A stretch of DNA of 64,000 bases from Triglochin maritima (lineage: Eukaryota; Streptophyta; Magnoliopsida; Alismatales; Juncaginaceae), in the NCBI GenBank assembly GCA_963682175.1, contig OY821788.1, positions 14,092,001-14,156,000 on the forward strand, written 5' to 3'. Positions 1 through 64,000 of this stretch are shown here, in pieces; positions within the stretch are counted from its first letter, which is position 1, and each line of letters starts with the position of its first letter. The notes beneath the pieces are model-generated. The model was not told the origin of the DNA, ran no database searches, and was given only the letters and a program-made list of their open reading frames with translations. Both the position numbers and the translations under genes were made by a program.

Positions 1-2449
1 CAAGAGAGACCTTTCAAGAGAAAGGAACGAAAACGAATAACTAATTGGATATGATACATGCTAATGTATGTGGTCCGATAAGTACAAGTGCAAGGGACGT
101 TTAGGGTACTTCATTTTGTTCACGGACAACTATAGTCATTATGGCTATATTTGTCTAATGGGAAGCAAAAGTGAATTCTTTAACAAGTTCAAGGAATTCG
201 AGGATGAAGTAGTGAACCGACTCAACAAGAATATCGAGTCTCTATGAAAGGTTCGTAGGGGTGAGTGCTTAGGATACCTAATTTGACTTATTCCTAAAGT
301 AGGAACATGATATTGCTCGACATGGTTCAATCAATAATAAGTCAATCTAAATTGTCTATTTACTTTTGGAATTATGCACTACAAATAATGACAAACACAC
401 TAAATAATGTTCCATCCAAATCCGTGGAGAAAATATCTTGTGAGCTATGGAGTTGAAAGACACCTAAGCTCAACTTTCTCAAGATTTGGGGTTGTGAGGT
501 ATACATCAAAAAATTGATGTCAACCAAGCTTCAACCAAAAAGCGGATAAGTGCTTCTTTATAGGTTGTCCTCGTGTGACAAGAGGATACTACTTTTGGTG
601 TATCACCTCCAATCGAAAGATTGTAGAGAGAGATATGATTTTTCTGGAATTTCTGGAAAAGAGAGAAAAGTAGTGGGAGTAGAGTTGAGCTTGAGGAACT
701 CAAGATACTCTACAAGATCATGATGTGAATGTTGCATTCAAAATCATGAAGGCCCAGCCGAGATTGATTTGGTTAGTGGGAGCATGAGCGAGAGATCCTT
801 ACAAGAAATTATGAGAAAATCTCAATCATCCTCACCTAGTGTGCGTTCGAGAGTCGAACATGAACCTATTCCTCAAGAAATTGTGGAAGAAGTTCGAGAG
901 ACACGAGAAGAACCAAAAGAACTAAGAAGGTCAATGAGGGAAAGGAAGAAACCCAATAAGTATGTGGGACTTCATGAGATCATGGTACTAGATACCAAAG
1001 ATCCCTCGACCTTCCAAGAAGCAATGGAAAAGACTCCAAACTATGGTTAAAAACTATGGAATCCGAAGTAGAATCCATGTATGATAATCAAGTATGAAAC
1101 TTGATTAGCCTTCCTCAAGAGAAAATATCATTTGGTATAAATGAGATTTTAGGAGGAAGATAAACATGGATAGTAACTTGACAACCTACAAAGCAAGGCT
1201 TGTAGCAAAAGTTATACTCAAATTCAAGAAATTGACTTTGATGAAATTTTTTAGAAGTTGCCATATTAAAATCTATTCGGATTATGCTCACTATTACCGC
1301 ATTTCACAATTGTGGGATATGGAAGATGGATAACAAAATGGCGTTCCTTAAACAGGAACTTGGAGGAGGATATGTACATGGTACAACCTCAAGGTTTTGA
1401 TGATCCAAATAATAGCGAGAAGATATGCAAGTTTCGAGAATCCATTTATGGATTAAAACAAGCATCAAGGAGTTGGAACAAACGCTTTGACGAAGAGGTG
1501 AAGGAGATTCACTTCATTCAAAGTAAAGGAAAACCTTGTTGATACAAGGAGATTAGTGGGGGTCATGTAGTACTTCTGATCTTATATGTCGATCACATAT
1601 TGCTCATGAGCAATCATATACCTTTGCATTAGCAAAACGAGAAATTTCGTTGAAATCAGTATGTTCAATGAAAAGATGTGAGTGAGGCTCAATACATCTT
1701 GATTATCAAGATATAAAGAGATACATCTCATAGACTCATTGGTCTAAGCCAACGTGTATACATTGACAAGGTCTTTGAAATGTTCAGGGTGAACAATTCC
1801 GATATGGACAATATGCCAATAAGTATGAGTATAGGTGTGCAACTCAAGAAGTCTCAATGTGCTCAATCACACAAAGACTTGGATTACATGAAGGTATCCC
1901 TTATGCTTCGGCAAAAGGAAGGACCATGTACACGATGACTTGCACAAGACTCAATATCTCGTAACGTGACAAGAGGTCACCAATCCAACGCAAGTCCTAA
2001 TCGTAGGATTGCGGTCAAGAATATTCTGAAGTACCTTAATCGGACTAAAGATAAGGTTCTTGTTTATGGAAGACAAAGGAGAAAATAACCGAGGACTATT
2101 TTGATGCAATTCTTATAGGAATTCTAGACAATAAGAGGTTGGAATGATGATGCGTCATCATTATCGAAGGTGGAGGCATGAGCTAGTGTAGTTAGGAGTA
2201 ATATCACTATGGCTAACTCAACCACCAACGAAAGACAAAATAAATAAATAGGTGGACACAACAGTGACACAACTTATCCATTCAACAAACCTTCATACCA
2301 AGCTAAGAGACGAAATATATTTCGAGTCCATGGATACGAGGATCCATGTTGATTGGCTTGATAGCTGATTTAAGAAGGTTACCCTAGTCATTAATGTTTT
2401 ATGCATTGAGAATGTATGTGAAAGAAAACTTTGATAACAAGTGGGAGAT
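1..2449 (+). pseudogene. Degenerate copia pol (integrase, reverse transcriptase, RNase H)
   Basis: This is the 3' two thirds of a Ty1/copia polyprotein, broken by many stops and frameshifts. Readable pieces are an integrase stretch near 154-246 (SKSEFFNKFKEFED), an integrase/RT linker at 769-1050, and an RT core at about 1312-1542 containing YGLKQASRSWNKRFDEE. A damaged YVDD region follows near 1585-1600, then RNase H remnants to about 2400. It parallels, piece by piece, the better preserved minus-strand copy at 12609-23161, which identifies it. A polypurine tract (GTGGGAGAT) at 2441-2449 abuts the LTR. The 5' part lies outside the window. It cannot encode a working protein. Confidence 0.9.
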
Positions 2450-3620
2450 TGAAGGGAATGTGTTCTAAAACTTTTACTTTTAAATGTCAATTATTATGAA
2501 TTGAATGAGAAGTCATTTTGTTCCTTGTTTATGTTATTCGTCTTTTAGAAGTGTTAAGGAAGAGACTCTTGGTCCTTAACCGTAGAGCTCTAAAAGATAT
2601 TGGTTTACATAAAACAAAAGATATTCCAATCATGGTAATTAAGATGGGACATTAATTACCGGGTTAAGATTGTCGTGTCGGTCATAGATCATTGTAGCTC
2701 TACAAGTGAGTGACAACACGGGTATGCAAAAGATGAAAATATTACTTTTGTATACTGAATAGACCTAACAAGTAAAATATTATAGGAATGTGTTTCTGTG
2801 TCATTAATATTTTACTGTGTCCTTGGTCCTTTGATATGAGACTTATATCCGATCGCTTAAGGAGTTCTTAATTAGACTAGTGTCTTGAGCTATCGATGAG
2901 TGTAGTGTAAAGGCATTAGTTGGTTAAGTATAACTTTCGTTGGAGAAGATAGTTAGTCAAAAGATTATCATTGCCCCTCTTAATTGAGTCATGATATTAG
3001 TGGGCCCCTTGATAAAGCAAAGTTATAATGTCCACAATGTGATTTGAGTTAAGTCACATATTTATAACTAGCTTAAAGAGATCAAGAAATGAATACTAAT
3101 ACAAAGATGACACAATGCTACTTTGTGTGTATTCTTAATATCATGAGGCAAGGGACGGACACAAGTGGTGCACTCCACCACTAAATGGATCGGGTTTTGG
3201 TTCGAGTGGAATTAAGACATCTAACTAATTGGGAGCTATAATGTGTAGCTAGATACCGCTTATAGCTTGTGATATTAAGCTCTTAATATCACTGTCAACT
3301 TAGTTTAGATCCTCCCATAGGTCACACCACAAAACTGGGAAACGAGTAATGGGGATTTTGAGTTCATAGGATGTGTCGGGTTTCATGTAGAAAATATGAC
3401 ACATGGGGTGAACAAGCAAAATCAAAATTATGTTGTGATTAATAACATAATTAGAATCTAAATAAAATTCATATGTGATGTAAATATTATGGGGTGTAAT
3501 GATTGATCATTGCATAGGATAATATGTTACATAAGTTGTGAATTTACTACTAATCCCGAAATGTCAAATTTTGTAGGGGTTAAACCGAAATTTGACAAGT
3601 CTGCAGAACAGTGCTCCAAC

Positions 3621-3847
3621 GGTCGACCGGTTACCAGTAAACGGTCGACCGATCGGACACGGTCGACCGGACGTGTCTCGACCGATAACAGGGAATTTTC
3701 ATCTGTTCGAACGGTCGACCGAATGTGATCGGTCGGTCGACCGAACATTGTGATGGAATAGTTCCTGTTACGAACGGTCGACCGAGTTATTGAACGGTCG
3801 ACCGAAACCTGGTTCGAGCGGTCGACCGAACCTCCAAACGGTCGACC
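3621..3847. repeat. GGTCGACC palindrome array in copia-1 U3
   Basis: Nine perfect copies of GGTCGACC start at 3621, 3643, 3661, 3713, 3735, 3776, 3796, 3820 and 3840, and a degenerate copy lies near 3676. Most are extended to CGGTCGACCG. Start-to-start steps are 22, 18, 52, 22, 41, 20, 24 and 20 bp, clustering near two helical turns. The intervening sequence is not obviously repeated. The array ends about 180 bp upstream of the TATA box at 4028. Confidence 0.95.
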
Positions 3848-4027
3848 GGTCCAGACGGTTAATGCATAATTAATTTAAGAATTAATTAGATCATGCATGG
3901 AATTGGTCCATAATTGATTTAATTCGTGGCTAATATTATTTATTATTAAATAATGGATGGTTAGATGGAATTTTGCATGAAATCATGGGCAAGAGGTTGC
4001 ACATGAATAGGTAATTTGGAGAGAACT

Positions 4028-4035
4028 TATAAATA
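4028..4035 (+). promoter_or_regulatory. TATA box of copia-1 LTR
   Basis: TATAAATA lies in the expected place between the U3 palindrome array and a pyrimidine-rich R region. The same box is present in the two minus-strand LTR copies. Function is inferred from position and motif. Confidence 0.65.
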
Positions 4036-4497
4036 CAAGTTTATCTCATTACCTCCTCAATTCATTCATTATTTTCTTATGCAAAATTCTCTCTCCATAA
4101 TTCTCCACGAAAATTCCTTAATTCTTAAGTTTAGTTTAGTTCTTAAGAGATCATCTTCTCAAGGGAATTAAAGAGGGGTTAGTAATTGGATTCTAAACCC
4201 TATCGGAGATTGAGAGACTAGCTTCCCTCTCTCCGATCTTGTTTAGAGTTTGGTGAATACTCGGAGACATCCGGCGCAGCGAGGAGCATCCCCAACGTCT
4301 CCGAATCTTCAAGAAGTTTTAGAGAACTTCTAGGTATGAATTTTGGAGCCCATATTTGTTTTAATAAAGTTTTGAAACTAGATATTGAAACAAATTGATG
4401 CATGCATGAAATAAATCATAGAAAATTGTGAATTGATCCTTATTGTGCATAAAAATTCGAAAAATAAATATGTACAATTAAACATGAAATCCTACAG

Positions 4498-4509
4498 TGG
4501 TATCAGAGC
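4498..4509 (+). other. Primer-binding site, tRNA-iMet type
   Basis: TGGTATCAGAGC starts one base after the LTR end. This is the usual initiator-methionine tRNA complement of plant copia elements. Confidence 0.9.
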
Positions 4510-4935
4510 TTAGGGTTCAATTTTGTCTTGATTTAAGGTTGTAAACGGATTTAGTTTACCATCTAGGATTTAAACAATTCGATTTACCGGTTTTTCGGTC
4601 TATGAATGTTTGTTGATGTAATTCTCCATAATAATTCGTACTGAATGTTTTAAGTGTTTTAAAACATGCCATGTAATTATTAGAATTAAGATTTAGACAT
4701 TTGTCTAACTTGCAATAATTTCCTTTTAAGTATAAACGATTATTTTGTAAGAGAATCAACAAAACCGAAAAACTGCGGTTCATCTTTCCATAGGAAATTG
4801 GATGGACAGCGGTTCATAATTAATTTTTGAACTATGGATGCATGAAAAACGTTTTTAATAGATTTCAAAATGTTTTTCGAAGAATTGTTTGGGATTCTAG
4901 ATGCTTGATAAACTAGGTTGGATAGTTTATAATTA
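4510..4935 (+). other. Untranslated leader of copia family 1, truncated
   Basis: The sequence matches the leader of the minus-strand element (about 24220-24636 read in reverse) up to roughly 4935. Similarity then stops, apparently where another element has replaced it. No gag follows. Confidence 0.75.
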
Positions 4936-6041
4936 AGAATTAAGAATTTTTAGCTTGTCTAGTAGTTTAATTCTTCCATCTCTTTCAAAATCTTCATGTA
5001 TTTGTGAAAGAAAATGTTTTGTGGGTTTTGCGTGTGTTTAGCATGTGCAAAACCGTTGAGAGGTGAATTAAAAAGGAAGCTCCCAGAATTGACTTGAACA
5101 GGATGCATTACGATATCTAGCACGCTGACTTTAGGTTTTATTTAATCGTAAGGATGTCCCCTTGTTTTCTCTCGGGGGGAGAGTAATTATTGGGTTTCAG
5201 TACCCAAACAAATAAAGAAGTCCACCTTGAACCTAGTAAGTCAAATAATTTGTGTATGTTAGTATAAGGAAGTTTGTCGTAGTCAAGGACCCTTAAACTC
5301 CTATTGTGAAATCTCAAATGTAGGGGGTTTTGTTGATATGTAGATAAGAAAAAATTTAGTAGGGTGTTCTCTCTTCTCATATAACTCCTATCGCTTGGGA
5401 AATTAGGTCCGAGGGGACTTAGTACCGGGTGATTTCGAGTCATCTGACTTAGAATGCACCGACTAAACTCCCATTACAAAGGTGGTAGGGATCGCCCTAT
5501 GTGGAGATTTAGGGGAAGGTATACGTGATACTATAAGTCCTCATACGCAGATGCACGAACTCGACCCTGGGAGAATTAAACATTAACTAGTTCAAAAATG
5601 GTAATGTAAATAAGAACTTTAATGGACTTTACATGTTGTATCACTTGATGATGTTAAGGTTGCACATGTCTTTCACTTAAGTCCGTAAGTAACTTGTACG
5701 AATGGTTCCCTAGGGTAGGTGTGTTGACTGGATACATATAGAGAGTCGACCTGTAAGATTACCTTGTTCAATGGTCGACAAAGGTAGGTCCATCGAGTCG
5801 TGTTGCTAGGTTGAATAATGCATCAATGTTCGGATTTTGTTGGTATATCCGCTGAAAACTCTCAGGAGCCAACACTCCTCCTTGGCGACAATTGGGTTTA
5901 ACGGCTTGTACGTGCTAACTGCAACAATGTTTCCTATGAAAGTGAGTTAGGATTTCTTGTTTTTGTATGTTTTTCCTTTCTTTCATATTTTCTCTTTCTA
6001 TGTTTTGCTAGGGACTAGCAAGAGGTAAGTGTGGGGGTATA
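4936..6041 (+). mobile_element. 3' internal fragment of a Tat/Athila-like LTR element
   Basis: From about 5830 the sequence closely follows the 3' internal end of the element at 12723-19160 (its 13922-14100 region in reverse). Both share a 'gctagggactagca' block and a GTGTGGGGGTAT polypurine tract immediately before the LTR. The part from 4936 to 5830 has no recognisable coding capacity. There is no matching 5' LTR upstream, so the element is truncated at its left edge. Confidence 0.65.
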
Positions 6042-7592
6042 TGATTAATAGCATATCATACATCACATTCATGTTATATATCCTTTATTTTACCACAACT
6101 ATGTGCTACTCGAGTGTTTGTTTGTGGTGTTTCAGGTGTTAGGTACTAAAGAATAGAAAGGAAGAGAAAAGGACTGAAATGCAAGAAGAAATGACTCAAA
6201 TGAAGCAAAGTGGACCTATTTGTCATGCACAAGGAGGCATCTGCAAATCAGCAAGAACCCAGATGAAATCCAGAGGGACCTGAACAAAAGAAAAACATTT
6301 TGAGAGCAAAAATCCATAAATACCATGATATTGAAGAGTATTTTGGAAATTAAGACCAAACAGACTCGAACCAGCGGACCACGATTCCACCCCATGTGCA
6401 AAATACATCACTTAAGCTTCTGGGAGAAATCGAGACGAATCGGAGCCAAAACATCCCCCAATTGCAGATCCAAATCATCTGCTGGCATATCGTTTTGGTG
6501 CAAATCCCCCAAAAATTCTCCTATGGCTCAAACGTGTTTATTTGGGTGCACCAGACCAAAGAGAAAATGATTACAGTCGTCGAATTGCTTCCAGATTCAT
6601 CTACACCACTCTTTCTTCTACAAATAGCAATGTTTCTCCTACATTTCTCTCTTCTCCACCTCCACCATTAGAATAGCTTAGATTTTACTCATTTGTGTAC
6701 AAGAATAAGGAGGTGGATGGAGCTTGTAAACTAGTGCTTTCTTTAATCTAATGGTGGAATATTTTTTCCTCTTGTCATTAGCTTTTTTCTATCCAATTAG
6801 TTTTTGATTTTGTTTATTAGTTTTCTAGTTAGAAATTTATGTCATGTCTACTCTTAATCTCTTCATTTTCGAGTTTATAGTGATGATTAGTGACTAGATC
6901 TACCCCAGTTTGGGTGGAGGTCATGTAGATTATGTGATGTGTTGGTGATGGGCTCTTCTTATCTTGTGTCATTTCATGTGCTTAATGTAGATTTATACTT
7001 GTAACTTGCTAAAACTTGCATTAGATGGGATAATGGTCACACTAGGTACTTGTGTCATGGTAGATCTAGAGTTTATCTTGTTTCTTGTAATGGTTTCTCT
7101 TGTTATGGAAAATGGCTTGTGATGTATGAATGCTTGATTAATAGAGAATGCATGAATGGATTAAGTTGTATGAAGGGGTTAATTGTTGCTCTAAAGGTCA
7201 CACTAGGTGCTTTGTGCATTCTTGAGAACCCATAGTTCATCTTAACTTCATCTCTAACTAAATTAGTTATGTATTCCATGTAAATGTTTTTGATATTAAG
7301 TAGATTCCACACTACCTTCTAGTTGATTTCACCTACTTTACACACTTGTGCTTAATGAAATGAAGACTCACTCTCACACACACATACCTACACACCTCCA
7401 CTCCATGAGAGTTTAGTTTAATTGTTAATTCATTCATAGTTTAGTATAGTTAGTTTAACATAATCCCTTCATTTTCCTCTGATTCCCCACTCGAGTTGGG
7501 TTGTCACAACAACACTCACAACTCCTTGTGGACTGAGTCGTACTTGTCGCATCTTCACCGACGTCGTGCACTTGCGGTTATTAAAATGATCA
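6042..7592 (+). repeat. 3' LTR of a Tat/Athila-like element (family B relative)
   Basis: The LTR starts TGATTAATAGC directly after a polypurine tract. It ends in the block common to all family A and B LTRs here (..CGTGCACTTGCGGT..), finishing at ..ATGATCA. It is related to, but diverged from, the LTRs at 26472, 60106 and 61585. No target duplication can be assigned because the 5' side of the element is missing. Confidence 0.75.
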
Positions 7593-8880
7593 AACAACTA
7601 CTTTATGTTATGTGAAAGAAATGCAAGAGTCATCAGGGGTATCAACTTGTCCACTTCTTGAAGATGGAACTTTATTTGATTTTTCACGTCCAAAATTTTA
7701 ACGATATAGTGGCATACATAAGCTCCAAAGGTGGTCATGTTCGCATTTATCATTAGAGGGGATTGTCTTGTCCTCTCATTTTTTCTTTATATTTCATTAT
7801 TTTTTCTTCACAGTTTGGATAAAGTTTCTTCTGTCGGTCATCTAACATTCCATCCAACATTATAATGAAATTTCATTGAACCCTATAAGCTACCGTGTTT
7901 GAAAAAAACTACAACATATCCGAAGAGATAAAAACAAAATATTCCATTGAACACTATAAGCTTCCATATAACATTCCATTCCAAAATTCAACATTACATA
8001 TTCCTCGAACAGAAACACAAATACACATAAAATTATCTTGTTTAACAAAGATGGCAATCCTAAATGATTTCTAAATATGTGGATTATGTTGGTGGTAGAA
8101 ACACGATGCTTAATGATTTTTTGTGCGAAGATGTCTTATGGTCTCCCGACAACCAAAATCATTAAGCACTGTGTTTGGAGGCAATTGAGTGTTTTACAAT
8201 ATATTTACATAATGTTTCATTTTGTAGCGTAGAATGCAATTTTTCTTTGTAATGTATTGTCGCTCTATGTCACCATTGTCCTGTCCTGCAAGGGGACTGA
8301 GCCTCCATGAGGGTTCTAGGTCATCCCATGAGGGGAATGAGTTGTCTTGAGACGGGACTGACCCGTCCCGGTGGGATGTCGGGTGGAAATTAGTCGTCCC
8401 GTAGGGGGAGCCGCAATATATGTCACCGTTCCACGAGAGGATTGCCCTATCCCACGAGGGGCCTGAGTCACCTCGTGGGTTCGGAGTAGTTCCACTAGTG
8501 GAATGATTTGTCTCGAGCGGGGACTTACATGTCCTGGTGGGGAGGTGGAAATTAGTCGTCCCATGGGCGCATTGGGTCCTCCCGTGAGTTGACTGGGTAT
8601 TCTAACTATCGTCCCGCGAGGGGACCGAATCGTTCTGTCGTGGGACTATCCCGTCCCATGATGGGATTGACCCATTCCATCGTGCTAGTACAAAGTGATA
8701 CAAAGAGATACTAACATTCAAAACAAACCAAGAAAACTTTTCGAATAGTACTAAAAAATTCAACACATTTCACTGAACAGTTAACTAATTACAATTCATT
8801 AACAAACATTAAAGTTCCTAAATTTTTACACTGAATGATGGGTGTGTGACTAATAAAGAAGCCAATTGACCTCTAAGTTA
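7593..8880. other. Unassigned sequence with a GC-rich phrase repeat
   Basis: No convincing gene is seen. The stretch around 7711-7755 is repeated near 38250-38295, so it belongs to a dispersed repeat. Between about 8280 and 8690 there is a run of loosely repeated phrases of the type 'cgtcccatgaggggantga', spaced 25-40 bp apart with strong divergence. Confidence 0.5.
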
Positions 8881-8919
8881 GTGTATTACACTATGATTTC
8901 GCCAACGGTTTTTCTTTAT

Positions 8920-9108
8920 TCATAAGCTTTGGATCCATTGGAGGACATAAATTCCACAATCGTTGCTCATCAGTGGTTGGTGTTGCAATTCTCCTCTTTC
9001 AATAGTCGAATGCATGTCCACTTCGAGTTTTGATCTCCAATAATCAGCAACTGTTTTAGCTGCCTCTTCGTGGTTGCACTCGACATCTTGTTTGGCTTTT
9101 TCTAACAA
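8920..9108 (-). pseudogene. Ulp1/C48-type protease C-terminal fragment
   Basis: This minus-strand reading frame ends in SNDCGIYVLQWIQSL, which matches the catalytic-cysteine motif of Ulp1 (peptidase C48) proteases. These enzymes cleave SUMO-like proteins. The frame is only about 62 codons long and the catalytic His and Asp that would lie upstream are not in it, so it is a remnant. In plants such domains are often carried by Mutator-like or CACTA transposons. The charged coding-like repeat at 9850-10110 is on the same strand and upstream, so it may have been part of the same protein. Confidence 0.6.
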
Positions 9109-9849
9109 TCTTTCATGACAAGTTGTTTAGTTGCGTTATTTTCTTCATCCTCTCGTCAACGGTTAAAAGTGTCTAGCACACCAATGTCACAATAGGTTAG
9201 ACAATCAGAGAGTCATTTTGGTTCCATTTTCTTATATTTTTCAACATTGATGTAGCCAAATCATTAGCTTTGACCAATATAAACTCAGTGGCGGAGTTTG
9301 GAATCATAATGACCTTATGTGCATATGCTCTGGCCTCCTGCCTTTGCTAAAAAATATATAGGAAGGTGTCCATCATTTGTCCAGCAAAAAGAGTGTTATC
9401 AACTTGTAAACACTCGTAGCTTTAAAAGAAGTAAACTATGGTAAGACATTTCTTCACTTACGTCTGGTGATGTCCCAGCCCTTTTGGTGATTAGATCCCT
9501 CATAACTGATCTGCAAACCGAGATGGCTTCCTTGCACCAGAAACATTCCTTATCGTCTGATCAAGATGCCACTATCTTAAGAATAACTTTCCTTTGGCTG
9601 CACTCAAGTGGTCCATGGCTTCCATTTCCATATTCTCAATAATACTATCCACTGACCGGTTTAGCGTGCTCTTCGTAAGAGAATTATCCTTTGTTATTTC
9701 AGACATTTCATATTCTCCAAATTTACTTCTCTTCTCAACCACTAACTCTTTCAGCAGGTTGTTCTATTTTTTCTCCTCTCCATGCTTCTCTGCCTGACGC
9801 GGTCTTCCTTTTACTTCCCCCCTCTCTCTAGTTCATGGTTAATCTTACT

Positions 9850-10110
9850 CTCCCCTCCTCTCTCATTCTCCTCCTCTCCTCCCCCTCTACCTCCGACCTC
9901 CTATCCTCCTCTTGTCTCATTCTCCTCCTATCATCCTCCTCTACCCTTATTCTCCTCCTATCATCCTCTTCTGCCCTCATTCTCCTCCTATCCTACTCCT
10001 CTGCATCCAGGCTCCTACCCTCCTGTGCCTTTATCCTCATTTCCTCCTCTTCGTCACACTTTCCCTTACTCTTCCCTTCCACATCACCTTCCTCTTGTCC
10101 ATTAATTAAT
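9850..10110 (-). repeat. CT-rich coding-type tandem repeat (Arg/Glu/Asp-rich on minus strand)
   Basis: The plus strand repeats a roughly 39-bp phrase containing 'cattctcctcctatcatcc'. Read on the minus strand it gives repeated EEDDRRRMR-like peptides, as expected of a charged coiled or disordered segment. It lies upstream of the Ulp1 remnant on the same strand. Confidence 0.6.
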
Positions 10111-10204
10111 TCCATATTTAGCATTTTATCTTGTGACAAGAGTGGTAAAGTCTTCACGCTCGAGAAATGTCGATGAAAGTTAAAATTTCATAACCAACTT
10201 TTAC

Positions 10205-10425
10205 GGGATGCTCATGCCCCGCTCGAGACATAAGTGTACCCCTCGGGATGCATATGCCACCCTAGGGATGCAAGTGTCCCCCTCAAGACTCGAGTCCTGC
10301 TCAGGACGCAAGTGCCACACTCAGGACACATATGTCCCCGTTGGCACTCAAGTGTCCCACTCAGGAGGCTCATGTTCTGCTTGGGATGCAGGTGTCCCGT
10401 TCATGAAACACAATGGTCCCGAGAG
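10205..10425. repeat. Diverged short-phrase repeat
   Basis: Phrases of the form 'ctcgggatgcaagtgtccc' recur about every 25 bp with heavy divergence. A similar array is seen near 38800-38930. The function is unknown. Confidence 0.6.
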
Positions 10426-10475
10426 ATGCTTTCTTGTTTTTAGTATTTAAAACACACAAACTGTTACTTTGCTGC

Positions 10476-12524
10476 TGTAGGATTTCATGTTTAATTATAC
10501 ATATATATTTTCGAATTTTTATGTATAATAAGGATCAATTTTCAATTTTCTATAATTTATTTCATGCATGCATCAATTTGTTTCAATATCTAGTTTCAAA
10601 ACTTTATTAAAACAAATATGGGCTCCGAAATTCATACCTAGAAGTTCTCTAAAACTTCTTGAAGATTCGGAGATGTTGGGGATGCTCCTCGCTGCGCCGG
10701 ATGCCTCCGAGTACTCACCAAACTCAAAACAAGATCGGAGAGAGGGAAGCTAGTCTCTCAATCTCCGATAGGGTTTAGAATCCAATTACTAACCCCTCTT
10801 TAATTCTCTTGAGAAGATGATCTCTTAAGAACTAAAACCAAACTTAAGAATTAAGGGATTTTCATGGAGCATTATGGAGAGAGAATTTTTGCACAAGAAA
10901 TAATGAATTAATTAATTGGGTAATGAAATAAGCTTGTATTTATAAGCTCTCTCCAAATTACCTATTCATGTGCAACCCCTTGCCCATGATCTCATGCAAA
11001 ATTCCATCTAACCATCCATTATTTAATAATAAATAATATTAGCCACGAATTAAATCAATTATGGACCAATTCCATGCATGATCTAATTAATTCTTAAATT
11101 AATTCTGCACAAAACCGTCTGGACTGGTCGACCGTTTGGAGGTTCGGTCGACCGCTCGAACCTAGTTTCGGTCGACCGTTCAATAACTCGGTCGACCGTT
11201 CGTAACAGGAACTATTCCATCGCAATGTTTGGTCGACCGACCGATCACATTCGGTCGATCGTTCGAACAGATGAAAATTCCCTGTTATCGGTCGAGACAC
11301 GTCCGGTCGACCGTGCCCGATCGGTCGACCGTTTACTACTAACCGGTCGACCGTTGGAGCACTGTTCTGCAGACTTGTCAAATTTCGGTTTAACCCCTAT
11401 AAAATTTGACATTTCGGGATTAGTAGTAAATTCACAACTTATGTAACATATTATCCTATGTAATGATCAATCATTGCACCCCATAATATTTACATCACAT
11501 ATGAATTTAATTTAGATTCTAATTATGTTATTAATCACAACATAATTTTGATTTGTCTTGTTCACCCCATGTGTCATATTTTCTACATGAAACTCGACAC
11601 ATCTTATGAACTCAAAATCCCCATTTCTTGTTTCCCAGTTTTGTGGTGTGACCTATGGGAGGATCTAAACTAAGTTGGCAGTGATATTAAAAGCTTAATA
11701 TCACAAGCTATAAGCAGTATCTAGCTACACATTATAGCTCCCAATTAGTTAGATGTCTTAATTCCGCTCGAACCAAAACCCGATCCATTTAGTGATGGAG
11801 TGCGCCACTTGTGTTCGTCCCTTGCCTCATGATATTAAGAATACACACAAAGTAGTATTGTGTCATCTTTGTATTAGTATTCATTTCTTGATCTCTTTAA
11901 GCTAGTTATAAATATGTGACTTAACTTAAATCACATTGTGCACATTATAACTTTGCTTTATCAAGGGGCCCACTAATATCATCACTCAATTAAGAGGGGC
12001 AATGATAATCTTTTGACTAACTATCTTCTCCAACGAAAGTTATACTTAACCAACTAATGTCTTTACACTACACTCATCGATAGCTCAAGACACTAGTCTA
12101 ATTAAGAACTCCTTAAGCGATCGGATATAAGTCTCATATCAAAGGACCAAGGACACAGTAAAATATTAATGACACAGAAACACATTCCTATAATATTTTA
12201 CTTGTTAGGTCAATTCGGTATACAAAAGTACTATTTTCCTCTTTTGTGTATCCGTGTTGTCACTCACTTGTAGAGCTACAATGATCTATGACCAACACGA
12301 CAATCTTAACTCGGTAATTAATGTCCCATGTTAATTACCATGATTGTGAATATCTTTTGTTTTATGTAAACCAATATCTTTTAGAGCTCTACGGTTAAGG
12401 ACCAAGAGCTTCTTCCTTAACACTTCTGAAAGACGAATAATATAAACAAGGAACAAAATGATTTCTCATTCAATTCATAATAATTGACATTTAAAAGTAA
12501 AACTTTTAGAACACATTCCCTTCA
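10476..12524 (-). repeat. 3' LTR of copia-1 element (2,049 bp)
   Basis: On the plus strand it starts TGTAGG and ends CCCTTCA. It matches the 5' LTR at 24649-28083 over its whole length, with scattered differences. Next to it at 12525-12540 is the complement of a polypurine tract (GTGGGAGAT in sense). Confidence 0.93.
11126..11352. repeat. GGTCGACC palindrome array, 3' LTR copy
   Basis: Perfect sites start at 11126, 11146, 11170, 11190, 11231, 11305, 11323 and 11345. Decayed ones lie at 11253 (GGTCGATC) and 11290. Steps of 18-24 bp dominate. This is the mirror image of the array at 3621-3847. Confidence 0.93.
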
Positions 12525-12608
12525 ATCTCCCACTTGTTATTAAAGTTTTCTTTCTCATACATACTCAATGCACAAAACAATAATAACTAGGGTAAATCCC
12601 ATTACATA

Positions 12609-12717
12609 TCAATCATCAAGCCAATCTACAAGGTTCCTCAATCCCATGGACTCGAAATGCATTTCGCCCTTCGCTTGGGATAAGGGTTTTGTGAATGGAT
12701 CAGCTGTGTTGTTGTTG
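12609..12717 (-). pseudogene. Copia pol, final RNase H segment split off by insertion
   Basis: Reading on the minus strand gives ..NNNTADPFTKPLSQAKGE.. and ends LVDWLDD at a stop (12609-12611), the usual C-terminus of plant copia polyproteins. It continues directly from the segment ending at 19161, once the nested element and one copy of its GTGTC duplication are removed. Confidence 0.9.
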
Positions 12718-12722
12718 GTGTC
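12718..12722. repeat. Target-site duplication GTGTC (left)
   Basis: The 5-bp direct repeat GTGTC flanks the nested element and is repeated at 19161-19165. Joining across it restores the copia RNase H reading frame. Confidence 0.95.
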
Positions 12723-13921
12723 TGATGAAGATTAAATTTATACCGCAAGTGCACGGTGTCAATGAAGACGTGGCAAATACGGGTCGAACACAAGGAGGGA
12801 GAGATATTGTTATTTTTGGATTTTCGATTAGAGAGAGAGAGAACAATAATAAGGTTGGTTTTGAGATTTTTGGGTTTTAATTATCTAAAGCAAGAAACAT
12901 GAACAAATAAAACTAAAACAAGAACAAAGATGGTGAATTCCGTTGGGTGGAGGTTTAGATATCGGGTTTAGATTAGAGAATTCTGAAACTTATAATAAAT
13001 CATATTAGTTATAAAGCATTACATGATAAATGATTTAACATAAACTCAAGTAATCAAAACATACTAATACGAAATTAAAATAATAACATCTTCTCTTCTC
13101 ATCACCCTAAATCCGTCACCCCCACCCTTTGAAAAGAGTTAGAAACTCATAGATGGAGGGAGGGAGAAGGGGTCCTAGAGAAACTAAGAAAAGAAAATTA
13201 AAAACATAAAATAAAAGAAACAGAATTTTATTGCTAAATTATGGAACAAAAGGAAGAACTCCTCACAACATCGTTCTCGGGGCTATTTATAGCCGATACA
13301 AGGGACCTAAGCATGAAATAAGAAAGTACACGCGTCAACACGTAACCGGTAAAATTTTTAGAGCATGAATCTAATTTGGTGCGGCGGATTCGCCGCAATT
13401 TGCTCTTGAGGTGCGGCGGAATCGCCACCTTTTTGGCTCAGAATCGACCCGGATTTTTCCTGTGTGTTTATGGTATGATTTCAATGTCATTTGCGCGTCT
13501 GGATTGATTCTTGCATATCTTTGGAGATCCGAATTAATTTCTTCATATATTTGGAGATCCACATTGATTTTTCTTTATATTTTATCCATAATAATAAAAG
13601 CTACTCGTGATTTGCAATTAGGTCCTTCACTTTTTGCAATTAAATCCCCGGCTACTTTTGTGCTTAAGTCCTTGTTCTTTTCGTAATTAGGTCTTGAATG
13701 CTTTTATGCTTGGATACATTTCCATTTGAAGCCCGATAAACTTGAACTTGGTCTTTATGATAGAAACGAGTCTTTTGTACGCGTTTATGCTCGGGATGTG
13801 GGTAAATTGCATTCAGGTCCCTGTATTCTGTAAATAAGACTAAACACATACCTTAGTAGCATTTATTGATGTAAAAGTAATATAAATGAAAGACATATGA
13901 TGCAATGTATGCAATGCATCA
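12723..13921 (-). repeat. 3' LTR of family A element (1,199 bp)
   Basis: On the plus strand the LTR begins TGATGAAGATT and ends GCAATGCATCA. The U5 end holds the conserved block CCGCAAGTGCACGG (plus strand). A TATA box (CTATAAATAG on minus) lies at about 13282-13291, and a pair of GC-rich palindromes lies upstream of it at 13381-13428. Confidence 0.95.
13381..13428. repeat. Paired palindromes in U3 of family A
   Basis: GCGGCGGATTCGCCGC is at 13381-13396 and GCGGCGGAATCGCCAC at 13413-13428, 32 bp apart start to start. They lie about 90-145 bp upstream of the LTR TATA box. The same pair recurs in the other LTR (18620-18667) and in the leader (17754-17801). Confidence 0.9.
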
Positions 13922-15202
13922 AATACCCCCACACCTAGATTTTGCTAGTCCCTAGCAAAACAGAAGATACGAAAAAAAAATAAAAACAGGGAAATCCTAA
14001 CTCACTTTCGTAGGAATCACGGTTGCACTTAGCATGTGCAACAAGCCTTTAAACCTCCTTGTTGCCAAGGAGGAGGAGTGTTGTCTCCTGAGGGTTTTCA
14101 GCGGATATACCCACAAAATCCTAAATCAACGTTTCATTTAATAGTTCTCAATATCCCTACCTCAACCTTATACATCTCACTAAGAATTTTTGCATGCTCA
14201 TTATATGAATCTAACTCATTAAAAATATGACTTGGTCTTTGTTCCTCCAACATTCACACCACTAACCCTTCTACACATGTTTATCACTTGAATTATTTTG
14301 CACGCCTCCTCTGGTGGTGAAGTATCATTCGGATCAACCATGACATGAATCATTCTTTTAGCTTTGGGCCTTGAGTATCTTAAAGTATTTATTTATTTTT
14401 ATTTTTTTTCCCGTGATTCAACACATTTGCTTTTCTTTTTAACACTTATACCCTTTTTGCATTCGTGTAGCGAGTTTGGTCGATAATCCCGAGCTGGCAG
14501 ACTCAAGTTACCGGGTTTCAAGATACCCCTACGGGCCAGTGACTCGAAGGCTTGGGCTTTTGTAATCATTTTGCAAAATGTGTTTTCCTCACTTTATTTT
14601 TATTTTACTTTTATTTTCCTCAAGGCTTAATTGCTATTAGAAGTCCACACTTCCCGGTATATTTTCCTCAACCTCTGCTTTTTATCAACCACTTCAAAGA
14701 TTTGATTCATCCAATTTAAGTGCATACATGTCTTACAAGGGTCATGGGTTATTTCTTTGGAACTTAGATTTATGTCATAATTTCTACAAGCAGAACTATA
14801 TAATAAGGAACAAAAACTTAATGCAATTTGTACACGGGTTTTGGCAGTTTAATCTTAAGCTATGTCATAGAATATTGAATTTTTTTTTTAATTTTTTTTT
14901 AAAATAAAGCAGAGCAGAAAATCAAATAGATAGATATGTACATATATAAACACCCCCCACACCTAAATCATGCATTGTCCTCAATGTATGCGAGCAAGAT
15001 ACTACATGGATTTATGCATGAAAAAGGAAAGATCTCACCAACGTGAAGTACAAAGGAAAGTTCATGGCTCTGTTGATGGACAAAAACCCGAATTCCCTCA
15101 AAAACCTGTGAGATGCTAAAGAAGGGATAAAAACAATTTTTTTTTATACTTATTGTTATACAAATATAACTATGTACAAACATAAGTTCCCATCTTCATT
15201 TG
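13922..15202 (-). other. 3' non-coding internal region of family A element
   Basis: No reading frame of note is seen. A G-rich polypurine tract (GTGTGGGGGTATT in sense) abuts the 3' LTR at 13922-13935. A T-rich/A-rich stretch lies at 14880-14905. Confidence 0.8.
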
Positions 15203-16678
15203 TCAAAAGACCTCAAAAGGGAACATGACACCACGTGGGGCCAGAATATTCATGCGTGGGCCCCCTTCACAAAGAGCACAAGAAGAAATGAGAGGTTCAT
15301 GAATTGGACGCAAAGGCGTCTCATACAAAGGATCAAACTGAAAGAGCTTGAACCTCTCGAGAGTTTGGGAAATAGGGGGCAACGGAAGAAGAGTTTCTCC
15401 CGTTACGGTGCTGAAGTTATGATCGTCAATCCAAACTCTCCAACCAACTGGCTGGTGCGTCGGAGCGAGGTCAGGAGCCTCGTTAGGCAAGTCCGACTCA
15501 ACAGGTAAACATAAAATGGGTCTCATACCCAATGTATCCTCCAAGGAACTCCTAATACCCTCATGAGCACTGTAGTCGTTTGATGTTCCATCATTTCCAA
15601 GATGATCAGGAACGATAGTGAGAGGCAAACTCTCATCAGGTTGTTTGAAATTGAGGGTGCTAGGGAGCTCTTGCTCCACCAGAAGTGAGTCCTTAAGAGG
15701 CACAACATGAAGATCATGTGGCTCAAGGGCCACGGGGAACGAAGATAAGGCACAATCCTGGGCCGACTCATGATGAAATTGGTCAATGTGTATCGAGTCC
15801 TCCACTAAGTGATCGTGAATTGAAACCCCAAGTCCTTCAGACTGACTAGGAGTTTGGCTTTGACAGATTGTGCTTTGAATTTGTGGATGTGGTGGTGGTT
15901 CGATATCAAAAGGTGGATCCTCATGTTGACACGAAAAGTTACTCTCCTTACGTTCACCTAATTGTTGTATCATTTGACTCAAATGCGATGTTATATTTTG
16001 TACGGATCGTTGAGTGGATTCCATGTACGTAAGGAAAGTTTGTTCCAAGGAATTAGGTACGTGGTCAACTATGAGGTCCAAGTTTGAGCTTGTGAAATTA
16101 TGGGATTGGGTGTTGATGGGCTGAGAATAATGATTTGACGTGGGGAGTTGGTAGAATTCTGGGTATTCAGGAGGAGGATACTGAGGTGAAAATGAAGTAT
16201 AAGAATTTGGATAGGAATTGTTTCTCCACGAATCCATCACTCTCGGGTTGTACGCGGATGCGTAATAGTCATTTTGAGCGTCTTGGGAAAAAGTATGCTC
16301 ATACTCAGGCTCTGGGGGAACATAAGGGCATTCCCTGATAACATGACCACTCAACCCACAACAGTCGCACGGTACGGCTACTGGAGCCACCGGTGCACTC
16401 ATGTTGTCTGTCCTACGCATGAAGGAGGCAAAAGTTTGTTGTAATGTCTCAGTTTGTTGACCAGCATATGATCCAACATAACTAGATTGTGGTCTAGCAG
16501 TCGGTGCCTCTCTCATGTTACCCCAATATAAAGATTGCTCAGTCATACAATTAGGATTGTCCCAACCATATGGGGTGTTAGTCTGAGCCACCCCAGGTTG
16601 CAAGGTTTTAGAATACCAGGAAGCATTGTCCTGGTCCCAATAATGATATGGATGGTTGCTCATGTAACCATCCATCAA
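15203..16678 (-). CDS. Gag-like protein with CCHC zinc knuckle
   Basis: An open frame of 491 codons is the only coding capacity of the nested family A element. A CX2CX4HX4C zinc knuckle (CDCCGLSGHVIREC) sits near residues 103-116. It is preceded by a Gln/Tyr/Asn-rich segment and followed by Pro/Tyr-rich sequence. A helical stretch near residues 220-240 (TYMESTQRSVQNITSHLSQM) resembles the coiled coil that follows the knuckle in Tat/Athila Gag. The likely role is binding and packaging element RNA. The N-terminal capsid-like part of a standard Gag is not evident, so this is probably a shortened or reshaped Gag. The start at 16678 is simply the first Met, and Met-2 or Met-6 are equally possible. 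The frame is intact in a recent insertion. Confidence 0.75.
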   Translation of the reverse strand: MMDGYMSNHPYHYWDQDNASWYSKTLQPGVAQTNTPYGWDNPNCMTEQSLYWGNMREAPTARPQSSYVGSYAGQQTETLQQTFASFMRRTDNMSAPVAPVAVPCDCCGLSGHVIRECPYVPPEPEYEHTFSQDAQNDYYASAYNPRVMDSWRNNSYPNSYTSFSPQYPPPEYPEFYQLPTSNHYSQPINTQSHNFTSSNLDLIVDHVPNSLEQTFLTYMESTQRSVQNITSHLSQMIQQLGERKESNFSCQHEDPPFDIEPPPHPQIQSTICQSQTPSQSEGLGVSIHDHLVEDSIHIDQFHHESAQDCALSSFPVALEPHDLHVVPLKDSLLVEQELPSTLNFKQPDESLPLTIVPDHLGNDGTSNDYSAHEGIRSSLEDTLGMRPILCLPVESDLPNEAPDLAPTHQPVGWRVWIDDHNFSTVTGETLLPLPPISQTLERFKLFQFDPLYETPLRPIHEPLISSCALCEGGPRMNILAPRGVMFPFEVF

Positions 16679-17938
16679 AACACTCTTGAGTCAAGTACTC
16701 TTACCCTTATGAGGCTAAGCAAGCACAAGTTCTCGACTCGACCCTAAAATGCTAATAGATAATGTAAAGGGGAGGAGACTAGAACGTATAAGTAGGTGAG
16801 AAGAAGATGACTCAGAGGAGAAGGGAAACTTAACTCTAAAGATAGATAAGAGGGTCGGTCAGAGGTTTCCTAAGAAAGCACGGTTCAAACAATCCTAGAC
16901 CTAGTGTCGCTTAGATCTAGACGACTCCTAACTGGTTGAGTCGAATTGATTTGCTTGATTCACCTCCCTCACCAATCAAACCAAGTTGGCCAGTTAGTGT
17001 ATAGCTAGTGGGGGCGCTTCCGACAGAGTCGGTGCCAATTAGACAACCACGTCGCTTGGAAGACTTTCGTCAACACAAAAACACTTTCTAGACACCAAAT
17101 TGAATTCAATTAGCTTCAGGTCATAGCAAGTCAAACCAATCTCCTCCTTAATTGAGTCCGAGTCCTTAGGGGTCAATGTCTAATTGATTTTAATTTTAGG
17201 CTTGGGTGACACTTGAGGATTGTGATTTGTGGGCCACGGAAGGGTGATGAAATCCCCACCGTATCTTTTCCTATGGAGTTGCCCTTAAGATAGTTTAACT
17301 TAGATCTAACAAAGATAGTCAAACAATGGTCTTTTTAATGGGGGCAATTGCAAGGTTGTATGCAAATTAAATTATATGCTTAAATGCAGTCGTTAAAAAC
17401 CGCGATACGTACCTTGTCTCCAGCACTCTTCAACAAAAATAATTTGCAATAATTTAGCAAGAATAATGCAAACAAAACATTATATGATGCATGCACTAAG
17501 GTCTTTCTAATTTTGCCAATTTTTAGGTCAGAGTTGAGTTATTGCTAATTATGGAATTTTTGACCCTAACACGTGCAATTCTACGAAAGGAAACTTTTCG
17601 AAAATTCAGATTATACGAGAAAGGCAAGAAAAGTTACCTCCGCAATGCTCAGACAGGTTCGCCGCCTGCTCTCGGAATTTCCAGTAGCTCAATGCGACCA
17701 ATCCACGATGTAGACGACCCCAGAGAAAAATGACGCCCAGAAGCCTTACTGGTGCGGCGAATTCGCCGCAAGTTGTTCTTCAGGTGCGGCGATTTCGCCG
17801 CTCGTTTAGCTCCAAATGTGCCCGGATTTCTCCGCGCACTATGTTGTCCCCTGAAACACAAATCCAAATACTTAGATTGCGCACAAGATAAACAGGATAA
17901 AATCGAAAACACAAAAACAACAAAAATCTGCGTTGCCT
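16679..17938 (-). other. Leader of family A element
   Basis: This is a long untranslated leader between the primer-binding site and the gag-like frame. It contains the paired palindromes at 17754-17801. Segments near 17140-17290 match the internal region of the element starting at 61585 (its 63480-63620), which shows the two families share a leader. Confidence 0.75.
17754..17801. repeat. Paired palindromes in leader of family A
   Basis: GCGGCGAATTCGCCGC (a perfect 16-bp palindrome) is at 17754-17769 and GCGGCGATTTCGCCGC at 17786-17801. Their 32-bp spacing equals that of the U3 pair, and part of the intervening sequence is conserved as well. Confidence 0.92.
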
Positions 17939-17955
17939 CCCCGGCAACGGCGCCA
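17939..17955 (-). other. Primer-binding site, tRNA-Asp type
   Basis: The plus strand reads CCCCGGCAACGGCGCCA, the 3' end of plant tRNA-Asp, so the sense strand carries TGGCGCCGTTGCCGGGG. It lies 6 bp from the 5' LTR. Confidence 0.9.
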
Positions 17956-17961
17956 AAAACT

Positions 17962-19160
17962 TGATGAAGATTAAATTTATACCGCAAGTGCACGGTGTCA
18001 ATGAAGACGTGGCAAATACGGGTCGAACACAAGGAGGGAGAGATATTGTTATTTTTGGATTTTCGATTAGAGAGAGAGAGAACAATAATAAGGTTGGTTT
18101 TGAGATTTTTGGGTTTTAATTATCTAAAGCAAGAAACATGAACAAATAAAACTAAAACAAGAACAAAGATGGTGAATTCCGTTGGGTGGAGGTTTAGATA
18201 TCGGGTTTAGATTAGAGAATTCTGAAACTTATAATAAATCATATTAGTTATAAAGCATTACATGATAAATGATTTAACATAAACTCAAGTAATCAAAACA
18301 TACTAATACGAAATTAAAATAATAACATCTTCTCTTCTCATCACCCTAAATCCGTCACCCCCACCCTTTGAAAAGAGTTAGAAACTCATAGATGGAGGGA
18401 GGGAGAAGGGGTCCTAGAGAAACTAAGAAAAGAAAATTAAAAACATAAAATAAAAGAAACAGAATTTTATTGCTAAATTATGGAACAAAAGGAAGAACTC
18501 CTCACAACATCGTTCTCGGGGCTATTTATAGCCGATACAAGGGACCTAAGCATGAAATAAGAAAGTACACGCGTCAACACGTAACCGGTAAAATTTTTAG
18601 AGCATGAATCTAATTTGGTGCGGCGGATTCGCCGCAATTTGCTCTTGAGGTGCGGCGGAATCGCCACCTTTTTGGCTCAGAATCGACCCGGATTTTTCCT
18701 GTGTGTTTATGGTATGATTTCAATGTCATTTGCGCGTCTGGATTGATTCTTGCATATCTTTGGAGATCCGAATTAATTTCTTCATATATTTGGAGATCCA
18801 CATTGATTTTTCTTTATATTTTATCCATAATAATAAAAGCTACTCGTGATTTGCAATTAGGTCCTTCACTTTTTGCAATTAAATCCCCGGCTACTTTTGT
18901 GCTTAAGTCCTTGTTCTTTTCGTAATTAGGTCTTGAATGCTTTTATGCTTGGATACATTTCCATTTGAAGCCCGATAAACTTGAACTTGGTCTTTATGAT
19001 AGAAACGAGTCTTTTGTACGCGTTTATGCTCGGGATGTGGGTAAATTGCATTCAGGTCCCTGTATTCTGTAAATAAGACTAAACACATACCTTAGTAGCA
19101 TTTATTGATGTAAAAGTAATATAAATGAAAGACATATGATGCAATGTATGCAATGCATCA
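17962..19160 (-). repeat. 5' LTR of family A element (1,199 bp)
   Basis: It has the same length as the copy at 12723-13921, and no difference was noticed on reading. The palindrome pair is at 18620-18667. Matching LTRs imply recent insertion, because LTRs are identical when an element integrates. Confidence 0.95.
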
Positions 19161-19816
19161 GTGTCCACCCATAAAAGATTTATTTTGCCTTCGTCGATGA
19201 GGTCACGTGTCACGAAGTACTTACGATCCATGTACTTCACTTTGTGGTGTGATCTAGGATCCTTGATTTGCGAGATAGATGCACTATTATCGCAAAATAG
19301 CTCAATGGGTCCCTCGCTCGTGGGAACTACTCCAAGCTCTTCAAGGAACTTGTTGATCCACACTCCTTCCTTGCTCGCTTCAGCGACAGCCATCACTTCT
19401 GAAGCAGTGGTTGAGTCGGCCGTAGTGCTTTGCTTCCAACTACGCCAACTCACAGCTCCACCATTCAGAAGGAAGACGTATCCTGATTGCGACCTTCTAT
19501 CGTCTGGATCACTCATGAAACTCGCATCCGAGTAACCCTCAGAAATCAATTCCCTTTGTCCTCCATAAACAAGAATCTTATCCTTAGTCCGGTTAAGGTA
19601 CTTCAGGATATTCTTGACCGCAGTCCAATGTTCAGGACCTGCGTTGGATTGATGACGACTTGTCACGCTTAGAGCATACGAGACATCGGGTCTTGTGCAA
19701 GTCATCGCGTACATGATCGACCCAATTGCCGAAGCATAAGGGACATCCTTCATGTACTCTAAGTCCTTACGTGATTGGGCACGTTGAGACTTCTTGAGTT
19801 GCACACCCATACTCAT
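19161..19816 (-). pseudogene. Copia-1 pol: RNase H domain
   Basis: The minus-strand frame carries the RNase H region of a copia polyprotein. Acidic residues are visible in GYSDASF, ASEVMAVAE, LFCDNSAS and KYMDRKYF. It ends at the insertion point of the family A element, where the frame runs on falsely into the LTR. The genuine continuation is at 12609-12717. It is separated from the RT frame by a disruption near 19816-19910. Confidence 0.9.
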
Positions 19817-19909
19817 TGGACACTGCCCTTTTTGGAGTTGTTCATCTTGAACCTTTCCAAGACCTTGTCAATGTATGCACGTTGACTGAGGCCAATGAGT
19901 CTGCGAGAT

Positions 19910-21331
19910 CTATCTCGATATATCTTGATTCCCAAGGATGTATTGAGCATCACCCATGTCTTTCATCGAAAATGCAGATTTCAATGAACTTCTCGTTTGC
20001 TCAAGCAAAGGAATATGATTGCCCATAAGCAATATGTCATCGACATATAAGATTAGGAATACTACATGGCTCCCACTAACCTTCTTGTATACACAAGGTT
20101 CTTCCTTACTTTGAATGAAGTGAAGCTTCTTCACTTCCTCGTCAAAGCGTTTGTTCCAACTCCTTGATGCTTGCTTCAATCCATAGATGGATCTTTGAAG
20201 CTTGCATACCTTCCCGCTATTCTTTGGATCTTCAAAAACTTGACGTTGTACCATGTACACATCCTCCTCCAAGTTCCCATTAAGGAACGTCGTTTTGACA
20301 TCCATTTGCCATATTTTATAATCATGAAATGCAGCAATAGCGAGCATGATCCGAATAGACTTGAACATGGCAACCGGTGAAAAAGTTTCAACATAGTCAA
20401 TTCCTTGAACTTGAGTGAAACCCTTCGCTACAAGCCTTGCTTTGTAGGTTGTCAAGTTCCCATCCATGTCCATCTTCCTCTTAAAAACCCATTTATTATG
20501 AATGACCTTTTTCCCTTGAGGAAGGTCAACCAAGTCCCATACTTGATTATCATACATGGATTCTATTTCGGATTCCATGGCCTTAAGCCATAGTTTGGAG
20601 TCTTCCCTTTCCATTGCTTCTTGGAAGGTCAAGGGATCATTGGTATCTAGTACCATGATTTCATGAAGTCCCAGATACAAATCGGGTTTCTTCCTTTCCC
20701 TTGTTGACCTTCTAAGTTCTTTTGGTTCTTCTCGTGTCTCTCGAACTTCTTCCACAATTTCTTGAGGAGTGGGTTCACGTTCAACTCTTGAACGTACACT
20801 TGGTGGGGATGATTGAGATTCTCTCACAATTTCTTGTGATGGTCTCTCGCTCACGCTCCCACTAACCAAAGGAATCTCGGTTGGGCCTTGATGATCTTGA
20901 ATGTCATCATTCATGTCATGATCTTGTAGAGTATCTTGAGTTTCCTCAAGCACAACCTTACTCCCACTACTTTTTACTCTTTCTAGAAATTCCTTTTCCA
21001 GAAATGTGGCATCCCTCTCTACAATCACTCGATTGGAGGTGATATGCCAAAAGTAGTATCCCCTTGTCTCACGAGGATAACCAATAAAGAAGCACTTATC
21101 CGCTTTTGGTTGAAGTTTGGTCGACATCAATCTCTTGACGTAAGCCTCACAACCCCAAATCTTGAGAAAATTGAGCTTAGGTGTTTTACCACTCCATAGC
21201 TCATAAGGAGTTTTCTCCACGGATTTGGATGGAACATTATTTAGTGTGTAAGCCGCAGTTTGTAGTGCATAACTCCAAAAGTAAAGAGGTAATTCCGCAT
21301 GACTCATCATTGACCGAACCATATCGAGCAA
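19910..21331 (-). pseudogene. Copia-1 pol: integrase C-terminus and reverse transcriptase
   Basis: This is a 473-codon frame. The first hundred or so residues are the integrase C-terminal part (YELWSGKTPKLNFLKIWGCE, then a CFFIGYPRETRGYYFW block). A charged linker follows, and then RT beginning near WDLVDLPQGKKVIHNKWVFK. The copia RT signatures KARLVAKGFTQ, YGLKQASRSWN and the active-site YVDDILLMGN are all intact. The frame ends shortly after RT. It makes DNA from the element RNA in the intact family. Here it is cut off from integrase by a stop and from RNase H by a disruption. Confidence 0.93.
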
Positions 21332-21460
21332 TGTCCTATTCCTCCTTTCGGATACCCCATTCCACTGAGGTGTACCGGGAGGGGTGAGTTGAGGTACAAT
21401 ACCAAACTCCTTTAGGTATGAGTCAAATTCAGCACTTAAGTACTCACCTCAACGATCCGT

Positions 21461-21745
21461 TCATAGAGACTTGATTTTCTTGTCGAGATGGTTCTCTACT
21501 TCATTCTTGAATTCTTTGAACTTGTCAAAGGACTCACTTTTGTTTCTCATTAGATAAACATAGCCATAACGACTATAATCATCCGTGAACGTAATGAAGT
21601 ACTTGAAACCATCTCGTGCACTAGTACTCATTGGACCACATACATCGGAATGTATCAAATCCAACAAGCCATTCGCCCTTGGACCTTTCTTCTTGAAAGG
21701 ATTTTTGGTCATTTTTCCCATTAGACATGGTTGCCACGTCTCCAA
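21461..21745 (-). pseudogene. Copia-1 pol: integrase catalytic core (part)
   Basis: The frame includes LDLIHSDVCGP and FTDDYSRYGYVYLM, which carry the first two acidic residues of the DDE integrase core. The third acidic residue is in the segment beyond the break (WNGVSERRNRT, near 21350). An in-frame stop near 21450 separates the two parts. Confidence 0.9.
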
Positions 21746-21803
21746 TGATTTAAAATCAAGTAGACCAAGAAGCTAACCTTCTTGCAATTTCTTGATGCGC
21801 TTT

Positions 21804-22190
21804 TCATATGTGACCAAGACGATAGTGCCACAAGAGAGTATCATTCTCGTGAGTGGTCTTAAGTCTTTTGTTATTGATATTAAAGATTTGTTTATTATCC
21901 AATTCAAGCAAATAGAGATCATTCCTTATGAACGCATTTGCATAGAAAACACCATTCTTCGATATAGACAAACAAGAATTTGAAGTATTTATATTAAAAT
22001 TATCCATATCCAGACATGATACAGAAATAATATTCTTGCTAATCGAAGGTACATAATAAACATTCTTTAGACATAAATTTAAATCACTACATAATTGAAG
22101 CACCACAAAACCTTGTGCAACCGCAGACACGTTCGCACCATTTCTGACCTTCAATTCTACCTCGTTCCTTACGAGTTCCTTCCTATCCAT
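21804..22190 (-). pseudogene. Copia-1 pol: protease C-terminus and GAG-pre-integrase domain
   Basis: The frame contains YYVPSISKNIISVSCLD and LLWHYRLGHI. The latter is the LWHxRLGH motif of the GAG-pre-integrase domain of copia elements. A stop separates it from the upstream gag-protease frame ending at 22197. Confidence 0.88.
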
Positions 22191-22196
22191 GAGTAG

Positions 22197-23161
22197 CTAC
22201 ACATTAGAAACTATGTGAGCACAAGATCCGGTATCAATTACCCAATCCTGGACAGAGGTGGCTAAATTTATTTCAATAACAAATATACCTTTGGCCTTTT
22301 TAGGTCGCCGACGTTCAATTACTCCGTTGTCAAGGTCTTCCTTGTACTTGGGGCAATTTGGCCAGATGTGTCCTTTTTCACCGCAGTGAAAGCACTCTGT
22401 ATTGTGAGTTGGAGATTTTTGAGATTTCCCCCTCGAGGCACTCGCACGAGCACCTCCTACTCCCTTGCTCTTGATTGAACCACTTTTGGTAGATTTGCCC
22501 TTTCCTTTACCAATCTTTTGGCTCCTCCCATGGACGGCAAGGACATGCTTGTCCCTACCCTTGCCCATGTAAACTTCAGCAGTTTTGAGAGCGTTGTGCA
22601 GCTCCTCAAGACTCACCCCTTTTTCACGCACGTGATAGTGCATCACAAAGTCCTTAAAGGACGGGCTAGAGAGCCAAGAATCATATCTTCAGCAATGTCC
22701 TCGGGCATTGGTGAAGGGAGCTTTGCCAACTTCTCAAGGTATCTTTGCATCGTGAGAAAATGCATAGATACTGATGTTCCCTCCGTCATATGGCACCTTG
22801 TGAGTGCGATGGTGGTCTTATAGTGCTCCTTTCGGGCACTATCTATGAACATCTTTGATAAAGCCTCCATGGTCTTCTTGGGTTTTGAATCCAAGTATTT
22901 CGCTTGGAGCGAGTCACCCATGGATGCTAGCATAAGACCGTGAACCTGGTTCTCTTGGTCTTCCCACTTGGCTTTAGCCTCTTTCTCTTCATCGGTTAAT
23001 CTCTCATTCCATTTTGGGATTGGACCTTCCAAAATGTGAGATAGTTTCTCAAACTTTAACACGAGGTCGAGTTTGAGTTGCCAACTAATGAAGTTTGAGC
23101 CATCATTTGCTAAAGGGTGTTTTTCTATCATGGATCGTACGATAGGTTGGATGTTCGACAT
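22197..23161 (-). pseudogene. Copia-1 gag and protease active site
   Basis: The frame starts at the ATG at 23159-23161 (MSNIQPIVRSM..), about 1.5 kb from the 5' LTR. The first part, to about 22643, is the gag polypeptide (LANDGSNFISW, MFIDSARKEHYKTTIALTRC). A frameshift near 22643-22646 leads into the second part, which holds a CX2CX4HX4C zinc knuckle (CFHCGEKGHIWPNC) and a protease active site WVIDTGSCAHIV. The gene codes for the particle protein and processing enzyme in intact relatives. Here one frameshift and a downstream stop inactivate it. Confidence 0.92.
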
Positions 23162-24636
23162 TTTTCTACAAAATAAATCATATAGGATTTTAAAGCCAAT
23201 TTTATGTTTTAATACACATGCATACATATATTGAATATAAATGTAAATGTTGCAAATAAAAAAAATTGCCCATAAATACAACAATCCAAGATCCCATCAA
23301 TCGTAATATAGACTAGCTAAGGGCTATCGAATACATTACAATATCAAGGTAAGAAAACATTTTCTAATCACAACTTTTTTGAATTTTAGCAACATTTAGC
23401 ATCTTCAAACTCTTGTGACTCTTGTCGTTTTAATTATGAGGGAATACGACCTATCCTCGTAAGAAAAACTTTTTCCCAAAACCGAGCGAGGGCTCTAGGT
23501 AATGTTAAGAAAACTTATTTTCATTTGATACGAGATACGTTTATTCATTGTATTCACAACTAAACATACTTGGGGTTCACTAGGGTGAAACACACCTCAT
23601 ATATTTAATTGTGGCACAACAACAGACAACCATTATATCTCCCACTATTCCCAAAGATGGAGGGAGTTATCTCCCGCTAAGGGCGAGCAGAGTATCCCTC
23701 GATCAATGGCTGCTAGTGGATGAAATAAGAAGGAAATTTATTCTTAATTTTTGTTTGGACAATTTAACATGTGATTTAGAATTTTAGGTTATCATGCATA
23801 TACACATCCTAACATTCAACACATTCATCACATGCATAGCAAGATAAAAACAGAAATTAAACATTCCCACAATCCACGTCGTGTGAGTTTATATGTTCCC
23901 TTCGATCCTCGATCCCTGATCTTCGATCCTCGATCGATGCACTACAGCGGCGACTTCCTCTTGCACCGGAGATGTAGATTTCACAGAAAATAAACATGCT
24001 CCTCACATTCGATAAAAACCGACTAGTGCAAGTCCTATGTAAAAACCTCTCATACGATAAATGCAACTTTCTAAAAGACTGAAAGAGAGTGAATTTTGGC
24101 TTTTACAAACATAAGCCCCTGTATAATAATGATTACATACATTCATAATTGCTGATTTGGAACATATAAACTCACAATCCTGCAAAGCAACTCAAGCATC
24201 CATGAACGCAATTGTTATAAACTACAGAATCTAATTTATCAATCATCTAGAATCCTAAACAATTCTTTGAAAAATATTTTGAAATCCATTAAAAACATTT
24301 TTCATTCATCCATAGTTCAAAAATTAATTATGAACCACTGTCCATCCAATTTCTAATGGAAAGATGAATCGCAGTTTTTCGGTTTTGTTGATTCTCTTAC
24401 AAAATAATCGTTTATACTTAAAACGAAATTATTGCAAGTTAGACTTATGTCTAAATCATAATTCTAATAATTGCATAACATGTTTTAAACATTCAAAACA
24501 TTTAAAACTAATTATTATAAAAGAATTATTTCAACAAACATTTAAAGACCGAAAAACCGGTAAAACGAATTGTTTAAATCCTAGATGGTAAACTAGATTT
24601 GTTTACAGCCATAAATCATAAGAAAATTGAACCTGA
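23162..24636 (-). other. Copia-1 leader region
   Basis: This 1.47-kb non-coding leader lies between the primer-binding site and gag. It matches the leader fragment at 4510-4935. It contains short 'gatcctcgatc' repeats near 23900-23935 and no gene. Confidence 0.8.
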
Positions 24637-24647
24637 CTCTGATACCA
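24637..24647 (-). other. Primer-binding site, tRNA-iMet type, one mismatch
   Basis: The plus strand CTCTGATACCA is the complement of TGGTATCAGAG. The next base is T rather than C, unlike the site at 4498-4509. Confidence 0.85.
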
Positions 24648-25298
24648 CTGTAGGATTTCATGTTTAATTATACATATATATTTTCTAATTTTTATGTATA
24701 ATAAGGATCAATTTTCAATTTTCTATAATTTATTTCATGCATGCATCAATTTGTTTAAATATCTAGTTTCAAAACTTTATTAAAACAAATATGGGCTCCG
24801 CAATTCATACCTAGAAGTTCTCTAAAACTTCTTGAAGATTCGGAGATGTTGGGGACGCGCCTCGCTGCGCCGGATTCCTCCGAGTATTCACCAAACTCTA
24901 AACAAGATCGGAGAGAGGGAAGCAAGTCTCTCAATCTCCGATAGAGATTAGAATCCAATTACTAACCTCTCTTTAATTCTCTTGAGCAGATGATCTCTTA
25001 AGAACTAAAACTAAACTTAAGAATTAAGGGATTTTCGTGGAGAATTATGGAGAGAGAATTTTTGCACAAGAAATAATGAATGAATTAATTGGGTAATGAA
25101 ATAAGCTTGTATTTATAAGCTCTCTCCAAATTACCTATTCATGTGCAACCCCTTGCCCATGATCTCATGCAAAATTCCATCTAACCATCCATTATTTACT
25201 AATAAATAATATTAGTCACGAATTAAATCAATTATGGACCAATTCCATGCATGATCTAATTAATTCTTAAATTAATTCTGCACAAAACCGTCTGGACC

Positions 25299-25525
25299 GG
25301 TCGACCGTTTCAAGGTTCGGTCGACCGCTCGAACCTAGTTTCGGTCGACCGTTCAATAACTCGGTCGACCGTTCGTAACAGGAACTATTCCATCGCAATG
25401 TTTGGTCGACCGACCGATCACATTCGGTCGACCGTTCGAACAGATGAAAATTCCCTATTATCGGTCGAGACACGTCCGGTCGACCATGCCCGATCGGTCG
25501 ACCGTTTACTACTAACCGGTCGACC
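25299..25525. repeat. GGTCGACC palindrome array, 5' LTR copy
   Basis: It has the same architecture as 11126-11352. A few sites differ between the two LTRs: GGTCGATC at 11253 is intact here near 25426, and a site near 25479 has changed at its edge. Confidence 0.9.
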
Positions 25526-26840
25526 GTTGGAGCACTGTTCTGCAGACTTGTCAAATTTCGGTTTAACCCCTATAAAATTTGACATTTAGGGATTAGTAGT
25601 AAATTCACAACTTATGTAACATATTATCCTATGTAATGATCAATCATTACACCCCATAATATTTACATCACATATGAATTTAATTTAGATTCTAATTATG
25701 TTATTAATCACAACATAATTTTGATTTTGCTTGTTCACCCCATGTGTCATATTTTCTACATGAAACTCGACACATCTTATGAACTCAAAATCCTCATTTC
25801 TTGTTTCTCAGTTTTGTGGTGTAACCTATGGGAGGATCTAAACTAAGTTGGCAGTGATATTAAAAGCTTAATATCACAAGCTATAAGCAGTATCTAGCTA
25901 CACATTATAGCTCCCAATTAGTTAGATGTCTTAATTCCACTCGAACCAAAACCCGATCCATTTAGTGATGGAGTGCACCACTTGTGTCCGTCCCTTGCCT
26001 CATGATATTAAGAATACACACAAAGTAGTATTGTGTCATCTTTGTATTAGTATTCATTTCTTGATCTCTTTAAGCTAGTTATAAATATGTGACTTAACTC
26101 AAATCACATTGTGCACATTATAATTTTGCTTTATCAAGGGGCCCACTAATATCATCACTCAATTAAGAGGGGAAATGATAATCTTTTGACTAACTATCTT
26201 CTCCAACGAAAGTTATACTTAACCAACTAATTTATTTACACTACACTCATCGATAGCTCAAGACACTAGTCTAATTAAGAACTCCTTAAGCGATCGGATA
26301 TAAGTCTCATATCAAAGGACCAAGGACACAGTAAAATATTAATGACACAGAAACACATTCCTATAATATTTTACTTGTTAGGTCAATTCGGTACACAAAA
26401 GTACTATTTTCCTCTTTTCTGTACCCGTGCTGTCACTCACTTGTAGAGCTACAATGATCTATGACCAACACTGATTGACATCATTTCATGCTCATATTTG
26501 TATCTTATATCCATTATCTTTCACCTAAACAATGCTATGTCACGAGTTTTATGTTTAGTTTTCAGGAATAAATAGGTTTGAAGAGATGAAACATAAAAGG
26601 ACCCAAAAGCTGGGAAAAAGGACTGGATTGTGAGATCGGGGGACCAAGATGCAAGGGAGAAGGACCTGAACGCAAGACAGAGGGACCTAAGAGCAAAACA
26701 GAATACTTCACACCATCATGGGGAGTATTTTAGCAATTGTATTCGGGTCGGAGCTCCAACAAACGAAGTCAATGCATCAAAGACCACCAAAAGCACAAAG
26801 AAAAGCCCAGAATAAAACTCAACTGGATCTGGACATTTTG

Positions 26841-26858
26841 GACCGCCAATTGGCGGTC
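26841..26858. repeat. Perfect palindrome GACCGCCAATTGGCGGTC
   Basis: This 18-bp perfect palindrome lies about 120 bp upstream of the LTR TATA box. The same sequence is at 28730-28747, and a near copy is at 61953-61970. Confidence 0.95.
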
Positions 26859-26935
26859 TGGATTAGTCCAGATCCGCCAAGATTTTTCCTGGATTTGTAC
26901 TAATGTTCGTTGAGGCTATTTTTGGTGTTAGTTTA

Positions 26936-26986
26936 GTCCCACATCGGGGGATTGTCCCGGATTAGCTTTTTCCATGCCTATAAATA
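26936..26986 (+). promoter_or_regulatory. USE-like element plus TATA box in family B LTR
   Basis: GTCCCACATCG at 26936-26946 fits the plant U-snRNA upstream sequence element RTCCCACATCG exactly. TATAAATA follows at 26979-26986. The 32-bp gap puts the motif centres about four helical turns apart, the spacing known for Pol II-type plant snRNA promoters. Confidence 0.7.
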
Positions 26987-28083
26987 GAACTCCTCACCTT
27001 CCATTGTAATCACTCCATATTTTAAGTGGCTATTCTTCCTACTAGAAGTGAGGCCTTGAAGCACACACTAAAGTAGGAGGATGCTACTTTTAATGTGAGT
27101 CATTTTAATACAAGTTTTCTTTATTATGTTGTTTGTTTTATGTTTCTTGTTTTGCTTGGCTTAATCTCATTTCATTAGTTTTATTAGCTTAGTTAATATG
27201 CTTTCTTTGTTTAGTTTAATAATTAGTGTAATGTTTAGTGAGTAGTTCCATCCCCTTTGGGGGTGGAGTAGATGTACATACATGCATTAGAGAATGGGAT
27301 GAAGGCTTTATTTTTTATGTGTTGATAAAACATGAATGTATGCTTGCTTGTTTAGGATAGAATTTATAACTTGATGAGTTTTGCCAAAATGATTAGACAC
27401 CTCTCATGCTTGTTTAGGTTCTGAAATAAACAACTTGCATATGTAAATGTTAATCAACTAAGTTGGTGAATATATTGATAGGTTTTGCCATAACATTTAG
27501 ACACTTCCTATGCTTGATAAACACCACCTTCATGTGCTTAAAGAATGCATTCTACACCCACCTCTTTGCATGTGTGCACTCACTCCACCCCTTAGGGGTT
27601 TTCCCATTTCTGTATTCCAGCATTCTTGTTTTGTCCTTAGCTTAGTTGTCATTTCAATGTTTGTTTCTTTCGTTCGCATTTCATACTTCTTAGCGTAGTT
27701 TAGTGTAGAGTAGCATAATCAATCTTTCTCCCCCAATTTTTGCCACTTGATTTCGTACAAGCAAGAGACTACTCACCTCCCTGAGGACGACCCGTACTTG
27801 CCACCGCTTCATCGCGGCCGTGCACTTGCGGTTTAATATAAAACGTTCAACAAACACGACAATCTTAACTCGGTAATTAATGTCCCATGTTAATTACCAT
27901 GATTGCGAATATCTTTTGTTTTATGTAAACCAATATCTTTTAGAGCTCTACGGTTAAGGACCAAGAGCCTCTTTCTTAACACTTCTGAAAGACGAATAAC
28001 ATAAACAAGGAACAAAATGATTTCTCATTCAATTCATCATAATTGACATTTAAAAGTAAAACTTTTAGAACACATTCCCTTCA

Positions 28084-28397
28084 TGCTGGAGTCTTCTTCA
28101 GTGATGTCTGCTACCGGAGAAGTCCCCCCCCCCCCCCCCCCCCGGTTTTATGGTCTCGGTCCATGAAGAACATTTTGCAAGCGACGTCAGCCTGTCATCA
28201 TGCTCGTCTCCCAGAATGTCCTGTGCCACAGAAGGCCTTTGCGAGTGTGATAGCTTGGATGTATTGACCACATATGCTGGCGTCATCAGTGTGCCTTTAG
28301 ATGCGTCCGCTACCAAAGAAATCATCTCTGGTTGGATGGTCTTGGCCTTCGAAACACATTCTGCAAGCGACATCAATCCGTCATCACACTCATCTTA
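28084..28397 (-). pseudogene. Minus-strand coding tandem repeat (186-bp unit), part 1
   Basis: The minus strand reads as repeated peptides. One copy begins DECDDGLMSLAECVSKAKTI and continues through QRPSVAQDILG. The next starts DEHDDRLTSLAKCSSWTETI. The unit is 62 codons (186 bp). A further copy lies at 29919-30134, on the other side of an inserted LTR. A C-run (about 28124-28143) breaks the frame. I do not recognise the protein. Repetition at the protein level, with diverged DNA, suggests a formerly translated repeat. Confidence 0.6.
28124..28143. repeat. Poly-C run
   Basis: A homopolymer of about 20 C residues interrupts the coding repeat. Its exact length may be affected by sequencing. 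Confidence 0.85.
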
Positions 28398-28810
28398 TAT
28401 CTGCTATTTTTAACCTAAGCAATGCTATGTATTGAGTTTTATGTTTAAGTTTCAGGAATAAAACAAGTGAGAAGAAGAGACACAAAAAGGACTTCAAAGC
28501 AAGAAAAAGAACTGAATTGTGAGACTTATGGACTGATATGCAAGAGGGAAGCACCCGGATGTAAACCAAAAGGACCAATAATCAAATTAAGAAACTCCAC
28601 ACCATAATGAGGAGTATTTTGGCAATTAGATCCGAGTCTAAACACCAATAACCGATCCGAGTGCACCCCATGTGAAGTATTGAAGAACTAAAGAAGATAC
28701 CTGAAAATGGGTCGGATCTGGGAAAACGTGACCGCCAATTGGCGGTCCAAGACCCGGTTTCGCCCGGATATGGGTTATGTGTTTATGTCTATTCAGGGAA
28801 TGTTTCATCA

Positions 28811-28860
28811 GTCCCACATCGGGGGATTGTCCTCAGTTTTCTTTTTTCATGCCTATAAAT
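28811..28860 (+). promoter_or_regulatory. USE-like element plus TATA box, second copy
   Basis: GTCCCACATCG is at 28811-28821 and TATAAAT starts at 28854. The gap is 32 bp, the same as in the copies at 26936 and 62069. Confidence 0.65.
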
Positions 28861-29595
28861 AGAACGCTTCCTCCTCCCTTTTAATCTACTACATGCTTAG
28901 TGGCCAATCCCTCAACTTAGAGTCAAGCCTAGAAGCAAAAACTCAATTAGGGAGATGCTCCTTGTAATGTGAGTCATTTAATAAAAGAATTTTTTGTTAG
29001 TTTAATGTTGTCTCTTTAATCTTCTTGCATGTTTAGCTTAATTTCGTTTCATTAATCTTAGTAGACTTAGTTAATATGTTTTCCTCTCTTAACATAATAG
29101 TTAGGTTAATGATCAGTGAGTAGTTCCATCCTCCTTTAATGGTGGAGATGATGTACATATATGTTGTGATGTTTGATGAATTTTGGATTGTATAAACTTG
29201 CATGTTTGAATGTTCATTGGGGGTATTTTAATCATCTACATGTTGGGGGATTTTGATGGGATTTGCCATAATATTTAGACACTTACCATGCTTAGTTTCC
29301 TCATGTTTATTGACTGAAATTTCCAGTTGAATATGCTACATGTTAGTTAAGTGTTTGTATTTGCGGTTACTTGTTTGATTGATTGAAGAAACTTTGTTTT
29401 GATGGGGTTTGGCATAAGATTTAGACACCTCCCATGCTTAGCTTTGTTTTTCACATGAGTTCATGGTTTTTGATGAGTCTTGTCATATCCTTAGACACTT
29501 CTCATTCTGAGCTTAGTCTCATTATAATCAAGTAATAATTGCCGCTACGTTGTGTGAGTAGATGGATAGGTGTTGCCACATCTTTAGAAACTACC

Positions 29596-29858
29596 TGTAA
29601 CGCCCCCGATCTCGTGGGTACGCACACTGGGAAAGACTACAAGTGTTGCGATCAGAGACCCTACACTCACTCAGACCTAAATTGAGTCGATCGAGTCAAA
29701 CAACCGCGCGCTCGCCCGATGTGTCTCACCCAATCGACCAACAAGAAATCCGATCAAATCTACTCAAACAAGCATGCCATAACACAATTTGACATTCCAA
29801 GAAGTCAATTATGCATAACCGCGGAGAGTGGACTTATTATTATTAAAGCAGGAGAGCA
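29596..29858 (-). repeat. Gypsy-type LTR end fragment
   Basis: The plus strand begins TGTAACGCCCCCGATC, which in reverse is the ..GGGGGCGTTACA 3' end typical of plant gypsy LTRs. It is inserted in the family B LTR and the rest is missing. Confidence 0.55.
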
Positions 29859-29918
29859 GGGCTTGCCACCACTTCATCGCGGTCGTGCACTTGCGGTTAA
29901 TTAATAAAACGTTTAACA

Positions 29919-30134
29919 TCTTACGCCATAGAATGCCTATGCGGGGGTGACATCTTGGATGTGTCGACCACATCTACTGGCATCGTCAGTGTGTCTTCAG
30001 TTGTGTCCATTACCGGAGAAGTCCTCCCCGGTTGGATGCTCTTGGCCCACGAAGCACATTCTGCAAGCGACATTTGCTCGTCATCATGCTCGTCTTCCCG
30101 AATGTCCTGATGCGTGGAAGGCCTATGTGGCTAT
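29919..30134 (-). pseudogene. Minus-strand coding tandem repeat, part 2
   Basis: The minus strand gives RPSTHQDIREDEHDDEQMSL followed by AECASWAKSIQPGRTSPV and TLTMPVDVVDTSKMSP. It matches the 62-residue unit at 28084-28397. It is separated from that part by the inserted LTR at 28398-29918. Confidence 0.6.
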
Positions 30135-31174
30135 TGTAGGATCGATGTGGCCCTAATTAATCTGATCAAATTAACAATTCCTACTTAAACATGCAGCAGA
30201 AACAATAATTAAAACAAGTAGGGAAAGAGGCAATGCAAACAACAAATGGAGAAGGCGATCTTATAGAGGTTCGACACCCCACCTGGGTCCTACTTCCTCT
30301 CTTAAAAGCTCCGCTCGATTCCATGAGCTCTGCCTACGTCTTCACTATCCACTCTCTGTTCTGGGTCGGGAGAGAACACCTTTACAAAACAAGCTTCGCG
30401 AACACCCTCACAAACTCTTTCTTCCGCTCGCAACCGGAGAGGGATACTTCAAGTTTTCACCGAAACCTTTACAGCTTTGAAAAACAAAGTAACTTGAGTA
30501 TTGGACAGTCTAACTTGAGCACACTTTGAGTATGGTAAGGATTTGGATCAAAGGTGTGGAAGTTTAAGCACGGAGTGTAGAGGATTCAGATTTCTTGAGT
30601 GGGAGAGTTTCTCTCCAGTGTATGAGGCAAATAGAAGTTGGAGAGTTGTGTAAATAAGGTGTATCACGTCGGTTATGGAACTGACGTGATATTTTCCTCC
30701 CTTTTACGTCTCCCTTTTATGATGTTGGTATATTGAAACAGTACAACAGACGTGATATGGGCCAAACAACCGACGTGATCTCCATATTTTCCAACAGTGT
30801 GGGAACCTATATTTATAAGTTCCTAGAGAGATATAGCCGTTAGGGAAGATTTGGTAAAGTTTTATGTAAGATACACGAAACAAAAACTCAGATTCAGCAA
30901 ATTTGTCCTACATCGGTCGACCGACACAGGACGAACAGTCGACCATTTCTTTAAGAATAAACAAATATTCGAACCAACAAGAGAACGGTCGAACCAAACA
31001 GGCTACAACCTAAGTTATCGGTCGACCACATCTAGGACCAATCGACCGATTAGAGGGTTTTCGCTAACTAAAATATTAGCGCTCAAATGCAACAAAGAGG
31101 TTCGTCGGACCGAAAATATCAGGCACATATGGGAGACAATAATGTCTTCATCTGGTTGACCACCAAAAAGGCAT
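30135..31174 (-). repeat. Truncated copia LTR (family 2 relative) with GGTCGACC sites
   Basis: The plus strand begins TGTAGGATCGATG, the complement of an LTR end also seen at 56965. It continues through a U5/R region similar to that of the solo LTRs at 31213 and 39507. Palindrome sites or near-sites are at 30915, 30937, 30987, 31020 and 31040, with pair spacings of 22 and 20 bp. It is cut off at 31174 by the next LTR. Confidence 0.75.
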
Positions 31175-31582
31175 TGATTAGTGTCATATCATGCATATAT
31201 CCAGGTCATATATGTTGGCTTTTTGGCCTTAATCTTATGTTTTGATGATTTAATCAACCGAATCTTAATTAGAGTAGCACACACTATGCATTGCATATAT
31301 ATTGTATTGTGCTAACCTCTACAGGTGATCAAGACTCAAGAAAGATGGAAATGAAGTCAAGACATGTAATTAAAGCTAAATCGAAGACATGTAATCTTGA
31401 TTTCTTTTGAGTCTTAGGAACAAAGTGTAATTGAGCATACTTGAGCTAAAATCAACTTAATCACACACTAGGTTCCCTATAGAAGTCACACACCAAATTT
31501 CACATTATTTGGACTTCAATAGATCACCCAAACTTAGACCGGAAAACACCAAAACCTGAACTACAAAAGTCTGCCAACATTC

Positions 31583-32073
31583 GGTCGACCGCAACATGCC
31601 GTTCGGTCGACCGAGTGATCATGTCTCATGTTTGTGTTTTCACTGCCCATATTCGGTCAACCGTGTTTTACCTTTCGGTCGACCGTCAGATCATATTTTC
31701 TCGACCGTTACTTTTGTCGTATATACCCAACGGTCGTATTCGTATTAAACCAAAAATACCCCAAATGTATTTCATGTATCGGTCGACCGAGGACCACGAT
31801 CGGTCAACCGTTGGTTCATCTCTTGACAAACCCAAAGTGCCTGTCCATAATCGGTCGACCGCCAAAACCAGTTTCGGTCGACCGTTCACACATTTGTTTG
31901 TCACCCCAAAAGTGCCTGGACGAAATCGGTCGACCGAACCCTATCTTGTGTTCGACCGATGACTTAAGTGAACCTAAGTCGTAGAGTTGGGCGGTTGACC
32001 GTTGCTTAACCGGTCGACCGAACTGAGTGTAAAACTGCCTAACGGTCGACCGATTGTCCCAATCCGGTCGACC
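31583..32073. repeat. GGTCGACC palindrome array in copia-2 U3
   Basis: Perfect sites start at 31583, 31605, 31677, 31781, 31853, 31876, 31928, 32012, 32044 and 32066. Decayed sites are at 31655 and 31802 (GGTCAACC), 31699, 31950, and 31993 (GGTTGACC). They fall into pairs 19-23 bp apart, and pair-to-pair distances of 72-75 bp are common. Linkers at 31781-31930 show weak tandem similarity, while the palindromes are conserved. Confidence 0.95.
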
Positions 32074-32180
32074 GAATTCAGCCAGAATTGGGTTCTGAAC
32101 TTTCTGTTTTGTGTAATTACACATCAACTCATACCCAATCAATCCCAACGACTCTATTCTCTCTAATGCCTATATAAGGA

Positions 32181-32404
32181 GTTGTAAAACACATTTTAAC
32201 ACAACTCTCCCACTACAAACTTGTCCCAAACTTTAGAGAGAATCCAAAACACTCAAAGCTACAAACCTTCCACACTTAGTGATCATTTCTTAGGGTTGTA
32301 AAACACATTTTAACACAACTCTCCCACTACAAACTTGTCCCAAACTTTAGAGAGAATCCAAAACACTCAAAGCTACAAACCTTCCACACTTAGTGATCAT
32401 TTCT
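32181..32404 (+). repeat. 114-bp tandem duplication just downstream of the LTR TATA box
   Basis: The segment beginning GTTGTAAAACACATTTTAAC at 32181 is repeated from 32295 almost without change. It lies immediately after the TATA box at 32171, so the transcription start or R region is doubled. Confidence 0.92.
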
Positions 32405-33130
32405 TCATCCTACTCAAGTGTACTCAAAGTTTAGAGAGTGTTGTTCCACTCAAGTTCTCAATTGTTGTAAAAGGAAGCAAGGACTTCGGTGAAAGCCCGA
32501 AGTGTCCCTCTCGGATTGTGAGAGGAAGATTTCAAGCAAGCGAGGGTTGTTCGCGTTGCTTGTGGTGTAAAGGCGTTCTCTCCCGGCCCGGAACGGGGAG
32601 TGGATAGTGAAGACGCAAGAGGAGCTCGAACGGGGATTCGAGAGGAGCTTGCAAGAGAGGACGTAGGCGCGGCCGAACCTCTGTAAATCTGGTGTCTTCT
32701 TGTGTGGTTTGCATTATTATTCCTACACTTGCTTGTTTTGTTTAAATTTCCGCTGCGCATATCGATTGCTTAAACAAGTAGGTGATTAGATTAAAAAGTG
32801 ATTAGTGAACCCATAACCCACACGATCCTACAATATATCCTCCATTTTGAGCCTAAGAAATACTATGTAACGAGTTTTATGTTTAAGTTTCAGGAATAAA
32901 TATGTTTAAGAAGAAGAAGACAAAAAATACTAAAACACAAGAAAAATGACTAATTTGTGAGACATATGGACCTATCTGCAAGAGTGAAGTACCTGGATAT
33001 AAGCTAGAAGGACCAAATAGCAAACTGAGAAACTCCACACCATCATGTGGAGTATTTTGGTAATTAGATTTGAGCCCATACTCAAACAACCGATCATGGT
33101 GCACTCTACGTGGCGAATTGAAGCACTTGC

Positions 33131-35162
33131 TCTAAAAGATCTTAGTAGTAGAACTATTTGGTTAACATATGAGCTAGGGGAATATTAAGTTGACATGTTA
33201 ATGTAAAAGTATTTGTTATGTCTGATGTTAGTACTTGTTTGGCACTTCTGTTGTATTTGTTTTATCAACTTTTTAACGAACATACTGCTAAGCCTTCGTT
33301 TTTGGTGGTCATATGTGTGATGCAACGATTTTTTAGAACTTCATATATAACATGTTAGCATTACTATCACGCAATACTTCCACATTGAACCAATTGAATG
33401 AGGTTCAATCTACTAAATTGTGGTGATTAGGAACTACTATTGTCGTGGTGACGGTTGATTGGGGTGTGCTGGTAGCTGAGGGTAGTTGGAAGCAATCTAT
33501 TAATTACATGAAACTTTCTACTAAATACATCAACCAATCAACTAATTAGATAACTTCACTTCAATATATACGATTTCTAGCAACAAAATTGGACCCCGAA
33601 ACATCGAAAACATTTCGAAATTATTCAAACAAACATAACTTTCCACGTCTGTAATTAGTTTGAAGGCTACACATAACTTCCAAAAAACCATTAGTTTCGA
33701 CCTTATAATTAGTTTGAAGGCTCCACATAACTTACAAAAAACCAATAATTTCATATCCAACTATCAATACAAGTTCATGTCATTGGAGTGTCCTTCCGTT
33801 CCCGGACGACCATCTCCGATCTTCGTGGGTTGTGTCCAATGAGTTCTCATCCTCCGTCCTGCTGGCCCATTGGTCAATGAAATCAAATGGGTCACCCGTA
33901 AACGCACTATCATCTCTGTCATTGGTTACGTCAACAAAAATGGCAAATCGAAAGGTTAGCTTTGACTTCAATGGCATTTGCAATATATTACGTCTCATGC
34001 TTTTATTTAAATAGGACTATTGGTTCTGTAAACTAACTTAATTTCAGCATATAAGCAATGACAACATCGCTATGAATAAAAAACCTTCAACTGAACCATT
34101 AATTTTGCTACAATTTATACAACACATCAAAAAACATCTATTTCTTCAAACCCTCCACAAAATGGTAACTAAAGTAATTGTTCATATACAAAAACAAAAA
34201 ACCAGATATGGCACTACAAAACACAATCACAACTTCAAGGTTCTGTGTCCATTTGGTCGAGGTTTACTTCCATACCAATTGGAATGTCCTGCGGGAGTCG
34301 TGACGTCGGCTTCACGGGAGGGACGAGGATTTCCATGGTTGTGACTGCTCCACATTTCGCACACTCTCTGGATGAAGATTTAGGGGTGTGGACGGTTCCA
34401 GGGTTTGCATACAGGTATGAGACAATTAATCAAACCACCCATTTGACCATTAATCGTACCGCCAATTAATCAAACCACCAATTTTACCATTAATCGAACC
34501 ATAACATCTGACCTTTTATCACTGAAATCAGTCAACTATCATACAACCAATTTCAATGATAATCGAACCACAACTTGTAACCTTTTATCACTAAAATTAG
34601 ACCATTATCAACAACCAATTTCAAAGTTACTCAAACGACAACATCGACCTTTTATCACTAAAATTAGACCATTATCAAACAAACAATCTGACCATTAATC
34701 GACCCACGACATGCAATATTATATCCCTATTAAGATGAAACATGCACAAGTATCGTGTATATGTATATCTGAATTGAATCAGTAGATTAAGTGGGTTAAT
34801 CTTGGTTGAGATAGATCAAAATACTTATTAATCTTCGATGTGTATGTCTAATGCTTAATCTTCGATGAGATAGATCAAATAACTTCAAACACCATACTCC
34901 CTTATTTATATGCACAACATCAGACCATTACTCAAACAACCCATGTGATTTTAACCAAACCAGAATATGTAACATTTTTTCACTAGAATGAGGCCATTAA
35001 TCAAACAACCATTCTGATCGTAAGATTTTTTTTGGGACATAACTTTTTATTAGATTATCATTTATTTTTGATAATGTATTACCCACAGGAAAAAAATTCA
35101 AATAACCATTTTATGTAAAAATCGAATAGAATTACCGGTTGTGGGGACAACATTGTCCACCA
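33131..35162. other. Unassigned sequence with coding-like minus-strand scraps and a tandem repeat
   Basis: No complete gene is seen. Minus-strand frames at 33780-33998 (FAIFVDVTNDRDDSAFTGDP..) and about 34230-34390 (ECAKCGAVTTMEILVPP..) look protein-like but are unrecognised. From about 34420 to 34720 a 'accttttatcactaaaattagaccattatcaa'-like phrase recurs with drift. Confidence 0.45.
34420..34720. repeat. Diverged AT-rich tandem repeat
   Basis: The phrases 'ttttatcactaaaattagac' and 'accattaatcgaacc' recur several times at intervals of about 75-80 bp. Confidence 0.65.
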
Positions 35163-37407
35163 TGTAACATCCCGAAACAGCGGAAAATTTAAAAATTCAT
35201 AATCAAGACAAAGAGCACAATAGTCAAGACGGGACTGCCACTTCTCATAAACAAATAAGCGGTGCACCATAATACATCAGAGTTTGCCAAAATGAATACA
35301 TGATTACAACAAAAGACAAGGGAAGATAACGTAATCATGTGGACCTCAGTGGTCTGACTAGAGGATCCGACTCCAAACGCGCGCGCCGCCGATCACCACC
35401 CCACTGGACCTACTGCGGTCCTGAAAATATATAACAACAATGCCTGAGTTTCCAGAAGGAAACCCCGTATGCCAACTCACCTATAAATGCATGCATTACA
35501 CAATGAACCTATCATACTAGTAGTATGTCATGGCATCGACAGAAATGGAAAACAGTTCCCCCGAAGGGTAAAATAGGACATCAGTCCGACAATCAACAAC
35601 GAGTCTCCCGAGGAGACCTACTGCAGGCACATGCAGTCTTACAGCACGCGACATCGCACCCCCCACACGCAGCTACACTACTCAAGGGTTCGGCAGGGAG
35701 CCTTTGTCACGCCTGCGGGCCGATAGAATACAGATCTGCAAATCTCAGTGGTCGGAGCCACAGGGACCAACGGGGCCGTCGCCCGGAAGGTATAACAACA
35801 ACATCTCGGTAGGTGCCCAGCCGAGGAAAAACAACATAGCCGGAACAGCCTCGGCTCAACAATCACCATCGCCGGCACAACCTCGGCGGCATCACCGGCA
35901 CAGCATCGGTGGTCCATCACAACAGTCCGGCACAGCATCGGACAAAACCAGACCGAAGTCTGCCAGGTCATCAGGCTCCTCGAGCCGCAAACACCAACCG
36001 CGCCGCTATAAAAGCAGGGCAGCGACCTCCGTAGCCCGTGGGCCGGTAGTCACCTCACCCAACGCCAGTTGCGTGCCCGCACAACATCAACACTGGGATC
36101 CGCGATCCCTCAGGCCTGCTATACTACAATAAGTCCAATCAATACATCACATTTGTCACGCTCCATACCTGGAACTGACGCGTCCCGAACACCCACACTC
36201 TTCCCAACGGCGGTCCCTGGGCAGGCACGCATCACGCGCCCACCGTCACCTCCCGGATCACGCACAAGGCGAGGACACGGGTTTCCGTGGACAAAGTTGG
36301 CATTCAAAAGGGAACCTGGAATTCTGTTCTGGGCCCAAGCGGTCGACCGTTTCCAGAAAGGAATCGGTCGACCGTCCCTAACACGGTCTACCGCTGCGCA
36401 CAAAACACAATCCCCCAAACGGTCTACCGAAGGTCTAAAACCGGTCAACCGAACGAGGTCAAAATTCGGAGTTTGGTCAACATTACAATCCAGTCTATCG
36501 GTTGACCGACTCAGGTCCCGGTCGACCGAAAACTAACAGTACAACTTCTACAACATTTTATTCCATCGGTTGACCGACTCAGGGGTCTCGGTCGACCGAC
36601 AACAGTTAGGGTCAACCTATATTTCTACGTCATATAACGGTCGACCGAACATACTCCAAAGTCCGAACATCATGCAACATAAACCAATATATTTAAGTTC
36701 CGGTCGACCGAACACAAGACCTCGGTCGACCGAAACGCAACAGACAGTAAAGATATACATGCATTCGGTCGACCGTCCAAGGACCGGTCGACCGCCCGGT
36801 CGTCTTCAAACTCGCGCCAGCCGAGGTTTCTTCGCCCAAACGCGACGTCGGAGAGGCCTCCGACCTCCTCCGACCGACCAACACGACCCTCTCATGAGTG
36901 TCAACAACAAACCACACTAGAGAGCGGCATACCTCAAAAGCAACGACGAAAGTGCCGGAGCTCTGCTCGCGTACGTCGCCTCCGGTGATCTCCTCGTGCG
37001 CTCAACTCCGCGCCTCTCCTGCCTGGACCGCTTCGCACCTCACGCCGACGCAGCCTCCTCCGCCTGGCCTTGGGTGACTAAGGAAGAAGGTGTGTGTTTG
37101 GTGAGAAAGGAGGAAGAAGAAATGAGAAGGAGATGAAAGGAGAAGAAAGAGAGAGAAGGCCTCATTTAAACTCGTGCTACAGTACACCACCTCTTCCCCT
37201 TCCCATGCAAACACCTGCAACCCCACTTCCCCATGCAAACCAACCCTAACCATCATTAGTCCACTAACCCTAGGTTAGGGATCTAACACACCACCTCCTC
37301 TGCGACGGGTGGACCCTTCTCTCTACCTTCAAACAACCCGATAAGGGTGACCATTTTCTGGCAAATTTCCTGAAAGGCTTGGAAAGGACCAAAGGAAGGG
37401 TCTTACA
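35163..37407 (-). repeat. Gypsy-type LTR (2,245 bp), apparently solo
   Basis: On the minus strand it starts TGTAAGACCC and ends CGGGATGTTACA, the terminal form of plant Ty3/gypsy (Tekay/Del-like) LTRs. A CCGGCACAGC..CGG-rich segment near 35830-35945 and a dense palindrome array at 36341-36803 lie inside. No primer-binding site follows on the left and no polypurine tract lies on the right. The flanking 5-mers (CACCA and CGTTC) do not match, so the solo status is unproven. Confidence 0.7.
36341..36803. repeat. GGTCGACC palindrome array in a gypsy-type LTR
   Basis: Perfect sites start at 36341, 36366, 36520, 36590, 36639, 36702, 36724, 36777 and 36796. Decayed sites are at 36385 and 36421 (GGTCTACC), 36443 and 36610 (GGTCAACC), and 36500 and 36568 (GGTTGACC). 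Pairs (about 19-25 bp) begin at 36341, 36421, 36500, 36568, 36702 and 36777, with a single site at 36639, giving a 63-80 bp super-period. The same design is seen in copia LTRs. Confidence 0.95.
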
Positions 37408-37969
37408 CGTTCTCACAAAAAACCCACATTTTTCATAACCATAATACAAAAATGGAGTGGGTTATCAAATATTTAGACTTATACCTAGAGATCAATAGAA
37501 GCAGCAAAAAATCGAAAAACAACACAAACAATTAAACAAAACCCACCTCCACGGTTGAAGCCTCGCACCTCCATTGGACTTGTACCACTGACGCAACCGT
37601 CTGTACGCACACTGGAATGGCGACGTAGCCGCACATGCATAGGAGAGGGCTACGAGGCATGGCCTCCTAGTTGTCGTCACCATAGAAGATCATCTCCTTT
37701 CCGGTTTTCGGCTATGGTAAAAGGAAATGGTGGGATTGAGAGAAGGGGAGGCAAGTGGAGCGATGCTTCCTTTATATGCCTGCGGCTTTGGAAGGAAGGG
37801 GTAAAATCATCTTTGGAGTTCGAAAAGATGCCTCGAAACTCAACACCGATTGTGGCAGCCAAACACCCCTTAATGTTTCATCTCAAACGGTCCAAAAACT
37901 ACTTAAAAATAGTGCAATAAATAGTGGTGTTTCTTCAAATAACAATTTCTGATTCTTGGCATCCAAACA
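37408..37969. other. Unassigned sequence
   Basis: No gene or known element was recognised. GC content rises between 37540 and 37700, but the short frames there are overlapping and unlike known proteins. Confidence 0.4.
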
Positions 37970-37977
37970 TGCCCAGC

Positions 37978-38245
37978 TAGGGGTGAGCAAAATTCGGTTC
38001 GGTCCGGTGTCCGGACCGAACCCAATTTTTCGGTCCGGTCTTCGGTCCAGAGGACCATGGGAATTCGGTCTTCGGTCCGGTTCGGTTCGGTCCGGTCAAA
38101 GACCGAAATTTTAAGGGTTAAATTCGGGTTTTGGACCGGACCAGACCGAACCGGACCGAACCGAATTTTTCGGTCCGGTCTTCCGAAAAGTTCGATCTTC
38201 GGTCCGGTCCGGTTCGGTCCGGTCCCGGACCGAAGGTCACCCCTA
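37978..38245. mobile_element. Foldback hAT-type MITE rich in CGGTCC
   Basis: Terminal inverted repeats TAGGGGTGA and TCACCCCTA bound a 268-bp unit flanked by a perfect 8-bp duplication TGCCCAGC (37970-37977 and 38246-38253), the hAT hallmark. The interior is built from repeated CGGTTCGGTCCGG-type phrases in both directions, so the whole unit can fold back on itself. It has no coding capacity. Confidence 0.92.
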
Positions 38246-38253
38246 TGCCCAGC

Positions 38254-39506
38254 ATACATAAGCTCCACAAGTGGTCCTGTTAGCATTTATCATTATGATT
38301 ACACACACATGTAGTATGACTCAATAAATGAACCAGACATGGAAATGATTAAAGTTACTTACGATCCTGCTGGTTGTTGGGGACAATATCATTCGAAAAT
38401 GTACATAAAAGACGTGATGACCGGTTTACCAAATTTTTCATGCAAGAGAGCTTCAATATTGGCAACCTTTAAGGTAACAAAACGAGAATGAAGGTACTAA
38501 AGTATAGTATCTCGTTATAATTATGTACTTTAAGTACATGTTAATTTAAAAACATGTCATCAAACAAGTTGTGTCGTTCTACCAAATGACCTGGATTGTT
38601 TTCACCAAACGAACTGGGTAGTCCGGTCGAAACGAGGTGGCTTGTTCGTTGCAACTTAATTAACAACTTGACTCATTTTAAATATATATATATATATATA
38701 TATACTTCTCTCTAAGACACGAAACAGCTTGTTCAAGATGAGACAACTTAATTAACAACATATCCAATTGTAAATGATTGGAACTTCTGTACGGATGAGT
38801 CTGTCTTGTTCGGAACGCAAGTGTGCCACTAAGGACGACTATGTCTCCCGTATGGTCAAGTCGGTCCCACTCGGGATGTATGTGTCCCGATCGGGATGCA
38901 AGTGTGGCTCGCTCGAGAAGAAATTACGCCCTAGCCCTGTACTGGATTGGTGCTTCCCACACGAGACAAAATAAGCCAACTTGTTTGGAACAACGAGCCA
39001 GCGTTGGGATGCACTAGTCCTGCACTAGGCTAGATTGTTTGACCAAACGAGTTGGGTCATTTTCACCAAACAAGTTGTGTCGTTCTACCAAACGACCGGA
39101 CTTGTTTTAACCAAACGAGTTGGGTCATTCACCAAAATGAGCTAGCTCGTTTCCACCAAACGAGCTGGGTCATTTTCACCAAACGAGCTGCAACTTAATT
39201 AACTCACTAGAAGAACAAAGGTGCAACTTAATTCACAACCTGACCCATTTTAATATATATATATATATATATAATAATATGTGTACTAATTTATGACATT
39301 TGTGAGATTCAAATTCAATCAAGACATTGAAACGAATGACATTTTCTACAACTAAATAAGCTCGGTCCTTTTCTTCAACTAAATAATTGGGTCGTGTTTT
39401 AATACTAAATAACCTAGGTCGCTTCCTTGAGCTAAATAAGGTGGGTCATTTTTTATTACTAAACAACCTAGGTTGTTTTCTTGAGCTAAATAAGTTGGGT
39501 CGTTTG
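38254..39506. other. Minisatellite-like phrase arrays and TA microsatellites
   Basis: At 38790-38930 there are 'ggatgcaagtgtccc' phrases like those at 10205-10425. At about 39035-39190 a CCAAACGAGTTGGGTCATTTTCA-like phrase repeats, and from 39350 a CTAAATAAGNTNGGTCNTTTTCTTGAG-like phrase. The latter array is interrupted by the solo LTR at 39507 and resumes at 41002-41090. TA runs lie at about 38683-38704 and 39254-39272. No gene is seen. Confidence 0.7.
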
Positions 39507-41001
39507 TGTTGGATCATGAGGGTCTCTAATTCTAATCACTTTTAACCCTAATTACCTACTTGTTTAATGATCAAATATATGCAGCGGAATATAAACTAAA
39601 CAAGCAAGTAAAGGAATGGAAAATGCAAACCACAAGGAGTCGGGGATTTTTATAGAGGTTTGGCACCCCACCCGGGTCCTAGTCCTCTCTTGCAAGCTCC
39701 GCTCGGATCACCGAGCTCCACTCATGACTTCACTAACCACTCCTCGTTCCGGGCCAGGAGAGAACAACTTTACAATCTTCAAACTCGCGAACAACCCTCG
39801 CCGAGCTTGGCTCCTTCTCTCACAATCCGAGAGGGATCACTTCGAGCTCTCACCAAAGTCTATACTCATGTCTTGGGCTTTCACCAAGACCCTTGCTTCT
39901 TAAACAAACAATGAGTGGAACAACACTCTCTAATCTTGAGCACACTTGAGTGAGCATATGATTTAAGACTAAAGTGTGGAAGGTTTGAGGCTTGGAGTGT
40001 TTCGAGCTTTCTCTCTAATGTAGGGGACAAATAGTAGTGGGAGAGTTGTGTTAAAATGTGTTTTACAACTCTATTTATAAGCTCCAAAAGAGTTATAGCC
40101 GTTGGGGATGAACTGGGTAAAGATTGTGTAAGATACACAAAATAGAAACTGAGAGGACCCAATTCTGAGTAAGTTCGGTCTACCGGATCGGGTTGTTTGG
40201 TCGACCGTTGGATAATTTTTGACTCGGTTCGGTCGACCGGTTAAGGAACGGTCGACCGCCAAAGGATATGACTCAAGTACACTTAATTGATCGGTCGAAC
40301 ACCGAGATAGGTTCGGTCGACCGATTCACAACACACTCTTTAGGGTTGACAAACAAGATCATATTCGGTCGATCGAAACAAAGTTCCTCGGTCGACCGAA
40401 AACTAACATGCAGTTTTGGTTTGTCGAGTCTTCTAAGTTCGGTCGACCGATACACTAAATGTATTTGGGGTATTTGGAGATAATACGAATACAACCGTTG
40501 GGTATATACGACAAAACAAATGGTCGGAGATTTGTTGTTACTCGGTCGACCGAATTGGGCAGTAAAACACTAATAGGATATATGATCACTCGATCGACCG
40601 AACGGTCTATTTCGGTCGACCGAATGTGGGCAGACTGTTCAGGTTTTGGTTTAGTGTTTTCCGGTCTGAGTTTGGGTGATCTATTGAAGTCCAAATTATA
40701 TGAAATTTCGTGTGTGACTTCTATAGGGAACCTAGTGTGTGTTTGAGTAGTTTTTAGCTCAAGTATGCTCAATTACACAAAGTTCCTAAGACTCAAAGAA
40801 ATACAAATTATATGTCTTCAAATGAGCTTGATTACATGTCTTGACTTGATTTCCTTTCTTCCTTGAGTCTTGATCACCTGTAGAGGTTAGCACAAACCAA
40901 TATATATATGCAAATGCAACATGTGTGCTACTTTACATGATCACAATTAAGATTAGGTTGATTAAATCTTCAAAACATAGATTAAAGCCAAAAAGCCAAC
41001 A
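39507..41001 (-). mobile_element. Solo LTR of copia family 2 (1,495 bp)
   Basis: The plus strand starts TGTTGGATCATG and ends AAGCCAACA. Flanking 5-mers GTTTG (39502-39506) and GTTTT (41002-41006) match at four of five positions. It is a minus-strand relative of 31213-32832. It sits inside a repeated-phrase array whose two halves (39350-39506 and 41002-41090) join across it. Confidence 0.88.
40177..40621. repeat. GGTCGACC palindrome array in minus-strand copia-2 LTR
   Basis: Sites include 40177 (GGTCTACC), 40199, 40231, 40250, 40293 (GGTCGAAC), 40315, 40390, 40441, 40544 and 40614. The spacings 22, 32, 19 and 22 at its left end repeat those at the right end of the 31583-32073 array, as expected of related LTRs. 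Confidence 0.92.
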
Positions 41002-41089
41002 GTTTTTTGAGCTGAATAAGTTGGGTCGTTTTCTAGAGCTAAATAAGCTCGGTAATTTTCTTGAGATAAATAGGCTAAGTCGTTTCTTA

Positions 41090-42900
41090 AGACCATACCT
41101 GGAAGGAAAGTGACCGACCTTGACAGGGAAGGGACTGTCTGGCAGGGACCATCTCTTGTAGAACAGGGCCAATCCCTAGCAGGTGAAGGATCATCCCGGG
41201 CAGGGATGGAAAAGTCTAGATTGCCATCACATTCCACTTGCTTTATTAATAACATGCACATCCAAATACGAAATTTGATGATTCTAGATCCGTCAGAAAG
41301 ACAATTGAAAGAAGCACATATTTGTCTCTCTTACAACTTGCCCAATTCCGATGATACGAGGGTGTGTCAAGACAGACCGTATTTGGAAACTTGACAATAG
41401 ATAGATCATCAATAGTTTGTGCATAACTCTCTCCTCCGATATCCCAATATTGGTGATTCAAGACTCGACTTGATTATTTTTGTTCATGTATTTTTTTTTG
41501 TTTGTTATAGTTTGTGATTGACTGTTGTATTCGGAATGCGGATTAAGTACGTTACAATTTTACAATAGATTCTAATTAAACCCACCCACAACTTGTCTCC
41601 TATTCCGAAGAATCAAACATCTCAAAACTTTTCTTTTGCATAAAACAGCTCAGAAAATAACCCAAAGAATCGCATTGATGCCCAAATTGTACGTCACCAG
41701 TGGGCACCACGAGCTGCACGACTTATACAAAACATAAAGCCATCAAGACAGAGCCATCCTCACATACACGTTGTTATTGAATTCTTCATCTCCACTCAAT
41801 TCCAGTAAGAAATCGGCTTTACAATGACAAAACCAGTGTGTCATCCATGTGTGAAAACAATAAAGAAACTCCGACATTTCACTTTCTTAGATAAAAAAAA
41901 GTTTAGGACCTCCAGTCAGAGTTGCGCTGGAATTGATGGATCCATTAGAGAGTCAACCAAGGAGCCCACTAAAAAGTAACTCCTAGTGGAATTACGTTAC
42001 GTCGCATGCAATAGGATGTACTGAATGACTGTGATTTTGCATCTATACCACTGCAAAAGAAGATTATATATACATATTTCCTTCAAATATTTACCTTTAT
42101 ACCCGTCTGTGGACGTAATTAAACATAACTCTTCTTACTCTTGTACATATTATGTTTATTTAAATTATTTTATACGATAAAATGCAATTATTTTCTCTCT
42201 GCTTTGGAAAACCTTTTTGTTGCCCAACTCAATTTTGTTTATCAGAAGATAAAGTAAATACATATATGTTTAACTAGTATGTACTCCAAAAATTAGATTG
42301 TGTGACTATTAGTATAGAAAGAAAAGTATCAATCACGACTAGTTCTTTGTTAAAAAGCTTAAATTTTTTGTTTATGGAAGTTTAGATGTATAAACTAATT
42401 CAACAAATATATCTGAATTTTATAATTTTCGATGTGTATGAACAATTTAGAACATAGATCAAGATCTACAATTTGGATTTTCAAACAAAAGTTAACTAAT
42501 GTCCACACTTTAAATGTATTAATTTCCCCCTCTAAATATATATATGAGCAATTCACAAAAATAAAAACATACCTTCCATAAAAAATATTTGCAACGTATA
42601 TGCGGTGTTTACAAATATATAGACAATCACATCAAACTATTTAAAGGACAAAATATGCACCTTACACATATCTAAATTGTAGCCAAATCAAATTTGAATG
42701 GGAAAAGCATACACCCGCATACTATACACACGTAAAAAATGCAATCCTGACAACACGAATGTAGTTTCCATTTATTAATCGTCTAATTATTTTTTCAATC
42801 TATATCCACTAAATATGTATATTTGTTTCGTGTAAAATTAAAGACCCCACTTTTTACATATCTGAAAACAACCTGCATCAGTATCCAATTGTAAATCACA
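41090..42900. other. AT-rich intergenic sequence upstream of the KH gene
   Basis: A GC-richer phrase array with 'cagggan' motifs is visible at 41105-41215. The rest is AT-rich and I see no gene or recognisable element in it. Confidence 0.5.
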
Positions 42901-42931
42901 TCTTATTCGGAAAAACACACATATACATAGG

Positions 42932-42939
42932 TATAAAAG
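42932..42939 (+). promoter_or_regulatory. Candidate TATA box of the KH-domain gene
   Basis: TATAAAAG lies about 210 bp before the start codon. It is followed by a CT-rich leader (43020-43075), typical of plant 5' UTRs. The transcription start would be near 42965. This is inferred from motif and position only. Confidence 0.5.
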
Positions 42940-43146
42940 CCAAAATCAATGAAATTCCTAACAATACGGAGTAGGTTTCCATATGCAAAAAACCTAAACA
43001 TAAACACGAGAGCGAGAGAAGAGAGAGAATCCGAAGTCCCACGTCCTCTCTCTCTTTCCTCCCTCCCCACTCCCCATCTCATCTCCCATCGCACCCTGCC
43101 CTCGAGTCACAGCAGCGGCGGGGTTCGGTCGGGAGCGGCGGTGGGA

Positions 43147-46100
43147 ATGGACGAGAGGATTCCGCCGCCCAACTACTTGCCCCACTCCTCCCCTCTCGCC
43201 GCCTTCCGCAACGCCTCCGACCGCTCCAGGTTCATTTAGCGTTGTCTTTGGGAAAAATTGGTCTAGATCTTCTGGTGGGATTGAATGTGGGTTTGGAAGT
43301 ATGTTGCGCTCTGTAGTTTTCTACTTTTGGTCCAGTCGGGACCCGGGACGAATCCAGGAAATTTTCATAGGGGTCAGATTTTTTTCCACGATAGCCAAAC
43401 TAAACAAAACTCAAAACAAGGTCATTAGATTAACATCAAACTCCTGTAATTTGGTATCAATTTGCATGAAAAATATTATTCTTGATGTTCACGTTTACTT
43501 CCGCTTGAATTTGTGAAGAAAGTTCCAATAAATCTTTACATCAAAATATTAAAAAGTTAAATTGTATTGTTATAAGATTTAGTGCAAGTGGAAGATGTGA
43601 AGTCTCAAATCTCAAACTCAATCTTCCATCAAATTGACTTCTAGTTTAGGCACAACTTGGACAGTTAATCAATTAAGATGTTAAATGGATGAAAATAGTA
43701 TAAACATTAAACACCTAACATTTAATTTCTACATGGCGATTTGCTTCATAGGCTATTTTCAGCAAATTAATAGATTAATCATGGATATAATCATGAATTT
43801 TAAAACACCTTACATTACATGGATCAAAATCATAGTTTTTTAAAGAAATTTACATGGATATATCATATAAATATATAATCAAATCCTCAAATCAAAATTG
43901 AATAATCCAAATTTACATTAATTTTTTGGACTAGAATGTGTAAACAAAATTTATAGGTTTTTTTAAAAAAATTGACGGGGCGCAATTTACCCCCCCCCCC
44001 CCCCCCCCCCACCCACAACGTGGGTCCGCCCCTGGTCGGGACGACTGGAATAATTCCGAACTTCACCGTAAGCCGTGTGAAGGTTGTTTCTCAATTCATG
44101 TGTAAAAGTGATACGCGATAATTGAATTTGGAATCTCATGGGTGGATGAAAAAGTTGTTTGGGTACTCCCAACCATCGCATATGTGTCTCAGGGGGGTGC
44201 TAATAGCGAATTCCCTGAGAAGCAAGGGGGAGGGGTCTCAAATGGACTCAAGTTTGTGCGTGATTTGTTGGCTGCTGTTGTTCAGTTCGGTTGCGTTTGG
44301 ATGCATCATTTGTGGTTTCTGTAGAATTTTCGTTTCATGGAATTGTGATTTTAAGGTTTATGAATGGTGAGGTTTGGTTGTTTTAGCAGTTTTGAATATC
44401 ATACTGTATTGTAAAACATATCATATCTGATAAAAATTGAAAATGTATGTATGATCATAACAAGATTAAAGTTTTGCATTTGTTTTAGGTGATCGGAATT
44501 AGAAAAAGTCATTCTAGCTATCTACTTGGATAAACAAGTTCTTTTTATAGTAGTCGTATTTCAATCTTCCACGAAGAATTGATAAGTCAAGGGAAATCAT
44601 CCAAAGAAGTTATTTACAAATGTCCCATTTTGAAAGTTGGAACCAAAGTTGAAGTCCATTGTGAAGTTGAACTTCCGCATATAGATCCTCACACTCTTGT
44701 CAACGTCAAATATCAATTGGTCGAGATTGATCATAGTCGAATTGTTCTCTTTTCAAGTGATGCTCAATCCTTATATTTCACAACTAATCATTTTTCTGAT
44801 GACTTTGTACTTATATGGTCACATTTATACTTAGGTTTTATTTGTGGTTCTTGTTGGCACTGAAAGTTTCGTTCCACAACCCCCCCCCCCTGTATGTAGT
44901 TGTGATTCACTTATTCCAATTTCTTAGCCTTTCTGATTTTCTAAATACCCTCATTGTGATTAGACAAGCAAAGAGTACAATGCAAGTACCAAAAAATAAC
45001 AACTAATGAACACAAAAGAATATTAGAATTTGTAGACAACAATTAAATGAGGTTCATTCTATACAGAGTTACTTCTTTGATTGATTGTTATTAAGATTCA
45101 GTTGCCCAATAAATTGGGCATGCTCTTATTGCCAACTGATATTTTCAACCGAAAAGAATCAATTGTCAGTGTAGTGTTTAATTTATACACTAAATTAAAA
45201 TTTTCATTGCAACACGACATAAAAGACAATATTTAAACAGATATGCTTTAAAGTTGAAGTCCATTGTCAAGTTAAATTTTTGTATTTTACATCTTGGTGA
45301 TAACTTTTAGCCATATTTAAACAGATATGTTGCTGAGTTATTTGCAGAGAGGCAGAAGTTGGAACCTTTTGTTCAAGTTTTACCATTTTGTAGCAAGCTT
45401 CTAAACCAAGGTGATTTCCATCTACATCTCTAAAAAGCTTTTATTCAGCGCATGGTAGTTCCATCCAAGCCCATGACACAAATTTTGTATATTCCAAAGT
45501 TTTTGGTGGACGTCATAAGCTCACCTTAGAATATCAATGGGGTGTCTTGAATTTCAACTCTTTTGTTAAGATAAATGCTGTACATTGGAGTCTTAATTTC
45601 AGATGAAGATGTAGGTCGAAATGCTATGTCAATATACATCCCTTACAACATTATCTCCATTTTGTCTACCTTATTTTAGGCTTCTACATATATTATGGTC
45701 ATTGTACATATGTTCTAGTCATCTATTAGGCATCAACAGTTCTGCAGGTTCACCATTTTAACCCTGTTTTTTATTTCGGTGTTCCTCTAGCTTTAATAGG
45801 TCGACATCAAAATGTGTCTAACATATAGATCATTGCGGCATTCATGTATTCAGATTATCAGATTGACACCCTTAGTATTTATAGAAGTATTTTGTAGTCA
45901 ACGTCCTTCTTGTGTATGTTTCATATAAGCACAATCTAGAATCTATAGTGATCATTGTTTGGAATCATTTGAGGTTTTGTAGACAAATTCCAACAAACTC
46001 ATAAAAAAAGCAACCATTTCAAATCTTTAGGTGATGTTGTGAATGTTTCTCAAAATCCTCATAACACGTGTGCTTATAGAATATTTTGCTTCTTGATATT

Positions 46101-49100
46101 GACTCCACAGCATATTTATTTTCCTGTAGAAATTTTGAGAGCATCTGGTTTTGCTTTTATTCAAAATTTTAGTCATCCTAAAAGGATCGATCATGGTAGT
46201 CCATTGAGGTTATCTGGCCACCAACTTAGTGGCGGACCCATGGATATCGAGGGTTGGTCTTCCATGCAAACTGAGGTACGGATATCTTTTTTTCACTTCT
46301 TTCCATTTAAAATAATTACTTTTGTGTAAATATATTCCTTTTTTATCTTCTATTAATGATCCAAAAATTGTTATAATTATTAAGTTCTAAAACTAAACTT
46401 TTGTTGCACTCTTTGTTACCCACTTTGTCATATTACTTCTGTGTCTATTATTTTGTTTCGTGTGACAATCTTTTTAAAAATAGTATTGTCATATGTGCTT
46501 TTGATGATTATTAGTTTGAATTGTAAAATATCTACACATTGACGAAGCTAAATTCGTTGTTAATTACCTGCTTGATATCATGTGTTAGGATCTAAAATTA
46601 ATACCACTTAGATGGTTTTATTAGATAAGCAAAAATTAACAAAATTTAGCTTAACAAAATAATTGGAGAAATCCAGCAAAGTCACTAGGCGACATCCATT
46701 TTTTGGCACAACAAGCTGGCATTAGGATTCATTTCTACTCCTTTTGTGTTGAAATTTTGGTCACTAATACCCACATAACTCTTCAAGCTATTTGTTTCTA
46801 GTTCAGTTTTTGGTTTATGTATCCTGGGTTTTGCCAGCATTTTTGCTCCCTTTTTGGTTGATTTTCTCCCCTTGCATCCCCCACTTTTGGCTTCCTACTA
46901 ATGATCCACAAAAGCATAGCATCTTAATGAAGTACAGAACATGCAAACCTCGCCAAAGGGACACAACAATATTTTTCTTGGTTTAATAGTCGTGCCTCGT
47001 CCAGTTCGTAAATCTCATTTCAATTTCCCTTATCAAGTCTTTCTTAAAGACATGGGCGCTAATTCACTACTTGCCATAATTTCTAGAACTGGAAAGAAGA
47101 ATTTTTTTGAAGAAAATAGAAAAATGGGAAAAAATATCACATTAGGAGCTAGTAGTTGCCCCAACCTTAACTCTTGAAAACTGTGGTGCGATTTTTCAAT
47201 TTTTTTCTTTGAGGGCTTCTAGAAATGGATTCATGTATTTTCTTTTAATGGTCCTTACTTTGGAAGAGGACAAATGTACTTATCTTCTATTAGGTGTTGA
47301 TCACGAAGACTTCCATGGAGTTGTCTTGATGTGGATTGGAATTTGTATAAGAGGAGGGTGTTGAAAGGTTGATTATTAGCAGTAAAGTAGATGATGGGGT
47401 CAATCAGAATAAGAGCTTTTGGAAGCAGATTCACATGCATTGATCAAGTTAATCACAAACATGTAAATTGGATCATGATCTTAAGTTGGGGATGTCGAAG
47501 ACATTTGATCAGTGAGAGAATTACAAACATTATTCAATGAAGAGAGTCAATTTATTCTTGTCTTCTCGGCCTCTCCTACTCTCACATTATTGCTCTCTCC
47601 TTGACTGTGCCTTGCGCTGCCACCAGCTGCCCCACACCACCTGCACCTGGGCTGCTAGTAGCTGTAACAAGTTCCTTGATTGAAGCATCAATAACTTTGA
47701 AGAAATATCCGTCTCAAACTCTTTATTGAGGCATTGAGAAACTTGTACAACACTATTGCCATTTTAACTCCAACTCTGTGATATGAAAGATTGCCATGAT
47801 CTCTCTACAATGATTTCAATGTCACAAGTGATGATTGTCGTAGATTTGCTCCAAGTTAATTCTTGTTAAGATTAACTGAACTACACTGAGTTGAGGTGAA
47901 TGGAGTGTATGGCTTTTATGCATTTTGATAATGCAAAATCAGCTGTAGTTGTACTTCAGGAAGGACATCATTAGATCATGCACGTAATGGTTTTTTTTCA
48001 ATCAAGCGTGCGGTAAGGTTCGAAGGTGGACAATGAGATATTCCATGTTTTGGTTGGGCTCTTCAATCCCGTCTTTCTTTCTTCTTAGTCAACAAGATGA
48101 TGCACACCAGTTTTAATTTAGCAATTGAAATGCCAGGTTGTCTTGTGTGGTATTAGTTAAATCTGCTGGATTTGTATAACAGTTTCCTATGTCATATATT
48201 GTGATATGTTACCTTGCACTGTCCCAAGCAAACCCTTCTGTCCTGGTCCCTTCAAGTTTTTTTATTACTGCTGTTCTTTAAAAAGTTTACAGAGTAGAAG
48301 CGTAGAAATCCCCAGCTACATTGTTCTTAATATTTTTGATGAACTAACGCTCAGCCCTGCATTTTCTTTTCCATTAGTAACTTCTTTTTGGTCAACCTCT
48401 AGTGCTGCATATAAGAGTTATCTAAAGATGATAAAGAGAAAGTGGCCTGAATAAGGAGGCCTAAATAAGGAGAGATGTTAAGTTTTTTTTTCCGGTCATG
48501 CAGAAAGTAACTGTTATGGCTCTGTTTTTATGCCAAAACACGTATTATTCCATCACTAACTGAGATCAAGTCACAAATTTTGACCTTGCGAAGAATCACG
48601 TCTTTGTTCCGCCCATTGTGTAACCAACCATTAGAGGTGCTTTTGAAAATCTGACCATCCTTCCCTATGATTGGCCGAGATTTACTCTTTGTTAGAAAAA
48701 GAAAAGAATCATTTTTTGGTAATATTGAACTGTCTTATCTTCTATTAGATGGTTTTTGAGAATATCTGGCAGCTTTTTTCACATAATGTTAATAAATTTT
48801 CTTAAATTTTTTCTCATCCTATGCTGAAACTGTGCAACATCAGTAATTCTTTATAGCTATGAAATTCAAATTTGCCAGGTCAGCTCTACTTTATGTCTAA
48901 ATTAGTAACAGTCATACACTCATACGGACCTTCTCAATTTTGCTGCAGTCATGCTCACAGACATGCTGTATCTTAATGACTGAGATTAGCATATTATGAT
49001 GTCTTTGTTTTTTGTTATCAGGAGAATGGCTTCCATGGAGCTGGAACCATGGGTTGCCATGGAGCACCTTTCGCCAATCCTGTGAAGAAAGTTATGAGAC

Positions 49101-51430
49101 TTGATGTACCCATTGAGAAGTTCCCTAATGTACCTTTACATGAGTTACTAATCTTTGTTGCTTTGATTTATGCTCGTCTCACGAACTTCCTTGTTTTCAG
49201 TATAACTTTGTTGGACGACTGCTGGGACCTCGAGGAAATTCCTTAAAAAGAGTGGAAGCAACGACACAATGTAGAGTTTATATCCGAGGCCGAGGATCTG
49301 TTAAAGATTCAGCCAAGGTACGAGGATCTATCATTTTGTCATGTTTAGAAATGCATGGTATCTGCCCATTTTATAAGTATGGGGCCATACAGGTTTGATT
49401 CTGTTATCATTCATTGGCACAATTAATTGGTTGTCGATTCAGTGGTTTCCTCTGCTATTATATAAAGTGATTTACCATCAATGTTTCTTTGAAGTTGGAA
49501 ATTTTGGAGGACCTACTATGTAAACAAAGCCAACTTCAAAAAGGTTCCTTCAACAAAAACAATCCATCAATTGATCTCCTTAGTTTGGGGCTTCTATATC
49601 GGCGTATAAAGAGTGACTTTGAAAAAGAGCATCACATATTTCATCAATAACTGATTTGTGTCAAAAAATTCTGTTTGAAATTTACAATGTCATTTTTTGT
49701 ATCTCACTGCCCTCTCGTCCAGTTTGTTTAATGGATGACTCTACTGCCGTTCATATGTCATTACCCAAATTTGAGCTGTCAGCCCAAAATCAAATTAAAT
49801 TCGTTCTAGGTTTGTGCATTGGATATGTCAGAGATTTTCCCCAAGAGATCACGCTGCTGGCAATATAAAGCATCATAGTTGACTAACTTAGGAGGAAGAA
49901 ATCTGAGACAAGATATGATCTCATTTATCGTCCAGTTTAGAAATCTAATGACATATAGTTATTGCCATAAAGAGGCTCGAATGTTTCCAAGCACTGGAAG
50001 CTAGAAGTGGTGCTTATGGATCCAAAATATTTGTTTGTTTTGTTACTAAAAGCATAACACTTGTCCCTTGCGGTTTTTCAATATTGTCTTGTAGGCTTCA
50101 ACCTATTGCATATTCCTTTGGGCGCTTAATGTGGCTACAGTTATTGTGTATTTTCACCCATTACTGGAAGCTAGAAGTGGTGCTCATGGATCCATAATAT
50201 TTGTTTATTTTGTTACTAAAAGCATAACACCTGTCCCTTTGTGGTTTTTTAATAGTCTTGTAGGCTTCAACCTATTGCATATTCCTTAATGTGGCTACAG
50301 TTATGGCGTATTTTCACCCATAAAAAAAGTTCTGGTGATGACTAGTGTCTTTCCCAAATGAGAGTAGGATAAGTGTTGAGAAGAAACTAGAGTGGTGGAG
50401 GGACACTTTAGAAACAAAAAAGTTTTAAATTAAGTAGGTCCAAAACTGAATATATTTAGTGTTTCAATACTATTGACAATGATGAAGAAGAGATCATATT
50501 GGATGGTCAAATGGTGTGCAGAAAAGATATTTTTAGATATTTAGGGTCGATACTCAATACTTCAAAAAGATAGGGAGATCAACGAATGGGATAAGATCAG
50601 GGTGGGTGAAATAGCGACGAACCTCTAATGTCTTATGTGACAAGAAGATCCGTCTTAATTTAAAAGGAAAGTTTTATAAAACCATTGTAAGACTTGCAAT
50701 GTTGTATGATCACGAAAAGACAACATGTGCAAAAGATGAGCGTGGTTGAAATGAGGTTGTTGCGGTGGATGTGTGGATATACGCAGATCGATTAGATTAG
50801 AAATGTAGACATTTGTGAGAGAGTAGGGGTTGCCTAAATAGAGGATAAACTTATACAATATAGGCTGAGATGATTTGGACATGTACAAAGAACAATGGAG
50901 GCATCGGTAAGAAAAAGAGTGTTGCGCGGGGATGAAGACATAAAAAAGGAAGAGACGGACCAAGATTAACTTTGGATAAATCGATCAAATGAGACCTAAA
51001 AGATTGGAACATCCCCCGAGATTTGACAATCGATAGGAGTGTGTGAAAGAAGACTATTCACGTGTTTGAGTCATAACTTTTTTGAGTTTATTCTAACCTA
51101 CCCCAACTAGTTTGGGATTAAAGGCTTATTTGTTTGTATTTTCATTTTATTTATAATTTTTTCAATTGTAAAACTGATGGCAGCAAATGCTTGGCTTTCA
51201 GTGTTTGTGTTGTTCCTTCTATATTGTTATCGGTCATCGGTGTTTACAAACTCTTCATTTCTATCAGGAAGAGAAACTCAGAGACAGACCTGGTTACGAA
51301 CACTTAAATGAACCCTTACACCTGCTCATAGAGGCAGAATTACCTCCTGATGTGATTGACGGAAAAATGGACCAGGCTGTTGCAATACTTGAAGATCTTT
51401 TGAAGCCTCTAGTATGCTATTTCTTTTTCT

Positions 51431-51476
<46 letters not shown>

Positions 51477-51744
51477 ACGCCGTGTTTATATTATTAAATT
51501 TCTTTTACTGCGAAATAGTTCAAAACTCCAGGTCCTATATCTCTCTTACGTGGTTCAAACTATTTCATGACAACTTTCTCTAACACTTTTATCTCAGGAT
51601 GAATCAATGGACTACTACAAGAAGCAACAGCTGAGGGAACTTGCCATGCTCAATGGCACTCTAAGGGAAGACAGTCCCCAGATGAGCCCAAGTGCCTCAC
51701 CTTTTAATAGCAATGGTATGAAACGAGCAAAGACAGGTCGGTAG
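43147..51744 (+). CDS. STAR-family KH-domain RNA-binding protein (276 aa, seven exons)
   Basis: Coding exons are 43147-43229, 45325-45410, 46130-46275, 49022-49129, 49201-49317, 51268-51411 and 51598-51744. All splice sites are GT-AG, all phases agree, and the total is 831 nt. The protein begins [16 protein letters not shown]. Residues about 29-57 form the QUA1-like dimerisation segment ([19 protein letters not shown]). A maxi-KH domain spans about 128-228, with the GPRG loop at 150-153 in [20 protein letters not shown]2-like helix ([19 protein letters not shown]) covers 234-252, and the basic tail MKRAKTGR ends the protein. Such proteins are nuclear and bind single-stranded RNA in pre-mRNA processing and mRNA control. 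From memory it is closest to the Arabidopsis quaking-like protein At1g09660, which has a similar start and slightly greater length. It is the only intact host gene here. Introns 1 and 5 hold transposon insertions. Confidence 0.95.
43343..44034. mobile_element. hAT-type non-autonomous element in intron 1
   Basis: The 692-bp unit is flanked by a perfect 8-bp duplication GTCGGGAC (43335-43342 and 44035-44042). Its right end reads, in reverse, CAGGGGCGGACCCACG, a common plant hAT terminus. The left end (CCGGGACGAATCCAGG) is a decayed counterpart. A poly-C run lies near its right end at about 43990-44010. It has no coding capacity. Confidence 0.88.
46276..49021 (+). other. Intron 3 of the KH gene (2,746 bp)
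   Basis: This is the largest intron. It is T-rich on the sense strand. No mobile element or RNA gene was recognised within it. Confidence 0.7.
49993..50321. repeat. Tandem duplication of about 170 bp in intron 5
   Basis: The segment starting ACTGGAAGCTAGAAGTGG at 49993 is repeated from 50163 with minor changes and small deletions. Confidence 0.88.
50330..51140 (+). mobile_element. RTE-type LINE 3' fragment in intron 5
   Basis: The plus strand carries the decayed C-terminal part of a plant RTE-like reverse-transcriptase ORF. Traces of [24 protein letters not shown] and RFGHVQR are visible through frame breaks. It ends in the family's common tail ..CCAACTAGTTTGGGATTAAGG. The element is 5'-truncated and inactive, and lies in the sense direction of the host gene. 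Confidence 0.85.
51434..51472. repeat. TA microsatellite in intron 6
   Basis: About 19 TA units lie only 23 bp downstream of the exon 6 donor site in a 186-bp intron. Confidence 0.95.
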
Positions 51745-52050
51745 TTTGGCTCACCACAGCATATTTGGTTGTCACTGACAAAACACTGTCAGAATGGTTG
51801 AGAAAGCTTGATTTCATCAAACATTACAAAGGCAGAAAGCCCAATCGTTATTGATTTTTGGTCGACGTCTGATTAAGGTTGTGGATCATGAAGATGCTGG
51901 CCATATAAATTTGAAGCTCACTGGATTCCAATTCGTGAGAAATTCTATCCATCCATTTTTTGACGAGAAGTCTACTATTATCCTCTACCTATTATTTTGT
52001 TGCTTAAATGATAACTTGTTTAGTTAATAAGCAATAGTTTCTAATCATTT

Positions 52051-52056
52051 AATAAA
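52051..52056 (+). terminator. Candidate polyadenylation signal of the KH gene
   Basis: AATAAA lies about 307 bp after the stop codon in AT-rich sequence. Plant signals are loose, so the true cleavage site may differ. Confidence 0.4.
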
Positions 52057-54600
52057 ACAATAATGATACAAACTACTTAATGTTGTTTAGATTTCTGATG
52101 TAACAAGAAACCATTGTTGAGATGAACTTTTTATGGTTAATATTACAACATCCAATGCACTTTAATGTTCTTTATTATTTGTATATCTTGAATTTAATTT
52201 TGTTTGGGTACTTTTTTTCTTTGCTCGATATAAAAAAGAACCTTGAGGGTTGTGCATTTAAACCCCAAGTCTGCCATTTAAACCTCAATTATGTCATTTA
52301 AAGCACGAGTTCGTTCCTTAATGAGAGATTTGTTAGATTGAAATATGTTCGGTCATCCATGTAGCACGTTTTGGTGGACCGAAATGAGATCGGACGACCG
52401 CATACGATGTGTTTCTGTTGCTTTCCAAGCCCAAACGTTGAAAAATGAGAAGTGGACATGGATTCAAAGGAGTGCGTCCAAATACCGTTCTTTTAAATGA
52501 CACTTATATTATATAAAGGAGACTGAGGTCATTTCAAGGAAAAGTTGGCATGAAGTCCCACTAGTGCACAAACAAACATATTGGTCCACCGAAACTTGCT
52601 AACCAAACGATCGAACACAATTCGGTCCATTGAAACCCATGACTATAATCACTAGTTCCAACAATCAAAATACATTCGGGCAATATAAGACAAGTGTATG
52701 AGAAATATTGTGCTAGAATGGTTTATAGCGACCGTATGCTATGGGTGTTGATACAGATTTGTTAGGAGTTCTCTGTAGTTTTTTTGGCGGTTTTTTGGGT
52801 GGGTTAATCATGTATGATGTTTCCAGGGAAATAGGGTTTGGACTCTTCTGGAGACAGTAGTTGGAGGGACTAAGTTGGAATTAATAGTACTAGGTTGACT
52901 AGCATGTGTACTACCACCAAATGAGACATAAATTTCCAACTTGCTTCGCCAGGTGCTCATACTCAAGAAATGCAGGATACGGATACGACGATTTAATAAT
53001 TAATATATATATATATATTAATTATAAATTATATACATGTAACTAAAAGTTAGCAAATTTTTGAATAATTTTTAAGATTAATAAGTTAATATTAAACAAA
53101 TCAGAATAAAAAATAAAAAACCCAAAAACAACACACACAAAAACCAAAAAGTATGTGTTCTGAAATGCGACCTCATCGGGCCGCATATGCGGGTCAAAAT
53201 GCTGGTCGCATCGGGGGATGCGATGAGACTCCCCACATTGCGCCTGCATCCGCATATGCGGCCGCATTTCAGAACAGACTAAGATTCTTAGCTACATCCT
53301 CGTCACATCCTAGAGCCTTAAGCTCAAACTTTGCTTGTCGTGGGATTTTATACTTGATTGCCAACAACTCACATAGTCCTCGCTTCATTGTAGCAGTAAT
53401 GGACGTCGTATAACCTCAAAATTCATTTCATCCATAAACAAAACTTGCCAAACCTCTTTAAACTGAACTGGAAACTCCCTCCCCCTCCTACAACTTCCCT
53501 CATCTAAACTTGCGAAAAGTGAAATGTTGTGGAGATCCTAAACTGAAAATCAAAACCCATAAATCAAACCATACATGACAACAACAATAATCAACAAACA
53601 AAGCATGCATTACAAAGACAAAATCCATAATAGATCCACAACCGAAACCCAGAACACTATTCCCAGAAAAATCCTAAATACACCACAAAAACATCTTAAA
53701 AACTACACATTTCAGAGAAATACATATCTGGGACGCATCGCACACCCCTTCTCGACTGAGTTCGCCGCATTGTCACGTTACGAGCCCTAATCGCACATGA
53801 ACACCTACCTCCACTACTGACCTCGCCGACCACCTCGATTAACATCTAGGCCAAAGGAACGTAGAGTGCTTGGTCGAATGACGGCGACCGATTTCTCGAT
53901 TTTGTGGATATAGGGGTCGACACAATGGAAGATTGGAAGTAAGGGCTTGGTCGATTTGGGTATTTGAGGGTCGATAGCGCGGAGGAGTTGAGGTCAGAGA
54001 TTAGTTTATTTGGGGATTTCGGATTTCGTGGTCGATTCACGGGTCAGGGATGGAGCAATGGGTGGGGTCTGGAATAGGGTGAGGGTTAATTATAATTGAA
54101 ACTTAATGAAACAACTTAGGAGTGATTATGAAACACGTTTAAAGCATTTAGCAAGACAACCAATCTAACGGGACACGTGTAAGTGGGTAACGGCCAAAAT
54201 CTAACCGAATGGCACGACAAGAAAAATAATGGCACTAATGCACCAATAAAGCTTTTAGGGTGGGCATTAAGGAAATATGCAAAGAAGGGAATTTAGCTGT
54301 ATTGAATTGGCATCCAAGCAACAAATTTCCATGGTCCCGTCCAATCTAATCGGACTTGGTGTTCTTATATTTGCTTTGTTAATTAATATGAAATTATAAT
54401 TTTTTTCAGAAAAACTAATATACCTTCTAGCTTGCATGTAATGAAAAGGTGTAATGCATACACCACAATAAAAATCTAGGGTAGATGTTCTTGAAAATTT
54501 ACAAAATTGTTTTATGGGTGAAAACAATAATTGGACTAAGAGAAGTATATTTCTCCAACTACCGTACTAAAAAGATCTTCTAGTTTGGCACAATATTGAT
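52057..54600. other. Unassigned sequence downstream of the KH gene
   Basis: Between 52340 and 52640 there are scattered 'cggtcnancga' phrases that may be heavily decayed relatives of the palindrome arrays. A hairpin repeat lies at 53157-53275. No gene was recognised between 53276 and 54600. Confidence 0.45.
53157..53275. repeat. Hairpin-forming inverted repeat (119 bp)
   Basis: The left end GTTCTGAAATGCG and right end CGCATTTCAGAAC are exact inverted repeats. Inner CCGCATATGCGG palindromes occur in both arms. It may be a very short MITE. No clear target duplication was found. Confidence 0.8.
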
Positions 54601-54608
54601 GTGATAGT

Positions 54609-54833
54609 TTGTTGAAGTCAATACCCAAAGAATGCAAAGATAATGATAATTCAATAAGAGATTTACAAGCAATGAGTATAAGAAGGGACATGCATATTGG
54701 TTCTAGTGCAGACAACAAGACAATCTATCCGCCTACTTCTTTCTATATGAGCGCTAGTGAGAAGAAAACTTTTCCTAGCATTCTTCATTCAATGAAGTTG
54801 CCGTATGGGCATTCATCCAATATATCGCGCTAG
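54609..54833 (+). pseudogene. CACTA (En/Spm) transposase TNP2-like fragment
   Basis: A 74-codon frame reads ..NKTIYPPTSFYMSASEKKTF..LPYGHSSNISR. This matches the PPACYTLSxxEK..VKVPxGYSSNISR block of plant TNP2-type CACTA proteins. It ends exactly after SSNISR at a stop. Only a scrap of the roughly 800-residue family remains. Confidence 0.7.
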
Positions 54834-55287
54834 GTAAACCCGAAGAAGTGCAAGATTAGCTCATTAAAGAGTCATTGACTTCAAAAAGTGCGAGAAGCGC
54901 AATCAATAACCTGACTCAGTTTTTCCGCACACTGTGTTCAAAAGTAAACACTGCTAAATATTTCAAATGTCTACAAGGAACATTGGTATTATTTTATGCC
55001 GATTGAAGATGATATTTCCATTGAATTTTTCAATTTGTAAATTCTAATAAATTCAATATATTTTTTATATAAAATGACAAAAAAAATTATTTTAAATGGT
55101 ATTACATATTGCAGAAATCCAGATGCTCCCAAGCCTACTCGTACAAATATGTACATTCGACTGCATGACAAGAAAAATCTAGAAGCAATGATTGTCATTG
55201 TAAGTATATATTCATATTAGCTTTCAATTAATTTACGTTGCTGGGTTGCATTCATTTATAATTTTGAAATTTTCTATTGGCACGAGA

Positions 55288-55487
55288 AATTAGAGGCTCT
55301 ACGAAGACCAGGTGAGACGAGCGCTCAGGGCTTTATCACTTTGATGGTTGTTGCCGAGGACCCGACTGAGACTATTCTTGGCGACATGCACAAACGTGTG
55401 AGAATGTACTCCAATTTCGTCACCCCCACAGACATGTACGGACTTCACAGGACGTCATCCCAAGCAGAGCTCAACACTAGATTAGAG
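55288..55487 (+). pseudogene. Unrecognised coding-like fragment
   Basis: The plus frame reads KLEALRRPGETSAQGFITLM followed by DPTETILGDMHKRVRMYSNF and ends at TGA (55485-55487). It is on the same strand as the TNP2 scrap, so it may belong to a second CACTA protein, but I do not recognise it. Confidence 0.4.
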
Positions 55488-56915
55488 TGAACTTTTCTAG
55501 AATAAGATCTAGTTGTTCTCTTAGTGAACATTACTTGTTCTCCTAGAAGCTTGTTAAGAAATTGTGTTCTCTTAGTGAACTTTTCTAGATATTTTCTTAA
55601 TTGTACATTACATGCGTTAAGATCTAGTTGTTCAACATCAATGGGTGTTGCTTTTTGACTAGCAAGTTCTAATGCATGTTTTTCATATCTAGCAATCACC
55701 TCATTTTCTCATTCATGATAATTTCAATTTGGCATTGGACATCATTTATAAGTTTTCTAGTATTTTTGTTCTTATCACAAATGATCTCATATTATGCAAC
55801 TAATTCATGAAATGCATTTTGAAGCTCATCATATGTATATGAATCATGATTAGAGCTAGAGCTTTCACTAGAATAAGATCTAGATGAACAAGAGTTAAAA
55901 GCTACCTCACTTTGTTCATCCTCTATAACCATGAATCACATGGGGCCAACTTCTCTTCTACTTTGCATGAAGAAGGATGAAGCTGATGAAGAATCATCCC
56001 ATGTTGCTTTGTGAGCTTCTTCCTCCTCTTTTCTCTCCTTCTCACCCATCTCTCCTTTTTCTTCTCATTTTCACTCTTCTCCTTCTCCTTTTCTTTTTCC
56101 TTCTTCTCACTTCTTTTTCCTCTTCTTTCTCTTATTTCTCCCTTATCTTTCTTGAGGAACTTGAAGACTTCTTTGACAAGGACCTCAATGTCCTCATCTT
56201 CTTCTCTCCTCCTTGGTTGATCGGATTTCACAATTGAGTGCAAAGCCAAGGATGGGTTCTTCTTGGAGGCTTCTTTCTCCCTTCGGTCCTTCATTTGAAG
56301 TTCATAGGCCATGGGATTGCCAATCAATTCCTCCATCTTTAGTTGGGAAATCTCATGTGCTTCTTCAATCGCAGTGACTTTCTCTTCTCATTCGTTGTTG
56401 AGCGACCGAAGGAACTTCCTTGCCATGTCTCCCTCACTGAAATTTCTTCCAAGAACTTTGAGAGAGTTAGTTATATGGGTGAAGCGAGTGTTCATCTCAT
56501 TTATGTTCTTACCGAGTTTCATAGTGAAAATTTCATATTTATGCATGAGAAAACTAATCCTAGTTTCTTTGGTTTTATTATCTCCCTCTTGGTGCATTTG
56601 TAATCTTTGTCATATTTCATATGCAATTTCACATCCGCTAATCCTATTATATTCACCCTCATTCAAGCCACAATAAAGGATGTTCAATATGCTAGAATTT
56701 ATTTCTAGTTCCTTTACTTTAGCTCTAGTTAAGGTAGCTTATTCTTCTTCCTTAGGAGGTGTGTAATGGTTTTGAAGAAAAATCCAATACTTAAGGTCAC
56801 TAGAAATTAAGAATATTTTCATTCTATTCTTCCAATAGTCATAATTTGACCCATTAAGCAAAGGAGGCCTAGTAGTGCACAACCACTCTACATGATTAGA
56901 TGATGATATCATGCT
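55445..56915 (-). pseudogene. Copia gag pseudogene (UBN2/DUF4219 type)
   Basis: Minus-strand pieces in order are an N-terminal LLNGSNYDYWKNRMKIFL (near 56850) and KETRISFLMHKYEIFTMKLG with NEMNTRFTHITNSLKVLGRN (56388-56597). MEELIGNPMAYELQMKDRRE then follows (55923-56336). A long Lys/Glu-rich run (near 56030-56130) takes the place where a zinc knuckle would be expected. Stops separate the pieces. The gene would encode the particle protein of a copia element whose LTR start and primer-binding site lie at 56947-57080. Confidence 0.85.
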
Positions 56916-56946
56916 AAACTACAGTAAGGAAGATGAAATTTCACAA

Positions 56947-56962
56947 CCAGTCTCTGATACCA
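56947..56962 (-). other. Primer-binding site, tRNA-iMet type
   Basis: The plus strand CCAGTCTCTGATACCA is the complement of TGGTATCAGAGACTGG. It is placed two bases from the LTR end at 56965. Confidence 0.88.
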
Positions 56963-56964
56963 AT

Positions 56965-57080
56965 TGTAGGATCGATATGGTCCCTCGTTAATCTAATCAA
57001 TTTAACAATCCCTACTAAGATGCAGGGGAAATGATAATTTAAAAACGAGTAGGGAAAAAGACAATGCAAATCACAATGGA
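56965..57080 (-). repeat. Partial 5' LTR of copia element, cut by a CACTA end
   Basis: The plus strand starts TGTAGGATCGATATGG and matches the LTR end at 30135. After 116 bp the sequence switches to a CACTA terminus, and the rest of the LTR is not found. Confidence 0.8.
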
Positions 57081-57660
57081 CACTAGTGCAGAAAAACCCA
57101 TATACGTTGGATATATAGGGGTATAGACGTCGGATTTCGGCGGTCCAAGTACCCGACGTATATTTCCCCATCGCCTATTCCTTGTTGTATAGACGTGGGC
57201 TATATACGACTGACATCTATACAGTGTATAGACGTCGGCCATATACGACTGACGTCTATTATATGTTAATTAACAAAAAATACATTGCAACCTATATCGG
57301 GTATTCTTCACTCACATTAATCAAGCCGAAGCTGCCCAAGTGCCCCAAGTGTCAATCTTTTGACAAATAACCACGAATATCAAGCCCAACATGCCCAGGT
57401 GCCCCAAGTCATTCACGTTCAGCAGTAGAGGAGTGGTGGAGTACATCAACCAAACCAACAAAAACAAATTCTCTGATGTGGGACTAAACTATTACGCCCT
57501 ATAGACGTCGGATATATAGATTGACCGACGTCTATACATACAACACGACCTATAGACGTCGGCCATGATATACATCCGACGTCTATACATTGAAATAACA
57601 ATAATTAATAAAAAATACACCCTATAGACGTCGGCTACCATATACAACCGACGTCTATAC
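57081..57660 (+). mobile_element. CACTA transposon terminus with subterminal repeats
   Basis: The sequence starts CACTAGTGCAGAAAAAC, the canonical CACTA end. It is followed by many TATAGACGTCGG and CCGACGTCTATA units. Three inverted pairs have GACGTC cores at 57504/57527, 57555/57578 and 57627/57650, each exactly 23 bp apart. In En/Spm such repeats bind the element's TNPA protein. No opposite end (..TGCACTAGTG) is seen before the next LTR, so only one terminus survives. Confidence 0.85.
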
Positions 57661-57896
57661 ATGGGTAAATAGTAAAAAAAACATTTCAACCATTTTAAGC
57701 CCAAGTTGCCCCAAGTGCCAATCTTTTGACCATTAAATATATATATATATATATCTCATTTTCATTTCAATTTCAAGGTTTCCTGTCCCCCTTTGACATC
57801 AATCAAATTTTAAATAATGTGATCATGAGATGTCTAATGTAATCAATTTGCTCTCCCTTAGTTTTGCAATTCATTACTTCCTCTAGATAATGATGA
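57661..57896. other. Short unassigned AT-rich stretch
   Basis: A TA run lies at about 57728-57745. It may be CACTA interior. Nothing coding is seen. Confidence 0.4.
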
Positions 57897-58890
57897 TTGA
57901 TTGATTCGTTTTATATTAACCGCAAGTGCACGGCCGCGTTGAAGAGGTGGAAAATACGGGTCGATCCATAGGGAGGTGTGTCGACTTTTGGTTTGTGCGA
58001 AGGCGAGTGGGAAAGAAAGGAGAGAAAGATTGATTACTCTAAACTACACTAATCTAAACTAGTAAACTAGAAAGGATGAAATGAAACCACAAAACAAACT
58101 AAACTAAGCAACTACTAAAGGAAGATAAAACTCAGGAATGGAAAACCCCTAAGGGGTGGAGTGTGTGTGTGTACATGAAATAAGTGTGGTGAATGCATAC
58201 AATAAGCTCAACTGTAGTTAGGGTTTGTTAATGCATAAGAAGTACCTAATGGCAAGACCTATCATTTAAAACACTAACCTAGGTGATTAATATGAGCATG
58301 ACAAGGTTGTTATTAAGAACATAACGAGCATGGAATGTACCTAACTATGGCAAAAACCATCAAGTAAACTTCTTATTAATTCAAGCAAGCATACTAATAT
58401 CTCTCACAAACAATAATATCTAGCATTCATACCATCTACATAACATGTACATACCTCTACTCCACCCCCAAAGAGGATGGAACTACTCACTCATAATTAA
58501 ACTAACTACATTAACAAAATGAAACATTATACTGAAAGGAAATTCAACTAAGCAAGAAAGGAATATTAAAGGAGCTAATTGAAAGGAACATAAACTAAAG
58601 AAACATGCAAGAATCAAAAGACAAGATTAAAAGAAACTAAGAACAATTATTTTATTAACAATGACTCACATTGAAGGTAGCATTCTTCTCCAACTTGAGT
58701 TTTACTTCAAGGCTCACTCCAAGTAGAGAGAATGCCACCAAGCAATGAATAGTTTACAATGGAGGAGGAGTTCTATTTATAGCCATAGAAAAAGGTAATC
58801 CGGGACAATCCCCCGGTATGAGACTAAAAAAATACCAAAAATAGCCTAAACAAACACTAATACATTCGCTCCAGAAATCTTAGCGGATCC
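57897..58890 (-). repeat. Family B LTR, truncated, minus strand
   Basis: The plus strand begins TGATTGATTCG and the U5 block CCGCAAGTGCACGG. It continues back through R and the TATA region (CTATTTATAG near 58774) to a decayed USE-like motif, ending near 58890 just short of the palindromes. Confidence 0.85.
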
Positions 58891-60105
58891 GGAGAGATCT
58901 TGGTTACTTGAAACAAAAACCACCAACCCAAGCCCTAGCCTTTCATTCCTGTTTCCCCACCTCCTTCCACACGAAAATCCAACCTTCTCCTCCCTCTCCA
59001 ACGTTCAGACCAAGCAGCAACTCCAGGCAGCCAAGGGTGCAGCGCGTAAAGAAGCAAGGCATGCGTAGAAGGCTGCAATAGCTTCTCTCAGGCAACCTTC
59101 AGGCGGCTTCAACCTCTCCTACTTCTCCACGCAACCACCCACTTTCCTCCTCTACCCTCTAGTGACTTGGTGGCAAGAAGCTCCGGAAAAGCAGCAACCT
59201 CCGGCCAGGCTTCAAGTGAAGGTTGCGGCAGTAAGAAGCGGTGCAGGTAGGAGGCAGCTGCAACGACTTCACCAGCAAACTCCGGCCTCCTTCTCTAGAA
59301 AATTAGGTATGCTCTAGACACTTGAGGAGTTTACTGAGTGTGGGTGTTAGATGGAGGCCCGGCCAACACCATTGTGGTAGGTGGTGCAATCGGTTGCACC
59401 ACCAAACCAAGTTCCCAACCAAATGCGCGCATGGTCTGGCGCGTTTGGTGGCTGGCTGTTGGTGCAGCTAGGCACGCCGGAGCTACGGTGAGATCCGACC
59501 TACTATGTTTAGGCATCTAAGTGGGGCAGTGGTGGCCTTTGTTGGAGACTTGAGTGGCTGGTACACTCAGTTTCCCTTCCTTGAGTTTCCTTGCATGCGA
59601 TGGAGCGTAGTTCCCGGACAATCAGATGGTGCAACTGGATTCTGGTGGAGGCTGGACCCTAGATGCGTGGGAGGGAAGTCAGGCAAGGGAAGAGGCAAGG
59701 CCGGGCTGTGGTGGGGCGTGCACAGGAAGATCAGTGCTTGGGAGGGGCTTGCTCCGCTGACCTAGTTTCGATTGGTTGTGCAAGTGTCCTACTGAGGTGT
59801 GGGCTGATTCAGACCATCGTGCACCACCATGGTCACATCCACCACCCTCTGAGATGTCAAGGAGTAGGCCAGGAAGGGCTGTGGGAAGTGCGGGAGTCAG
59901 TGCATGCATGAACGAATCCTTGTGGCTGTCATGAATGCGTTCTTGATGCTTGCTGATTTCTTGTGCCAGTCGATTCATGTTGTATGTTTGATGCTCTGAT
60001 TTTGTATGTATGTTTATTTTTACATGCTGGGGTGAGATTGAGAGTAATTATGTCATGCACAACTCTAAAATACACAGGTAGTGAATGAATGTGAATTATG
60101 CTAGT
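58891..60105. other. Unassigned GC-richer sequence
   Basis: Short overlapping frames exist on both strands, but none resembles a known protein. Repeated use of 'ctccggcc' and 'gcagcaac' phrases near 59000-59290 gives it a low-complexity character. No element boundary was identified. Confidence 0.4.
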
Positions 60106-61574
60106 TGATTGACATTATATCATGCATATATTTGTGTCTTATATCCTCTATTTTGAACCTAAGCAATGCTACGTAACTAGTTTTATATTCAAGTTTCAGG
60201 AATAAACAACTTTGAGAAGAAGAGACACAAAAAGGACCTGAAAGCAAGAAAAAAGACTGAATTGTGACACTTATGGACTGATATTCAAGAGGGAAGGCCC
60301 CAGATGTAAACCAAAAGGACCAATGAGCAAATAAAAAAACTCCACACCATCGTGAGGAGTATTTTGGAAATTTGATCCGGGCCTAAACTCAAACAACCAA
60401 CTCGGGTGCACTACACAAGAAAAAATCAACCCAGCAACGTGTCTTCGAAACAAGAACCGGATCAGAGCCATCCAGGCTCTCTACGACTATAAATAGAACT
60501 CTTCCTCCTCCCTTGTAATACACTAATTACTTGGTAGCATTCTCTCTACTTGGAGTAAAGCCTTGAAACAAAACTCAAGTGGAGAAGAATGCTACTTGTA
60601 ATGTGACTCATGTAAATAAAATAATTTTTCATAATTTTAATTTAATGTTGTCTTCTCTTTTAATTCTTGCTTGCTTAGCTTAATTTTGTTTGATCTTTGT
60701 AGAAGTAATGAGAATGTTTTCTTTTCTTAATGTAGTTTGTAGTTTAATGAGTAGTGAGTAGTTCCAACCCCTTCGGGGGGAGGAGATGATGTACATTTAT
60801 GTTTTGAGGTTTTGAATGTTTGACAAATTTAGATTGTGTAGACATGAATGTTTGTATGTTCATCGGGTTTCTTTTATTTATCTACACGTTGGGGGATTTT
60901 TGATGGGTTTTGCCACAAGATTTGGACACTTCTGGTGCTGGGTTTCCTCATGTTTATTAGCTGAAATTTCCTGTTGGATATGCTACATGTTAGTCATGTG
61001 TTTGTATTAGTGTTTCCTCACCTGATTGATTGAAGACAATTTGTTTTGATGAGTTTTGCCATAACATTTAGACACTTCCCATGCTTAGCTTTGCTCTTCA
61101 CATGAGTTCCAAGTTTTTGATGAGTCTTGCCATAACTTTAGACACTTCTCATGCTGAGCCTCGTCTTATGATAATCAAGTAGTAATTGCTAGTATGTTGT
61201 GTGATTGGATTGATAGGTTTTGCCACATCTTTAGAAACTTCCTATGCATGAAGACACACACATTACACACACACACACACACGTGCATACATGCGTCATT
61301 CATCACTTCTCCCACCTCATATATGTTCACACTCCACCCATTGGGTTTTTTTCTTGAATTCTATCTTGCTTTCGATTTCTCTCATTTTCTTTTGCCTTGT
61401 TTGATGCTTGGTAGTTAAGTGTAGTTTAGTTTAGTGTAACCACATTTCTTCTTCCCTCTTTTTCCACTTGACTTCTAAAGAACAAGAGTCGACACACCTC
61501 CCTGTGGATCAACCCGTATTTGCCACGTCTTCACTGACGACCGTGCACTTGCAGTTTAAACTTAATATCAATCG
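60106..61574 (+). mobile_element. Solo LTR of family B (1,469 bp) with TSD CTAGT
   Basis: It runs from TGATTGACATT to ..ATATCAATCG and is flanked by CTAGT at 60101-60105 and 61575-61579. It matches the LTRs at 26472 and 61585, but an internal deletion near 60472 has removed both the palindrome pair and the USE-like motif. The TATA box (CTATAAATAG, near 60487) remains. A CA microsatellite lies at about 61262-61281. Confidence 0.88.
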
Positions 61575-61952
61575 CTAGTGCCGCTGATTGACATCATTTC
61601 ATGCATTCATTTGTGTCTTATATCCATTATCTTGAACCTAAACAATGCTACGTAAATTTTTTTATGTTTGAGTTTAAAAACTAAACGGGTTTGAGGAGAA
61701 GAAGCATAAGAGGACCTAAAAGCAGGAAAAAAGACTGGGTTGTGAGACTTGGGGACTGAGATGCAAGAGAGAAGGACCTGAATGTAAGCCCAAAGGACCA
61801 ATAAGCAAATGAAAATAATTCATACCATCATGAGGAGTATTTTAGCAATTCGATTCAGGCCTTAAGTCCAAAAACCAACTTGGGTGCACCACACATGAAG
61901 AAATCACTCCAGCAAAGCCCACCCAAAATCCCGACCGGATCCGAACTCTGTA

Positions 61953-61991
61953 GACCGCCAATTGGCAGTCTGGGACCGCTGATTGGTGGTT
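61953..61991. repeat. Paired palindromes in family B U3
   Basis: GACCGCCAATTGGCAGTC is at 61953-61970 and GACCGCTGATTGGTGGTT at 61974-61991, 21 bp apart start to start. They lie about 120-160 bp upstream of the TATA box. Confidence 0.88.
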
Positions 61992-62068
61992 GGGTTGGCT
62001 CTGAATCCGACACGCTTCGGGCAGAACATGTATTAGGGTCGTTTTTATCTATTTCTGGTGTTGTATTA

Positions 62069-62119
62069 GTCCCACATCGGGGGATTTTTCCTGATTACCT
62101 TTTTCAATGACTATAAATA
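62069..62119 (+). promoter_or_regulatory. USE-like element plus TATA box, third copy
   Basis: GTCCCACATCG is at 62069-62079 and TATAAATA at 62112-62119. The gap is again 32 bp, although the sequence between them differs from the other copies. Confidence 0.7.
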
Positions 62120-62891
62120 GAACTCCTCACCTTCCCTTGTAATCTACTATTGCTTGGTGACATTATCTCTACTTGGAGTAAGCCTTGGAACAAAAATCAA
62201 GGTGGAGAAGAATGCTACTTGTAATGTGAGTCATGACTTCTTTTCTTAATGTAGTTTATAGTTTAATGTGTAGTGATTAGTTCTATCCCCCTTTGGGGGT
62301 GGAGATGACGTTCATACATGCATTAAAGAATGGAAATGAATGCTTGATTTCGAAATGTGTTGATTAATATGAAGTATTCTTGCCTGATTAGAGTAGAACA
62401 CTTCACTTGATGGGTTTTGCCACAAATCTTAGACACCTCCCATGCTTGTTTAAGTTCTGAAATAACCAACTTCTGTATGTGAATGTTAATCAAATAGGTT
62501 AGTGATTGGATTAATAGGTTTTGCCATAACCTTTAGACACTTATACATGAAAACACTACCTACATCTGTGCCTATTGAATGCAATCTTCACCATCTTATT
62601 ACATGTGTGCACTTACTCCACCCCTTAAGGGTTTTCCATCTCTGATTCCCAGCCTACTTATTACGTTTCTTAGTTTAGTTTTAGTCCATCGTTTGTTGTT
62701 ATCTTTTGCATGTGTTACTTACTAGTCTAGTGTAGTGTAGCTTAGCATAATCATATCTCTTCTCCCATTTTGTTTGCCACTTGATTTCGAACAAACCAGA
62801 GGCGACACACCTCCCTGTGGATCGACTCGTATTTGCCATGTCTTCACCGACGCCGTGTACTTGCGGTATGTAAAACGATTAAACAAGTTTT

Positions 62892-62908
62892 TGGCGCCGT
62901 TGTCGGGG
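62892..62908 (+). other. Primer-binding site, tRNA-Asp type
   Basis: TGGCGCCGTTGTCGGGG differs from the family A site by one base and lies 6 bp after the LTR. Confidence 0.88.
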
Positions 62909-63041
62909 AGGTACCAGTCCAGACTCTGGTTTGGACGATTTAGGTGGATTTATTTTTGTGTTGTAGTTTTTTTTGTTTCAGGAGACTCAGACGCTCAATG
63001 GAAGGCATATGGTGAAGTTTGGAGGCAAACAGAGAGGTTTG

Positions 63042-63080
63042 GACTGCCAATCAGTGGCCTGAGACCGCCAACTGGTGGTC
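63042..63080. repeat. Paired palindromes in family B leader
   Basis: GACTGCCAATCAGTGGCC is at 63042-63059 and GACCGCCAACTGGTGGTC at 63063-63080, 21 bp apart. The spacing equals that of the U3 pair, and the position after the primer-binding site parallels family A. Confidence 0.88.
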
Positions 63081-64000
63081 TGGTAATCTTTGTTGCCCTT
63101 GTAATTTCTTTGGATTGTTGAAATATCTGAGATAGAAATTCGGGGCTCAATTTTTCATGTTCTGACTTTTAGTAACTTGTACCCTAAAACCCAGATTAAT
63201 AATCAATCTCGCTTTAAGAAACTTGGACCCTAAAACCCAAAGCAAAAGCTTAGGCATCCTAGCTTGTTTAGGTCATGCATCATGTACTTGACTTAGGCAC
63301 GTAGATTGTCTTTTATTTTAGCTTGACTTTCAGTTACTGAGCGTTGGCATGAGGTACGCATTTCTAATCTCATTCATGCATTTCGTAAGAACATGCATTA
63401 GTTAGTAGGAATTGCATTGCAACAATTGTCAGTTGAGCATTTCTTTGGAGAGTTGATTGCTAAATTAAGACTCCAAAATGCTACCAAGGAGGGGCTGTCC
63501 CATATAAGATAAGGTGGGAGATTTCATCACAATTTCCTTCACCCCAAAAACAACACTAATTAAGAGCCTAATTTTAAAATCAAGTAGACATTGACCCTAA
63601 GGATCTCGGGCGCATTAGGAGAGTGATTCGGTCACGACTGTCATGGCCTGATCGACGTCGCCCACTCTGTCGATAGTAGGAGACACGAGATCTCCGGATC
63701 TTGGCTCACTTGCTGGGCTTCGTGGTGCTTGTTGTTGGGAGGTGAGGCATGTTGAGACTGTGTGACCTTGCAGTTAGGCGTCGTCTAGCTATAAGGACCT
63801 ACAACGACCTTAGGTTGTTTGAGCCTTGTTTGCTTGTGTGCTTCTACCTGTACCCGCCCGCCTTAGCATAAAGACTTCTTCCCTTATCTCCTGAATCATT
63901 CCCTCTCTTTTGTGTCCTCCTGTCTTCTCCTCTACGCACATTCTGTTTTAGTTGTTTAAAAAACGTTTTGGTTCGTGTGGGTGTACACCTTTGTGCATGC

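What the first reader, a model, noticed from the sequence alone, without database searches (positions are those of the whole stretch)
3621..40621. One 10-bp palindrome, CGGTCGACCG, forms arrays in the U3 of several unrelated LTR families
Seen directly: roughly 50 perfect GGTCGACC sites in 64 kb, against about one expected for an 8-mer with equal base use. Nearly all lie in arrays inside LTRs: copia-1 (3621-3847, 11126-11352, 25299-25525), copia-2 type (30915-31047, 31583-32073, 40177-40621) and a gypsy-type LTR (36341-36803). The surrounding LTR sequences are not similar between families. Inference: the arrays were either acquired by exchange between elements or selected as binding sites for one protein. 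I know of no described plant LTR system of this kind.
Basis: partly seen in the sequence, partly recalled or inferred. Interest (0 to 1): 0.88.

Follow-up and report, generated by a model that had tools for sequence, protein, structure and literature searches.

The report
Shared palindrome arrays in retrotransposon LTRs
Three LTR families with no other detectable similarity, in a window that is probably from a plant, carry clusters of the same 10-base palindrome, likely docking sites for one DNA-binding protein that would switch the elements on; the same palindrome was published in 2010 for a single grapevine element, so its sharing between families is the new part.

Summary
In detail: 49 CGGTCGACCG and 55 GGTCGACC in 64 kb against about 0.01 and 0.32 expected, all in seven arrays inside LTRs of three families. 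The claim that nothing like it is described does not hold: Bousios et al. 2010 (PMC2829016) give exactly CGGTCGACCG as the repeated motif (RM) of a Vitis Sirevirus and call RMs Sirevirus-specific among copia elements. Here it sits in solo LTRs that fit the Sirevirus layout (copia-2), in a copia element that fails the Sirevirus tests I could run (copia-1), and in an LTR with Del/Tekay-like gypsy ends.

Two results favour protein-binding sites. Between two copia-2 LTRs the palindromes differ at 5/110 positions, the spacers at 108/337. Neighbouring sites favour 22 bp spacing in all three families, and pooled spacings show a 10.4 bp period, though the Del-type array alone does not. With sites masked, no between-family match remains but one 14-base hit at E 0.057. 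The binding protein, its effect and genome-wide counts are untested; the own-genome search failed seven times. Verdict: a new variant of the known RM, probably kept in several lineages by selection for one protein.

The parts
2450..4496 (+). copia-1 LTR, copy a (TGAAGGG...CCTACA)
   Evidence: PPT AGTGGGAGAT just before, PBS junction GTGG-TATCAGAGC just after
3620..3848 (.). palindrome array of copia-1 copy a, 9 exact sites
4028..4033 (+). TATA-like box about 180 bp after the array
10476..12524 (-). copia-1 LTR, copy b (3' LTR of the element that continues at 19166-24648)
11125..11353 (.). palindrome array of copia-1 copy b, 6 exact and 3 one-mismatch sites
24649..28083 (-). copia-1 LTR, copy c, interrupted by an unrelated insert at about 26472-27849
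25298..25526 (.). palindrome array of copia-1 copy c, 7 exact and 2 one-mismatch sites
19913..23296 (-). broken copia-1 gag and pol frames (RVT_2 in 19913-21448, Pol_BBD in 21807-22196, Retrotran_gag_2 in 22646-23296)
30135..31207 (-). fragment of a copia-2-related LTR (upper limit not determined); array 30914-31048 with 1 exact site
31213..32832 (+). copia-2 solo LTR with perfect 5 bp duplication ATATA (31208-31212, 32833-32837)
31582..32074 (.). palindrome array of the copia-2 solo LTR, 10 exact and 3 one-mismatch sites
32171..32176 (+). TATA-like box about 97 bp after the array
39507..41001 (-). second copia-2 solo LTR; flanks GTTTG and GTTTT
40176..40622 (.). palindrome array of the second copia-2 LTR, 7 exact and 4 one-mismatch sites
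35163..37407 (.). 2,245 bp LTR with Del/Tekay-like ends (TGTAACATCC...GGGTCTTACA on the + strand); orientation unresolved, no target duplication
36340..36794 (.). palindrome array of the Del-type LTR, 9 exact and 5 one-mismatch sites

Best explanation
Three LTR families with no other detectable similarity carry arrays of the palindrome CGGTCGACCG, which most likely work as clustered binding sites for one dimeric host protein that would bind them cooperatively and drive transcription of the elements. Shown: the arrays; the lack of other similarity between families; far stronger conservation of sites than of spacers between two related LTRs; the preferred 22 bp spacing (about two helix turns); a TATA-like box after the array in the copia LTRs. 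Inferred: that a protein reads the sites; that it is a dimer (each site is CGG-N4-CCG); that it is host-encoded (different element lineages use one sequence); that it activates; and that each lineage gained its array separately under selection. A LOB-domain (LBD) protein is a candidate only.
For: 49 decamers against about 0.01 expected, all in LTR arrays. Families share only the motif: one 14-base match at E 0.057 is left after masking. Footprint between copia-2 LTRs 31213-32832 and 39507-41001: sites 5/110 changed, spacers 108/337, rest of the aligned 1.08 kb 106/579; p 2e-10 site against spacer, same in four MAFFT settings; with sites masked before aligning, 11 of 14 sites still coincide exactly. 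Exact 22 bp spacing: 2/8, 4/13, 3/13 in copia-1, copia-2 and Del-type, 9 in all against 0.9-1.7 expected, 0 of 10,000 random placements. Pooled period 10.4 bp, p 0.0005-0.0013 for the best period, n=38. The three copia-1 copies show no site protection (8/270 site, 18/417 spacer, 182/4776 other, summed over the three pairs), as expected if selection acts on active lineages and stops after insertion. LOB-domain dimers are described as zinc-finger proteins binding GCGGCG that discriminate palindromic DNA by a 'molecular calipers' mechanism (introduction of PMC10118128).
Against: No binding, expression or methylation data. The Del-type array alone is not phased (10.5 bp p 0.26-0.39; best period p 0.91-0.93); copia-1 alone is weak (best period p 0.12-0.14); the second copia-2 array on exact sites alone is not phased (p 0.95, n=6). 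The copia-1 excess of 22 bp spacings fades with an 18 bp minimum (p 0.089). In the Del-type LTR the candidate TATA boxes lie before the array in either orientation, so an upstream enhancer position is not shown. A spacing run 22-43-19 shared by copia-2 and the Del-type array (p 0.047 exact; 0.26 with 1 bp tolerance) hints weakly at common origin. RNA folding is also strong. The footprint rests on one pair of LTRs.
Confidence: 0.55

Rival explanations
1. The palindromes act in RNA: self-complementary 10-mers in the transcript pair with one another, and the structure either serves the element or feeds host small-RNA silencing, as proposed for maize Sirevirus LTR palindromes.
For: Arrays fold far better than dinucleotide shuffles (z -6.1, -7.7, -6.7; 0 of 200, 100 and 100 shuffles as good). 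In maize, clusters of LTR palindromes are small-RNA hotspots (passages of PMC5311732 and PMC10760457).
Against: Any array of self-complementary 10-mers scores high against such shuffles, so the z-scores do not discriminate. RNA pairing does not predict 22 bp or 10.4 bp spacing or identity of the decamer between families. No small-RNA data here.
Confidence: 0.17
2. The arrays have a common origin: one family acquired the array from another by template switching or conversion long ago, and the spacers have since diverged.
For: Identical decamer; spacers diverge fast (32% between two copia-2 LTRs), so homology could be erased; shared spacing run 22-43-19 between copia-2 and the Del-type array, p 0.047.
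Against: No between-family similarity with sites masked except 14 bases at E 0.057. The shared run is not significant with 1-2 bp tolerance, and copia-1 shares no unusual run with either other family. An exchange would still need selection to keep the sites.
Confidence: 0.17
3. The sites are targets of an element-encoded anti-silencing protein acting in trans on several families, in the manner of Arabidopsis VANC proteins.
For: VANC proteins bind short motifs dense in non-coding parts of their elements (PMC5735166 passages). 15 of 18 one-mismatch sites are C>T or G>A, 12 at CpG, as expected of methylated DNA; some of these are shared by copies.
Against: VANC targets grow as tandem repeats; here Tandem Repeats Finder reports only one 1.9-copy hit inside any array (40230-40266). 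No such gene was seen, but only 15 of the 39 frames of 110 aa or more were scanned with Pfam. Unrelated families would not be expected to share one element's factor.
Confidence: 0.06

Closest known systems
Sirevirus repeated motif (RM), Bousios et al. 2010, PMC2829016
   Same: Exactly CGGTCGACCG in the listed Vitis Sirevirus (12 copies, 10 in the 3' LTR); palindromic CGG-CCG core; dense LTR arrays; CpG-rich; shortly ahead of a TATA box.
   Different: There RMs are Sirevirus-specific among 21 Sireviruses and 30 classic copia elements; gypsy elements were not in that comparison. Here the same decamer is also in a copia element that fails Sirevirus tests and in a Del-type LTR. A site-against-spacer footprint and a helical spacing rule are not in the Results that I read.
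Maize Sirevirus LTR palindromes and small RNAs (Bousios et al. 2016, not held; known here from passages of PMC5311732 and PMC10760457)
   Same: Palindrome clusters in LTR cis-regions. In maize the copia palindrome is also the most abundant motif of structured Helitron regions, a precedent for one palindrome in two superfamilies.
   Different: Different sequence; the Helitron case is not shown to be an LTR enhancer array; Ty3 elements there lacked an obvious peak of structured regions.
Del/Tekay LTR CpG islands, Cruz et al. 2014, PMC4029996
   Same: Variable CpG-rich stretch inside a long Del LTR; ends of the LTR here fit the Del attachment sites.
   Different: Eudicot Del elements there had no LTR CpG island, and the passages I saw name no palindrome array. 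Here the array has CpG observed/expected 1.59 against 0.88 in the rest of the LTR.
VANC target motifs of Arabidopsis VANDAL transposons, PMC5735166
   Same: Short motif at high density in non-coding element DNA, read by a sequence-specific protein.
   Different: Those motifs spread as tandem repeats and the protein is element-encoded; neither is seen here.

Membership tests
Sirevirus (applied to copia-1) | PPT AGGGGGAG followed by AT/TG | tested here: not met
   AGTGGGAG-AT|TG in both copies with the junction (2440 and 12527), the commonest kind of change in classic elements
Sirevirus (applied to copia-1) | 5' junction CA/ATTGG-TATCAGAGC | tested here: not met
   CA|GTGG-TATCAGAGC at 4495-4509
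Sirevirus (applied to copia-1) | Long linker (average 1.5 kb) with several PPT copies | tested here: not met
   84 bp from pol stop to LTR, one PPT; the classic average is 78 bp
Sirevirus (applied to copia-1) | Place in the Sirevirus clade of an RT tree | not tested
   Protein hits carry no lineage labels; no reference set was at hand
Sirevirus RM layout (applied to copia-2) | At least 8 RM copies starting 200-400 bp into the LTR, spanning 300-500 bp, TATA box shortly after | tested here: met
   Starts 370 and 380; about 490 and 450 bp long; 13 and 11 sites with 1 mismatch or fewer; TATA-like box about 97 bp after
Sirevirus (applied to copia-2) | PPT, PBS junction, RT clade | not testable with these tools
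   Only solo LTRs and a fragment are in the window; the genome search did not complete
[quoted passage not shown]
   + strand: TGTAACATCC (9 of 10, all four key positions) and GGGTCTTACA. The - strand ends also come close (TGTAAGACCC; GGGATGTTACA), so orientation stays open
Del/Tekay gypsy (applied to 35163-37407) | Gypsy pol with chromodomain, RT clade | not testable with these tools
   No coding region next to this LTR; flanks CACCA and CGTTC show no target duplication
VANC-type motif array | Motifs amplified as tandem repeats | tested here: not met
   One 1.9-copy hit inside any array (minimum score 40)

The most novel reading that the evidence does not exclude
One host dimeric protein, perhaps of the LOB-domain class, reads CGG-N4-CCG sites set two helix turns apart, and at least three LTR lineages (classic copia, Sirevirus-like copia, Del gypsy) have each evolved the same array as their enhancer. 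The Sirevirus RM is then a general plant LTR device in which the length between CGG and CCG picks the host protein.
Probability: 0.3. Interest if true: 0.82.

Novelty: new variant of a known kind. Interest (0 to 1): 0.58.

Why it matters
If unrelated retrotransposons converge on one palindrome with one spacing rule, that sequence is bait for the protein that drives them; the 2010 description of the RMs could not name a binding factor. It would also mean that these motifs do not mark one copia genus. The site and spacing are defined well enough for DAP-seq, one-hybrid and reporter tests.

Tried and rejected
A triple-site pattern had no match in viral contigs. In prokaryote genomes it matched 32 stretches; 11 are from Dactylosporangium. 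I read 6 of the 32 (L001, L005, L013, L017, L019, L028): GC 0.70-0.74, spacings mostly 30-41 bp, so bacterial repeats of their own. The other 26 were not examined.

Lineage of copia-1 from protein hits: 120 of 7,919 hits are listed; the named rows are flowering plants but for one labelled Escherichia coli; many rows have no name. The best is 69% identical over 91%; the one Vitis row is 51%. The host is therefore probably a plant and perhaps not Vitis; the species is unknown.

For the motif itself, one search found 584 papers (40 listed) and one search found 12 with GGTCGACC and 'retrotransposon'. Of those 12, PMC2829016 has it as an LTR motif, PMC6712407 in a primer, and the other 10 I know from the listing only. 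(junction and LTR-end strings) gave nothing useful. Read: PMC2829016 Results in full, outline and passages; PMC4029996 outline, passages, one section; passages only of PMC5311732, PMC10760457, PMC6712407, PMC5735166, PMC10118128. Bousios 2016 was not held and not read.

Rejected or left: growth of the arrays by tandem duplication; Rfam families (none at gathering score); a shared spacing series as proof of exchange (marginal). Rows dropped before counting: the 2-mismatch site at 3730 overlaps the exact site at 3734 and was left out of the spacing tests. copia-1 copies b and c were left out of them because their spacings repeat those of copy a. The 40176 array was run in and out of the pooled test, left out, and the 30914 array was used only. 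LTR ends used were a few bases off those settled.
Full report
OBSERVATION. The window holds 49 CGGTCGACCG and 55 GGTCGACC, against 0.006-0.012 and 0.32 expected. The rest of the window has one 1-mismatch and eight 2-mismatch sites.

ELEMENTS. Self-comparison and the sequence give three families. (1) copia-1: LTRs of about 2.05 kb in three copies (2450-4496; 10476-12524; 24649-28083 with an insert), and one element with broken gag and pol frames that match copia models (RVT_2 E 9.5e-64; Retrotran_gag_2 E 2.5e-8). (2) copia-2: solo LTRs 31213-32832 (perfect ATATA duplication) and 39507-41001 (flanks GTTTG and GTTTT), and a related fragment 30135-31207. (3) One 2,245 bp LTR, 35163-37407, with Del/Tekay-like ends.

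KNOWN OR NOT. A full-text search for the decamer led to Bousios et al. 2010 (PMC2829016). Its Table 3 lists CGGTCGACCG as the RM of a Vitis Sirevirus, 12 copies, 10 of them in the 3' LTR. RMs are described there as palindromes with a CGG-CCG core that form CpG islands, start 200-400 bp into the LTR and lie shortly before a TATA box, and as Sirevirus-specific, being absent from the classic copia elements compared. So motif and layout are known. Occurrence in a classic-type copia goes against that paper; gypsy elements were not in its comparison. [quoted passage not shown] Among 12 held papers with GGTCGACC and 'retrotransposon', I know of no other LTR array, but 10 of them I saw only as listings.

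LINEAGES. copia-1 fails three Sirevirus tests: PPT AGTGGGAG instead of AGGGGGAG, junction CA|GTGG-TATCAGAGC instead of CA/ATTGG-TATCAGAGC, and an 84 bp linker. Its array starts 1,171 bp into a 2,047 bp LTR with a TATA-like box about 180 bp after it, unlike the Sirevirus layout. copia-2 fits that layout: arrays start at 370 and 380, and a TATA-like box lies about 97 bp after the last site. It has no internal sequence here, so membership is likely, not shown. The third LTR fits the Del attachment-site description on the + strand (TGTAACATCC, GGGTCTTACA). Its two ends resemble each other. TTTAAAT on the - strand and CTATAAAAG on the + strand (36007-36015, seen) point to different orientations, and both come before the array. 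I leave its orientation, and whether the array is in U3, open. Eudicot Del elements were reported without LTR CpG islands; this array has CpG observed/expected 1.59.

ONLY THE MOTIF IS SHARED. With sites masked, BLAST at E up to 0.1 leaves one match between families, 14 bases at E 0.057. A recent transfer of the array is unlikely. An old one is not excluded because spacers diverge fast. A spacing run 22-43-19 shared by copia-2 and the Del-type array is marginal (p 0.047 exact, 0.26 and 0.61 with 1 and 2 bp tolerance).

FOOTPRINT. Between the two copia-2 LTRs (aligned over about 1.08 kb), sites differ at 5/110 positions, spacers at 108/337 and the rest at 106/579 (p 2e-10, site against spacer). 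Taking only exact sites of one LTR gives 4/100 against 109/347, or 1/70 against 98/323. Two of 13 sites are gapped in the other LTR. With sites masked before aligning, 11 of 14 still coincide, one is 2 bp off and two fall in gaps. The three copia-1 copies show no such protection: 8/270 site, 18/417 spacer and 182/4776 other positions, summed over three pairs that are not independent. Conservation thus seems to have acted while a lineage was active and to have stopped after insertion. Of 18 one-mismatch sites, 15 are C>T or G>A, 12 at CpG (p 8e-7 against 8/30; some are shared by copies), which fits decay of methylated DNA.

SPACING. Exact 22 bp spacings between neighbours (2 mismatches or fewer): 2/8, 4/13 and 3/13 in copia-1, copia-2 and Del-type; 9 in all against 0.9-1.7 expected, 0 of 10,000 placements. 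Per family p is 0.024-0.089, below 0.0001 to 0.0015, and 0.003-0.017, depending on the minimum spacing allowed. Pooled spacings (n=38) have a best period of 10.4 bp, p 0.0005-0.0013; exact sites alone (n=25) p 0.0005-0.002; with the 40176 array (n=49) 0 of 4,000. Spacings above 26 bp alone: p 0.024 at 10.5 bp. Single arrays: 31582 array p 0.0015, 40176 array 0.06, copia-1 0.12-0.14, Del-type 0.91-0.93 for the best period. The pooled phase rests mainly on the copia arrays. Two-turn spacing of perfect dyads suggests dimers side by side on one face of the helix; this is inference.

RNA ALTERNATIVE. The arrays fold well as RNA (z -6.1, -7.7, -6.7), as self-complementary 10-mers must when shuffles break them. 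Maize work links such palindromes to small RNAs. Helical spacing is not predicted by that model. Both may be true: PMC10760457 proposes a tug of war between cis-function and small-RNA targeting.

CANDIDATE PROTEIN. None is shown. LOB-domain proteins are described as zinc-finger dimers that bind GCGGCG and discriminate palindromic DNA through 'molecular calipers' (PMC10118128 introduction). CGG-N4-CCG here, and the other spacer lengths in the RM table, would suit that, but no motif comparison was made.

VERDICT. The kind is known since 2010, down to the exact decamer in Vitis. New here: its presence in a classic-type copia and a Del-type LTR beside Sirevirus-like LTRs, the footprint, and the shared spacing preference. 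Interest is set at 0.58, a little below my first figure of 0.6, because of the maize copia-Helitron precedent.

Noticed in passing
12723-19160: Nested LTR element with two identical 1,199 bp LTRs and 5 bp duplication GTGTC, inserted at the 3' end of copia-1 pol; a 495-codon open frame (15206-16690, - strand) has no Pfam match up to E 1. No palindrome in its LTR.
   Followed up: partly
1-4932: copia-1 LTR 2450-4496 is flanked on both sides by internal sequence (pol 3' part before it, 5' leader after it), as in a tandem element made by unequal recombination.
   Followed up: partly
32181-32405: Perfect duplication of about 114 bp just after the TATA-like box of the copia-2 solo LTR.
   Followed up: no
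37990-38240: CGG/CCG-rich stretch of TTCGGTCCGG-like repeats without the GTCGAC centre.
   Followed up: no
39038-39505: Imperfect tandem repeats with units of 23/45 bp and 27/54 bp next to the second copia-2 solo LTR.
   Followed up: no
26472-27849: Insert inside copia-1 LTR copy c, related to several stretches at 28.4-33.1 kb and 57.9-62.9 kb; family not identified.
   Followed up: no
L013, L017, L019, L028: Dactylosporangium genomes carry arrays of CGGTCGACCG, in these four inside a longer palindrome-like CGGTCGGTCGACCGAC, mostly 30-41 bp apart.
   Followed up: partly
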